Shown here: in pieces, positions 1-64,000 of the stretch
How positions within the stretch are numbered: position 1 is the first letter of the stretch
Layout of the letters: each line of letters begins with the position of its first letter
Source of the DNA: Panorpa germanica
Lineage: Eukaryota; Arthropoda; Insecta; Mecoptera; Panorpidae
Assembly: GCA_963678705.1 (NCBI GenBank)
Contig: OY783209.1
Coordinates: 14,074,001-14,138,000 of the forward strand
Direction of reading: 5' to 3'
Length of the DNA stretch: 64,000 nucleotides
Position numbers and translations under genes: made by a program
The notes under the pieces: generated by a model
Told to the model about the DNA's origin: nothing
Databases searched by the model: none
Seen by the model: only the letters and a program-made list of their open reading frames with translations

Positions 1-1084
1 ATGAGTTTTAGTATTTGTAATTCAATTTTGCTCGAATATTACTTACTGTTAAATTTTATGATAACACAGTATTGTCAAGCTTGAATATTTTATTTGTATA
101 TATGATGAGATTTTTTATAAGGACCACTTCAATTTTACTTTGCAATTTGGCCACCAAAACATAAAAATGTATGTGAGTACAATTAAATTGGCAACAGTTA
201 TATAATTTGAAAAAATTGAGAAAATTTGAAGTAGTTTCGACCGTCAAAAATTGCATCATATAGAATATTTTCTATTTTCTAATTGTGTACTATGTAGGTA
301 CTTTTAAGTATTTATTAGTCAATTGAGTATTCAATAACACAATGTTATTTGAATAGATCAATGCAAATAAGTCATTTACTACGTTTATGTCACACTTTAA
401 AACAAATTGAAATGTCTTCTAGTGGCTGAGCTAGAATTCAAGTTCTTCATTGTCGTCTAAATTAATCCAACAATATTTCGTGATGCAATATACATAAAGA
501 AAAGTCGGGTTTAAAGGCTAAACGTAAGTGGGAGTTAAAGTTGTTGCCATAAGCTTAGTAATTGCTACTTTGAAGCTTTTTTTGTACTGGAATAATGTAA
601 ATAAAAATATTTAATAATAATAGAACGCGCTAAGAAGTTATATTTAATAATAGAAGTGCCTAAAAGTTGTAATGTTTCTCCCACTCTGTGTCGATAATTT
701 ATCAACACCGCTGTTTTAAAAATAAAACTAGCGAGGAACACGTCGAGTATTTTTGAATTTTATATACGTACATCTATAATTGAAGTCAGTTAACACAACA
801 ACCTTAGACGGTCGTCAAATAAGTTTTTGTTAACTGCTGGTGTAATGTTGAAGACCTATAAATAATTAACAAATGAATAAGATGCATTGTATAGAAGAAC
901 TTCTTAAAATTATTGATGATTTTATTTGAGACCTTATAAGAGTTTTCTCACGATGATCACAAGCATCGGTGTATGTCAGAAAAATTGTCGACTTGATCTG
1001 GCAAACAAACATCTAGTTATAACGAGTGTGCTATGTGAAATGCTACTGAAAAATTCAACATCAGTCAATCAATATTACACTTAA
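1..1084. other. AT-rich non-coding stretch
   Basis: I see no coding region, RNA gene or repeat structure here. The few short open frames are under 70 codons, have no recognisable motifs and lie in AT-rich sequence. Confidence 0.6.
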
Positions 1085-1758
1085 TTAAAGAAAAATGCAA
1101 AGCACGTAGAAAGTGGCAGAAATCAAGAAACACTCAAGATAAAACTGAATTGAACAGATTCACTAAACAATTAACAAACGAAGTTCATGAAATCAAGAAT
1201 GAGTCTATCAACCATTTTCTAAGTGAACTCACTGACGATAAGGATACAGATTATTCGCTCTAGAAAGTTACAAGGAATATGAAGAAACCAATAGTACAAA
1301 CACCACCCATTCAAAGAGAAGATGGCAGCTGGGCTAAAGATAATATGGAAAAAGCACAGCTATTTGCGGAACATCTGGAAGATACATTTCAGCCCCACGC
1401 AAGTCATGTGCAAGAGAATATGGAGCAGTTAGAAAATAATAACGAAGAAGTTATTAAAAAGATAACTCCGAAAGAAATTAAAAGTGGAATTAAGGCAAAC
1501 ATAAAAATAAATAAATCACCAAGTTTCGGCCTGATTACTGGTGAAATACTAAAGGAACTACCAAGGAAAGGCATAATCAAATTAACGCACTTGTTTAATG
1601 CTGTGTTACGCTTGAGATATATACCTTATTAGTGGAAAGTCGCCGAAGTAATTATGCTAGCTAAACCAGAAAAACCGCGAAACAAGAAAACATCATACAG
1701 ACCAATTTCGTTGCTTCAAATTATCGGTAAACTATTTGAAAAGTTACTGCTAAAACGT
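1085..1758 (+). pseudogene. Jockey-type reverse transcriptase remnant
   Basis: The frame encodes the region that links endonuclease to reverse transcriptase (RT) and the first RT motifs of a Jockey-like non-LTR retrotransposon. Visible motifs are the segment GSWAKDNMEKAQLFAEHLED, then WKVAEVIMLAKPEK and SYRPISLLQIIGKLFEKLLL (RT motif with the conserved RPISLL). The frame is broken by a TAG at about 1261, probably a former Trp codon, and by a TAG at 1630. Similarity stops just after LLLKR at about 1758, before the catalytic YADD, so the copy is truncated at its 3' side. It lies on the plus strand, opposite to most elements in this window. It is a dead fragment. Confidence 0.8.
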
Positions 1759-4517
1759 GGCCATGTCAATGTGGAAGCGTTTCACCTGCTGCACACGGAT
1801 GGACTGACAAGAAGATTAAGGAGAACTAAGCCATTTGAGCTAGTATGATGACCGACAGAAAAAGAGTGTCAATAATGGCTAATACTCTGACTTCAAAAAT
1901 ATTTCCATTATTAAATTAACTAGAAAAAATGTTATTAGATAGTTTATATAAACTAGTTATAACAATATAATAAAAAGAAATCAATCAATATAATACTACA
2001 ATCAATTAATTTTATTAAGGCAGCACGCAAGGTGTACCTTCTATAGTATCTATAAATATGAAGATTATTTGCCGAATACACAATGAAATTGAGCCTAGGA
2101 TCATAGGAGTCGAGACAATCCGGTACACCTTATCATTTGAAGCAGTCAAATAACATTGATTCATTGTTACATTGTTATATCACAAGAAGTTGTCTTCATT
2201 TGATAACATAGATATTCGAATGTCGAACTGTTTCTGTGGAAAGAAGGTCTACCATTAGCAGCCATTGAAGAACGATCTATAGTGTTAACGTTCACATTGA
2301 CTTTAATCCTAGATAACAAACAATTTTCGTGATAAAAGTGGCTTTATTAAAAGTGTTTTTTTATTAAAAATTAATGAAATTCCTGCATGATGAAATCAAT
2401 CACAAACCCATGATACATTGGACCATTTAATGTTGTCTTCATAGGAACAGAGGTAGAACAATTATGGGTACTTAAACTACTTTCTGCAGTTCAAAGCGGT
2501 GTTTTGTCGTATGTACTGCTGACTTTTTGTAAAAGAGGAAAATTTTTGTTACAAAGATTATAATTTCATGTAACTGTAATAGAATATTGACAAAGCTATC
2601 CATCATCTAACTATTCAACCACCTAACTATTAAGAGAATTTTGCAATCCAACTTTGATAACAACGAAAATATTTTGGAAAATATAAATATTTCATCATGC
2701 ACACAAAAATTGAATTATAAATATTATTGCATCTTAATATTATTATTGATATTATCACCTTGCTAAATGGGCATATCTGATACTGGGTTGACTAGTTCCT
2801 CAGAGTGTCCTAATTAGTACAGGTGTGTTTATTTTATAAATTGAAGAAACCGGAAGAATGTACTAAGAAGACAACGCAAGCTAGTATTTTATGTATATAA
2901 ACGATAAACGACATTACACTGACCTTCAAGATAGCGCGGACAATTTCTACGGACATTAGAAATTAAAAAAATAAATATAAATATATAAATAAGTAATAAT
3001 ATAAATATAATAATAAATAAAAATAAGTAAATTAAAAATAAATGTAAAAAAATAAAATAAAAGAAAAGATTAAAATATTAATATAAAAAAATCAATAAAG
3101 AAATAAAAGAAAATAACCATAGAAAGAAAAAGAGATAATAATGAAAGAAAATACCAAAAAAATTATATATACTATAGCAAAAAGAATTATTCAACATAAA
3201 TATAAAATAGAATTAAACTAATAGTGATGTTTTTGAATTAAGGATAATAAAGTATTAGCTGTTTTTCATCAAATTTACATTATCTTGAATATACTGATCG
3301 TAAGACGGTCCGGAGGCGCCATTGTAGTAGCAAATAGAAATTACTACATTTTATTTATTATACAGATGAAAAGTAATGTTGATATTTTTCATTTGATACC
3401 ACTTTATTTCTTTCTATCTGTATACTTATGCAATTTTTTTTTAGTTATGCAAGTACTGAACGTTACCCAAAATTTATCAGAATAATCGTACAAAGAAATG
3501 ATTTTGTTCAAATGTTGTCTGTTTTTATTATATTTATGTAATTTTGTTTATAATCCAGATAATGGTTTTTGTATTGAATACAATATTGTAAATAATTAGT
3601 TCGAATTTCTTCCTGATATTAATTGAATCAGGTTTCAGAAATTCGTTATTAAAGGATTAAAAACCGACATTTATTTGAGAACCGGTCAACTCTACAGACT
3701 TTGACACGACCGTGAGACCAATTAGCTCTTTTCAGAGGCTAAAATTAGACTGATTTTAATAAGTGTATACTCAAAAGAAGTTAGAAAAATCTTCCACTCT
3801 TTTAGTATATTGGAACCGTTATCTCATCGATTCTTTGTTTTAAAACCACTGCCATCAGCAATTTGACTATATGTATGGCATTAAAGTGCGTAGTACTTTT
3901 CTCTCTTTCTTTCTTACTCAATAAGCTCATTTCCAATGCATAGTTTAAACAAAAGTTCTATTATTTTATTTCCTATTCCTATTATAATTTTACTGCTTAT
4001 TTTCTATTCGTGATCTTAAATCGAAACTAGGCCCAACGTGTCTTATAAATATTCATGAGTTCTAAAACTGTTAAATTACTTTTATCTGTATATAAGGATT
4101 TATAAAAATTCATTACTTAATTTACTGACAAACTCTGGTTGTAAAAATAATTAAAAATTATATTACTATTTTATGCTCTTTGGTTATCTTAAAGCTAAAC
4201 ATGGATTTTAAATTTCATTACGCCAATTATTAAAATATTTCTTAAAACAATAATTATATTTATTTGTAAAAATTATTTCATGTTTCATTTTATCAGTATA
4301 AAATATTTTTTTTGTTCTTAAACTAAACTTAACTAATTTCTTAAGTTAATTTCATGGCGCCATCGCTTCCTGTAACATAAACCCAAAATTAATACTTTGT
4401 ACACAGTAAAAAAAAAATATGATTATTTCATTTTAAAATGTAGCGATTTTTATTCAGATTTCAACTCTGTATCTACAATTTAAACTTTTGCATTTGTTTT
4501 ATACATAACCTCCGGTT
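1759..4517. other. AT-rich non-coding stretch
   Basis: No coding region is recognisable in these 2.7 kb. The ORF of 66 codons at 3285-3485 has no motif and low-complexity composition. A purine- and A-rich tract lies at 2955-3215. Nothing else stands out. Confidence 0.55.
2955..3215. repeat. A-rich low-complexity tract
   Basis: The plus strand is an irregular run of AAATA, AATAA and AAAGA words with almost no C. It looks like degenerate simple sequence, perhaps an old poly-A-like or microsatellite expansion. No unit length is constant. Confidence 0.6.
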
Positions 4518-5000
4518 ACAGAACTAATGGCCTGTTGTTCGTTGGTTGTGGTGCTAGACAGTATACTAGATGCCAAGAAGGCTTGTTTGTTATCACAGAG
4601 CGGCATATATTGCAAAAAAAGATGACATTTTTTGCTCAAGATGGCGTTTGAGGTTTTGTTTAGAAGCTATCCAGGCAAAGCATTTAAACATTTTCTCACA
4701 ACCTGTTTCAGTGCAAGTCATTGCTTCTGGTGTTGGGAAGTATATTGTTAATGATTCATTTTGTCTTGTGGGTTGATTATTCAAAATTAAATTAGAGCTT
4801 AATATCACATTCTCATCTTTAATAGTTACATTATTAATAGCGTCAATTTTAACATTAAAGTGATTCACAGAGTTATTTGATGACGAAGACGATTCTGAGT
4901 TTGAGAAGTCAGGGTCTTTTAAAGAGTCATCGACACTTTCTTCAAATATATTATTTGAAGGTATTATTTCCAGGGATTTTTATGTATTTGATGGAATGTT
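4518..5000 (-). pseudogene. Fragment of lineage-A REL retrotransposon, N-terminal zinc fingers
   Basis: The minus strand encodes the N-terminal part of the same protein as the intact ORF at 41343-45017: LILNNQPTR, then SLTIYFPTPEAMTC, then KCFAWIASKQNLKRHLEQ, followed out of frame by the second finger (KPSWHLVYCLAPQ). It therefore retains zinc fingers 1 and 2. The frame shifts between them. Similarity ends at about 4518 just after RPLV, where intact copies continue into the third finger. On the upstream side it ends near 5000. It could be the continuation of the A-type leader at 10136-11016, separated from it by the inserted Jockey-like element, but about 2.4 kb of sequence present in copy A2 would then be missing. 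Confidence 0.8.
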
Positions 5001-5309
5001 TCCTTTTTCACGACGACTACTGTGGGCGCTGCGCGCTGCAGGCGCGCAAATGAGTTACGTGGTGCCTGTACTTAAACACTGACCACTCATTTCACTTGTT
5101 TATGTTTTCTTGGGTTGATTTTCTTCTCTAAGTGGAGTCTTTAGATTTATATTTAACGTCCAACAGGGGATGAGCTCCTCCATCTCTGCTGGACTTCACC
5201 GGCTCTCGTTATGGGTCACGTGAGCCGGCTAGGGCATTTACAGTTTATATTTATGTCCAACTATGGTAGCCCTGTTCCCATAGCTGGACGGTAGTGTTGG
5301 TTCCGATGT

Positions 5310-5635
5310 TCGATTTGGAAACCGTGCTCTGGAAAGGCCGCTGACATCTATTTTTTATTCTGTTTCTGTGTCGTATAAGTTGATTAGTCTCTTGTACTTG
5401 GTTATCCCCTCTTAGGTTTCCCCCGGTTGATTTTTCCCCTCTTGAGTTTCCCCCTGTTGAGTTTTCCCCTCTGGGATTTCCCCCTGTTGATTTACCCCCT
5501 CTTGAGTTTTCCCCTGTTGAGTTTTACCCTCTTAGGTGTTCGATTTTGGAAAACGTGCTCTGGAAAGGCCGCTGACATATACTTTTTATTCTGTTTCAGT
5601 GTCGAATATGTTGATTGGTCTCTTGTACTTGTAGT
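5310..5635 (-). repeat. J1 3' UTR: about 95-bp direct duplication flanking an ORF1-derived minisatellite
   Basis: The segment at about 5308-5400 recurs at about 5538-5633 with few changes (shared core CTCTGGAAAGGCCGCTGACA). Between the two copies, 5411-5530 holds the same 15-bp CCCCTGTTGAGTTTT-type units that encode the Gly-Glu-Asn-Ser-Thr repeats of ORF1 at 8765-8945. The 3' UTR therefore carries a second, non-coding copy of an ORF1 repeat block. Confidence 0.85.
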
Positions 5636-5668
5636 GAGGATTACTTCTCATGTACTTTCCAAGTAATT

Positions 5669-8293
5669 TTACTTTGATGTTTTCATGTGTTCATGTTTTT
5701 CAGCTTCATGTGTTTTTTCGTATAGTTTCTTGCTTGTTTTTCTTACGAATTCCTTTATGTATTCCATGTTTAACTCTTTGTGCAGCTCTTTAGTGGATGT
5801 TGTATAGTGACAACCTGTAATGGTGCGTAGCACTCTATTTTGGAGTACTTGTAGTTTTTTCATAGATCTTTTGTGGTATGCCCATGCTGGTGCAGCATAC
5901 GTGATAACAGGTCTTATGTAGCTTTTGTACATGAGAAGTTTTGTTTTAATTTGTAGCTTCGATTTGCTGTTGAGCAGAGGGTACAGTCTGCTTCCTATAG
6001 CTCGTGCCAGTCTTCTCACTTCGCTGGTGTGTTTGTTGAAGTTCAGCTTTCTGTCCAATGTAACTCCTAGGTACTTAGCATCGTTGCTCCATTTGATGCG
6101 GTTGTCACCAAGTGGTACTGCTTCCAGAACTTCGTTGTTGGCACGTTTCATTGAAAACAAAACTGATTTGGTCTTTTCTATATTCACTTTTATCCTCCAC
6201 TTGTCATAAAATTCTTTGAGATCGTCCCAGTAGAATTCTATGGCAGAGTTTATTATGTGAAGTTGACTCGACTTTTGCAGAATGGCAGTGTCGTCCGCAT
6301 ATTGTAAAATCTCCATGTTTCTTCCAGGGGGTGGCAGATCGTTGACATATATGTTGAACAGATGTGGTCCAATAACTGATCCCTGAGGTACCCCAGATTT
6401 AACTGGTTTCTCTGTGGATATGGCGCCATCAACTGAACAATAGTAACTTCTATGTTGAAGGTAAGAGTTTATCAACCTGACACATGCACCTGGCAATCCT
6501 GTTTGGGTTAATTTGTAGATTAACCCAGGGTGCCAAACTTTATCAAACGCTATTTCCAGATCCAGAAACACTGTACCAGTTTTTCGGTTTTCATTTTGCT
6601 CTCGCGTAATGATCTCCACTAGTCGAATAAGCTGTCTTGTTGTACAGTGATCTGATCTGAAGCCGAATTGATTGTCACTGATAGTGTGGTTGTCGTTGGC
6701 GTGTGTTCTTAACCTGTCAAGTAGAGTTCTCTCGAAGATTTTACTAATATGCGTCAGAAGGCTGATCGGTCTGTAGCTGTTCGGATTACTAGCTGCTTTC
6801 CCGGGTTTGTGGATCATGACTACTTTCGCCGTTTTCCAGGAGCTCGGAAAATGATTGTATCGGTATATGGTATTGTACAATCTGGCCAGTAGTATGATCG
6901 CACGTTTCGGTAGGCACTTCATTGCAGTGGGGGAGATGTTATCGTTGCCCATAGCTTTTCTAGGTTTCAGATGCTTAATGTAATGCTTTACTTCCCAAGG
7001 TGTTGTAGGTTTAGGACGACCCGGAGCTTTAAACGTGAGGTAGTCGTGCACATATTTCTCAACTGACTTGTTGTGCTCCTCAAATACTGCTTCCGTGGGA
7101 GAGAATTACTTTTCCAGTTGCGCTGCAAACAGGTCGGCTTTTTCATCATCTGCTGTGATAATCTTGTCTCCTACCTTGAGGTTCCCCATTGAACATCCTT
7201 TTTTCGTTAATATCTTCGCCATGCTCCAAACAGATTTGTTTTCCGTGTTCAGTTCTTCAACCTTCTTGTCCCATTGCTTATTCTTGTACTCCTGTAGTCG
7301 ATGTCTTATATTGTTTTGCAGTCTATTAAGCTGGGGCTTCAGATCCAGGTTTCTTGAGGATTGCCAGATTTTCCTTAGTTTGTTTTTTCTTGCAATAAGC
7401 TCTGAGATTTCCTGTGGGATGGCTCTGTATTCCGGTTTTCTTGCTTTGGAGATTGTAGCTTTTTCGAGTGCACTCGTAATGTGGTTGTTTAGGTTCTTGG
7501 CAGTTATTTCAATGTCCTCAGGACCTTTTATCTTAGTTCTGGGATCTATTTTCTTGTCAACTAGGTCTGTAAAGTAGTCCCACCTGGTCCTGGTAGTGTA
7601 CTGCGTATTTTTAGGGATGGTAGTATCGTCTGCTCCTAATACTATTATGACAGGGTTGTGGTCGGAATTCAGCTCTTGTATGACTTTCGGCAGGTACGGT
7701 AAAGAGATGTCCCAGGTTATAGCTAGATCTATCACGTCTCCTGGATGCCTTGGGTGATAGATCGTAGGTTCTAGTGGTCCATGTACTTCATATCCGTATT
7801 CAATGGAGTGCTTTCTGATGATATTCCCCATTTCCGTCGTGATTCTTGAATGCCAATCTGGATGTTTGGCATTGAAGTCGCCCGCGAAGATTGCTGGGGA
7901 GTGCAGCTGCATCAGAAGCTCCATATCATCTCTGTACTCCGTTTGTATACGCTTTTGCCTGTTGTATATTGCTCCTAGTAGAATATCTTGCGTATTCATC
8001 CTTACTACCACCAGTGTAGCTTCCAGTCTTTTCAGCGTCGGTGTGTCCACGTGGTAGTGAGTGATTTTTCTTTTAATGAATATCGCGGTTCCTCCACCTC
8101 TCGTTAACCTGTCATTTCTGTAGATGCAGTAATTTGGCAGCTTAATGTTTATGTTGGGCTTCAGGTGTGTCTCGTTTACCAGAAGTACGTCTACTTTATG
8201 CTTGGCGCAGAATTCTTTTACTTCGTTCATATTGTTTCTGATGCCGTTTGCATTCCAGTAGACGATATTGAGTTCTTTACTGGTGTGCTGCAT
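5669..8293 (-). pseudogene. J1 ORF2: APE endonuclease plus reverse transcriptase, one internal stop
   Basis: The protein would nick target DNA and copy element RNA by target-primed reverse transcription. The N-terminal APE-type endonuclease shows NIVYWNANGIRNN, VNETHLKP, GDFNAKHPDWHS and SDHNPVIIV. The RT shows YRPISLLTHISKIFERTLLD, QFGFRSDHCTTRQLIRLVE, AFDKVWHPGL, SGVPQGSVIGPHLFNIYVND and the catalytic LQYADDTAIL, then the thumb motif KYLGVTLDRKLNFNKH. The frame is open over about 875 codons except for one TAA at 7106-7108, in the linker between the domains (after AAQLEK). The start at 8293 is an ATG 55 bases after the in-frame end of ORF1. Length and order are normal for the Jockey clade. 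The single stop makes a recently inactivated copy likely. Confidence 0.88.
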
Positions 8294-8348
8294 AGTGACT
8301 GTCCAGAGTTGTTTTTTGTAGTCTGTTTTGCTTTGTCCTTGGAGCGAG

Positions 8349-10058
8349 TTAATTCATTTGAAACAAACTCGTTGTGGGTAGTTCACTTGTTGCTTCAGCG
8401 AAAGCGAGTACAGAATTCATTCCTTTGGTCTTGGCTGCTTCTCTGAGAATTGGTGCCCATTTTAATCCCCATGCCTTCCAGTCAGAGAAAACCGTTGTTA
8501 CTTCAGTGTTCTGTTTTGATTCTTCACCATTGCTATTTTATTCAATTTCATCCGCCTCTGATTGTGTGTTTACATCAGAGCTGTTGTTGTAAATTTCTTC
8601 CGTATCGCGTTGTGTGTGTTCAGCAGTGCTTTTTTCATTTTTGTCGTCCCCATCAGATAGAGTATTTTTTGTAGTACTTGTTTTCTTATGCTTCTTGTTG
8701 TTTTTCTTATTATCCCCACCACCTTTTCTCTTGTTGGATGTCTGCCCAGACCCTTGAGGTTTCTTTCCAGTTTGATTTCCCCCTGTTAGGTTTATCCCGG
8801 TTGATTTTTCCCCTGTTGAGTTTTCCCCTCTTGGATTTCCCCCTCTTGAGTTTCCCCCTCTTGAGTTTACCCCTGTTGAGTTTTCCCCTGTTGAGTTTTC
8901 CCCTGTTGAGTTTTCCCCTCTTAGGTTTCCCCCTGTTGGCTTTCCCCCGCTGATGTGCGTAGTTGTTTCGGCTGCTGGGAGTGCGGAAATAGTAGTCTCG
9001 GTTTCCTGGGTAACTTCGGCGTATGTAGTTCGATCTTCTCTCATTTTTGTTGCATTTTTCCTGGTGTTGGGTCGGTCGTAAGGTTTGCGATTAATTCCAT
9101 TAATAAAGTTTACGTATTTTTCGTATCTGCTGCAACCCCTCCAAGAAGCAGGATGCTCTTCGTTGCAGTTCGCGCAGGTGGCCGCTTCAGTTTTATCTCG
9201 TGTGCACTTTCCCTTTTCATGGCTTCCTGCGCAGATTACGCATTTTCTCTGTAGCCTGCATCCTATAGAGCTGTGACCGAACTGTTGGCAGTTATAACAC
9301 TGCGCTGGTCCTGCTCTACCCTTGTATTTTTCTTTGCTGATGTTTATGCGTCCGATTCTTTTCAGCGCCAGGAATTTCGCGATATCGTCACCTGCTTCAA
9401 AGTAGATTAGATACAGGCTTAATTTTGGCTTGTATCTTCCAGCTTCATTAACTCTCGTCCTGCCTGAGAATTGAGTGACGTGGCTGGCTGCGATTCCTTC
9501 TTCTACAAGGTACTCCTTGACTTCGAGCGGAGTTGCTGTTCTGTCAATACCCCTGAGAACATATTTTTGTTGTTTCTCGTTGGGCGGAGTTGTTGACGTA
9601 TACTTGTATTTGTTCTCGGCTAAGTACTTTTTCACTGCCATATAGTCTTTATTGGTGTATGTGTTTATTTTTAGCATTTTTTTGTTGTCGACGGTTAGTG
9701 GGATATCGCATAGCTTATTTAATATGTTAGGCAGCGTGATTTGTTCTGCCTTGGCATCATCTATGTATATGGGGGCAGGTTTCCTGCCTCTTACAGTTTG
9801 AAATCCCTCGTCGTCAATTTCGTCCTCTTCGGGTTGAGTTTCATTAACAGTCCTGTTGTTCTTTGTTACGTCCACATCAGGTTGTGTTTCATTAACATTG
9901 CTGTTGTCTATATTTTCTTCCTCTTCGACAGTAGAGAGAATTGATTCATCTGTTGCAGAGGTATTGTATTCGGTTGATCTTGAGGATTCAGCCTCAGAAG
10001 TTTCATCGCTGGAACTGCTGTAGCTTTTCCCCGATCTTAGTTTTCTGTTCTGGTCCAT
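8349..10058 (-). pseudogene. J1 ORF1: Gag-like nucleic-acid-binding protein, one internal stop
   Basis: This is the RNA-binding ORF1 protein of the element. It has an acidic Ser/Glu-rich N-terminus, then three zinc knuckles: CYNCQQFGHSSIGC, CVICAGSHEKGKC and CANCNEEHPASWRGC, the usual Jockey-clade set. A low-complexity Gly/Asn/Ser/Thr block of 5-residue repeats follows, encoded by the 15-bp minisatellite. The frame stops at TAA 8538-8540 but stays open in the same frame for 62 more codons, to TAA 8349-8351, and this tail contains SDWKAWGLKWAPILREAAKT. The natural protein was therefore probably about 569 residues, and 8538 is a nonsense mutation. The start at 10058 is an ATG followed by DQNRKLRSG. 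Confidence 0.85.
8765..8945 (-). repeat. 15-bp coding minisatellite in J1 ORF1
   Basis: About twelve 15-bp units of the type TTTCCCCCTGTTGAG (plus strand) encode GENST, GGNSR and similar pentapeptides in ORF1. The unit is a multiple of three, so copy-number change keeps the frame. The same array type recurs in the 3' UTR at 5411-5530. Confidence 0.85.
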
Positions 10059-10135
10059 TTCGGATATTTAGTTCGTACTGTTTTTATTAGCCACTGCTTT
10101 CAAGTCAACCCCTAGGCAGCCGACTTTTTTATTCA

Positions 10136-11016
10136 GTAAAATTTATTATTATTAATATACTGGTAATTAATAATAAACACCCGTGTAAATATCTTTCACT
10201 TCCTTCTTGACAGCTTTTTCTTTATGATATTCTGGTAGCAAGTATCCTTAAAAGGACTATTTGATGCTTTACCGCTAGGTAAAATAATTAATAATTCTTT
10301 TTGGATGCTTTATAATTAATTTTTAATTTTTTAATTCTTAGTTCTTATTGTAGTATTCGCAGTAGAGCTCAAGAGCGTGGTGTGCTGGTGATGTCTCACG
10401 ACTGAGGGGGGATTGTCACGGGTACACTTTTTCACATTTGATTTATTTTTACTAGGGGTATTGTCACGGGTACACTTTTTTGTATTTAATTTATTTTTAC
10501 TAGGGGTATTGTCACGGGGACACGTTTCAGAGTTGAAACTTATATCAGTTTCAGAATCTGATTTAATATTTATTAGTTGTCAGGGTATTAGGCCGCACGC
10601 GCAGGGAGATACCGCCACCAGCACTCCAAAAAATAACTAGCTTGCTACGGCCTTTGTTGTAAATACTTCTGCTAAGTACAATGCAGATAGTATTCTGTGA
10701 TTAGGTGTTTTACAAAAAGGGGGCTATAAATAGTCCCCAGTTTGTTATTGTCACGTGTTAGGTGGAAGCGAAACTAGGTGATAGCAGTGTTGAAGTTATG
10801 TTTTGGCGGTACAAGGACTGTCTGTGGCTATGCCAGCAAGGATCCAAGTACCACCAGTGTGCGTGATAGGGTGACTGTCAAGGAGGTTTGCCCTTGGGAT
10901 GTATGTATGGCTGTACAGTGACTGTGGTCTCCTAAGGAGCTCCGATCCTTAAAAGATATCCGTTCAAAATCATCCTCAAATCCTGATCCTACCGAAGTAG
11001 GACTTTACATCAAAAG
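10136..11016 (-). mobile_element. A3: 5' leader of a lineage-A REL element, interrupted
   Basis: Read on the minus strand from 11016, this starts with the same hairpin-containing head as the A2 and C leaders (core CCTACTTCGGTAGGA, 10986-11000). It continues with blocks shared with the A2 leader, for example CTAGTTATTTTTT and the stretch around 10600-10690 (compare 17760-17830). It follows a U2 junction directly. No coding region of the element is found before J1 begins at about 10135. The leader contains a 48-bp tandem repeat. Confidence 0.7.
10408..10525. repeat. 48-bp tandem repeat in the A3 leader
   Basis: The motif ATTGTCACGGG starts at 10412, 10460 and 10508, exactly 48 bases apart. Each unit includes TTTATTTTTACTAGGGGT. 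About two and a half units are present. Confidence 0.85.
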
Positions 11017-11031
11017 GCTGATAAGAACAGA
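11017..11031 (-). other. U2 snRNA-derived junction between A2 3' end and A3 leader
   Basis: The minus strand reads TCTGTTCTTATCAGC, identical to 15 consecutive bases of the conserved U2 snRNA 5' region (about positions 40-54). It lies exactly between the A2 3' UTR and the start of the next leader, so I read it as retained target sequence or target-site duplication. Confidence 0.75.
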
Positions 11032-11448
11032 GTAAAATAATATATTCTAAGGATTCACTAAATACAAGTCATCGAAAGTTTCTAAACTATTTAAATTATT
11101 CCATTGAATTTGCTTAAGAAATTGAGATTACAATATAATAATAAGTTCAAACAATAATAAATGTTCAATAGTTGCGTTCTTTCTTGATTGAAGTTCAATG
11201 AGAAGATGAAGTTCCGTAGAGATGTTCCCATGATGCGAAGACTTGTAGTTTCTTTTATGTCCATATCCCTCGTTGCGTCTCATTATTAAAGCGTTCGAGA
11301 CAGTGGAAAAGTCACGCCCAGTATTCACTCAAGTGTCAAGGGAAAAACCACTAAAAAACCATGACAAGGCGGGTAATGGACAGGTAATTATTTAGTGATA
11401 TAATTTTACAGAATCACTAAACATTGTTACCATTGATGGTAAAATAAT

Positions 11449-14400
11449 TTATTGTACATTATTACCATAAACAGGAATAGTTTGTCTATTTCCTGTTATG
11501 TGCCAGATGTATATGCTTCTAGAGTGTAAGATGGTTTCAGACACCGCAAATTTACGCAAGGTTTTAGCGTAAGATTTAGTACACAGTGTTTTCATGAAGC
11601 CGTCGTTGCATGGATCCCAAGAACCTAGGGATCCAATAATTAAAGGAATTACTTGTACACTCTGGAATCTGTCTGAAAGTTCTCTTCGAATGTTTTTATA
11701 CTTTTCTAGCTTATTTCTTCGCGCTTTTTCAAGAGCTTCAAATCGATTTTCAAATGGAATTGTTACGTCGATGATGAAGCAAGATTCTCCTTTAAAGGTC
11801 TTAGATTGTCACTACCAATTCCTTGGTTTTCTGACATAATTGTAAAGTTACGGCCAATTGCAGCATTCTTAATTCTTTTGAGAAAAGCGTTGTGACGGTC
11901 AGTGTAAGAGGAGCCGTATCTTTGTAGACAACTATTTAATACATGTCCTAAAGTTTCTTTTGTCTTTTTACATACTCTGCATAATTGTTCATTTTCTGGA
12001 AGCCATGGCATTGCTCCGTACAGTTTAACAAGATTTAGACGAGCTTTGTGAATAAATTGCCATTCGACAAATCTTGTAACTTGTGCATCATTAATGAAGT
12101 GTGAACTTGCAGGGTGTTTTGAAGAACATTCTAATACTTTTCCTTGTCCTTTTAGAGCAATTAATTTCTTTGTGCGATCTTTTCGATTAATAGTGCGTAG
12201 GATTTGCTTGGTGTTACGTCGTTGATGTTCCTTTATATATGTGTCATTTTGATTTAAAGAAACACCTTCTGATGTAAAATTCCAATTTACAATAATCCTT
12301 CGTGATGCAACTCTTGCTCGTGTCCAGGTGTTAGATAAAGATGTTGTCGGAGCTCTAAATATACCTTCACTATTTCCAGAAAGGTAACTGCCCTTGTCTT
12401 CAAAAGATGGGGGGGCTTTGTAGCAGTTTGTGAAAGTTTCTATAAGTTCTTCATTAGCTAGATCTGCTATGAGACAATCTTTCGAAGTTAATAGTTTAAA
12501 TGCATTATCAATTAATGCGATATCGCTGTCAGTTGCAGTATTAGGTATGTATACCAATATATCCTAGTTTTGAATACCCATATATGTATTCTCCTGATGC
12601 TTCTTGTGGAATGTAGAGCGATTTTTTAATTAGAGGCCTCATTTTATTGTCTAAGGTTTCCCACATAGTTTTGGTGCAAGATCCTACTCTCATTAAAAAG
12701 TTACATGCTGGATACATGAAAGTTTTCAATGCATTTAATCTTTGCCATGGCGCTAATTTACATGACATGATGTTTTGTCCAATCGTTGCAATCTTCTTAG
12801 TATCTGCATTTCTTGGTATGATATTGAAACCTACTGGAGCTCCCAGAGATTTCTCAATATCATCTTCTTTTAAAGTACTAATATTATCATTATTTATTTT
12901 AAAGATGGCCTGATTGTCTTTAGCATTGAACTGCATAGAGAAGCATTTTTTGGGGTTAATTAATAATCCAACTCTATTCGCTAGTTCGCTTGTTTCATTA
13001 ATCAGTTCTTGAAGATTGTTTACATCTTTTCCTATTAAAATAATATCGTCAGCGTATGCGATGACTTTGTGTTCAAGATGATTTGCTTATAGTTTACGTA
13101 TAATTGGGTCTATTGCAATGTTAAAAAGTAGACCGCTTAATGGACATCCCTGTTTAATACCGCTGTTAAGGGTAATTGGTTCTGTGTAACCATTTGAAGT
13201 TAATACTTTCGTTGTGTTATCTAAGTAGATGTCTTTTATGATATTAACAAAAGTTTCTCCAGACCCTGATGCTGTTAATGCATTTAATAATGCTTGGTGT
13301 GGAATGGAACCAAAGGCATTGGCAAAATCAATCCATCCAATACAAGTTTTGTTGTGTTTTGAAACTTTTGCTTTTTTAATGATGTTTTATAAAATAAAGT
13401 TGTTTTCAAATACTCCATCGAATGGTAGGAATCCTTTTTGACAATAACTTAATACATTAAATTCAGAAATCCAGTCCAATAATCTTGTTGTTAATAATCC
13501 TGTGTATAATTTGTAGATTGTCCTGCAAATGGCAATAGGTCTCCAATTGCTTATTTCATTTTCACTGCCCTTTTTATGGATCAAGATGATTGTAGATGTT
13601 TTCCATGGAGACGAAATTTTCTTATATTTCAAGCAGCAGTTTAAAATCATTGTTAAGATTTTACAACTAGGATCTACTGTTCTCCAATGGCGATATGTAA
13701 GACGATCGTCACCTGGAGAAGAGTTTTCAAACTTTCTTAGTCCCATTGAGACTTCTGGTGGTGTACATTTCCTAGTATTCACTTTATCTCTTGTATCATC
13801 ATTGATAATTGGATAAATATCATTCGGATAATTCACCAGTGTTAATGTTTTGATGAAATGACTATGAATATCTTCTTTGCTGATTTGACACGTTGTGCTT
13901 ACTTCACCCATAATTAGACGCATTCTATTCCTATTCCTATTGTAAAGTTTTTGAATAAATTTAGCATCATTAATATCACCATAGCTACGTGGTTTTGCTC
14001 CATAATTGGGGTCTCTTTCAGGTAATTTTACAATTTTCCCCGCTTCATTTGTAGCATTTACTAGTATGTTTTCAAAGTTTTCCCAGTTAATTGCATTAGT
14101 GTTGCTATTAAGTATTGCAATTAAGTATTGCAATTAGTGGATCTTTAAAACCAATAAGAGGTGAATCATCACTAATATCATCAGGAATTCGAGGAATTAG
14201 GTAATTTACTACCTCTGTTTCATCTTCAATATCTGAGTTATTCAAGTCATCTGCATGAATACTTGGTATCTGAGAATTTTCAGTACTATTTGTACTTTCA
14301 GTGTTGTGGGATAAATTCAGATTTGTTGTTACAATTGTTTCGGTAGTTATTGTTGTTTCTACTACATTATTTGTTATTGGAGACTTTACAGGAATAGGTA

Positions 14401-15700
14401 ATGTTTCAATAATTGGTGAAGAAGTTGTAATAATACTTGCTGAAGTTTGACGTTGAGGTGATGTGGAAGGAACTATTTTGTCAGTGACATTAGAGATTGT
14501 TGGAATAACATGTTCATTTCTTACATTCTGTAATTCTATTGGATCAATTGGATTAAAAAATGAAGTAATAGAAGGATTTGAGTTTGTGTTGTTACTTGTT
14601 ACGTTGTTGTTCCTATTGCGTCCAAAGTATCTTCGTTTCTTCTGCCTTGTGTCAGGAGGGCTTATTCTTGATTCCGGTGGATTAGCCTTGTTTTTCATAT
14701 CTACTAAAATGTGATTTCTTTCGTGATTAATTATCCCTTGTTTAGAAGGACATGACCAAATACAATGTTTACATTTGAAGCGAAATTGTACTATTGGTCT
14801 ATTGCTGTTTGTTTGCGGCGCTAGGCAAGTTGCTAGATGCCATGATGATTTGTTAAGCATAACTTTTCTACAGTTATTACAATAGAATATCTCATTTTTA
14901 ATTCTGATATTATGTTGATGTTCTAAGTGTCTTTTGACATTTTGTTTCGAAGCTGTCCATGCAAAACATTTAAATGTTTTGTCACAATCATTTTCTGGGC
15001 AAATCATTGCTTGAGGAGTAGGAAAATAAATTGTTAATGAAGTATTTTCTCTTGTTGGTTGATTATTCAGTAATATATTTGCACCAGGTTCTTCATGGTT
15101 ATCAATTAACGTTGAGTTTAAGATTGTTATATTACTTGGACTAAATTCATGAAGTGTGTTTATTTCTAACGAAGATGAAGATGTTGAACTGTTGTTATTA
15201 AAGTCAGGATCTTTTACAGAATCATCAACACCTATTTCAGATAGATTATCAGGTGAATCTACCGTGTCTTTTGGTTCTATTCTAATAATTGTGTTAATAT
15301 TACTAGTGTTGGAGTTCGCAGAATCATTATTATCTAAATCAACAATCTCGTGAGTAGATATTACAGGGCTAATTGTCTTGTTGTTGTCTATTGAATTCCT
15401 TCTTGCGATTTTCTGTTTTATAACACTATCACTGATACTATTAATCACATTCATTGCCTTTAAGTCAACCCCTCCAGCATCTGATTGTGACAAAACATCA
15501 GTGACAATGTTATTTTTCGCTGTACTTATTGACAGCACATCATCGACAGAAAAGTTGAGGACCTTGGGGGATCTAGGAGTGGAAGGGATTGGAGTAATCT
15601 CTTCATTCAGTTTTCTTATTTTAACAGGAACCTCTTCAGTAGAAGTTTTCACTCCACTTGGAGATTCATGTGGCCTAACTAAGTAAACTAATGTTATTCT
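11449..15700 (-). pseudogene. A2 main protein: zinc fingers, RT, REL endonuclease (broken)
   Basis: The decayed protein matches the intact A1 ORF along its length. Three N-terminal zinc fingers are visible (CPENDC, then CNNC...HLATC, then CKHC...HERNH), then SPGDDRLTYRHWR, GSENEISNWRPIAICRTIYK, CQKGFLPFDGVFENN, GIKQGCPLSGLLFNIAID and AYADDIILIGKD. The C-terminal CCHC (CRVCKKTKETLGHVLNSC) and part of the endonuclease follow. Lesions: a frameshift near 15690, another near 14120, TAA at 13387 (Q in A1), TAA at about 13090 (Q in A1), a frameshift at about 12550, and a small deletion at about 11783 that removes the catalytic Asp of the RPDLVL motif and shifts frame. The end at 11449 corresponds to the A1 C-terminus (GNNVQ). 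Confidence 0.88.
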
Positions 15701-17640
15701 CTCCTTCAGTTTTTTTGTTTATTCTTTGGTCGAGTAATTTAAGTATGTTATTTAAATCTATTTTGATATTCTCGACCGCCTTATCCTCTATTATATCAAA
15801 TTTTTGTTTTGATTTATTCAGAGGGGCATGCTTGTCCATTTTTGGGGATAAGTGTTCTTCTGGTAATTTGACATTGACGGTATTGACTACAGAAGTGCTA
15901 ATACCCGACAGACGATTCACGAGATCGCATCGGGCGAACTCCGAAGTTCCTTTGTGTTGTTGCACAACTGAGCCATTCATAATGTCAAAATTATCTTATT
16001 GTTTACTATTCAGTTCCTGTGATTTGACAATATTGATAACAGAAAGCTTGGAATCCGTAGTATTACCACATTCTGCAGTAATACAGCTGGCAATGTTTAC
16101 ATTATTTAATTCCACCGTTTCTGTTTCATTCAAATTGTCATTTTCATTGAGATCTGAATTTTCGGGGGATTTTCTTAATGTTGAGTTGGAGAATAACATA
16201 TTAGGACAACCTAGGAGGTCACGAGTAAGAATATCCTTTGGAGAAAGGATATTATTTAATGTTGAGTCTAGAAGATTAAAATCATTAGGTAGGTTAGAGT
16301 TCATAAAAATTAACGCATTATCTAATGACCGCGAGACTATCGCTATTAGTTTTTTCGAATGGTGGACACGGTTTTACATATTTATTTACATTATTGTTAG
16401 AAGAATTAATAAAAGGTTTAATATTTTTAGATAAGTTAGAGTTTAAATACGGTGGGCAGGACTTGTTGCAAAATTTTGATGGTTTTTTGTATTTTACGGC
16501 TTCAGCGTATGTCTTAGGGTACGTTATCTGTTGATTTGGAGAAGAGGATTCTATTGAGCTAGTGGAAAAGAGTGACGGAGAAATAATTACAATTCGTGGA
16601 ATTGATCTAGGTGATTTTAAGGTGTTCGATGAGTAAAATGCTTCTGGACGACATCCAAGGTCAAGAGGATCTGAACGCGCACCAAATAAATTTTGTTCTG
16701 AACGCACACCAAATAAGTTTTCCTTAGTTAAATTAGTTTTAATGTGATTTGAAGAACTGGAGGACGAGTTATCTAGTAATGAGTCGATGTCTTCGTTACT
16801 TTCTATCGTATCTATTCTAGTTTTCTTAATTTTTTCTGTTTGGTTTGGATCTTTACTATAAATTAACTGATTACGGGGAGTCTTTTTACTAATTAATCTA
16901 GTTTTAATGTGAGTAGAGACGTCAGAAGAGGAGCTATCAATTGAAGAAGACGATTCTTCATTATTTTCTATTGTAATATTATGGGTTTTCCTATCTTTTA
17001 TTGTTTGGTTTAAATCTTTGCTAATAGTACAAGATGATGGATGTTTTAAATTCTGCAAATTGTTTCTTTTAATAATCACGGTGTTGGTAGAAGAGCTAAC
17101 TTTAGTCAAAGAAGAATCTTTATTTAAAATCGTTAAAGAATTAAGTTCTTTAATACGTTTTTGTGATTGGTTTGAGTCATTACTAGAACACGAGGAAGTT
17201 TCAGAAGAGGATTGATTTAAAGAGTTGTTGTTTTTTAAGATGAGGGAGGTCTTTCCTTTACTAATCGCTGCTTTTTTAGTGAAAATTCTCGTTTTGAACT
17301 GTTTGTTTGAATCTTTGCTATTTGTTTTTACTTTACTATTAACAAGATAGCGCCGCGTGTTCTTTTTGATAGAGTCTCGCGATTCGCTACAAGTAATGCG
17401 ATTGTTTATTGGTGGAAGTTTACGATTGATGTTATTGTTGTCTTCGGGATCTGAAATGCAATAATTTCGCGAACTCTTATCATTAACAACTCCCTCAGCA
17501 GTGAATACCATCGTAGGAATACCTTTTGGTACCTCTGATTGCTCAGGGGCACCTAAAGTATTTCTCTTTGGCATTCTGTGCAAAGGTGTTGATGATGGTA
17601 AAGTGTAAACGTTACTACCGGTGTTTAAAGTCTTCGCCAA
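15675..17640 (-). pseudogene. A2 N-terminal ORF region, no known domain, with internal repeats
   Basis: I do not recognise this protein. The first piece (17640-16318) is 440 codons, Ser/Asn/Lys-rich. Its first ATG is at 17574 (MPKRNTLGAPEQ), because the frame upstream begins at a non-ATG codon. It contains about three copies of a 55-60-residue unit with the recurring words SKD-NQ, THN/TRI, TIE-NE, a poly-Ser stretch and HIKT. The frame then stops, and two further open pieces (16304-15996 and 15980-15675) lie in one shared frame split by a single TAA at 15996-15998. It could be a separate ORF1 or a long N-terminal extension of the zinc-finger protein. No Ulp1-type protease or CCHC motif is visible. 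Confidence 0.6.
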
Positions 17641-18265
17641 TCAGAAACTATACCTTGAAGCACGTTTGCCAGGCAGGGAGTAACCGTTGTTGAAGAATGC
17701 TTAAGAAATGTAAAAGATTTCTTAAGTGATGGCTGTTTGTTGGATCGCATACACAGAGAGATACTACCAATAGCACTCGAAAAAATAACTAGCCTGTTAC
17801 GATCCTTCTTGTACTACTCAGCGAAGTGCAGTGCTGAAGCAGTTGTGATTACGTTAAATTAACTAAGAGTTCTACCTGACGGGAACAGGGTACCCTTAGA
17901 AAATGTTTAATGTAAAATGTAAGCTAGGTGATAACGCAGTGTAGCTTGTGAATTGTTCTGGCGTACTCTAGCTAGCGACAACAGATGTTGAACGGACCAG
18001 AGTACAACCAAGTGTGCTGATTGGTGAGTTGCAGTGGGTTTTCAAGGCTATCAGTGGTTAGACCAGCATGGACCAAGAAAATTACCACTGCGGATGAACT
18101 GTGTGATGGGCAAAGGCTATGGTCACCAAATGATGCTCCGACCAATGACACCACCACGAAGTGTAATGACCACTTATCAACTACCTAGCAAGATCACCAA
18201 AAAAGATATCTGTAGCAAACCAAACTTCAATTCCTGGTCCTACCGAAGCAAGACCTTAAATTAAA
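17641..18265 (-). promoter_or_regulatory. A2 5' leader with U2-like head
   Basis: The leader starts right after the U2 junction with a stem-loop (core GGTCTTGCTTCGGTAGGACC, about 18237-18256). It then shares blocks with the A3 leader (CTAGTTATTTTTT and neighbours). Many R2-type elements carry a self-cleaving ribozyme at this place. I could not fold this by hand well enough to claim one. Confidence 0.55.
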
Positions 18266-18283
18266 AAGCTGATAAGAACAGAT
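18266..18283 (-). other. U2 snRNA-derived junction between B1 3' end and A2 leader
   Basis: The minus strand reads ATCTGTTCTTATCAGCTT, 18 bases identical to insect-type U2 snRNA (about positions 39-56). It separates the B1 3' UTR from the A2 leader. This is the longest and cleanest of the three internal U2 junctions. Confidence 0.85.
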
Positions 18284-21200
18284 TTTTATAAACTAAATAC
18301 TATATACATACACATAATTTTCTTTAAAGAAATGAGTTTTTACATAGTTTCTAAATGAAGGGTTTCAATCATAAAATAACATAGTAAATTTTCTAAGCCT
18401 AATCTAATCTAACGCATGCAACTATTATTTATAAAATCTATTCTAGGGGACAACACAACCTCTATCGGCGGGAAATTGCCGATGTACAATTCAAGAGGTA
18501 CCTACTCTAAACTAAACATGAAACACATTAAAAAGTTGTAACATCATGCACAAGATACGTTAAAAATGAACAAATTAGAGAATGAAATATCAATAAGTTA
18601 CTAACTAAATACAGTTTTACATATTAGACGTGCACATAATAAGTTATGACAACACATTTTACTTACATATATAATAAATTACTGACGAGTATGATGTTAC
18701 AACATTTGACAGGCGCCATAACTTTTATAGGGAAGGGGCTTTATACTAAATGATGTGGGACTACAGGCTATTCCTGTCGGTGTCCCGTGAGATGCCAAAC
18801 ATATATGTTACGTGAGTGACGTATAATGTCACTCACCGCTAGCTTACGCAATAAACTAGCGTATGACTTCGAACAAATCTTTTTGAGGAAGTCATCGTTG
18901 TTTGGATCCCACGATCCCAGTGTTCCAATTATCATTGGGATCACCTCAACCGACTGGTAACGTTGCCGTAATTCTAACCTTAACCGTTCATATTTACGTC
19001 GCTTTTCATTTCGCGCGATTTCCATGGCCTCCCGGCGGTTTTCAAATGGGATTGTTACATCCACGATATAGCAAGTCTCGCCTCTCACTAACACAAGGTC
19101 GGGTTTGAGTCTGTGCTCACCTATCTGCGTGTTCTCTGCTATTACCGTAAATTTAGGGGTCGCGGCGTTTTTGATCCTCTCTACAAATGTGTTATGTCTT
19201 GCAGTGTATGCTTGCGAGTATCGCATGCAGTGACATAACACGTGGGGGAGAGTCTCATAGGGGTTCTCACATCTTCTACATTTTGTGTTACCAGTATTGT
19301 AGGTACGGCCATTTAAATTGCATAGATTGAGTCGCGCTTTATGAATAAAGCGCCACTCTGCAAATCGCAAAAATTTCCCATTTCTTAAGAAATGGGAACT
19401 TGCAGGATGTGCAGCAACGCATTCCATGGCTTTCCCCTGATCTGGCTTTTGCACCAACTCAGCAGCATATTTATCACGCGCCTCAGCACGGAATTTTTTC
19501 ATAACAGTTTGCCTGTCAATCTCTTTAATGTTGTGTTTGTGTGTAGAGATTGAAAGGTTACTGTCTTCGAAACTCCAAGCCACGCACGTTCGACGTGATG
19601 CTGCTCTAGCCCGTGTAAAGTGGTTAGTAGTTGTAGTAGCTGGTGCTCTGAAGACCCCCTCTGTTTCGCCGGACATATACTGCGATACTTCGATGTTCGA
19701 CGGTAATCTTTTAAGTCGTTTTTCGATGGTTGCAGTCAGCAGATCTTTGGCGATGATTGAGATTTCAGTGTCAGCAGAAGTCAGCAATTTAAACGCATTG
19801 TCAATCAATGCAAAATCACTGTCATCTGCCGCAACCGGTATCCCCATCATGCCAGCGCTCATGGCACCGTATAGGTAACCCTTCGAAGCTTCCTGATGCA
19901 AACTTAGTGTTTGCTTGATCTCCGGTCTTAAAACTTCGTCAAGATGGCCCCATTGTGTTTTCGTAAACACGCCCATCCGCATACTGAACGCACACGCAGG
20001 GTATACGAACGTTTTCAGTGCGTCTATTCTTTGCCATGGTGCCAGCTTTGACCGTATGATCTTAAGACCCATGTCCATAATGTCTTTCGGTATTACCGTA
20101 AAACCTACCGGTGCTCCCAGAGATCTGCATTCTTCCCCTTCTTTCAAGTCGTTGATCGCAGTACCATTAATATTGAACACGCTATGCACAACACCCCGAT
20201 ATGTATGTTGCACTTTTCCGCCCTTAGAGTTAGTCCAATTCTTCTAGCTAAGTCTGATGTCACATTTATCGCATTCTGGAGTTGTTGTGGAGTATTTTTC
20301 AGGAGGATAATGTCGTCAGCATATGCTAGCACATTGTGCGTCGTAGAGTCACCTTGCATGTTCCGGACGATCGGGTCAATAGCGAGATTAAACAGTATCC
20401 CGCTAAGCGGGCAGCCCTGTTTAATCCCACTATGCACATCAATGGGCGCCGTTCCTCCGTCCTGCGTGATGACTGACTGATATCACTGTAGATGTTTCTT
20501 ATGATGCTGACAAAATCATCCCCCGTTCCAGCAGCTGCCAGTGACTTGAAAATTGTATTGTGCGATATAGCGCCAAATGCATTGGCAAAATCAAGCCACG
20601 CAATGCAGATATTCCCTCTGTTCTGCCTGGCATGGTTCATGCGTTGTTTTAGCACAAAGTTGTGCTCAAACACACCGTCGTGTGCTAAGAAGCCCTTCTG
20701 GCATTTGCTCAAAGCCTAGTTCTGCGTAATTCAATCTGTAAGCCTTCTCGTTAAACAGCCAGCATACAATTTGTATACTGTGCTGCAAATCGAGATTGGC
20801 CTCCAGTTTGAGATTTCGTCATGACTTCCCTTTTTATGAATCAGCACAGTAAACGATTTCTTCCATGCCTTAGGGATTCTCTTGAAGCGTAGGCATATAT
20901 TTAGTACTTTAGTAAGTACTTTACAGGCTGGGTCCACTGCTTTCCAGCGGGTGTAGGTGATAGGGTCTTCACCCGGATCCGTATTTTCAAACCGCTTTAA
21001 TCGCTGTAATACCTCCGGTTCTGTAAAGGATCCCAAATCTACCGCATCCCGGGTGTAGACAGTCGAAGCGTCATAAATGTCGCTAGGACATTCGTGGCTT
21101 GCCCAGGTTTTAGTGAAGTGTTCCTCGATACACTCCGTCCAGTATTAACCGTACCGCCTGCCTGCGGTTCCTCCGATAAAGTTTCTGAATATATGCAGCG

Positions 21201-22139
21201 TCGTCTGCATCTGCCTTTCTCCTGGATGTAGCTGTATTGTCTCCTCTATCTGGGAACTTTATTTTGATCGCGACGGTTTCCGTTATTCGCTGCATGACGT
21301 TTTCAAACGTTATCCAATTCTCGAATGTCGTCGGTGCTCTCTGGAGTTTTAACAGGGGGTAATGTATTCCCTTAGTGGAATGTTATCTCCCAGATCTTCC
21401 AGCTGTTCTTCCGCTTCTGATGGAACCTGCACAGCAGGTGGAGCTGCACCCACCATGACTATGTCTAAGTCATGTGCATGGTTTACATCATCGGCGTCAG
21501 AGCACCTTCTGTACTGTCGCTATCTGCGTTCTCATTATCGTTGTCTTCCTCTTCTGCGATCACGTTCTGTACCCTTCTGCGCTCCTGTCTAGTGTTTGGT
21601 ACCGGTAAAGAGGTACTACCATTCACCTCCTCGTTGATACGCCTCCGCCTGTGAGCAGTTGCGTGGTTCGATAGAGCTCTCGCATTAGCGTAGCTTTTCG
21701 GGCACTCATAACAGGTATATCTTAATACCGGTTCTGCATTCCTAGGCCTACGCAAATACATCATGCCCGCACATGATTTGTTGTTCGTAGGGCGCGCTCC
21801 GAGGTTCTCTTTGCAGAAGGTACATACATGCTGCGATCGCTTTAGTCGCATATTGTGATACTGCTCGAAGTGTCTCTCTAGAGAGGCCTTACCCTGGGCC
21901 CACGGATCTAGGTCATACTGTAAATGACTGCATCCTTCCTCCGGACATTAAAGCTTTGCAGGTAGCGGGAATTTAATGTACAGGGTATAATGCACCCTGT
22001 ACGGCTGATTTACAATCAACACCGCTGCTCCTGCTTCAACCTAAGATGTTTCCGAGGGGGCAGACGCGTCATTTCGGTTATTTGCTTCGGCAGAAGCTGC
22101 TCGGGTCGTAAGCCTAGTGGCGATACCATGTTAAGCACC
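18284..22139 (-). mobile_element. B1: lineage-B REL retrotransposon copy, 5'-truncated
   Basis: The minus-strand copy ends with a 3' UTR of about 480 bp, containing the inverted-repeat block TCGGCAATTTCCCGCCGA (18474-18491), that abuts the U2 junction at 18283. At its 5' side it is cut inside the N-terminal coding region at 22139 and joined directly to the 3' UTR of B2. It is a frameshifted relative of B2 and B3 and is inactive. Confidence 0.88.
18768..22130 (-). pseudogene. B1 protein: zinc fingers, RT, REL endonuclease (broken)
   Basis: The C-terminal part (20213-18768) is one open frame. It carries the RT thumb and linker, the CCHC knuckle CRRCENPYETLPHVLCHC, and the endonuclease core RPDLVL (here KPDLVLVRGETCY) followed by IVDVTIPFENRREAME. 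Upstream, the RT palm (GIKQGCPLSGILFNLAID, VLAYADDIILL), the RT fingers (WRPISICSTVYKLYAGCLTR) and the zinc fingers are spread over at least five frames, with shifts near 20200, 20440, 20710-20730, 21100 and 21480. It lacks the first 50 or so residues because of the fusion at 22139. The stop at 18768 follows WHLTGHRQE, as in B2 and B3. Confidence 0.88.
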
Positions 22140-25100
22140 TAAACATAAAACACATTAAAAAGTTGTAACATCATGCAATAAGATAAGTTAAAAATGAACA
22201 AATTATAAAACGAAACATGAACAAATTACTAACTAAATACAATTTTACATAGTAGACGTGCACATAATAAATTATGACAACACATTTTACTTACATAGAA
22301 GATAAATTACTGACGAGTCAAGTGACGTGCATGATGTTACGATGTTTGACAGGCGCCATAACTTTTATAAGGGAGGGGCGTTATACTGAATGATGTGGGA
22401 CTACAGGCTACTCCTGTCGGTGTCCCGTGAGATGCCAAACATATATGTTACGTGAGTGACGTATGATGTCACTCACCGCTAGCTTACGCAATAAACTAGC
22501 GTATGACTTCGAACAAATCTTTTTGAGGAAGTCATCGTTGTTTGGATCCCACGATCCCAGTGTTCCAATTATCATTGGGATCACTTCAACCGACTGGTAA
22601 CGTTGCCGTAATTCCAACCTTAACCGTTCGTATTTACGTCGCTTTTCATTTCGCGCGATTTCCATGGCTTCCCGGCGGTTTTCAAATGGTATCGTTACAT
22701 CCACGATATAACAAGTCTCACCTCTAACTAACACAAGGTCGGGTCTGAGCCGTTGCTCACCAATCGGCGTGTTCTCTGCTATTATTGTAAACTTAGGGGT
22801 CGCGGCGTTCTTGATCCTCTCAACGAATGTATTATGTCTGGCAGTGTACGCTTGCGAGTAGCGCATGCAGTGACATAACACATGGGGGAGAGTCTCGTAC
22901 GGGTTCTCACATCTTCTACATTTCGTGTTACCAGAATTGTAGGTACGGCCATTTAAATTACATAGATTGAGTCGCGCCTTATGAATAAAGCGCCACTCTG
23001 CAAATCGCATAAATTTCCCATTTCTGGGAAATGGGAACTTGCAGGATGTGCAGCAACGCACTCCATGGCTTTCCCCTGATCTGGCTTTTGCACCAACTCA
23101 GCAGCATATTTGTCACGCGCCTCAGCACGGAGTTTTTTCATCACAGTTTGCCTTTCAATCTCTTTAATGTTGTGTTTGTGTGTAGAGATTGATAGGTTAC
23201 TGTCATCGAAACTCCAAGCCACGCACGTTCGACGTGATGCTGCTCTAGCCCGTGTAAAATGGTTAGTAGTTGTAGTAGCTGGTGCTCTGAAGACCCCCTC
23301 TGTTTCGCCGGACATATACTGCGATACTTCGATGTTCGACGGTAATCTTTTAAGTCGTTTTTCGATGGTTGCAGTCAGCAGATCTTTGGCGATGATTGAG
23401 ATTTCAGTGTCAGCAGAAGTCAGCAATTTAAACGCATTGTCAATCAATGCAAAATCACTGTCATCTGCCGCAACCGGTATCCCCATCATGCCAGCGCTCA
23501 TGGCACCGTATAGGTAACCCTTCGAAGCTTCCTGGTGCAAACTTAAAGTTTGCTTGATCTCCGGTCTTAATACCTCGTCAAGATGGCCCCATTGTGTTTT
23601 CGTAAACACGCCCATCCGCATACTGAACGTACACGCAGGGTATACGAATGTTTTCAGTGCGTCTATGCGCTGACATGGTGCCAGTTTTGACCGTATGATC
23701 TTAAGACCCGTATCCATTATGTCTTTAAGCTCCTGGATTTTCGGTATTACCGTAAAACCTACCGGTGCTCCCAGAGATCTGCATTCTTCCCCTTCTTTCA
23801 AGTCGTTTATCGCAGTATCATTAATATTGAACACGCTTTTTACAACACCCACGGGGTTCATTCCCGATATGTGTAGGGTGTTGCACTTTTCCGCCCTTAG
23901 TGTTAGCCCAATTCTTCTAGCTATGTCTGAAGTAACATTTATCGCATCCTGGAGTTGTTGTGGATTATTTTTCAGGAGGATAATGTCGTCAGCATATGCT
24001 AGCACATTGTGCGTCGTAGAGTCACCTTGCATGTTCCGGACGATCGGGTCAATAGCGAGATTAAACAGTATCCCGCTAAGCGGGCAGCCCTGTTTAATCC
24101 CACTATGCACATCAATGGGCGCCGTTCCTCCGTCCTGCGTGATGACTGACTGCTATCACTGTAGATGTCTCTTACGATGCTGAACGAAAATCATCCCCCG
24201 TTCCAGCAGCTGCCAGTGACTTGAAAATTGCATTGTGCGATATAGTGCCAAATGCATTTGCAAATTCAAGCCACGCTATGCAGACATTCCCTTTGTTCTG
24301 TCTGGCATGGTCCATGCGTTGTTTAAGCACAAAGTTGTGCTCAAACACACCGTCATGTGCTAAGAAGCCCTTCTGGCATTTGCTCAAAGCCTGGTTCTGC
24401 GAAATCCAATCTGTAAGCCTTCTCGTTAAACAGCCAGCATACAATTTGTATACTGTGCTGCAGATCGAGATTGGCCTCCAGTTTGAGATTTCGTCATGAC
24501 TTCCTTTTTTATGAATTAGCACAGTAAACGATTTCTTCCATGCCTTAGGGATTCTCTTGAAGCGTAGGCATATATTTAGTAAGTACTTTACAGGCTGGGT
24601 CCACTGCTTTCCAGTGGTTGTAGGTGATACGGTCTTCACCGGGAGCCGTATTTTCATACAGCTTTAATCGCTGCAATACCTCTGGTTCTGTAAAGGATCC
24701 CAGATCTACCGCATCCCGGGTGGAGCCAGTCGAAGCGTCATAAATGTCGCTAGGACATTCGTGGCTTGCCCAGGTTTTAGTAAAGTGTTCCTCGATACTG
24801 TCAGTGGCAATAGCGCAGCGGTTTGAATCTCCGCCCAGTATTAACCGTACCGCCTGCCTGCGGTTCCTCCGATAAAGCTTCTGAATATATGCAGCGTCGT
24901 CTGCATCTGCCTTTCTCCTGGATGTTGCCGTGTTGTCTCCTCTATCTGGGAACGTCATTTTGATCGCGACAGTTTCTGTTATTCGCTGCATGACGTTTTC
25001 AAACGTAATCCAATTCGCGAATGTCGTCGGTGCTCCCTGGAGTTCTAACAGGGGGCAATGTATTCCCTTAGTGGAATATTGTCTCTCAGATCTTCCAGCT

Positions 25101-26565
25101 GTACTTCAGCTACAGATGGGACCTGCACAGCAGCTGGAGCTGCATCCACTATGACTATGTCTGAGTCATGTGCAAGGTTTACATCATCGGCGTCAAAGCT
25201 GGAGTCACTGGGACATTCAGCCCCTGTCTGTTCAGCACCTTCTGAACTGTCGCTATCCGAGGTCTCATTACCATTGTCTTCCTCATCCTGTTCCGCGATC
25301 ACATTCTGTACCCTTCTGCGCTCCTGTCTAGTGTTTGGTACTGGTAAAGAGGTACCACCATTGACCTCCTCGTTGATGTGCCTTCGCCTGTGAGCAGTTG
25401 CGTGGTTCGACAAAGCTTTCGCATTAGCGTAGCTTTTCGGGCACTCAGAACAGGTATATCTTAATACCGGTTCTGTATTCCTAGGCCTACGCAAATACTC
25501 AATCATGCCCGCACATGATTTATGGTTTGTAGGGCGTGCTCCGAGGTTCTCCTTGCAAAAGGTACAAACATGCTGTGATCGTTTAAGCCGCATATTATGA
25601 TACTGTTCGAAGTGTCTCTCTAGAGAGGCCTTACCCTGGGTCCACGGATCTAGGTCATACTTCAACTGACTGCATCCTTCCTCCGGACATTGAAGCTTTG
25701 CAGGTAGCGGAAATCTAATGTACAGGGTATCAAGTACCCTGTAAGGCTGATTTACAATCAACACCGCTGCTCCTGTTTCCACCTCAGATGTTACGGAGGG
25801 GGCAGATGCGCCATCATGGTTATTCGCATCGGCAGAGGCTGCTCGGGTGGTACGCCTAGTGGCGATACCCTGTTGAGCACCTCTGGCTGTGGTGGACGTG
25901 GAGTTCGACGTATGTGGCTCTCTAGTCGGCATATTATTTCCTTTAAAAAATTAATTGCTGACAATCCTAAGCATATCGTAAATAATGTGACAGTATGGAA
26001 ATGTATTAGTTTAAGACGAATTAGTGGCAATAATATAACATTGACAGCAGGCGATACAATGCTATATAGATAATGGGGGGACAAGAAATAGCTGTCGCTA
26101 GCTAGAGTAATAATTTTAAGGTTTACGCGGTGGGGAATAACAATAAGTATGTCACACTTAAAATAATAGATTAACAAAATCAGCAGACAAATTAAACTGG
26201 ATAATAAATAAATAAGAACAAACATATATGGAATGGGGGGACAAAAGACGGCTGATACTATTACGAGAAAGTTAAATTTGTAAAAAGAGGAGTCAAATAA
26301 AAGTAAGAAAGTCAAAAAGTCAATATGGATATAAAATAAGTTGGTAAGTTATGACTGTAAAATGAAATTAAAAGTGACGCTTATTGTTATGACCTATATA
26401 CGCGGACTTGTAACATGGATTATAAACCTGTGGATTTACCTGGAATGTACGCGTTCGTGCAATGCGCTCCGAGCCCTGAATGTATTCGTTTGTAGAAATA
26501 AAAATGAAATCAAATACGAACGTGCTATTGTAAGAACTTACGGTGAATTACAGCCATATTGCAAT
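22140..26565 (-). mobile_element. B2: lineage-B REL retrotransposon copy, 3'-truncated
   Basis: This copy has a complete 5' leader (26565 to 25933, shared with B3 down to the block GGTGAATTACAGC) and the whole coding region. Its 3' UTR is cut at 22140, where it is fused to the truncated 5' coding end of B1. The terminal 300 or so bases present in B1 and B3 are missing. Such a 3' loss is not produced by target-primed reverse transcription, so it points to recombination or deletion between tandem copies. Confidence 0.85.
22408..25932 (-). pseudogene. B2 protein: zinc fingers, RT, REL endonuclease (broken)
   Basis: It starts with an ATG at 25932 (MPTREPHTSN). Zinc finger 1 is at about residues 82-111 (CPEEGC ... 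HFEQYH), finger 2 is CTFCKENLGARPTNHKSC, and finger 3 is CSECPKSYANAKALSNH. This CCHH-CCHC-CCHH order is the R2-A type. RT motifs and the endonuclease follow as in B3. The frame is broken at about 25045-24991, 24600, 24175 and 23030. The last break is a small indel in KFPFPRNGK, where B3 has ASSHFLRNGK. It ends at 22408 after WHLTGHRQE. Confidence 0.88.
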
Positions 26566-26990
26566 TGTTGTTCTATTGTTAAGTTTTTCAGGCCCCTACC
26601 TCGCACAGTTTTCCACCTCGGTCCTCCTGACAACTCTTAATGTGTAGCCCTTATTTTTCTTTAGCAATTGATATATAACAATCAATTGGATTGATATGTC
26701 AATTGCTAAAAATCTTGACAGGCGAGCTCCCAGTACGAATACCTCAGAAAACAGATGACAGTTTTCTTTTGGTCGTATTTCTTGTAATTTTCCTCGCAGG
26801 TGCTTCGGAAAAGTATTATTTTGCAGCTCCGGACTTCCTGCAACAGGTGGTGTAAAGTTTATATAAGAATATTGTCACTTTGAATTTTAAAAAAATTTTA
26901 TGTGCAGAGCGGCGTAAACTACGTCTGATCTCTTACAGCGCCCTCTACACTTTCTCTCTTCCTCTACACTTATATATTTACAAGTTAATA
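26566..26990. other. Spacer between B3 3' end and B2 5' end
   Basis: About 425 bp without coding potential lie between two lineage-B copies. It holds an 11-bp perfect inverted repeat (TTAGCAATTGA at 26661-26671 against 26699-26709) with a smaller hairpin inside. Unlike the other element junctions I find no convincing U2 piece. Both limits are approximate, because they are set by where B2 and B3 or B1 and B3 stop resembling each other. Confidence 0.5.
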
Positions 26991-27492
26991 TTATACACTA
27001 AAAATTTTAAAACATATGATTTGTTACATAGTTGCTAAGTGCAAGGCTTCATGCCGATAATTAAATTTTTCCTAACACTACTCTAAGACTAAGACATGCA
27101 ACTATTACTAATAATAATCTGTTCAAAGACAGTACTAATTCTAATGAAGTATATTTTAGGGACAACACAACCTCTATCGGCGGGAAATTGCCGATTTACA
27201 TATCAAGAGGTACCTAATCTAACCTAAACATAAAACACATTAAAAAGTTGTAACATCATGCGATAAGATAAGTTAAAAATGAACAAATTATAAAACGAAA
27301 CATTAATAAATTACTAACTAGATACAATTTTACATAGTAGACGTGCACATAATAAATTATGACAACACATTTTACTTACATAGAAAATAAATTACTGACG
27401 AGTCAAGTGACGTGCATGATGTTACGATGTTTGACAGGCGCCATAACTTTTATAAGGGAGGGGCGTTATACTGAATGATGTGGGACTACAGG

Positions 27493-30400
27493 CTATTCCT
27501 GTCGGTGTCCCGTGAGATGCCAAACATATATATTACGTGAGTGACGTATGATGTCACTCACCGCTAGTTTACGCAATAAACTAGCGTATGACTTCGAACA
27601 AATCTTTTTGAGGAAGTCATCGTTGTTTGGATCCCACGATCCCAGTGTTCCAATTATCATTGGGATCACTTCAACCGACTGGTAACGTTGCCGTAATTCT
27701 AACCTTAACCGCTCGTATTTACGTCGCTTTTCATTTCGCGCGATTTCCATGGCTTCCCGGCGGTTTTCAAATGGTATCGTTACATCCACGATATAACAAG
27801 TCTCACCTCTAACTAACACAAGGTCGGGTCTGAGCCGTTGCTCACCAATCGGCGTGTTCTCTGCTATTATAATAAACTTCGGGGTCGCGGCGTTCTTGAT
27901 CCTCTCAACGAATGTATTATGTCTGGCAGTGTACGCTTGCGAGTAGCGCATGCAGTGACCTAACACATGGGGGAGAGTCTCGTAAGGGTTCTCGCATCTT
28001 CTACATTTCGTGTTACCAGAATTGTAGGTACGGCCATTTAAGTTACATAAGTTGAGTCGCGCCTTATGAATAAAGCGCCACTCTGCAAATCGCATGAATT
28101 TCCCATTTCTCAAGAAATGGGAACTTGCAGGATGTGCAGCAACGCACTCCATGGCTTTCCCTTGATCTGGCTTTTGCACCAACTCAGCAGCATATTTGTC
28201 ACGCGCCTCAGCACGGAGTTTTTTCATAACAGTTTGCCTGTCAATCTCTTTAATGTTGTGTTTGTGTGTAGAGATTGATAGGTTACTGTCATCGAAACTC
28301 CAAGCCACGCACGTTCGACGTGATGCTGCTCTAGCCCGTGTAAAATGGTTAGTAGTTGTAGTAGCTGGTGCTCTGAAGACCTTCTCTGTTTCGCCGGACA
28401 TGTACTGCGATACTTCGATGTTCGACGGTACTCTTTTAAGTCGTTTTTCAATAGTTGCAGTCAGCAGATCCTTAGCGATGATTGAAATTTCAGTGTCAGC
28501 AGAAGTCAGTAATTTAAACGCATTGTCAATCAATGCAAAATCACTGTCATTTGCCGCAACCGGTATCCCCATCATGCCAGCGCTCATGGCACCGTATAGG
28601 TAACCCTTCGAAGCTTCTTGGTGCAAACTTAAAGTTTGCTTGATCTCCGGTCTTAAAACCTCGTCAAGATGGCCCCATTGTGTTTTTGTAAACACGCCCA
28701 TCCGCATACTGAACGCACACGCAGGGTATACGAATGTTTTCAGTGCGTCTATGCGCTGCCATGGTGCCAGTTTTGACCGTATGATCTTAAGACCCGTATC
28801 CATTATGTCTTTAAGCTCCTGGATCTTCGGTATTACCGTAAAACCTACCGGTGCTCCCAGAGATCTGCATTCCTCCCCTTCTTTCAAATCGTTTATCGCA
28901 GTACCATTTATATTGAACACGCTGTTCACAACACCCACGGGGTTCAATCCCGATATGTGTAGGGTGTTGCATTTTTTCGCCCTTAGTGTTAGCCCAATTC
29001 TTCTAGCTAGGTCTGAAGTAGCATTTATCGCATCCTGGAGTTGTTGTGGATTATTTTTCAGGAGGATAATGTCGTCAGCATAAGCTAGCACATTGTGCGT
29101 CGTGGAGTCACCTTGCATGTTCCGGACGATTGGGTCGATAGCGAGATTAAACAGTATCCCGCTAAGCGGGCAGCCCTGTTTAATCCCACTATGCACATCA
29201 ATGGGCGCCGTTCCTCCGTCCTGCGTGATGACCGACGAAGTACTATCACTGTAAATATCCCTAATGATGCTGACGAAATCATCCCCCGTTCCAGCAGCTG
29301 CCAGTGACTTGAAGATTGCATTGTGCGATATAGCGCCAAATGCATTTGCAAAATCAAGCCACGCAATGCAGACATTCCCCTTGTTCTGTCTGGCATGGTT
29401 CATTCGTTGTTTAAGCACAAAGTTGTGCTCAAACACACCGTCATGTGCTAAAAAGCCCTTCTGGCATTTGCTCAAAGCCTGGTTCTGCGAAATCCAATCT
29501 GTAAGCCTTCTCGTTAAACAGCCAGCATACAATTTGTATACTGTGCTGTAGATCGAGATTGGCCTCCAGTTTGAGATTTCGTCATGGCTTCCTTTCTTAT
29601 GAATTAGCACAGTGATCGATTTTTTTCCATGCCTTAGGGATTCTTTTGAAGCGTAGGCATATATTTAGTACTTTGATAAGTACTTTACAGGCTGGATCCA
29701 CTGCTTTCCAGTGGTTGTAGGTGATACGGTCTTCACCGGGAGCTGTATTTTCAAACCGCTTTAATCGCTGCAATACCTCTGGTTCTGTAAAGGATCCCAG
29801 ATCTACCGCATCCCGGGTGGAGCCATTCGTGGCTTGCCCAGGTTTTAGTAAAGTGTTCCTCGATACTGTCAGTGGCAATAGCGCAGCGGTTTGAATCTCC
29901 GCCCAGTATTAACCGTACCGCCTGCCTGCGGTTCCTCCGATAAAGCTTCTGAATATATGCAGCGTCGTCTGCATCTGCCTTCCTCCTGGATGTTGCCGTG
30001 TTGTCTCCCCTATCCGGGAACTTCATTTTGATCGCGACAGTTTCTGTTATTCGCTGCATGACGTTTTCAAACGTAATCCAATTCGCGAATGTCGTCGGTG
30101 CTCCCTGGAGTTCTAACAGGGGGGCAATGTATTCCCTTAGTGGAATATTGTCTCTCAGATCTTCCAGCTGTTCTTCAGCTTCAGATGGGACCTGCACTGC
30201 AGCTGGAGCTGCAACCACTATGACTATGTCTGAGTCATGTGCAAGGTTCACATCATCGGCGTCAGAGCTGGAATCACTGGGACATTCAGCCCCTGTCTGT
30301 TCAGCACCTTCTGAACTGTCGCTATCCGAGTTCTCGTTACCATTGTCTTCCTCATCTTGTTCCGCGATCACATTCTGTACCCTTCTGCGCGCCTGTCTAG

Positions 30401-31001
30401 TGTTTGGTACCGGTAAAGAGGTACCACCATTGACCTCCTCGTTGATACGCCTCCGCCTGTGAGCAGTTGCGTGGTTCGACAAAGCTCTCGCGTTAGCGTA
30501 GCTTTTCGGGCACTCAGAACAAGTATATCTTAATACTGGTTCTGCATTCCTGGGCCCACGCAAATACTCAATCATGCCTGCACATGATTTATGGTTTGTA
30601 GGGCGTGCTCCGAGGTTCTCCTTGCAGAAGGTACAAACATGTTGTGATCTTTTAAGCCGCATATTATGATACTGCTCGAAGTGTCTCTCTAGAGAGGCCT
30701 TACCCTGGGTCCACGGATCTAGGTCATACTTCAAATGACTGCATCCTTCCTCCGGACATTGAAGCTTTGCAGGTAGCGGAAATCTAATGTACAGGGTATC
30801 AAGCACCCTGTAAGGCTGATTTACAATCAGCACCGCTGCTCCTGTTTCCACCTCAGATGTTACGGAGGGGACAGATGCGCCATCTTGGTTATTCGCTTCG
30901 GCAGAGGCTGCTCGGGTAGTACGCCTAGTGGCGATACCATGTTGAGCACCTCTGGCTGTGGTGGACGTGGAATTCGACGTATGTGGCTCTCTAGTTGGCA
31001 T
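27493..31001 (-). pseudogene. B3 protein: zinc fingers, RT, REL endonuclease (two frameshifts)
   Basis: It starts at ATG 31001 and ends at 27493. The first frame (31001-29751) carries the three zinc fingers and the region before the RT. A deletion of about 29 bp at 29824 (relative to B2, between TGGGCAAGCCACGAA and TGGCTCC) shifts the frame. A second shift at about 29620 is an extra base in an A run. The last 705 codons are open: LIHKKGSHDEISNWRPISIY, DWISQNQALSKCQKGFLAHD, GIKQGCPLSGILFNLAID, VLAYADDIILL, the CCHC knuckle CRRCENPYETLPHVLGHC, and the endonuclease LRPDLVLVRGETCYIVDVTI. The protein would bind and nick its DNA target and prime reverse transcription there. Full length would be about 1,160 residues. 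Confidence 0.9.
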
Positions 31002-31129
31002 ATTACTTCCCTAAAGAATTAATTGCTGACAATCCAAAGCATATCGTAAACAATGTGACAGTATGGAAATGTGGTAGTTTAAGACGAATTAGTGACAATA
31101 ATATAACATTGACAGCAGGCGATACAATG

Positions 31130-31330
31130 CTATATAGATAATGGGGGGACAAAAAAAGACAGCTGTCGCTAGCTAGAGTAATGATTGTTAGGTGTACGCG
31201 GTATGAAATAACAATAAGTATGTCACACTTAAAATAATAAATTAACAAAATCAGCAGACAAATTAAATTGAATAATAAATAAATAAATAAATAGGAACAA
31301 ACATGTATATAATGGGGGGACAAAAGACGG
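31130..31330 (-). repeat. Duplicated GGGGGGACAAAA word in lineage-B leaders
   Basis: On the plus strand ATGGGGGGACAAAAA (31141) and ATGGGGGGACAAAAGAC (31311) are about 170 bp apart in the B3 leader. The same pair occurs at 26072 and 26233 in B2. In the sense direction these are two TTTTGTCCCCCCAT boxes upstream of the start codon, conserved between copies. Their function is unknown. Confidence 0.7.
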
Positions 31331-31640
31331 CTGATACTATTACGAGGAAGTTAAATTTGTAAAAAGAGAAGTCAAATAAAAAGTAAAAAACAAAACAAAT
31401 CAAAAAGTCAATATAGATATAAAATAAGTTGAAATGTTAGTACGGTAAAATGAATTTAAAAGTGACGCTTATTGTTATGACCTATATACGCGAACTTGTT
31501 ACATGGATTATAAACCTATGGATTTACCCGGAATGTACGCGTTCGTGCAATGGGCTCCGAGCCCTGAATGAATACGTTTGTGCAAAATATAAATGAAATC
31601 AAATACGTACGAGTTATTGCAAGAAATTACGGTGAATTAC

Positions 31641-32001
31641 AGCGGTTTCAGTATAACAAAAGTTTAAAGGTGAAAAATTAGAAAATCAAATAGTTAAAAA
31701 AGCAAAGCAAAAGGTCAAAAGAGTATTAAAATAATTGCGCTGTCGTAATGGGGAGTCAAAGGGAAGTTAAAATAAAGGTTATGGTGCCTGATGTCAAAAA
31801 ATTATAAGAAATTAGACAACACACAAACAACAATATTCGCGTCAATATTTACACCTTACCGTTGACCTTCGTGATTCGTTGCGCCTTCCTGATCTGATTA
31901 GTCTTGTTAAAGCATGCGAGGGTAGTGGCTTGTTTGCAGTCTCTAGTAGTAATAGTCCTAAGGGTCCCACGTCGAATGCCAAAGAAGATTAAGTCTGCAT
32001 A
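31641..32001. other. Non-coding stretch upstream of B3
   Basis: I see nothing recognisable. There is no 5' part of U2 here, unlike upstream of A1. Confidence 0.5.
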
Positions 32002-32900
32002 TTATCGGGCGTTCGACACTCCTCTCCACGATAACATACAAGATGAGTAGACCGTGTCTAGTGGCCACACTCTCGTCATCCGCTGCAACTGCTCCGAGAA
32101 GCACTTTGCCTCCGCGTACATGGAATCATGTCTGCACGGCTCATCCTGCTGGTGAACACTGTGCTCTTCGCTGCTTTTTTCAGCTTTTCCGTGTAGATCG
32201 GTGCCACTGGTGTAGTTCCTGGGGCCAATATCTCTTTCTGTCCTTGGCATAAGATGTTTAGATCCATTAGCGCAAGGACATCGATTTCCCAATTCACCTT
32301 CCTTTGCACCCTTGGTTTTCTGAATGTCACCACTTAGGTGTACTGGGTTTATAGAATTCTAATAGCACTCTAGTCTTCGAAGATGTGTAACATTCCAAAA
32401 ACTGTTTAGTCTTCTTGAGTGCTGTCTTATCCGTGTCGGTTAGATAGGTTTCTAACAAGCGTAGTTTTTCAGATTTATCAAATATATCTTGAGATTGCGC
32501 AAGATTTTGAAACTGGGTTTTAAATAAGAGCCATGGTTGCATATCCCCATTAAAATCTTTGATAAGTATAATCTGTTAGATCTTTGAATTTGATAAATAG
32601 ATTTCAGATGTTTGTGGTGTGTAGTTCAATTTTGAATGTCGAACTAGGTGCTGAAAGTACAATATAAATTATCAACATAATTGTAGTATTTTAATCTAAA
32701 TGCTTGATATCTTTGCGTATTTGCAAAAGACTTTGTGCATCATTATATAATACAGTTTGTAAGTAATTGCAGGTCTCAACAAAAGACTCAAGTTGAGGGT
32801 CCGAATGTCTCTTACATACTTTGAGTTCTGCTATATTAAGGAATGAAGGATTATTAGCGATAATTCTGGGAATACTTTTGTAGTATATATGTGTAGGTTG
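32002..32900 (-). pseudogene. Possible LTR-retrotransposon gag remnant
   Basis: In shifting frames the minus strand encodes FNGDMQPWLLFKTQFQNLAQ, then KSEKLRLLETYLTDTDKTAL. This resembles the pattern of BEL/Pao-type gag (a 'W..F...F' core followed by 'K...L...L.G.A'). Further upstream (32590-32900) comes a region with NNPSFLNIAELKVCKRH. No zinc knuckle or protease is seen in frame. The assignment rests on a weak pattern match. An unrelated decayed gene is also possible. Confidence 0.3.
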
Positions 32901-33542
32901 TTTTTGTGGGAGTGAGCCGAACCAATTGAACGATTTAAATTCATAATCTACTTGGTAATTCTAATGAATTTATGGAAAACATGTTGAAATAATAATTATC
33001 TTAATCGATGGTAGTTGTACATAGTATAAATATTACAAGTAGAATAATGTGTTATTATATTTATGATGCAAATTTTTAACTTAAACATACCTGGTAACTA
33101 TTTTAAATTATTCGATCAAAGTTTAATTTTGCAATGTATAATATTTAAATGAATTGTAATAACCAAATTGTTGAAATGAAGTAGTATTCAAACGAAGTAA
33201 AAACAATCATTCATAATAAAAGGAATCTAACTGTTAAAAGTTCATTTAAAGTATAAACAAATTGTCAAAGTATTTTACATTGCTCAATGCCAAATATTGT
33301 TTTGATAAAAATACAAAGTATTTAAATATGTTGAAATGATTTACTAGATGTAACAGATGTGTGCTTGGATTGCTACTACTTCATTGATTTGTTGATGAAT
33401 CGGTAATGTAGAATCCAAAATATAAGTTACCAAAATGATGTTATAATATTCACAAAATCTATTTCTTAAGTACTTGAACAAAATTATAATTAAATTTAAT
33501 TAAAAGAATAAAATATTTTCAAAGCGATTAAATTAAAAATGA
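32901..33542. other. AT-rich non-coding stretch
   Basis: No coding region or structure is recognised in this stretch. Confidence 0.5.
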
Positions 33543-35000
33543 TTAAATTATTTTAGATTTAGATCTCACCGTAATGTCGATAATATGCCCTATATTGTTA
33601 TGCAGAAAGATGTTGCTAGGCTTTCGCAGGCCTAGTGGTGAGCTTAAACGTGGCTCCTTTCTAATTAAACATCCTAGGTGCTTTGGTGCAAATGTCATAC
33701 ATAATACATCAAGAATTTCGTTATGGCGCTTGACTCTGAGAGATTTTTGAACGAAGCATTGGCCGAGAATATGCGCCCGAGCTATTCCTCCTTTTCTTGC
33801 CAAAATTTGCTTCAAATCACTCATCCTTTTCGGATATATGAGAATATAATCCCACAACCATCTATTGGCGATGAAGTAGTTATTGAATTCGGCACCTTCT
33901 TGACCTTGTACTTTTAACTTTATCCATGATTTTCTTTCGGCCGCTCTTTTGCGGATTTTCTCATTTTTCACTTTTTCTGGAGTGCATGGCCATTGTAGAA
34001 TGCATTTTGAATCTAACATTTTTGCTTTATTTTTAATGCGTTCCGACGAGATATAAGCCTGTATAGCTTCATCCTGAACAAAAATTAATTTTGTTAACCT
34101 TTTTTACGTTGTGCACTTATTAATTTTAGGGACGCCTAAGCTTTCATCTTGTGGCGGTATGAAGAAACCCAGTTGATATGTCGTTAGAGAGATGTAAGAC
34201 GTCTTTCACAAGAGCTCTTATACTTGTATAGTATATAACTGTTCCAGCTGGTTTCAGTTTGGCGGGCACTTTACCATTCTAAATGTGAAGTGTGAAATTA
34301 CGTGAGTTTTAAATAAATTTAGTTTTTGGAGAGCGATTAATTTCAATCTCTTTAATCTGAGCAAACCAGTGCTTAATTCAGGAATTGCATCTTCGGCTTT
34401 TAGACCAAACTATCGTGACACTTTTATTTCAAGATACTTAAAAATAATAATAACATCAGCGTAAGCCATTCTTACACCAGTGGTTGAGTCCTGGATTTCT
34501 GGGTCGACTTAGATTACTGGGGAGTGCCTTTATCTCAAAGGTTAACGATCTATGTACTGTAATTTTCATGGATGGTAGGCTTTGTGTATTTGTTGTAATA
34601 TGCATTTGTATTTGAAAATCTGTTCTAGTTTTGCCTACTAGAACGATATCGTACATGTTGCAACCTTTGGTGTTCTGCAGCTCGTCCATAAAAAAGTTTA
34701 GCACAACATTAAATAGTAGAGTGGGTCGTCCTGCTTATCTCCTTTAAGAATTTCCATAGTTATGTTCTCGCCAAGTTTAATTTTTGTGTAAGCACCAGTG
34801 TATAAGTTGATCATTGTGGTTAATATTAGGTTGGGCATACCTCCGAGGCTATTTTCCTTAGCTACCCGTATTACAAAGTCTAAAACCGTTATGTCAATAA
34901 CACAACCGTTTTGAGCAGATATTCATGTTTGTTTCATAGATTTTTCCAGCGTAGTCAGGGACTGAATTTGTTTACTAATAAATATACTTCTATTTGATTA
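33543..35000 (-). pseudogene. E: decayed R2-clade reverse transcriptase and C-terminal region
   Basis: Reading the minus strand from about 34930, pieces of an R2-type RT appear in several frames: VAKENSLGGMPNLILTT, TKIKLGENITMEILKG, NFFMDELQNTKG, then DIVLVGKTRTDFQIQ (around the catalytic region, whose YADD is lost), VLKYLEIKV, and a final open frame of 158 codons (34019-33543). This last frame has SWIKLKVQGQEGAEFNNYF, DLKQILARKGGIARAHILG and LRVKRHNEIL, which follow the R2 pattern of a QG loop, then 'HILGQC...RHNEI'. It is a different lineage from A, B and C, closer to R2 proper, and heavily broken. The endonuclease core is degraded (IGHIIDITVR remains). Confidence 0.7.
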
Positions 35001-35044
35001 TAAAAATTATCCCAGTAGATTGTATTTGATATAATATTTTACTT

Positions 35045-35175
35045 GAATCTTTCCTTGCCTCTACTTAATTGACCAATTTGTGCCCCATTCATAAGTACCA
35101 TGGCGTGATCTGAACCTAGTTGATCCTCCATTATGTTCCATAAAAGCCGGCTATCAAAAGATGGAGTTGCCCATG
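35045..35175 (-). pseudogene. Possible APE-endonuclease end fragment
   Basis: One minus-strand frame reads TPSFDSRLLWNIMEDQLGSD followed by HAMVLMNG. This resembles the end of an APE-type endonuclease domain of a LINE (TP...W...GSDH). It is only about 43 codons, and similarity by chance cannot be excluded. Confidence 0.3.
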
Positions 35176-35302
35176 GTTACAAAATAGACCACTTTATTAC
35201 GTTTGTCATTGTCATTTTTCATAAAATATTCAGGCAGTGTATAAATTATTACATTTTTAAACCATATGGTAAGAATCCCAATAAACTGATTTGGTTTGAA
35301 TC

Positions 35303-35362
35303 AAAATAAGCCAGTAATACTATTTAATGTTACATATTGTAGACAGATTGTAGTAAAATGAC

Positions 35363-35393
<31 letters not shown>

Positions 35394-35402
35394 AAGCCAG
35401 TA
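35303..35402 (+). mobile_element. Tiny poly-A retro-insertion with 14-bp target-site duplication
   Basis: The 14-mer AAAATAAGCCAGTA occurs at 35303-35316 and again at 35389-35402. Between them are about 50 bp of unique sequence and then an A run of about 24 bases. This is the signature of a heavily 5'-truncated LINE-driven insertion on the plus strand. The source RNA is not recognisable. Confidence 0.75.
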
Positions 35403-35813
35403 TTATGCAAAATATCTGTCATCTGTTACACATGTAAGTGGTGATTTAACCTCAATTTTGAAATTTTAACTTTAACCCTTAATATCTTCTATTTCTTAAT
35501 TAAAAGTAGTAAAAAGAATATTGCGTAGCGGTTTGTACATGTTTTGAGTATACAACAAGCATAATAAAACATACAAAAATGCTGTAGTTTTTCTTACAAA
35601 TGAAAAAACGAAAGGGGTATCTGCTATATTGAATAATTACCAACCTTAATACAATAAATGCATTTAGCATTATTATAAAGCTTTAAAGTACAACTTAATT
35701 ATTAAAAATAGTTCTTATTAATTTCTTTTGGCTTTGTTTTGCTTCTGACAGTAAACTACTATTTATGCTACTGAGAGGACCTTTACTTCTGTATGATCTT
35801 TCATTATTATTGA

Positions 35814-36215
35814 CTAATAGGCCATTAATAGAGGGTCATCGTCTGACGACACCGGCACATTTTCTACGTTGTTGTCAATGCAAAGATTATGTAAAATGCA
35901 GCATGTATTTATTATTTTTGAAGCTGTTTCTGGACAATAGTGTACTGCTCGGTATTTCAAACAGCATCTAAAGCGTATCTTCAATATTGCATTCTCTTGT
36001 TCGATTATACTGCGTGAAGATGAATGTTTATTAATATTGGTGTGGATGTTCGCTGGAAACTCACATCTATACCATTTGTTGTGGATGTGTGAGAATAACT
36101 TCAGCCTATTACGTCCTTTTTGGGTCGTTAGCTTCTGAATGTGGATAACCCCGTAGACGACATCCAGATAAGAATTTGATCGTTTATTTTTATGATAATA
36201 GTTTCCCAGTAAACA
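35814..36215 (-). pseudogene. PIF/Harbinger (HARBI1-like) transposase C-terminal remnant
   Basis: One minus-strand frame, open to TAG at 35814-35816, reads HSSSRSIIEQENAILKIRFR, then CCLKYRAVHYCPETASKIIN, then TCCILHNLCIDNN. This matches the end of HARBI1-type DDE nucleases (usual pattern 'R..IE...G.LK.RFR.L......Y.P..A..II.AC..LHN'). The N-terminal catalytic part is absent or unrecognisable. It lies between elements E and C and looks like an old DNA-transposon fragment, not a domesticated gene, since only about 130 codons remain and the key Glu motif context is changed (IEQENA). Confidence 0.7.
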
Positions 36216-36789
36216 ATTTGGTGAAGTGCCCTATTTAGTGACGTTCGACTCACTCGTACAATTCAATTCTAACGCTTTACAAGTTCGAAGCAACAACACA
36301 GAAACCAATTTTAGTTCAAATTTATTCCCTACCTGTCAAGATTTTGTGAAATAAAATCTGATATATGTAGTCTTAGCAAGTTCGTTAATAGTTCAAAAGT
36401 GGTACATAAAAGTCGCTTTTAGTTTAATTTGATTCTCTACCTGTCACAGATTTTGTGTTAGTTGTTATTTAGTATAGTATAGTTAGTATATTTTTTCATA
36501 ATAATATTCTTTCTTTTTCCAACATCATTCATTAAGTAGCAGTTGTTTCTTTCACACTAGGATATATATTTTTATAGTTCATTTTCATTCCAAAGTGAGA
36601 GAGAAACGAGATGCGGTTAGACAAGTAAAATATATTTTTCACCGTTACACTTGTATAGTATTTCGTTCAGTACAGAATGTTTAAAGTATATGCTATCCTT
36701 TTTCAACAAATATTTCTTTAATGGTAATAGGCACACGCTGTCTCCCTCAATCTCCGAATATAATGTGTTTAAACGAATAACACCCTTTG
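36216..36789. other. Non-coding stretch, includes sequence replacing the C element 3' end
   Basis: There is no recognisable gene. The lineage-C reading frame runs on to 36617, but the residues after about 36790 (NTLYSEIEG onward) do not match other REL proteins. The real element therefore ends near 36790 and other sequence follows. Confidence 0.5.
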
Positions 36790-39700
36790 ATATGAAATTA
36801 TGGCTCGCTTTGTGAAGACGGACACACTCTGCAACTTTCCCTTGTGACCGCTTACTCACCAGCGCGTCGGCTTGTTCCTTGCGGTATTCTCCTCTTAGTT
36901 TCTTCAAAACTAGGTGACGATTGTCCTCTCCCATTTCTATGTGGTTTCTTGTTAAGAGTAGGACATCACCATTCGTCTCGAAGGCCCATTGAAGATTTTG
37001 TCGCTCCGATGCCGACCTCGCTGCTGACCAGGAGTTTCTGGGAGTTGACGCTCTGCTGATGTGGTCATCGCTCTCCTTCCCCGATAGAAAATCTGCCAGA
37101 TGTTGCGGAGTTGGCAGCATCTTCACCCGAGTGTGTACAGTGCTCTCTAGCTGCTGTCTTGCCGATTTCCTGACTATCTCGTCTCTTGATGTCAACAGCT
37201 TGAAGGCGTTGTCAATTAACGAGAAGTCACTATCAACAGCAGCATTCGGGATCCCGATGCAGCCAGATCTTCTTTCCCCATATATATAGAAGTTCGTCGC
37301 GTTGTCCGGTAGATAGAGCGTCCTCTTAATCTCCGCTCGCATGCAGTCGTCAAGTTTCTCATATTCCTGCTTGCGGAAGGCGTTTGTCCGCATCGGAAAG
37401 TTTAACATCGGATACACTCTATGCCACGGTGCGAGATTAGAACGCATGATCTTCTTTCCTTTGCTAATCATTTGTTCCATTTCTTTCAGATCCGGAACAA
37501 TCCGGAAGCCTACTGGAGCTCCCAGAGACTTCTGAATTTCCCCATCCCTCAAGCAGTAGATGGGCTCTTCATTGATGCGGATGTCAGCATCTCTTAACGC
37601 AACTTGTCGACTGGCTGGCATCCAGAAGCATTTGCATTTCGTAGGCCGGATCTTAAGGCCTATCCTGGCTGCCCTAGTGCAAACAGTATCGATGTTGGTC
37701 TGGATCTCGGCAAGTGATCTTCCGAGTAACACCACGTCATCTGCATAGGCCAGCGCATTGTGAACATCTACTTCCGGTCCTTGGACTTCTCTGATGATTG
37801 GGTCGATGGCAAGGTTGAAGTGGATACCACTCAGCGGACAACCTTGTCGTATCCCTCTTCCGATTTCTATATTCTCCACTTTTCCGTCTGCAGTGCGTAT
37901 GGTGGTAAAGTTTTGGCTGTACATCTCCCTCACGATGTCTCCAAATTCTTTTCCAGCTCCTGCGTTAAGAACAGCTTTGTAGATCGCCTCGTGCGGAATT
38001 GACCCAAATGCATTTTCGAAGTCCAGCCATGCAATGCACAAGTTCCTCTTCTTCGTTCTCGCATCGTATATTCTCTGTTGAAGTATGTGGTTGTTTTCGA
38101 ATACACCATCGTGTGGAAGGAATCCTTTCTGGCACGGGCTGAGGACGTTATTTCTGATCAGCCAGGGTGTCAAACGTGCCGCCAGACAACCTGTATATAG
38201 TTTATATATGGTCCTGGTGATGGCAATTGGCCTCCAATTCTCTATATCTTCAGTGGGTCCTTTCTTATGTATGAGGATAGTGAAGGAGGATTTTCATGCT
38301 TCCGGTATTCTTTTGAAGTGAAGGCACGCGTTGAGGATCTTCGTGGCTACCTTGCACCCTCTGTCTGCTCCCCTCCAGTGAGAATAGGTTAACCTATCAC
38401 TCCCTGGAGCAGAGTTTTCAAAGAGCCGTAGCTTTTTCAACACTTCGTCTTCGGAGAACTTGTCTGTTATCTCCGGGATCCTGTCCACTTCTTTATCCTC
38501 ATAGATGTCGTTGGGATGCTCTACTCTCCTTAGTGAATCCGAGAAGTGGTTCCTTATGGTAGCAGAGTCGATAGGGTACCTGCTTGCGACTTCTCCCATA
38601 ATGGCACGCACCGCTCTTCTTCTGTTTCTTTTAAACAGCCTCTGAATCACAGCAGGGTTGCCAACATTAGGAACTTTAGCTGTATAGGAGTTGTCCTGTA
38701 ACTCTGGCAGTTTAACAATTCTTGAGACTTCTTCGGTTATTTCTTGAACCAGCTTCTCAAATATTGGCCAAGCTTCTTCCTGGTTTGGCGCGTCTATGAT
38801 GTCTGTCAGCTGCTGGCCAAACATAGTGTGAAGCGTTGGAGAGTTGCTGGGAGAGTTCTCAAGATCGTCTGACTGTTGTGAAGCTATCGGAAACGTCGGA
38901 GGACACGAAGTTGTTATTTGCGAGATTCCTGGTGGATCTTGTAGAGTTTCGTCCGATTCTTGGGTGGATGCGGGCAAATCTGGTCTTAAATTTGCCAGAT
39001 CAACCAGTCTTTGTAGCGTATTGTAGATATATCTAGTAGGATACGCACTCCGACCTGGTTGTGTTGTATTGATACCCTGAGTTGTAGTTTCAGTATCTTC
39101 TTCGTGATTGGTGGGGGATATGCTCCGATGAGGTTGTGTTGGAACGATACTCATAGTGGGGGATGTGTTCCGATCTGGTTGTGTAGGAACGATACCCTCA
39201 GTTGTATTTTCAGTAACTTGTTCGTAACTGGTGAGGGACAAGTTCCGATCTGGTTGTGTTGTGATATTTTCTTCTTCATTTTCAATTTCTTCAAGTATTG
39301 TAGAGTTCAGGGGGGGTCGCCATCTCTCCTTTCCCTCCTTCTGGCTGCAGATTGAGTTTCCGGGTTTGGCAGAGTGATATTGCCATTGACCACCTGTCTC
39401 GTTCGCTCGAGTGAGTGCACAGAGATATGATTTCTCAATCCCTGAGCAGATGGAAATGTTTCCGAGCAATCCCGGCAAGCGAAGGGGTGAACCAGCGTGT
39501 CGTGAATCGTTTTAACTGGTGCGCTACATTTGTGGCTTTATGGTCTGGCCGATAGACACTGCAAGCAATCACGACACGCGTGGATGGAGGTGATGTTCGT
39601 GATGGCATGTTCCTCTTTTAGATGTCGAGTGAGGGCCATCTTGTTCACCGTCCATGATTTGCTGGAGACGAATGAGCTGCTGCAATTGTCCTCTGTGCAG

Positions 39701-39891
39701 TGGAATGTCGTCGGCAGCGGGAACATCAAGTACAGGAATCTTCCCCTCCTCAGTCCCTGGTTGTTCAACCCAGTGGCTGCAGCTATCTCCTCCAGGGGAT
39801 GTTCTGCGATGTCATTTTCACGGCTGGGGGTGGGCGACCTTCCCTCGCTGCTGCTGCTTCTACTGTAACTCCGTAGTCTTCTACGGCTCAT
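36790..39891 (-). pseudogene. C protein: zinc fingers and RT, endonuclease lost
   Basis: It starts at ATG 39891 (MSRRRLRSYSRSSSSEG). Finger 1 is CTEDNC ... HLKEEH, finger 2 is CRDCLQC ... HKC, and finger 3 is CRDCSETFPSAQGLRNHISV followed by H. Lesions: TAA at 39538-39540 inside finger 2, a frameshift near 39340, and TGA at 38294-38296 where the relatives have Trp (PKAWKKS). The rest of the RT is open: CQKGFLPHDGVFENN, WLDFENAFGSIPHEAI, GIRQGCPLSGIHFNLAID, ALAYADDVVLLG. Similarity to relatives ends at KASHNFISKG (about 36790). The CCHC knuckle and PD...D endonuclease are absent, so the copy could not have moved by itself after this loss. Confidence 0.85.
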
Positions 39892-40098
39892 TATTGTTAA
39901 TTCCTAATGGAACTTCAGGTACAGGGGTTAAGGGTGGGAAGGGTATTACAAGGGGTATTCACAGGGGAAGATTAAGTTACGGGGGTGATATATAGTGGGG
40001 TATTCTCGGGGGAAGTGTGATTTACGGGTGAGGGGCGGGGGTTGATATATAGAGTGGTATTCACGGGGGAAAGGCAGTTGACGGGGGTGATGCAAAAA

Positions 40099-40545
40099 GT
40101 TGCATACGAGCTTATGGCTCAGGGTGAAGGGGTGGTATGCGGAAGGCATGAGCGAGAGTGTAAGCAAAAAGTTGCATACGAGCTTATGGCTCAGGGTGAA
40201 GGGGTGGTATGCGAAAGGCATGAGCAAGAGTGTATGCACAAGTTGCATATGAGCTTATGGCTCAGGGTGAAGGGGTGGTATGCGGAAGGCATGAGCGAGA
40301 GTATATGCACAAGTTGCATATGAGCTTATGGCTCAGGGTGAAGGGGTGGTACGCGGAAGGCATGAGCGAGAGTATATGCAAAAAGTTGCATACGAGCTTA
40401 TGGCTCAGGGTGAAGGGGTGGTATGCGGATGGCATGAGCGAGAGTATATGCAAAAAGTTGCATATGAGCTTATGGCTCAGGGTGAAGGGGTGGTATGCGG
40501 AAGGCATGAGCGAGAGTATATGCACAAGTTGCATAATAAGCCTTA
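40099..40545. repeat. 71/72-bp minisatellite in the C leader
   Basis: GTTGCATA starts at 40099, 40171, 40242, 40313, 40385, 40457 and 40528, giving spacings of 72, 71, 71, 72, 72 and 71. Each unit contains GAGCTTATGGCTCAGGGTGA and GGCATGAGC. There are six full units plus a partial one. The unit length near a multiple of three creates apparent ORFs on both strands, which I do not regard as genes. Confidence 0.92.
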
Positions 40546-40762
40546 AGGGCTGGAAGTAGATAGGGCTGAAGGCCCTATTGCTATGCAAAACGTGCATAGC
40601 TTGTCCTAAGGACGGGAAAAATGAAGCAATGCAAGCTTCGGGGGGCCTGAAGGGCAGGTGTAGGGAGGGGTGGGGAGAAGGAAGCGGGGGATTCCAAGGC
40701 TATCGTTTGCTATGCAATTCGGACCGAGAAAACCCCCCAAAGGGTACCTGTTAACCTGAAGA

Positions 40763-40811
40763 ACCATCAGGGTTGATGGTTTCTATTATTCTGACATAAA
40801 GTCAGAATAAT
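40763..40811. other. Two adjacent hairpins in the C leader
   Basis: ACCATCA/TGATGGT (40763-40780) is followed by an 11-bp perfect inverted repeat ATTATTCTGAC/GTCAGAATAAT (40785-40811) with a 5-base loop. They lie in the leader about 190 bases after the U2 junction in the sense direction. Confidence 0.75.
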
Positions 40812-40970
40812 GCCGCACGTCGTCCTAGTCCTAGTCCGGGCCTGCAAGTGTAGTAACGTACACTTCCAGTACTCCTAACGTAACCGCTTAGTCAAGATCT
40901 GAAAAAGCGGTAGTATCGAAACAAAACAACTTTTAATTACTGGTCCCACCGAAGTAGGATTTTCATTGCA

Positions 40971-40981
40971 AAGCTGATAAG
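40971..40981 (-). other. U2 snRNA-derived junction between A1 3' end and C leader
   Basis: The minus strand reads CTTATCAGCTT, 11 bases matching U2 (about positions 46-56). On its own this is short, but it stands at the same place between two elements as the 15- and 18-base junctions and is followed by the same leader head (CCTACTTCGGTGGGACCAG). Confidence 0.65.
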
Positions 40982-41005
40982 TTTGTAACTTAGTTACAAA
41001 CTTAT
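40977..41005. repeat. Perfect 14-bp inverted repeat at the A1 3' end
   Basis: ATAAGTTTGTAACT (40977-40990) is the exact reverse complement of 40992-41005, with a 1-base centre. The palindrome overlaps the U2-derived bases of the junction. Confidence 0.9.
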
Positions 41006-41342
41006 TCTCAATATTATATTCTCGGTATTCAATAATATACAAGTCTCAATAAATATTAACCTTAAAAATTATTTTGTATCTCATTAATTTGCTTAATATA
41101 TTACTACATTTTATTTAAAAAAAATTTTTTTAAGTTCTTTCTTCGGTATATGTTCATGATGGCTTCATTTTATAGCTGTTCCCAAGATGCGTAGAACTGG
41201 TAGTATTTTAGATGATTCTCGAGATATAAGCAGATTATATACAACATTTATTTAGATTGTCTTGAGTTGTTGTCAAATAAAATATATTTGTTAATATATA
41301 GATATTTGAAATAGTGTCATATAGATTATTTTAGAACATGTC

Positions 41343-44300
41343 TTATTGCGCGTTGTTGCCGAATACAGGAATAACTTGTCTATTGCCCGTAATATGCCAG
41401 ATGTAGATGGCTCTTGAATGTAGGATAGTTTCGGACACTGCTAATTTTCGTAGGGTTTTGGCATACGACTTGGTGCATAGGGTTTTAAGAAAGTTGTCAT
41501 TGAATGGGTCCCATGAACCAAGTGATCCAATTAATAGAGGTATTATCTGGACGCTCTGAAATCTATCAGAGAGTTCCTGTCTGATGTTTTCGTATTTTTC
41601 CAATTTATTCCTACGCGCTTTTTCCATAGCTTCGAAACGATTCTCGAAAGGTATTGTGACGTCGATTATGAAACAAGTCTCACCTTTGAAGAGAACAAGG
41701 TCAGGTCTTAGATTGTCTCTTCCAAGTCCTTGATTCTCCGACATGATGGTAAAATTTCGGCCAATTGCAGCGTTTTTAATACGTTTCAAGAAAGCGTTGT
41801 GTCGTTCCGTGTACGATGATCCATACTTCTGTAAGCAGCTATTCAAGACATGTCCTAGGGTTTCCTTCGACTTTTTGCACACCCTACAAAGTTGCTCGTT
41901 GTCATGGAGCCATGGCATTGCTCCATAAAGTTTCACTAAGCTAAGTCTAGCTTTATGTATGAATTGCCATTCTACGAATCTTTTGTATTGGGCATCATTA
42001 ATAAAATGGAAGCTGGCCTGGTGTTTAGATACGCATTCCATTGTTTTGCCCTGGCTTTTTAATTCATGTAGGATTTTGGTATGGTGTTTTCTGTCCATTG
42101 TTCTGAGTATCTTCATGGTTTGACAGCGTTGAGGTTCTCTGATATATGTGTCATTGTGGTTCAGAGAAATCCCCTCCGTTGTAAAACTCCATGTTACTAT
42201 AATGCGCCTGGAAGCCAATCGAGCTCTTGTCCAAGTATTAGCAGTAGATGTTGCAGGTGCCCTAAATATACCTTCTATTTCACCAGAAAGGTAATTTCCT
42301 TTATCCTCATTTGAAGGAGGGGCGCGGAGTCTGCTTATGTACGTTTCATTCAGCTCTTTCATTGCCAGGTCAGAAATGATGTGGTCTTTTGACGTTAATA
42401 ACTTAAATGCATTGTCAATCAAGGAAATGTCACTGTCCATGGCTGTATTTGGGATGCCAATACAACCCTGCCTTGAATATCCATAGAGGTAGTTGGATGA
42501 TGCCTCTTGAGGTATGTACAGTGATTTCTTAATTAGAGGGCGCATTTTGTTATCCAATTGTTCCCACATGGTCTTAGTGGAGGAACCAACTCGCATTAGA
42601 AAGTTGCATGCCGGATACATGAAGGTCTTAAGTGCATTGATTCTTTGCCAAGGTGCAAGTTTGCACGACATGATGTTTTGTCCTATTGTGGCAATAGCTT
42701 TTGTATCGGCATTGCGAGGGATGATGTTAAAACCTACAGGGGCGCCAAGTGAACGTTCAATTTCATCCTCTTTGAGGTTTCGGATATTTACGTCGTTGAT
42801 CTTAAAACATGGTGGATTATTTACAGAGTTGAATTGCATAGCAAAACATTTTTTGGGGTTGATGAGGAGCCCCACACGTTTTGCTAAAGAACTTGTTTGA
42901 TCAATCAGTTCTTGTAAGTGCGTATAATTATTACCTATTAGGATGATATCATCTGCGTAAGCAATGATCCTATGTTCAAAATTAGAACCTTGTAGCTGTC
43001 TTATTATAGGATCAATTGCGATGTTAAACAGTAATCCGCTGAGTGGACAACCCTGTTTTATTCCACTATTTAGGTTGATTTGATCCGTGTACCCATTGGC
43101 TGTCAGAACTTTTGTTGTATTGTTCGTATATATGTCTTCTATGATGTTAACGAAATTAATACCTGCACCTGCAGCAGTAAGAGCATTAATTAGAGCTTTG
43201 TGAGGTATAGAGCCGAATGCATTAGCGAAATCTATCCATCCAATAGATGTTTTATTGGTTTTGGATGACTTAGCTTTTCTGATAATGGTTTGCAAAATAT
43301 AATTGTTCTCGAATACGCCATCAAAAGGTAAGAATCCTTTCTGACAAAAACTCAGAACATTATTATTAATCAGCCAATCCGTAAGTCTAGATGTAAGTAG
43401 TCCTGTATATATTTTGTAAATAGTACGGCAGATTGCAATTGGCCGCCAATTTGTTATCTCCGCTTCACTACCCTTTTTATGTATGAGTATAATAGTAGAA
43501 ATTTTCCAAGGTGAAGGTATACGTTTGTATTTTAAACAACAGTTTAAAATATTGGTTAAAATTTTGCAGCTCGGATCTGCGGAGCGCCAATGCCTGTATG
43601 TTAACCTGTCATCACCTGGAGACGAATTCTCGAATTTCCTTAGCCTAATTGATACCTCAGGTGGTGTAAACTTCCTTGTATTTACCTCCTCTCGCACACC
43701 TTCCTCTACGGGAGGGTATATATCATTAGGGTACTCTATATAGGTTAGTGTCTTAGTAAAGTGGTTATAAATATCCTGTTTGCTGATTTGGCATGTCGTA
43801 CTATTCTCTCCCATTATCAAGCGCATGGCTTGTCTCCTATTACGTTTATATAATTTTTGTATGAATTTCGCGTCATTAACGTCACCTATATTGCGTGCTT
43901 TAGCAACATAATTGGGGTCACGGACTGGGAGTTTGACAATTTTACCTGCCTCTATCGTTATTTCTGTCAAAGTGTCTTCAAACTTTTCCCAATTATTTGA
44001 GTTTATATTACCATTTATTATCGTTAATAGAGCGTCATTAAAACCATTCAATGGTGAATCCTCTGTGATGTCATTAGGTAAACGTGGGAAGTTATCATTT
44101 ATGATTTCGGGTTCCTCGTCTATATCGGAATTATTGATATCTGCAGCGTGAGGACTTAAAGGTAATGTGAAATCCGAAATCATACTGCTTACTATGGAAG
44201 CTTGCGATTGAATATGCTCTAAATTGATAATCGGTGAAATGGTACTAATAATGGTATCTGGAATTGTTGGAATCTCATTTGTGGACACAATTTCTATAGG

Positions 44301-45017
44301 TGGAATTATAGGTGATGGACTATTAATAGTGGGTGCATTCATAGTAGGTGTTCTAGTTAGAATTGTTATATTTGGTACATTTGTTGGTACAATATTATGT
44401 TCTGCAATTATAGGAGATGTGGTATTGACAATAGGCGCATTTAAAGTAGGAATAGATGTTCTTGTCATAATAGGTAAATTTGATACAATAGGTGGTACAG
44501 TATTTTGTTCTGCGATGACGTTATTATTATTGGTTCCATGATTACCACGCCCATAGTACCTACGTTTGCGTTGACGCGTGTCTGGAGGGCTTATTTCAGA
44601 CCCTGGTGGGTTGATTTTCTTTTCCAGATCACTTCTTAGATGAGTTCGCTCATGGTTTACAACACCTTGATTCGATGGACAGGAATATTCGCAAAACTTG
44701 CATTTAAATCTAAATTGAACCACCGGTTTGTCACCTACTGGGATTGATGATACGCAATAAACAAGATGCCAAGAGGGCTTACTTCTAATAACGGAATGGC
44801 ATGTGTTACAGAAAAATATAACATTTTTTATTCTTGTCTGATGTTGCTGCTCTAGGTGTCGTTTTAGATTTTGCTTTGATGCTGTCCATGCAAAGCATTT
44901 GAACATTTTATCGCAACCAGCTTCAGTGCAAGTCATTGCCTCTGGTGTAGGGAAATAGATGGTGAGGGAATCGTTCTCCCTTGTTGGTTGATTATTAAGG
45001 ATCAAGTCAGAACTCAT
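41343..45017 (-). CDS. A1 retrotransposon protein: zinc fingers, RT, restriction-like endonuclease
   Basis: A 1,224-residue protein without any stop or shift, which would recognise a DNA target, nick it and reverse-transcribe element RNA there. Zinc fingers: C30-C35-H54-H59, C70-C73-H84-C88 and C106-C109-H122-H126 (the CCHH-CCHC-CCHH order of R2-A-type proteins). A Thr/Ile/Pro-rich linker follows. RT motifs: SPGDDRLTYRHWRSADPSCK, TNWRPIAICRTIYKIYTG, GIKQGCPLSGLLFNIAID and the catalytic AYADDIIL near residue 687. The C-terminal knuckle is CRVCKKSKETLGHVLNSC (about residue 1045). The PD-(D/E)XK-type endonuclease is RPDLVL ... FIIDVTIPFE near residue 1103. The frame is open for a further 67 codons upstream, to 45219, without an ATG, and this stretch also matches A2, so the natural start lies beyond the truncation. 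Confidence 0.92.
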   Translation of the reverse strand: MSSDLILNNQPTRENDSLTIYFPTPEAMTCTEAGCDKMFKCFAWTASKQNLKRHLEQQHQTRIKNVIFFCNTCHSVIRSKPSWHLVYCVSSIPVGDKPVVQFRFKCKFCEYSCPSNQGVVNHERTHLRSDLEKKINPPGSEISPPDTRQRKRRYYGRGNHGTNNNNVIAEQNTVPPIVSNLPIMTRTSIPTLNAPIVNTTSPIIAEHNIVPTNVPNITILTRTPTMNAPTINSPSPIIPPIEIVSTNEIPTIPDTIISTISPIINLEHIQSQASIVSSMISDFTLPLSPHAADINNSDIDEEPEIINDNFPRLPNDITEDSPLNGFNDALLTIINGNINSNNWEKFEDTLTEITIEAGKIVKLPVRDPNYVAKARNIGDVNDAKFIQKLYKRNRRQAMRLIMGENSTTCQISKQDIYNHFTKTLTYIEYPNDIYPPVEEGVREEVNTRKFTPPEVSIRLRKFENSSPGDDRLTYRHWRSADPSCKILTNILNCCLKYKRIPSPWKISTIILIHKKGSEAEITNWRPIAICRTIYKIYTGLLTSRLTDWLINNNVLSFCQKGFLPFDGVFENNYILQTIIRKAKSSKTNKTSIGWIDFANAFGSIPHKALINALTAAGAGINFVNIIEDIYTNNTTKVLTANGYTDQINLNSGIKQGCPLSGLLFNIAIDPIIRQLQGSNFEHRIIAYADDIILIGNNYTHLQELIDQTSSLAKRVGLLINPKKCFAMQFNSVNNPPCFKINDVNIRNLKEDEIERSLGAPVGFNIIPRNADTKAIATIGQNIMSCKLAPWQRINALKTFMYPACNFLMRVGSSTKTMWEQLDNKMRPLIKKSLYIPQEASSNYLYGYSRQGCIGIPNTAMDSDISLIDNAFKLLTSKDHIISDLAMKELNETYISRLRAPPSNEDKGNYLSGEIEGIFRAPATSTANTWTRARLASRRIIVTWSFTTEGISLNHNDTYIREPQRCQTMKILRTMDRKHHTKILHELKSQGKTMECVSKHQASFHFINDAQYKRFVEWQFIHKARLSLVKLYGAMPWLHDNEQLCRVCKKSKETLGHVLNSCLQKYGSSYTERHNAFLKRIKNAAIGRNFTIMSENQGLGRDNLRPDLVLFKGETCFIIDVTIPFENRFEAMEKARRNKLEKYENIRQELSDRFQSVQIIPLLIGSLGSWDPFNDNFLKTLCTKSYAKTLRKLAVSETILHSRAIYIWHITGNRQVIPVFGNNAQ

Positions 45018-45191
45018 TATTGTATTTGTATCATTATGGTTTAAGTTATTAGTAGCGTTATTGCCATTGTTTCGATTTACTGACTTAATTGAAGATGATG
45101 ATGATCCTGAGTTAGAAAAATCAGGGTCATTTACTGAGTTGTTAATATTTTCTTCAATTGTATTGTTTGATGATGATATTTCCGGGGATTT

Positions 45192-45222
45192 GGATAAGTT
45201 AGATGGAATATCTAACTTATCC
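45192..45222. repeat. Perfect 13-bp inverted repeat at the A1 5' end
   Basis: GGATAAGTTAGAT (45192-45204) is the exact reverse complement of 45210-45222, with a 5-base loop GGAAT. It lies at the truncated 5' end of A1, seven bases from the U2 fragment. Part of it is coding in the A1 frame. Confidence 0.9.
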
Positions 45223-45228
45223 TAGTTA

Positions 45229-45261
45229 ACTTTGATCTTAGCCAAGAGGCCGAGAAGCGAT
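45229..45261 (-). ncRNA. U2 snRNA 5' fragment (first 33 nt), truncated by A1
   Basis: Read on the minus strand from 45261, this is the canonical U2 start ATCGCTTCTCGGCC, then CTAAGATCAAAGT, with one difference from common insect/vertebrate U2 at about position 16. It breaks off at position 33, immediately before the branch-site recognition sequence GUAGUA, where A1 begins. As it stands it cannot make a U2 RNA. The rest of the gene is not continuous downstream. Whether the upstream promoter (a PSE about 55 bases before the start) is intact I cannot judge, because the insect PSE is variable. Confidence 0.9.
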
Positions 45262-45493
45262 GGTAACTAATGGATGGATGCTAATTACTGGGTGATAACT
45301 TAAGCCATGAAAGCATTGAATCCAACTATAAGAAACCTTTAGTTATAGTATTGGGTATAATATTTAAAAGCTTTTGGTCATTCTAGCCAATATTAACACA
45401 GCGCACAACTGTACATAGGGGATACTTAATGTTTCTGAGGGGCTACTTTAGACTTGGAATGAACTAAATAAACTTTAGACGTTCCTTGCTTAT
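45262..45493. other. Sequence upstream of the U2 fragment
   Basis: These 230 bases would contain the U2 promoter if the locus was a real gene. I see no certain PSE. Nothing else is recognisable. Confidence 0.4.
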
Positions 45494-45835
45494 TTAGGCT
45501 TTTAAAATAAATGCAAGCACCATAAGCACGCTCGGAAGCATCGCAAAACCATCTTTTTCCTCTACCTCTACCGCTACTACCTCTATTTTCGTATAGTCGA
45601 CTATAAAAACCATGCGTGGGATAGAAATATTAATAATATCAGGCAAATGTTTTAATAATAACGTCCAAAGCTCATGTAAGCTTAAAGGAATTTCATCGTC
45701 CCAATGTAGTTTTATTAACCATAATTCTTGCAACATTTTTTTTAAAAGGAATGATACTGGGTGACAATAATTCTAAAGGATCAAAGATTTTAGACACAAA
45801 TGATAATATTGAGCGCTTTGTGACTATCAGGTTCC
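45494..45835 (-). pseudogene. BEL/Pao LTR-retrotransposon pol fragment
   Basis: The minus strand reads TKRSILSFVSKIFDPLELLS in one frame, then KMLQELWLIKLHWDDEIPLS in the next, then the RNase H-like WFCDASERAYGACIYFK in another. This is the characteristic succession of Pao-type Pol between RT and RNase H. At least two frameshifts are present and no LTR, protease or integrase is seen, so it is a short dead fragment directly upstream of the U2 fragment. Confidence 0.82.
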
Positions 45836-45864
45836 TTAATAGGAGTATTGATTCGCCAGTTATT

Positions 45865-46640
45865 GAACCATATTCGTCAAGAACGCATCATTTCGGGGGT
45901 CCCAAGATCCTAATGCTCCGATGACAAATGTTATTATTTCAACTGACTGGAAGGTGTTCATCAAGTAGTCTCGTATTTCCTTATATTTATCTATCTTTAT
46001 CTGTTTTTTTTCGCCAAAGGCCTCTATCCTATTGTCGAAAGGTATGAAAAGGTAAATAGCACTAGGTCTGTCCTCCGCACTTATCGCAAACTTTGTTGTT
46101 GCCGCATCCTTGATCCTTTTGATAATATGATCGTGTCTTGCTTTAATCTCTCTGTCAGATTATTCAAAATAGTGGTTTAAGACGTCTGGCAGAGTTTTGT
46201 CAGTGCCTGACTTCTTGCATTTTCCGCCTAGCTTTTGTCTCTTATATGCATTCAAAGGGACTAAGTTTAATCTCGCTTTATGGATAAAGTTCCACACACT
46301 GAATGTGATGTGTTCATTCCACGTTATGAACTCTGCGAGATTCTATAACTTTCCTCTGGTTCGGGAAATTTACCAGTTTCTGCGTTATTGACTTTCTCCA
46401 TTCGGTTCGAAACTTCTTCATGACCAGGTGTCTCCTTCCTGCATCAATTACGGTTTGATTATGTGATGCAGAAGTATGTGAAGTGTTTTTTTTGTCTTCG
46501 AAACTACATCGCGCTTTCAGTCTCCTGGAAGCAGATCTGGCATTCGTCCACGTATTCTGGGGTATAGAAGTTCGTTTGGTTCATCTGGTTCATCTCCTGA
46601 TAGATATAGAGCAAGGTGCTAGGTAGATGTAGAGGAGATC
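45865..46640 (-). pseudogene. D: C-terminal fragment of another REL retrotransposon
   Basis: In the sense (minus) direction: WTNARSASRRLKARCSFED, HLVMKKFRTEWRKS, NFIHKARLNLVPLNAY, ARHDHIIKRIKDAATTKFAI, FIPFDNRIEAFGEKK and VIGALGSWDPRNDAFLTN. The order and motifs match the C-terminal half of A and B (for example RLNLCNLNG, RIKNAATPKFTI, GTLGSWDPNNDDFLKK). The CCHC knuckle is degraded (only one Cys pair position remains) and the RPDLVL...VDVT part is deleted. It is a separate lineage or a very old copy, upstream of the U2 fragment and in the same orientation. Confidence 0.78.
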
Positions 46641-46689
46641 GATCCGATATAAAGTAAAAATTGCTACGACCCCTACGTCATTATATTAT

Positions 46690-46784
46690 ATTATATTGAA
46701 TATTTTTATAAAATGGAAATTATAAAATGATAGTAACGGACCCTCACCCCTGATAAAACATTACAGGGAAATAGTTACGTTACA
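46690..46784 (+). repeat. Left copy of a direct repeat of about 90 bp
   Basis: It shares ATTATATTGAATATTTTTAT and, after a short variable part, CACCCCTGATAAAACA and ACAGGGAAATAGTTACGTTA with 50792-50872, in the same orientation 4.1 kb away. This copy carries an insertion in the middle. It could be a terminal repeat of an unrecognised element. Confidence 0.75.
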
Positions 46785-49700
46785 TCTGGTGGAGGTGCCA
46801 AAATTTTTAAAGCCGTTTAGCTTGAAAATTTTTTATTTTGATTATTTTTGGGTTTTGATTACACCATCACTTATGGTGAAGATTTTTTTTGGTGTTAGTT
46901 TAACTCTACCACATCTGATGGAGGCGTTAAACTGTTTTGGGGCCAATCGGTTGTTGTAGCCGATTGGTTGAAACATATTAATGTTTATCAGCTGTTTCAG
47001 ATTGATGGGGCTCCATTTATGATCGTGGCGCTCTATATTGTTGACAAAAGGATATTTTGTGTAAGCTGTGACTCATATTGGATGGATGCGGCAACATCCA
47101 TGAAATAAGCGTGAGGGATACACGTGGAGTTTTGTTTTAACGCTCGAAAAAAGTTTTGGAATACATGTAAGAGCTGGCGAGCCATTGTATTGTGGGGCAA
47201 CGGATGGCTGGTGCACCCAGAACGCGAAGATTCTGTAGGCCACATATAATTGCACCCAGTTATAGTTATTCGAGAAAGTTGGAACTGAAGAGCACAGTAT
47301 TTATGATATTTTTTGTTAATTATTAAAATTAAGTAATCTGCTTTGCCAAGCGAGTTTTTTTTTGTATTTTGCACGATACAAATACTGGTAAAGAATTATT
47401 AATCCCTGATTATTTTTTTTTATTGATCTCCTGCCATCATACTTGTAGTTAATATTTTTCATACATATTTTTTGATTAGTATAATTTCTCATGATTACTG
47501 TACTGATTGTCTAATGCTATTTTTGATTTGTGTGTTATAGGAATTTATTATGATTGACCGACGTGAAAGATTGCTATAGATGCCTTAATGAAGGCACAAC
47601 AAGGCAGCTTTGCTTACATTTTTGTTGGATGATTTCGCCACTTACATTGCAGAACAAGAAGATACTTGTATCCAGTCCGAATGATGCACAAGCGCTTTAG
47701 GGCATAATATCTCTGTTAGCGGCTCTCACAGGAAGAGCTCAGGGCGAGCAGATAATATATTTATCGTCCCACTTAGAAGGATGGATACAAATTTGTAAAC
47801 ATATCATTGTAAAATTAAGTTATTTTTGTCAAGGTACTGTGGTATAATGTTATTTATTTAATTCAAGTTATTTAGTAAATTCTCGATCCGATAATTAAGC
47901 TTGGTTGTAATTTAAAAATTTAAATATGCATTGTATAGAAACCGGTTTGTTGACATTGAGTTGTTTTTGCGATACAGTTGAAACGAATTTCTTTTGTTTA
48001 GGCATGTAATGCCTCTTGTTTACTTTCTTACTTGTAGCATCACCGAACTAAGGGTGTTTACACAAATTAAAATAATAGTTTGTGAGTTGTTGGCATATTT
48101 TAATCATCGTAATAATATTACACTTGTTGGCGCTTTATTGTATTTCACGGTCAAGATATTCGCTTGAAATTTTTTTTTATGAAGCTTTAAGAATCAAGTT
48201 TTCAAGATCGAAGAATAAAACGTCAAGTCTGAAGTTTTTCTTTTCAAGATAGAAGCACACATTACTCTCATACATCGTTTACCAGGTCTAGAGTCCAAGC
48301 AGCTCCAGATTATGACTTTAAACTGTTTCTGGAATATAGTCCAAGCAGCGCAGAAATTATCGACTTAAAACTGTTTTCTGGAATATGTCCAACTTGGTGA
48401 AGACAGTAAAGCTCCCATACCATCGTCCAAGTGGTGACTGACGTAAAAAGCTTCCTCCCACTCGTCGAAGTGGTGATTGGCGTGAAACGTTCCCGCACAC
48501 GAGTCCAAGCAGCTCTAGATTATGACTTTAAACTGTTTCTGGAACATCGTCCAAAGGTTTTCCAGAGCTACGTCGTAAAACTATCTCGCGGAGGGGTCCA
48601 TGTTTCAGCGCCTTTTGTCAAGACATTCTAAACCGTCAAAAGCAAACCGTCTTCTGAACTTCAACGAGCCAAGACGTAAAACAGCTTCGTTAGGCATGGC
48701 TGGGTGCTTGCGGTTGCCGCTATTGTAAGGCGAAGACTTCGTCTTTCTACGGGCAGCTATAACTCCATTTTAGCTTAAAAAATCTGGAAGGTTGGTGGTC
48801 GACTTCCCGATTCCTTGTCTAGAGAACGCGATGTCTGATCAGCATTTTCTTCAGCGAGGTTTCCAATCGTCACGTTTTTATGAAGTGAGATAACCTAGAG
48901 ACATAGTCTGAAGAAGAGAAGATCCACTAGGATTTGTTTCAGACCCTCTTTTTAGAAGTACTCTGGGCAATGTACTATAATCCACGTCATTTTCCGGCCG
49001 CCGCTAGAGTCGTCGGACGAGAAGACAATATGTGGATGTTGCTGTCGCAATGACAGTCATTTTAAAGCGATATCTTCAAAAATAATTGGTCTAGGGTTCG
49101 CTACATAGATAGGAACCCAGATAGTTGCTTTGGTGAAAAGTTTCCCCGTTCATGGAAAAATCGCAATGGAAAGGAGTAAGTAAAAATAAGTTTGCTAAGA
49201 AATCAGTTGTACATGTTTTCAACATAAAGACCAGAGGAATTAACTAGCCTCATGTGGAAGTATCTTCAATTGGGCATAGCCAACCCAGGAAGATTTGTTG
49301 GAACAAAATTTTGCAGAGTTTGTTATCACCTAAATACAGCTCTGATGTAGCACGTTTTAAGGTTATTACATTATTCAAATATTAAACCATCCAGACGGAT
49401 GAAGATTTTTGTTTGTTGAGACGCCAGAATTATGAAGAAATGAAGAGTAAAGAAAACCTGTAAACAGTAGAATTGTGAAGAGTTGCAGTATTCTGACGAC
49501 ACTGAATACTAGTATTATTATGCCACAACTTCGCTTACTATTGTTTTTGTTTGACTATTTTGGGTTTTAATATTTTTCTTTTTATCAACTCTTATAAGTA
49601 ATAATTTCTCAGTATATTAGATGTAGAGAAAAATATAGGTTGGAATGTTCCCTCGCTTTTCAACTTATATTTGAAGTAGTTTATTAAGTGTCAACTTAAT

Positions 49701-50791
49701 AATTGTTGTTTTATTTTATTAGTTTTTTTTTTTTTAAATCCATACTTGTCGAAGTATGTTTGATTCAGGGATGAACATCTAGAGGTGTTCCGGAATTGTC
49801 ACTATAATTATCTTAATATTTCCCCTTTACGGAGTTTCCACTGTGTTGAAAAAATAATTCAATTAATAAGTTTTGCATTTAAGTTATTCGGTTTGCGAAC
49901 TTCAGTTTAGAAGGCGCATTTTACCTAATGTGTATTGAATTTTAATATTGCAATTATGCAGCACCAAGTTGTTTGTTATTTTTTTTTTTTTGTTGGAATC
50001 TCCAGAACGGTCCTAATTGTTTCACGTTTTAAGTGTTATTGTAGAATCTTAACAAATGTAGCAATTAGGAAGATGTTTTGTTTGAGATGTTCTTGAATTA
50101 AAATTGGGTCAATTTCTGGATTATTTTATTTTGAATCAACCTCGTGCAGACATTATAGATAGTTCCTTGTTTCGAATGTTTATAATTTTTTTTTTTTTTT
50201 GAATAATAGTATACTCCTTTTTGGAACACTTCAAGAATGTTGTTCTTGTGTTTCGGTCGCATACCCCTTATGGGAAACGCAGATTTTTTTTTGTTTTTAA
50301 GCATAAATTTTTTTTTGGTAACTCCAATCGTTGCATCCTTGGTTTGAGTCCGCTCTGGACATTTTTGGTACACCAATTGAGTATTGAGTGGGACTCATTT
50401 TTGCAATTTTTCTTCGGAAAATTCTTCTTTCTCTTTAAGGGCGGTAAACTCTACGAGTCGATATGCATTTTCACGCTACATAGGTTTTCCCTCAAAACCT
50501 GAAGATTGTACATATTTTAATATATATCAATTAATTTATTTAAAATATTTATATATTTTTTAAAAACACTTTTAGTTCCTGATTAACTTAATATGTATAT
50601 ATTTTGTGAGATAGAATTATTATTTTTAATTCATTGTTATTTTAATAGACTATTTTGTAATAATCAAAAACATCATTATCTATTTTATTGTGTTAACTAA
50701 TTATTTATTGAATATACCATCTATGTTGAAATTAACTACGAGTTTCTATTATCAATATTATTTATATTTATTTTGTGCTTGTCCCAAGGTC
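46785..50791. other. Unrecognised 4-kb stretch between direct repeats
   Basis: No protein motif is seen. The short ORFs at 47033-47374, 48310-48631 and 50098-50502 lack motifs, and the last lies in T-rich sequence. A partial direct duplication occurs at 48291-48345 and 48503-48557. If the flanking repeats are terminal repeats, this is the interior of a decayed or non-autonomous element. Confidence 0.45.
48291..48557. repeat. Short direct duplication, 212 bp apart
   Basis: GAGTCCAAGCAGCTC and GATTATGACTTTAAACTGTT occur together at 48291 and again at 48503, with near-identical sequence for about 50 bases. Related words (CGTCCAAGTGGTGACTG, GTCGAAGTGGTGATTG) lie between them. Confidence 0.75.
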
Positions 50792-50872
50792 ATTATATTG
50801 AATATTTTTATTCGAAACGTAACGTACCCTCTCACCCCTGATAAAACAATACAGGGAAATAGTTACGTTACA
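50792..50872 (+). repeat. Right copy of the direct repeat of about 90 bp
   Basis: This is the same sequence as 46690-46784, shorter in the middle. It also contains an internal inverted pair, CGTAACGTA near the start and TACGTTAC at the end. Confidence 0.75.
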
Positions 50873-52636
50873 AAAGACAAACCACAAATTTTAAGTAGTG
50901 GGGAATGCCGAGGATTAAAAACCGGAAATGTCAAATATATAGAAATGAAAAGCTATAATATAAAATATATGTTCTTAGATACAAATAAAATAGATCCCAG
51001 TGCTGAGATTTGACTGAGATTTGTATATTGATATGCAGATATAGACATATTAATAACGAAAATATAAAAAAAACTACATTTTCTTAAGTGTAACATTAGG
51101 GCAGGGTATACCAGTATAAGAACAATATAGAGGCACAACGATGATATTTTGCATGTAGAATATTAAATAAAAGCAAAATAGTTCTCTATAAGTTAGATAT
51201 TCAAATTACATTCAGTAGTAGAATTGGATTGATTTTTGGTGCTGCGAAATCGAACAGGAGTGAGAGGGATAGGGCGAAATAGTTAACAGCCCCAAATATC
51301 AAATTAAAAAAAATAAACTATGCATGTGCATATATGCGAAAATTAATTAAACTTTATAAATTTAACTATAAAGGTTATATGGTTATAAAGGTTAAGAGAA
51401 TATTTACGAGCAAAATAGATTGCTATGCATAAAATTTGACAATTTTATTTCAGGAGCGGGGATTAATGTGGAGACTAATATTATATCGTAAATATAAATA
51501 CGAAAATTAGAACGTAAGATTACAACGCAGTGTTAATTATGTAAATGAATTGCTGTAGTATCTAATTGGTAGTGTCTGATTGGAGCAGAGGGTGGCGCTG
51601 GGGTTCAGTTTTAAATAAGGGTGGTGTTAGAGGTAGTGGTGATATATTTTAAGGGCTCTGGGAGATAACCGTGTTGCAGAATATGTGTTTTGGTGCTGGA
51701 AGTGTGGGCGGCAGAGCAGGGGGACTAAATCGAAAGTGCAATAACGTGAACGATATGGGCTAGAGATGAGATTATTAGAAGCGAGACGCTAGGCTTTCTT
51801 AAAAACATAAATTAATTGTTGTAATTGATAGGTTAACATTGAAATAAGTAAAAATTAATTTTATCAAACATTTATCTTAGCGAACAATTATTAAAAAATA
51901 ATGTACTTCTAAGGATGAAATTTAGTATGTAGGTTGCCAGTAAAGTATTAATTTTGAAAACTAACTGTTAAGAGATTAGTACGCAGGGGGTGGAAGCGCA
52001 GAATTATTTCAGGATTGCACTAAAGCGGGGGCGATAGGTAAGTGCCCTAATTAGTGATGATGCTCAGGTGGGCTGTGGTGTTGCAAGTGGGCGCATTGTG
52101 GCAAAGGTGCAGAGGAATGCAATTGAAAGTGCGAGAACAATACAGAGTACAAAGCCAAGAGGTAATGATTGGTGTTTAGGGGCTGGGCAGTGGACATTGT
52201 TGAATACTGTGCTTCTTTAGGGTAAATGATAATTTTACGCAGGGAGGTGGAAAAAGGACCGACGACCGACGATGTTCAGGGAAGAAGCGATACAGAGAGC
52301 TGAAACGTTAAAGAGCAAGGAGCCAAGAGGTGATGATTGAGGCTTACGGGCGGGACAATGGAGACTGGTCAATAAAGTGCTTTCTTACTGTAAATGAAAG
52401 GATTATAACAAAACAAGGAAACATAAATATAAAAAATGATATATTTTAGCGAAAATTACTTGAAAATAATATTTTGCACTACATTCAATTTAGCTAATAA
52501 CTTTTATTGATACAAAAATATTATATACACGTCGCTTTGCGACGGAGCGAAGCGCTATCTACCTATTATAATGTTCGTACTTGTCAAACTGTTCCACCGT
52601 TTATATGAAAAATCCATAAGAACGCGTGTTTATATA
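50873..52636. other. Non-coding, partly G-rich stretch with a repeat pair
   Basis: From 51590 to 52370 the plus strand is unusually G-rich for this window (many GGTGG, GGGCG words). I find no ORF or RNA gene. Confidence 0.5.
52138..52400. repeat. Direct repeat pair of about 105 bp
   Basis: The segment starting ATACAGAGTACAAAG (52140) recurs in diverged form at about 52288 (shared words GCCAAGAGGTGATGATTG, AGTGCTT, GTAAATGA). It is about 150 bp unit to unit. Confidence 0.65.
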
Positions 52637-53406
52637 CAGGGTGTCCCAAAATTCAACGATAACCCGGCAGCAGAAGGTGGTCCTGCTCATGACTACACAA
52701 AAAAAAAGAAAAAAAGTTTTTATCTCATTTTTTAAAAAGAAATTTTTTTTTCGAAAATCGAAACACCTTAAGATGTTTTTAACTACCATGACCACAATTT
52801 TTCAAATATTTTTAATTTTTTTTTTGTATCAGCAACCTAAATAGCACTGCTATCCACCACAACCATTAAAACTCCCAGAATGCTAGTAGTTTTTGCAACA
52901 ACAATTTATGAAATTTGGTTCTTGTTTAGAAATAGTATGCATAATTTTTTTTTATTGCTAGTTTTCCTGGAGTATTGTACCATTTTGGAATCCTGAAGAG
53001 TTGCGCCAATTTTTAAAAAAAACTTGCCATAGTAGTCTTCATACTTTTTTTTTACACCACGATGAGTTAAAGTTGACTGAAAGTAAAAATCTTTATAAAA
53101 TTTAGGGAAAAAAATAATTTCGATTAAATTTTGTGTAAAAACTACTAGCATTCTGGGAGTTTTAATGGTTGTGATGGATAGCAGTGCTATTTAGGTTGCC
53201 GATACAAAAAAAAATTCAGAAATATTTGAAAAATTGTGGTCATGGTAGTTAAAAACATCTTAAAGTGTTTCAATTTTCGAAAAAAAATTTTTTTTTTCTA
53301 ATTCCTAAACAAAATGAGATAAAATTTTTTTTTCTTTTTTTCTTGTGTAGTCATGGGCAGGACCACCTTCTGGTGCCGGCTTATCGTTGAATTTTGGGAC
53401 ACCCTG
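52637..53406. mobile_element. Short non-autonomous mariner-type element (MITE-like)
   Basis: 770 bp, flanked by TA on both sides, with ends CAGGGTGTCCCAAAATTCAA and its reverse complement. The inverted repeats extend over roughly 250 bp, and the inside is made of the same subterminal sequence as the larger element at 54292-56272. It is therefore a deletion derivative without transposase. Confidence 0.9.
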
Positions 53407-53877
53407 TATATAGGACGATAGAACGATATTTATCCGGTACCAAAATCTTATATGGTATCTTCTAGACGGCGCCTACAAAGTTTTTCAAATTTTGATATTA
53501 TGTAGAGAATAAATTTCTAAGACTTTCTACGTCACTGAAATTTCCCCAGAATTTCAGTGGAAGAAGTAAATGTGAATAAACTGGAAATTAAAAAAAAAAA
53601 CTTTGGCAAATATTTCATGGAAATGAAATAATAATTTTCCAATAATTAAAAATCCGAAGTTTGAAATGTTATAATGAAGCTAGAACGTTGAAATTTGGCA
53701 TGTAGGCCCGCTGTACTTTTTAAAATTTATTTGAAGTGGACCTATTTCCGGTGATATATCCTATCGCCACTAACATCCTACATAAAATATTAGTAGTTTT
53801 TTAGTGTTGAGGCATCGTATATGTGAAATACAACACTTTCTAAATATGTGATTCGAACAACCGTGAACTAAACATTG

Positions 53878-54090
53878 AGATCATAAAACGTTTCCAATCT
53901 AAGATCCTACGTATTATTATAAATGGTCCACGAAGCCATTCACGACGACCTATGAGTACCTATTGTCAGAAACGAAATTATAAAATACAGCATCAAGACC
54001 AGAGACTATCCAACCTTTCTAGAAAACCTGATGAAATCAAGAACAGAGAGTATGCTGAAAAGATACTAATAAATATATGTATTAAGAACA
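53878..54090 (+). pseudogene. Jockey-type RT C-terminal remnant
   Basis: The plus strand reads IIKRFQSKILRIIINGPRS in one frame and then, shifted, KIKYSIKTRDYPTFLENLMK-like sequence. This corresponds to the 'F Q S K . L R . I . . A P' segment near the end of Jockey ORF2 proteins (compare J2 at 59800). Only about 70 codons remain, between the two mariner-type elements. Confidence 0.6.
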
Positions 54091-54291
54091 TAGTCCAAAA
54101 TATTTACGAGTACATATACTCATGTGTACTCTAAAGGAATATTACAATATTTTATAAGGATGTATCAATGGATATATTCCTTACATCTTATACTACAAAT
54201 AACCCAATACCCATAATATAATATAATAAGCCATAACTCAAGTACGGTTGATTGGTTGATCTTCCGATTGACTCGATATTTATATCATATA

Positions 54292-56272
54292 CAGGGTGTC
54301 CCAAAATTCAACGATAAGCCGGCACCAGAAGGTGGTCCTGCTCACGACTACACAAGAAACAAAGAAAAAAAATTTTTATCTCATTTTGTTTAGGAATTAG
54401 AAAAAAAAAATTTTTTTTCTAAAATTGAAACACCTTAAGATGTTTTTAACTACCATGACCACAATTTTTAAAATATTTCTGATTTTTTTTTGTATCGGCA
54501 ACCTAAATAGCACTGCTATCCATCACAATCATTAAAACTCCCAGAATGCTAGTAGTTTTTACACAAAATTAAATCGAAATTATTTTTCTCCCTAAAATTT
54601 TTAAAGATTTTTACTTTCAGTCAACTTTAACTCATCGTGGTGTAAAAAAAAAGTATGAACACTACTATGGCAAGTTTTTTTAAAAATTGGCGTAATTCTT
54701 CAGGATTCCAAAATGGTAAAATACTCCTGGAAAACAATAAAAAAATTGCAATAAAAAAAAATTATGCATACTATTTCTAAACAAGAACCATATTTCATAA
54801 ATTGATGTTGTTGATAATTATCACTTTTACAATACCCAAAAGAGGTTTTTTATTGTTGAATGAATTAAAACAAATGGAACAAACAATTTTTCATTTATTT
54901 TATAAATTTTATAGTTTATTTACATTATAGTAAATGTTCCAAATGTTTGCCACCAGCTTAAATACAGGCACGACATCGCTTAAAAAAAAATCTTTTTATT
55001 CGTCGAGCATATCGTTTACCTTTCATATGATGTGCAACCTGAGTAATTTTTTGTCGAAACTCGTCCATTGTTGCTACGGGTTTTGAATAAACTCTTTCTT
55101 TAAGACAACCGTAATAGAAGAAGTCCAGGGGGTTTAGATCAAGTGAATGGGGTGGCCCTGGATACTCTTCGTTTAAGTATTCTCACACAGGACGAGCATA
55201 GTGAGCTGGGCAACCATCATTTGCAACCGAATGTTTTGTAAATCACTTATGGGCACGTCTTCTAATAATTCTGACAATTCATTTTGTAAAAAGTTCAAAT
55301 AACAATTGCCATCTAAATTTCCTTGTACCTCAAAGGCCCCAAGCACTTTTCATTTAATATGCCCGTCCATAGGTTAATCTTGAATTGATATTGGGATTTG
55401 TCTGGTCTCATTAGGTGCGGATTTTCATTGCTCCAGCTATGTAGGTTATGAAGATTTAAATAACCATCTTTCTTGCAGGTTGTTTCATCCGACTATAGAA
55501 TTTTATCTATGAATTGTGGATCTTCCCTGAGCTTTTGCAGCATAACACGGCAAAATGCGACCCGTTGTGGATATTATCCAATGGCAATAACGTCCGAAAA
55601 AACCAATCTTTTTTAAGGCGATGTTGTGCCTGTATTAATGCCGGTGGGAAACAATTTGAATATTTACTGTAATGTAAATAATGCAATAAATTTATAAAAT
55701 GAATGAAAAATTGTTTGTACCATTTGTTTTAATTCATTCAACTATAAAAAATCTATTTTGGGTATTGTAAAAGATTTAAATATCAACAACAATTTATGAA
55801 ATTTGGTTCTTGTTTAGAAATAGTATGCATAATTTTTTTTTATTGCTAGTTTTCCTGGAGTATTATACCATTTTGGAATCCTGAAGAGTTGCGCCAATTT
55901 TTAAAAAAACCTTGCCATAGTAGTGTTCATACTTTTTTTTTACACCACGATGAGTTAAAGTTGACTGAAAGTAAAAAACTTTTAAAATTTTAGGGAAAAA
56001 AAAAATTTTGATTGAATTTTGTGTAAAAACTACTAGCATTCTGGGAGTTGTGATGGATAGCATTGCTATTTAGGTTGCCGATACAAAAAAAAAAATCAGA
56101 AATATTTTAAAAATTGTGGTCATGGTAGTTAAAAACATCTTAAGGTGTTTCAATTTTCGAAAAAAAAATTTTTTTTTTCTAATTCCTAAACAAATTAAGA
56201 TAAATTTTTTTTGTAGTCATGAGCAGGACCACCTTCTGGTGCCGGCTTATCGTTGAATTTTGGGACACCCTG
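54292..56272. mobile_element. Mariner-type element with very long terminal inverted repeats
   Basis: 1,981 bp, flanked by TA. It has the same ends as the short element (CAGGGTGTCCCAAAATTCAA). The left arm to about 54915 and the right arm from about 55680 are inverted copies of each other over about 600 bp, far longer than the 25-30 bp usual for mariner. Only about 720 bp of transposase-derived sequence lies between them. Confidence 0.88.
54935..55640 (-). pseudogene. Tc1/mariner-superfamily transposase, C-terminal two thirds, broken
   Basis: In the sense direction: AFCRVMLQKLREDPQFIDK, then SDETTCKKDGYLNLHNLHSW and SNENPHLMRP around the first catalytic Asp, then NDGCPAHYARPV with the second Asp, and SLDLNPLDFFYYGCLKERVY with the third acidic position. 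In-frame stops occur before SDE (about 55500) and after ARPV (about 55190), and there are frameshifts between the blocks. The N-terminal DNA-binding domain is missing. It lies inside the long inverted repeats. It cannot make an active enzyme. Confidence 0.85.
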
Positions 56273-56399
56273 TATATTGATAACACATTAATCTACTATA
56301 CTTAACACAGTGATGAAGCATTTATGTACACTTAACGAGTGAACTTATCTACTATATAAATGTTACGTAGATGCTACATGTGTGTTTACAGTAACCTTC

Positions 56400-56848
56400 C
56401 TATCTCTAAAACTTGTGCGTTTTTCATCAACATTTTCTCTTCAGGGAATTCTGACATTTTCAATCCCGAGGTATCCATTATTAGTGGCATTCATTACCAA
56501 TTTGGTACCAATTTCTCTGATTTAATTTTCAGCCATTGGCACATGTGTTTCCTAATCCGTAGCTGAACAATGAAAGGATGAATTCCATGATTATCGCATC
56601 CAGAATACAACTGAGCGACGACAACAGCATAGTTTGCAGTATGACCAACTGCAATAATATATATGTGATAAATAGAATTGGAAATAACATATATTTCATA
56701 GAGATGAATTAATAGATTACTTACGTCCTCCGGGCCACCATTTAAATGAAGTTAAAGTTGGACTGTTGAGCACGAACTCCTGGGTTCTGGCGTCGTAGGT
56801 TGCAGTTGTTTCCAAACCACGGATGAATGTACCATGTCCCAATTCAGT
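56400..56848 (-). pseudogene. Peroxisomal acyl-CoA oxidase gene piece (two exons, second decayed)
   Basis: Exon 1 (56848-56725) follows a good acceptor (TATTTCAG) and encodes [20 protein letters not shown], then [19 protein letters not shown]. It ends at a GTAAGT donor. A 76-base intron (56724-56649, ending TTATTGCAG) joins in phase to exon 2, LGHTANYAVVVAQLYSG, then GIHPFIVQLR. This is the substrate-binding and FAD-domain region of acyl-CoA oxidase, the first enzyme of peroxisomal beta-oxidation. After LR, exon 2 has a 1-base loss, then stops and another shift, although the words ATNNGYLG and MLMKNAQVLE can still be read. The mariner-type element begins about 130 bp downstream. It is either a decayed duplicate or a disrupted gene. 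No other exons were found up to 64000. Confidence 0.8.
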
Positions 56849-59600
56849 CTGAAATATTATTTATATGTAATGAGGTTAATCTATGATAATAATTATATAA
56901 TATGTTATATAAAAATGTTACGTAGTATTACAGCTTGTGATTTTATGTCAAAAGTGGTACTAAAATATGTATGCATTTTTTAGATGTATTTAACTTTGCA
57001 CTTTGCAGATAGAAGATTGATTACAATTAATAAGAATTATTGCAATCGGGAGACTAAAATATAACAATAACTTTGGGTTTTAACAAAATTAGCCATTACT
57101 GTTTAAAAAACACGGAAAGTGGCAATGATTTTTTTTATTCATTCCGCTTTAAGAAATTTTTGTTTTCCAGTAGAAACAATAGATTATGCGCTTAAAAATA
57201 TTCTCGTTGCAATTAACATAAGATATTGTAGAATAACAAAACATTCATGTTAAAATAAAATATGAAATAATTTTCTAAGAACATTTTCCACTTCCAAAAT
57301 TTAATCTCCTTGGGTAGCGAAAACTACGTTCGCGTAATTCAAATTCAAGGAATCACTATGAAATTCGAAAAAAGAGAGTCTCGATCCGACCCCTGATGAA
57401 AAAACATCATTTTGTGATTACTCCAGTGCAGCGGCATACTGTCATTAACTCATTGTTCATTGTTTATTTTATAAACAAAATTCAATAGTTTAAATTGAAG
57501 TGAAGTAAAATAAGACAATAAAATGGAACAAAATTTGTCAATGTGGAATATAAGATGACAATTACTGAATTGCATCTATTTCTGAGAAATGAGATAGAAT
57601 TAAATGGTAGATGTTGTGCTAGTCATTCAAGTGAATGAAAATAAAATGTTAATAGAATATGAATTTCGTAATATATTTAAATATATTTTAGAATTTATAG
57701 ATTGACGTTTTTTCATGTGGTCATTACTTGTTTTTTTAATACATTTTGATGATTATTTATGTTGAGTCAAGTTCTATCAGCAAGTGAACAAACTTCAAAT
57801 GTGCAGAATCTTCACTAGTAAAATTAGAAAAACTTAAATTTAAAAAGAATGCTTCCATCACTGATTCAGAAGCAGATACCTCTGAAAAATTAATATTTCA
57901 AGAGTTCTTCAAAGCTGGTTATAATGGATACAGATAAGACTGAAAAGTGCAACTGTTGTATTGATAAAACTTATCAGTCGTGAACTTGCAATTAAATTTG
58001 CAGCTACTAGGGATCAAAATTAGAAAGAGAATCGTAAGAACGGAAAGAAGAATTGTAAAGAATGTCGTCATATGAAAAAAACAAAATTTTATTTATTGTG
58101 TTTTGTTAAAAAAAAATTGCGAAATAAAATATTTAACTAGTAAATTTATATTTATTTTTTTTGTATTAAATTGAAAATATCATATTTTTACAAGAGAGCC
58201 ACAAGTTCCGTTTCCTATTTACGTTCGCTATTTAATCTTGTGCCTACCTTAATTAATAAGCTTGAAACACGCTAATATCTTGCACAGATAGCATTATACA
58301 ATCTAATTTAAAGATTTATTTTTAGCTGTATATTTAATCTATTTAAACCCGTTGATTGGTCAAAAACATCCAATAATAAGGTTAGATTGAACCATTTAAT
58401 AAATTTTTATATTTTTACTTAAAAAATCAATTATATTTATATTCACTCTTCAAAACTTTATTTTATTATGAATTCAAGAATACTAATGAAAAATAGAACT
58501 ACAGAACAGAAGAACTAACCACCAAGGACTTTTCAACGTGACAACTAAGTAGACAATTCTCAAAACCGCAAACCACCAATAGACGCACTGAGTATTACCA
58601 ATAAAATAATAACCTGGCCAGACATGAAAGCTAAAGACCACTACAAAAACAATTCTCTCGTAATCAACTGGCAATAGATTATGCGCAAGAAATTTGTCGA
58701 AATTGATGAAAAAGTCTACACCTTCCTAATGAAAGAGATAAATCAGCATTACAGCTTAATCACTCTAGCAAAGGTTAAAATGGGAATTAAACTAATAGTA
58801 TTTCAGGAAGAATACTGAATAGTCATAATTGACATAACCAGACTTTGAAACACCATATACAGAACGCACTAACCAAACGAATGGAAACAAATAGGAAAGT
58901 CGTCATGATTACAAAACTCTTATGCACTGCACATTGAAGAATTTTGACATCATTTTCCGTGGTCCTGTCTTTCCAAATTAACCAAGAAGAACTTAAGGAC
59001 CCTCACTATTTTCCATGGTCCGATCGAGCTGAATATTGTAAATACAATTCGTCCTAGAACCAGCGCATCAACTTTCAAGCTCTTTCCGGACCCCCACTCA
59101 ATCCAGTAATTTACCGACTAATTTTTAGACCGACTGCTTGATGTGTTTGAGACAGAACACAACTGGCATCCGCTGAAGATCAGTCGCGAGAAGATCGTTT
59201 AGCAGGACTTTTATATACCTCAGTAGAGGTGGTTGAATTTCCACGTCTTTCTTTTATCATAGTTATTACCTCACAACCCTCTGCCCACAGTCTATTCACT
59301 TCCAACGCTGCTATCCCTCTTCCTTCATAATACCTTCCCTTTCCTTTTCCCATCTTGTATTCAATCCCTTACTTATTTGCTCTGCCATCACTCGTGCTTG
59401 CTTTTCTCTTTCCATATCATCGCCCTCATTTTTCTCTTCTCAGATTATTCCTCTTTAGTACCTCCATTACCAAGCAACCCGGAGTACAGTTCTCTACTCC
59501 AAGAACACATATTATATATTTTGCTTGTACTTCCTCCAACTTTTTCCACTCTTTCTACTCATGCTTCTTTACAATAAGTACATCTTGTATTGCATGCGTC
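56849..59600. other. AT-rich non-coding stretch
   Basis: No gene is recognisable. 59220-59570 is pyrimidine-rich on the plus strand. I looked for further acyl-CoA oxidase exons on the minus strand and found none. Confidence 0.5.
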
Positions 59601-59639
59601 CAGTGACACATTTGTACTATTTAAATTATATTATTTGAT

Positions 59640-60751
59640 TCAGTTCTGAGGCGCCCTCCTCTTCAGTCTGCTGCAAATAGTCCTATCTTCCATTACGTTG
59701 CACACGTATGTATTTGGGTGGTTCTCTAAACGGTCTTTGTATTTCACTGTAGGTATGTCTAGATCGTGGTGCAGTCTCTTGTTTGTAATATACCGTGGTG
59801 CGTCTACAATCATACGTAGTGTTTTTGATTGAAACCTTTGCAAGATCTCTATGTTTAAGATCGCTGACGTGCCCCATAGTTGTAATCCATAAGTTCATAT
59901 TGGTTTAAGTATACATTTGTACAATAATATTTTGGTCTTTATGGATAACTTAGAGTTCTTGTTTATAAACCAGTATAACTTTCGTATTTGTAATTCTAAG
60001 GCTTTACGTTTTGTAAATATATGTTTCCTCCATGCGAGACGCCTATCTAAGTAAATTCCCAGATATTTTGCTTCATTTGCTTGTGGTATTTGGATTCCAT
60101 TTAACTTCACAGGTGGGCATGTATCGCGTTTGGTGGTAAACGTCACTTGTACTGATTTAGTTTCATTTGCCTTAATACGCCAGTCATGATCAATGATATC
60201 GGGATTAAGGCGATGATTATAGGGTATATTGTGTAACTATCGGGCCCCATAATGTCGATAAATTTAACTTGCGCAAATCTTTGCAGGATTCTCCCTCTAG
60301 TACTAGTCCAGCGGGAGTTCCAGGCTTCATGTTTTGCGTTTAAATCTCCACCGACAATTACGCGATCGCTAGTAAACAATGGGGATAGGTTAGAGTGTTG
60401 TAAGGATTGACTTGGAGGGAAGTATGCGCTAATTACAACAGTAGTCTGATGGTCCATAGTTACTTCAACTGCAGTATTTTCTAGATATCCGGTATAAGAA
60501 ATGTGGATTGCATTGTGTTTGATATTGGGAAGTATAAGGATAGCTGTGCCACCTCCCAGCCCGGTCCTGTCGGATTTGTAAGTGAGGTATGGCGGGAAGC
60601 TAATAGGGTTGTTGGGTGCTGTGGTTTCTTGGAGTAATAAAATATGCGGTTTTTCGTCTTGTAGAAAGACAGACAGTTCAGCGCCATTGGCTACGATACC
60701 ATTAACATTCCACGAGACGATTTTAATGTTTTTAATGTCCCCTGGAGACAT
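59640..60751 (-). pseudogene. J2 ORF2: APE endonuclease fused to RT C-terminus by internal deletion
   Basis: The endonuclease part shows IKIVSWNVNGIVANGAELSV, LLLQETTAP, GGGTAILILP and VGGDLNAKHEAWNSRWTSTR. After a frameshift near 60230 it reads HRLNPDIIDHDWRIKANETK, which passes from the endonuclease (NPDIID) straight into the RT region before the thumb (WRIKANETKS). It then continues with KYLGIYLDRRLAWRKH and RFQSKTLRMIVDAPRYITNK. All RT palm motifs, including YADD, are gone, a loss of roughly 1.5 kb compared with J1. A TGA at 59895-59897 replaces the Trp of the usual KPIWTYG. It cannot reverse-transcribe. Confidence 0.85.
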
Positions 60752-60754
60752 GCT

Positions 60755-62205
60755 CTAGTTTTCGGCAAAGCTTTGTAAAGCGGAAAGATCTTGACCGGGA
60801 AGGAATGCTTTTATCAAAGGGAGAGCCGCCGTAATAAGCGACTTAATTACGGGTAACAATTGCAATATGGGGGATAATGATTTTAAAAGGAATTCAATAT
60901 CAATGCTATCAATATTGTAACTTACTTTATTATTTTGATTTTGCTTTGTATTTCGACTTCTGCTACGCCTGGGGGCAGGTTCCGGCGCTTGTTGTGCGGG
61001 TGGGGCTTGCGGGAGAGTATTGATAACTTCCGCTAAGCGAACTGCAGAGTTCGACCTGCTTTTGGACCTGCTCTTGGAGGTATTTCGCGAGCCAGGTCCT
61101 TTTACGTTCCTTTTTTTTATTGATTTTCTTAACTGCAGGATTGTGCAGGGGGGGGGCGAGCGGTGGTCGTCTTGACGATCTCCTCATCCGTCAGGGAGCC
61201 GATCGCTGGGTCCTCAGCCGTCGTGTTGTTACTCTGGAAAGGGGGTTCCTCGAAGTCCTGCAGTGCTCTAAAGGGGTTACCCTTTTTCCAAGAGTTTTGT
61301 AGTGGTGCCGCGGCGTCGATGTATTGAGGTTTTAATACAGCAGGTGTAATTTTATTATTGTTGCGCTGCCTTATTGAAGCTTGTGCCGCTCTGTATATAG
61401 GGCACCCTTTGTAATTGCCATGGTGGTGACCATGGCAAGAAGCGCACTTTAACAGCTGCTTCCTGTAAGATCTATTTTTGATCGGACAGTCCTCTTTATC
61501 ATGCGCACCAGCGCATATATTGCAGATTGCGCTGGCTTTGCAATTGAGGGAGCTGTGCCCCAACCTTAAACATTTTCAGCATTGACTAGGGGCATTAGAG
61601 CCCATGTAGTCTTCTATTTTCGAATTATAAATATTTAGGAATTTTTTGTCTAAAGTATTTATTTCACTGTTTTTTGTTGTATTTTCTAATGTCACTAGAA
61701 ACAGCGGCATCGGTGTGTTGTCACCATTTCTGGATTTTAGTTGATTTACTGACGATGGAACAATTCCATTATCGTTAAGGTATTCGATAATGGAATCAAT
61801 GGGCTTGTTAATTGGTAATCCTCTGATTACCATTCTGAGCGGCATGTCTTCAGGGCTACGGTTAATGACCGCATACTCTATTTGAGCGGCATCTAGTGCT
61901 TTTGTTGCTGCCCTATTTTGGTCTGTGTTCTCGAAGAACACAGACGTGGTGTTATTAGTGGTATTGATACGTGTGTAGTATAGCCGTGCCATGGAAGTGC
62001 TGGCAAGGAGTATTTTAGATATAGAATACCAGCTTCTGCCGGTCTTCTGGGTAGCCATGATGTGTATCGCATTTACTTTCAAAGTAAATGGTGTACGTTG
62101 TGTTGCAGCAGTTGCAGGCGGCGTGGCGATGGCGGTTGCTGCGGCGGCAGTCGCTGGTGGAGCGGTTGGGGTGGAAGTTGCGGAGGCTCCAGGGCATCTT
62201 TTCAC
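60755..62205 (-). pseudogene. J2 ORF1: Gag-like protein, broken
   Basis: The Ala/Thr/Pro-rich N-terminus is followed by the Jockey-type RNA-binding region (DMPLRMVIRGLPINKPIDSI) and three zinc knuckles: CxKCLRLGHSSLNC, CNICAGAHDKEDC and CASCHGHHHGNYKGC. The x in the first knuckle is TGA at 61576-61578, probably a former Trp. Two frameshifts sit in homopolymers: a run of G at about 61148-61155 and a run of eight A at about 61112-61120. After both, the frame is open to TAG at 60755-60757 and has the hydrophobic C-terminus FLLKSLSPILQLLPVIKSLI usual for this family. The upstream start is uncertain. The frame at 62205 begins with GTG, and no clear ATG is seen. Confidence 0.82.
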
Positions 62206-62300
62206 GGAGGACTTCCTGCGCTACCTTGGTGTGGCCTTTTGATGTTCACAGGGGGGGGGATGCTGTCCGTGCTGGGGTATCAACGACCTCCATTGAAGTG

Positions 62301-64000
62301 GGTTGCATCCTGGTTGAATTATTAATAATGTTTTTGAACGTGTTTGTATGAATTATATAGGGTCACTAATGTTTGACTGTATATTATTACTATGTATTTA
62401 TTGAGTATATTAATTGTTTGTGTATATTATAATACTGTTGTAATATAATATAACACGATTATACTGTTTATAAAATCACCAATGTTAAATATTCACTTAA
62501 TTTAGTAATTATTGTTTATAAGGACACTTTAATTAGTGGGTATTGTTTATAATTATTGGAGAATTTCAGCTTTCGTAATCCTGAATATATTTTCCAAATA
62601 AAAATAGAAATATCATTTAAAAAAAGTAAAATAACTTTCTTACCTGACTTAATCCCGGAACAGAAGATCCTACATTCCTCTCACCACTCATCCCGTACTA
62701 GAATCAGAACCCTTAACTCCCATTTATTCTCAATAGAACATATGTGTAACTCTTTTGGACAAATAGTAGGCTAAAATTATGAAAAAAGTAGCATTACAAA
62801 TAGTCAAACGAGCGCTAACTATCTATGTCAAAGAGTCAAAAATTAAACCTTGAGGGTTTAGAGTATTACCTAATATAATTAGGCTTTCAGTATAAAAAAA
62901 TCCGAATTTGTTGCTCTAAGTAATTTCTTTGTTTCAATAAACTACTACATTAAATAAATATTAGTACCATTGTTATGAATTAGAAAGTGTATATATTATT
63001 AGGTTGCTTACTTATAGTTTTGCTCTTGTCAAATATTTAGCAATATCCAAAGAACTCCAAACGGCCAAGCTTAAAAGAAAAGAAAAATATGAATAACTTA
63101 ACAAAGAGAAGTTAACATTTGAGAAATAAGAAAAGGGGGAAAGAAAGAATAAAACAGCCATACCATTTACCTTTAGTACATCACTGTGATTGTACAAACG
63201 CGAAATAATAATAACCCAGCCGCAGCAATATGAGTAACACTTTTCAAAAATAACAACTTAAAAGATCTTATTTGTAATCTGTTCCAGCATTAGCAATCAA
63301 CATTTTAGCGGATATATTATTGAAGTAACAAAAAAGTTTTGCGCGTGAGTTCTGAAATACATAAATATGTTTGTTAATAATTATAAAAACAATAACGTTA
63401 TTATATTCGACAAAATAAATTCATTTTTAAGTGATAATTTAAGTATATAAACCACTTAAAAAGGAAATGCATGCATATATCTTGTGTAAAAACATGTAAG
63501 TTTACCTTAAAACCCAAATTTGTGATTTACTTCAAGATTTGATCTTCTCCGGCCTTTATGTTTTGTACAATCTACAGACAGTAGCAAGCTGAAAATATAT
63601 TAAAATGATTTTAAATGAAAAATAAATTTCGTTATAAGTGTTGTATTCTTAATCAACTTGCACAAATATATATGCTACACAATATAGGTAATGTTAGATA
63701 CAATTAGCAAATGTTAAAAAGAAGAATTTAATTGCACAAAGTATTAGGAATATTTGCAAAATTATTAACTAAAACTTTATCTATACATGTTAAAATAATT
63801 AACACAAAATATAGATATTCGCTATTATACTTACTTGAAGTTTAACAACAAAAAAATCTAATATTTTCTGGGGAGATGATCAAATCACTTCTGGTATCGA
63901 ACACAGGATAAGCAGAAAAGACCACATTCGCTACTTTGTTCAAATAATTTATCCAAAATAATATTCATGTCCGTACATACTAAAAAACAAATATGATATA
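62301..64000. other. AT-rich non-coding stretch
   Basis: No gene, RNA or repeat structure was recognised. Short ORFs (62556-62774, 63012-63197) lack motifs. Confidence 0.5.

Follow-up and report, generated by a model that had tools for sequence, protein, structure and literature searches.

A U2-like 5' leader as a possible landing site of stacked Utopia-type LINEs in Panorpa germanica

Introduction

The window, a stretch of 64,000 nucleotides from Panorpa germanica (contig OY783209.1), which COX1 assigns to Panorpidae, carries a head-to-tail stack of LINEs, with short words of U2 snRNA at the joints between elements. Are these words target sequence, or do they belong to the elements, and could newcomers land on them? 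The four U2 junctions of the window are real, as re-checking of the sequences against Panorpa germanica U2 confirmed: three words, TCTGTTCTTATCAGC (15 nt, 11017-11031), ATCTGTTCTTATCAGCTT (18 nt, 18266-18283) and CTTATCAGCTT (11 nt, 40971-40981), and U2 nt 1-33 in front of the element A1 (45229..45261), all on the minus strand. The U2 reference was taken from the same genome, in which there are 27 U2 matches, the best two being L001 and L002. In 464 Mb, the 14-mer TCTGTTCTTATCAG occurs 35 times versus 4 for the reversed control, and a U2 5'-half pattern occurs 65 times in the genome versus 0 for its control; hence, the junction words are not due to chance. An earlier, sequence-only reading described the junctions as 11-18 nt of U2; the words indeed match, but the U2-likeness continues to approximately nt 100.

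Elements of the window

Within 4.5-46.6 kb, all tblastn matches to REL LINEs lie on the minus strand, as previously noted for the REL copies, although E, which had been listed among them, is not a REL element. A1 (40982..45228) is a Utopia-type LINE that is 5'-truncated as compared to the copy in L023, with a frame open over 45221-41343 and an ATG at 45017. At its 3' joint (40981), approximately 28 nt of palindromic filler precede the next leader, and the joint is not exact. This leader (40887..40981), composed of CTTATCAGCTT and a stem-IIb-like hairpin, opens the Utopia-type LINE D (36617..40981 including the leader), which has 72-bp tandem repeats in its 5' UTR (40090-40535) and two ORF pieces (39511-38294 and 38293-36617) and lacks the endonuclease end. 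Three B-type copies follow, also of Utopia type: B3 (B_c, 26974..31643) and B2 (B_b, 22139..26973), both with approximate 5' limits, and B1 (B_a, 18284..22140), which lacks its 5' part. The sequence after the 3' end of B3 (~26976) is not U2 but AGTGTAGAGGGCGC, which also stands after four D-type 3' ends and is taken as the putative 5' end of B. B2 lost its 3' UTR tail at the join to B1. The 3' end of B1, whose alignment with the U2-anchored end of B holds to within 8 and 6 nt, meets a further leader (18189..18283) at the position of U2 nt 39.

This leader belongs to a 7.2-kb Utopia-type LINE (11032..18283 including the leader), whose two portions, C (16318-17640) and A2, had been read as separate elements; they constitute a single one, since the same gene order (C, x15996, A2n, RT, REL) is repeated in L029, where true U2 40-193 follows. 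Its frames comprise a first ORF (17640-16321), a linker ORF (16373-15999) and a broken zinc-finger/RT/REL frame (15718-11449). The 3' end of A2 exactly adjoins the U2-like leader (10937..11031) of a further A-type element, an N-terminal piece of which (4523..5011) is found past the nested LINE E (5020..10400, limits approximate). E encodes ORF1 (10067-8538), an apurinic-type endonuclease (8353-7106) and an RT (7105-5669), and the endonuclease rules out its earlier assignment to REL. Keno, a Tx1-clade LINE with an apurinic endonuclease like that of E, uses the same U2 site as Utopia according to the text of PMC4640811, whereas E lies within a Utopia-type element and not at U2 nt 39. In L024, a 94% copy of E, also inside a Utopia-type element, is flanked by the ordinary duplication CTAAA(A)TTGTACAA, and no U2-like match adjoins the 3' side of E in the window, which excludes Keno.

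Upstream of A1, the U2 1-33 sequence (45229..45261) is fused to the element's 5' end, and a remnant of another REL LINE comprising the RT/endonuclease end (F, 45866..46556; 38-42% to A1/B) lies further upstream; all features of the window given here are on the minus strand. The 33-mer is one base off L001, matches the U2 5' half of L060 exactly and scores 32.3 bits in the Rfam U2 model, under the gathering score of 46. A reading of it as the left part of a U2 gene broken in two is rejected, since no U2 promoter lies upstream (score 10 versus 144-148 for true genes). Among the 65 occurrences of the 5'-half pattern, 46 places were examined (the window, L027, L030-L033 and L057-L096), the remaining 19 being five members of a six-fold U2 array, nine true or divergent U2 genes and five places with two mismatches. 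Just two of the 46 have a U2 promoter (L027 and L060), and ten have target-site duplications of at least 8 nt, as compared to 0.175 expected from shuffled pairs. The U2 1-33 copies look like tailless U2 retropseudogenes, a class treated in PMC5322556, or template jumps.

Assignment to Utopia

A1, B, D and C+A2 are REL LINEs of the Utopia type. A pattern search of A1 yielded C2H2 at 174, YADD at 755, CCHC at 1112 and PD..D at 1173, which we take to be a C2H2 zinc finger, the RT (YADD), a CCHC knuckle and the RPDLVL..IDVT endonuclease; the RT has a Pfam match of 5.4e-34. A1 thus has the Utopia architecture, a single protein with N-terminal zinc fingers, the RT and, at its C-terminus, CCHC and a restriction-like endonuclease. 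In Pfam, A1 matches only RVT_1 and, below threshold, L_protein_N; there is no Myb domain, the absence of which separates Utopia from R2 in the text of PMC13188248. The named nearest proteins (41-46%) are from spiders, ticks, aphids and springtails; spiders, ticks and aphids are among the Utopia hosts given in PMC4640811. R2, the 28S-specific REL LINE, is similar to these elements across the RT, solved R2 chains being matched with E down to 9.8e-61; however, the target of R2 is 28S, whereas that of the Panorpa elements is U2, and A1 has no Pfam match to Myb. An R2-type 28S insertion was not encountered: the only 28S sequence among 50 scorable 3' flanks is an antisense piece (L130).

The U2-like leader

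The leader consists of a target word, in which nt 40-53 are nearly exact, and a hairpin that resembles stem IIb and has a TTCGG loop of its own, and it copies U2 just downstream of the nt 39/40 site. It opens three lineages (A-long, C/A2 and D). Compared to host U2, the TTCGG loop and CTTTTGATGAAAAG are common to separate loci, and the non-host differences recur on contigs C1, C5, C6, C10, C42 and C47; therefore, the leader belongs to the element and is not a remnant of the target. The joining pieces hence constitute the 5' termini of the elements that follow, instead of target regenerated 3' of each copy, as the sequence-only reading had proposed. In one case (L034), the leader begins after true U2 40-124, within a U2 gene; in L057 and L059 it comes after U2 1-33.

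The likeness to U2 extends past the 14-mer: for each of five related leaders, none of 2000 dinucleotide shuffles reached the gapped score. In register, two D-type leaders have only 2/24 matches to U2 nt 66-89, and their likeness requires a one-base shift. This shift, the inexact A1/D joint of the window and the stacking of B, which has no leader yet stacks, are counted against a landing pad. The putative hairpin and CCAG are retained in most aligned leader sequences; stem IIa has lost its second strand. Changes in the hairpin are one-sided, with no compensatory changes seen, and its structure therefore stays putative. A known self-cleaving ribozyme at the leader is rejected: Rfam gave no such match up to E 10 in L048, L057, L059, L060 and L082. 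The leader may have originated from a piece of U2 located 3' of the cut, which an element took up at its 5' end, e.g. via a long target-site duplication, and then retained.

Leaders and true U2 as neighbours of 3' ends

A leader query gave 33 genomic matches. At 21 of these, including L040, which is the D reference itself, a Utopia 3' end aligns to within 15 nt on either side, and at 14 to within 2 nt. Six more have a B-type neighbour with altered last bases (L039, L041, L042, L044, L120 and L123), for four the neighbouring 3' end was judged by eye (L048, L056, L117 and L126), and two (L129 and L130) fall into none of these groups. Utopia-type 3' ends thus meet the leader at, or a few bases from, the position taken in true U2. 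The exactness of the joints stems partly from selection, as 18 of the 33 leaders were first selected by an intact 14-mer; of the other 15, ten differ at one or two bases of the 14-mer, four have lost part of it and one is of the D type, and 5/15 joints are exact within 1 nt. Nineteen of the 33 leaders (C1 eight, C5 five, C10 four, the window two) have none of the 27 U2 matches within 390 kb, a separation that may partly reflect segmental copying; many of the 33 are segmental copies, and the independent events are therefore fewer than 33.

Genome-wide, 50 Utopia-type 3' ends were scorable. Six adjoin a true U2 gene, at the site published for Utopia (nt 39/40), and 20 a leader, in agreement with the earlier proposal that several related REL LINE lineages use one U2 site and stack head to tail. 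At the six loci (L021, L022, L023, L024, L029 and L034), A1-, A2- or B-type 3' ends precede a U2 remainder of nt 39/40-193, which reaches only to ~124 in L034. D-type 3' ends lie at true U2 in 0/12 cases and at a leader in 5/12, and the U2 nt 39 flank was hence found for A1, A2 and B only. A cleanly arranged stack in a U2 gene (C6:16211.2-16196.5k, read except for 4.2 kb of its middle) comprises a U2 promoter, U2 1-38, an A2-type element, a leader with its A-type element, and U2 39-193.

Random 3' flanks of other copies were to speak against U2-directed insertion in the sequence-only reading; the outcome is mixed, with 24/50 scorable flanks being neither U2 nor leader. Nine of these are one duplicated flank, ATCGGATATTCTGG, which stands after A1-type 3' ends and has no match in a six-frame comparison to the window's proteins, so that an antisense REL identity is not supported; five are taken as the B 5' end, one is the antisense 28S piece, one is a truncated element and eight are others. 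These 24 flanks and the absence of D-type 3' ends from true U2 are likewise counted against a landing pad. At D-to-B joints (L137-L140) and at the B3/B2 joint of the window, 4-5 nt of filler precede the putative B 5' end. The base before TCTG is C for A2-type neighbours in 2/2 true U2 loci, in the window and in L023; it is A or T in A2-like copies on C5, and C in L048 and L056 beside an A1-type neighbour. The base before the leader consequently does not consistently agree with the type of the left element.

How the stack may have formed

The best explanation, judged from sequence comparison and somewhat probable in our view, is that the leader serves as a portable landing site of Utopia-type LINEs. 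The element nuclease would nick the leader in the way it does U2, and the newcomer would be placed ahead of the leader by target-primed reverse transcription; each full-length insertion would supply a fresh target, and stacks could extend outside U2 genes. The wider claim, that a site-specific LINE group internalised its own target, that nucleases of several lineages recognise the leader and that every full-length copy is a new landing pad, is more tentative, though it may well hold. Alternatively, the leader could be a passively inherited fragment in plain stacking as published for Utopia, where a newcomer inserts at the junction of the most recent element with the remaining U2 sequence and older ones are pushed upstream. 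We regard this as possible, though rather doubtful: tandem Utopia is described for Nasonia in the text of PMC4640811, with 20/94 N. vitripennis 3' flanks being Utopia, and both the 4-5 nt filler at L137-L140 and B3/B2, as a 5' join would leave, and the inconsistent base before the leader are in its favour. Against it, 14/33 leader joints deviate by at most 2 nt from the true-U2 position, while 5' ends beside U2 1-33/38 are often truncated, and a truncated element body follows only 1/50 scorable 3' ends. The truncation comparison itself is weak, approximately 6/8 being truncated (A1 of the window, L058, L060, L061/L062 counted as one, L063 and L082, as opposed to L057 and L059), because one upstream flank is common to L058 and L063 and another to L059, L061 and L062.

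A role of the leader as RNA, e.g. as a mimic of the U2 5' domain that recruits U2-binding proteins, as a mark of the transcript 5' end or as a guide of the 5' join, appears improbable. The retained hairpin and CCAG would fit such a role, as would the Rfam U2 scores of U2 1-33 plus leader (36.1 bits in L057, 32.9 in L059 and 29.5 in L082; gathering 46), but U2 1-33 accounts for most of these scores, and in L059 and L082 the alignment skips most of nt 34-85; the lost strand of stem IIa and the lack of compensatory changes also argue against it, and such a role would leave unexplained why 3' ends are located at the position of nt 39 in the leader. Least of all do we expect the pieces to be target-site duplications of U2 from nt 39 onward, longer versions of the 20-bp duplications reported for reptiles by Kojima and Jurka (PMC4640811, text), a reading already disfavoured. 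It could account for L034, where true U2 40-124 stands between an A2-type end and the leader. A duplication would match the local U2, however, whereas the inter-element pieces differ alike from host U2 at unlinked loci; the true U2 of the clean stack is split into 1-38 and 39-193 with no duplication, and arthropod Utopia is reported to lack target-site duplications in the text of PMC4640811.

Implications and relation to known systems

The persistence of several Utopia lineages in few U2 genes was a surprise to Kojima and Jurka, as worded in PMC4640811. If the leader is a landing site, an element-borne target would answer this puzzle of lineage upkeep: insertions would create targets rather than consume them, the essential U2 genes would be spared, and the group would be freed from the few U2 genes to form self-extending multi-lineage stacks. 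Landing on leaders would then explain how stacks come to grow at a distance from the small number of real U2 genes. Since the agreement between leader and U2 is concentrated in nt 40-53 and near stem IIb, an element-borne target would also offer a natural experiment on the sequence that the REL nuclease recognises.

Stacks of target-specific elements are also known from HeT-A/TART, the head-to-tail telomeric LINE stacks at Drosophila chromosome ends, and from Dada; these involve chromosome ends or target duplication and are not known to involve a target copy inside the element. Tandem Dada transposons are the subject of a figure in PMC3706591. Utopia comprises U2-targeting REL non-LTR retrotransposons of the NeSL clade (Kojima and Jurka 2015, PMC4640811), its host table there does not include Mecoptera, and Utopia stacking itself is already published in that text. 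Common to Utopia as described there and the Panorpa elements are zinc fingers, RT, CCHC and PD..D in one protein, a 3' flank of U2 from nt 39, several lineages per site and tandem insertions (Nasonia). No report of a target-like element leader was found in literature searches or in the text of PMC4640811, to which the comparison with that paper is confined. Unlike Utopia as described in that text, three Panorpa lineages have a U2-like 5' leader, which other copies adjoin.

The U2-like leader and its neighbours

Re-reading of the sequence confirmed the four junctions of the sequence-only reading, in which REL elements were joined by pieces of U2. At all three joints between elements, however, the U2 likeness extends beyond the 11-18 nt noted there and includes a stem-IIb-like hairpin. 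Across 20 aligned leaders, the U2-like 5' starts of A-long, C/A2 and D elements, this hairpin is near-constant, and the remainder falls into the types E/A-long, C/A2 and D; 18 of the 20 share an identical first 14 nt, having been chosen by that word. Fifteen more leaders were found by similarity instead: ten differ from the word at 1-2 bases, four have part of it missing and one is of D type. For each of five related leaders, the gapped U2 similarity of the part beyond the 14-mer was reached in 0/2000 shuffles; in fixed register against U2 nt 66-89, two D-type leaders match at 2/24, a one-base shift being needed, and the other three at 12-14/24. Locus L034 carries an A2-type end, then true U2 40-124, then a leader with its own TCTCTACTTATCAG, and U2 1-33 is followed by a leader in L057 and L059 and by a leader without its first bases in L082. 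Hairpin and types, shuffles and these four loci together establish that the leader is part of the elements.

A stack on contig C6 displays the arrangement cleanly. A C/A2-type copy comes after U2 1-38 with a true promoter (L060; promoter score 144 versus at most 16 for 44 of 46 examined U2 5' copies). An A2-type end then meets, at 16205292, the leader of an A-type element, and this element in turn ends at 16196668 against U2 39-193. The U2 gene is interrupted once, and the leader is additional; a single A2-type copy is assumed to fill the 4.2 kb from L023 to L060.

Elements of the stack

The open frame of A1 comprises 1292 codons with C2H2, RT, CCHC and PD..D motifs; its RT region matches solved R2 proteins, and its best protein matches reach 41-46%; those that carry a name are LINE proteins of arthropods. 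C and A2, previously counted separately, are a single 7.2-kb element, as seen from the order C, x15996, A2n (the latter two being protein query segments), RT and endonuclease before true U2 in L029. D lacks the endonuclease end in the window, and a more complete D-type copy comes from L063 with L040; the 5' UTR of D contains a 72-bp tandem repeat of about 6 copies (40090-40535), also present in L057. In their main alignments, the three B copies agree at 90-96%. E, which had been listed among the REL copies, encodes an apurinic endonuclease; since the A-type element of L023 is the same element without E, and L024 holds a 94% copy of E bounded by CTAAA(A)TTGTACAA, E is a nested ordinary LINE. 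Outside the stack lies the remnant of a second LINE with an apurinic endonuclease (59742-61854, minus strand; 29-36% to E).

Host U2 genes and the target word

The window corresponds to C6:14074001-14138000 of the host assembly (464 Mb, 249 contigs). Several Panorpa and related scorpionflies have the identical sequence over 317 residues of mitochondrial COX1, which places the host among the panorpids (Mecoptera). In this assembly, the Rfam U2 model gave 27 matches, 24 above cut-off. Two intact genes, L001 and L002, belong to a fly-like type; six others (L003-L008, on C8 and C5) are of a divergent type (CAGTTTAATATCTGATAGCTCTTG...) with the target word intact and U2 uninterrupted in 6/6. At L009 and L016-L018, U2 is present from nt 39 on, with element 3' ends just before it. 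The 14-mer TCTGTTCTTATCAG occurs at 35 places genome-wide versus 4 for the reversed control: 2 intact fly-like U2, 6 divergent U2, 6 true U2 preceded by an element 3' end and 18 leaders, while the remaining 3 look like chance.

Six identical U2 copies at C6:20.13-20.23 Mb (L010-L015) have nt 40 to about 75 swapped for about 44 unrelated bases. The replacement begins at the Utopia site, the promoter having been checked in one copy, L027, and the group is possibly the amplified scar of an aborted insertion. Two further U2 copies on C113 (L025, L026), 100% alike over 4.7 kb, have the first about 53 nt altered or lost (AAGTTTAGTATTTATC before TTAATATC).

U2 5' fragments

Of 65 places with the U2 5' fragment, 46 were examined. 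Nine of these are attached to Utopia-type elements (window, L057-L063, L082), one of them, L060, being a true gene half. L061 and L062 are mutual copies with the same upstream flank as L059, and L058 and L063 have another common upstream flank. Unbroken matches to fly-like U2 stop at nt 30-36; L060 (38) and L027 (39) are the exceptions, and tolerating one variant position extends L030, L031 and L067 to about nt 37-38. Ten of the 46 are flanked by 8-16 bp duplications (L030, L031, L033, L064, L066-L068, L076, L087, L093) and end near the Utopia cut position; such duplication-flanked short copies (about nt 1-30 to 1-38) look like tailless U2 retropseudogenes. Endpoints and duplications indicate that the 33-mer before A1 most likely arose by reverse transcription onto a 5' fragment of U2 and not as half of a split gene.

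Sequence flanking 3' ends and leaders

Four 3'-end searches returned at least 26 A1-type, 9 B, 15 A2 and 12 D matches, which merge into at least 56 distinct places once 6 shared ones are removed. Six end short of the terminus and were left out (C47:43520, C6:16383910, C6:16227536, C2:1433100, C1:3125014, C6:16656590), leaving 50 scorable. Among the matches listed, the flank is true U2 in 6, a leader in 20, one repeated flank in 9, the putative 5' end of B in 5, a truncated element body in 1, antisense 28S in 1 and other sequence in 8. Thus 26 lie at U2 or a leader and 24 elsewhere, and the probability of hitting a 14-mer present at 35 places in 464 Mb by chance is negligible; targeting is strong yet not absolute, and the proposal of repeated insertion at one U2 site holds to that extent. 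The repeated flank (TCGGATATTCTGGCATACTC or near) follows nine A1-type 3' ends (L097, L098, L100, L102, L105, L108, L109, L112, L113), probably copies of a single event.

Conversely, 33 leader matches were obtained with 100 nt of one leader as query, many of them at loci that are copies of each other, and what lies upstream of each was aligned to 3' ends from U2-anchored copies (A1, A2, B) or an ORF-linked copy (D). In 21/33, including the D reference itself (L040), the alignment comes within 15 nt of both reference terminus and leader start, in 14 of these within 2 nt. A B-type end with altered last bases precedes six more (L039, L041, L042, L044, L120, L123). Four neighbours were assigned by eye: those of L048, L056 and L117 have the appearance of an A1-type end broken by about 1.6 kb, with an endonuclease frame found only for L048 (via L132), weak D-type BLAST matches only (66%) for L048 and L117 and no BLAST match to the 3' end references for L056; that of L126, likewise without a BLAST match to these references, resembles its C5 neighbours. 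L129 is cut short, and in L130 an antisense 28S rRNA piece lies between a B-type 3' end and a D-type leader (L130:51-150). Nineteen of the 33 (8 on C1, 5 on C5, 4 on C10, 2 in the window) have none of the 27 U2 matches within 390 kb.

Landing on leaders or stacking

Target-primed insertion at one word, in true U2 and in leaders alike, would be the simplest account covering both, and we consider it somewhat probable. It is favoured by leader joints that often fall on the same base as in U2 (14/33 within 2 nt), by the near absence of truncated bodies to the right of 3' ends (1/50 among the matches listed) and by leaders with neighbours far away from U2 genes; beside U2 1-33/38, truncated 5' ends are frequent (about 6/8, not all independent). 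Against it, the joint is exact (within 1 nt) in only 5/15 leaders not chosen by an intact word, and the base preceding TCTG is not consistently tied to the left-hand family. Ordinary stacking, with newcomers placed to the right of older elements, accounts for the B-type joints that carry filler and may also account for the rest, though with lower probability than landing on leaders; that the pieces between elements are target-site duplications is very improbable.

Comparison with known U2-targeting elements

Insertion into leaders may represent a novel case, with a likelihood just short of even, in which the target has been internalised as the element's 5' leader and each full-length copy offers a new landing site. 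A target-like leader is mentioned neither in the main text of PMC4640811, to which the comparison extends, nor in the search listings of the wider literature, so that priority is not certain. Utopia itself, with its nt 39 site, the coexistence of its lineages and its tandem insertions in Nasonia, is already described in that main text (PMC4640811).
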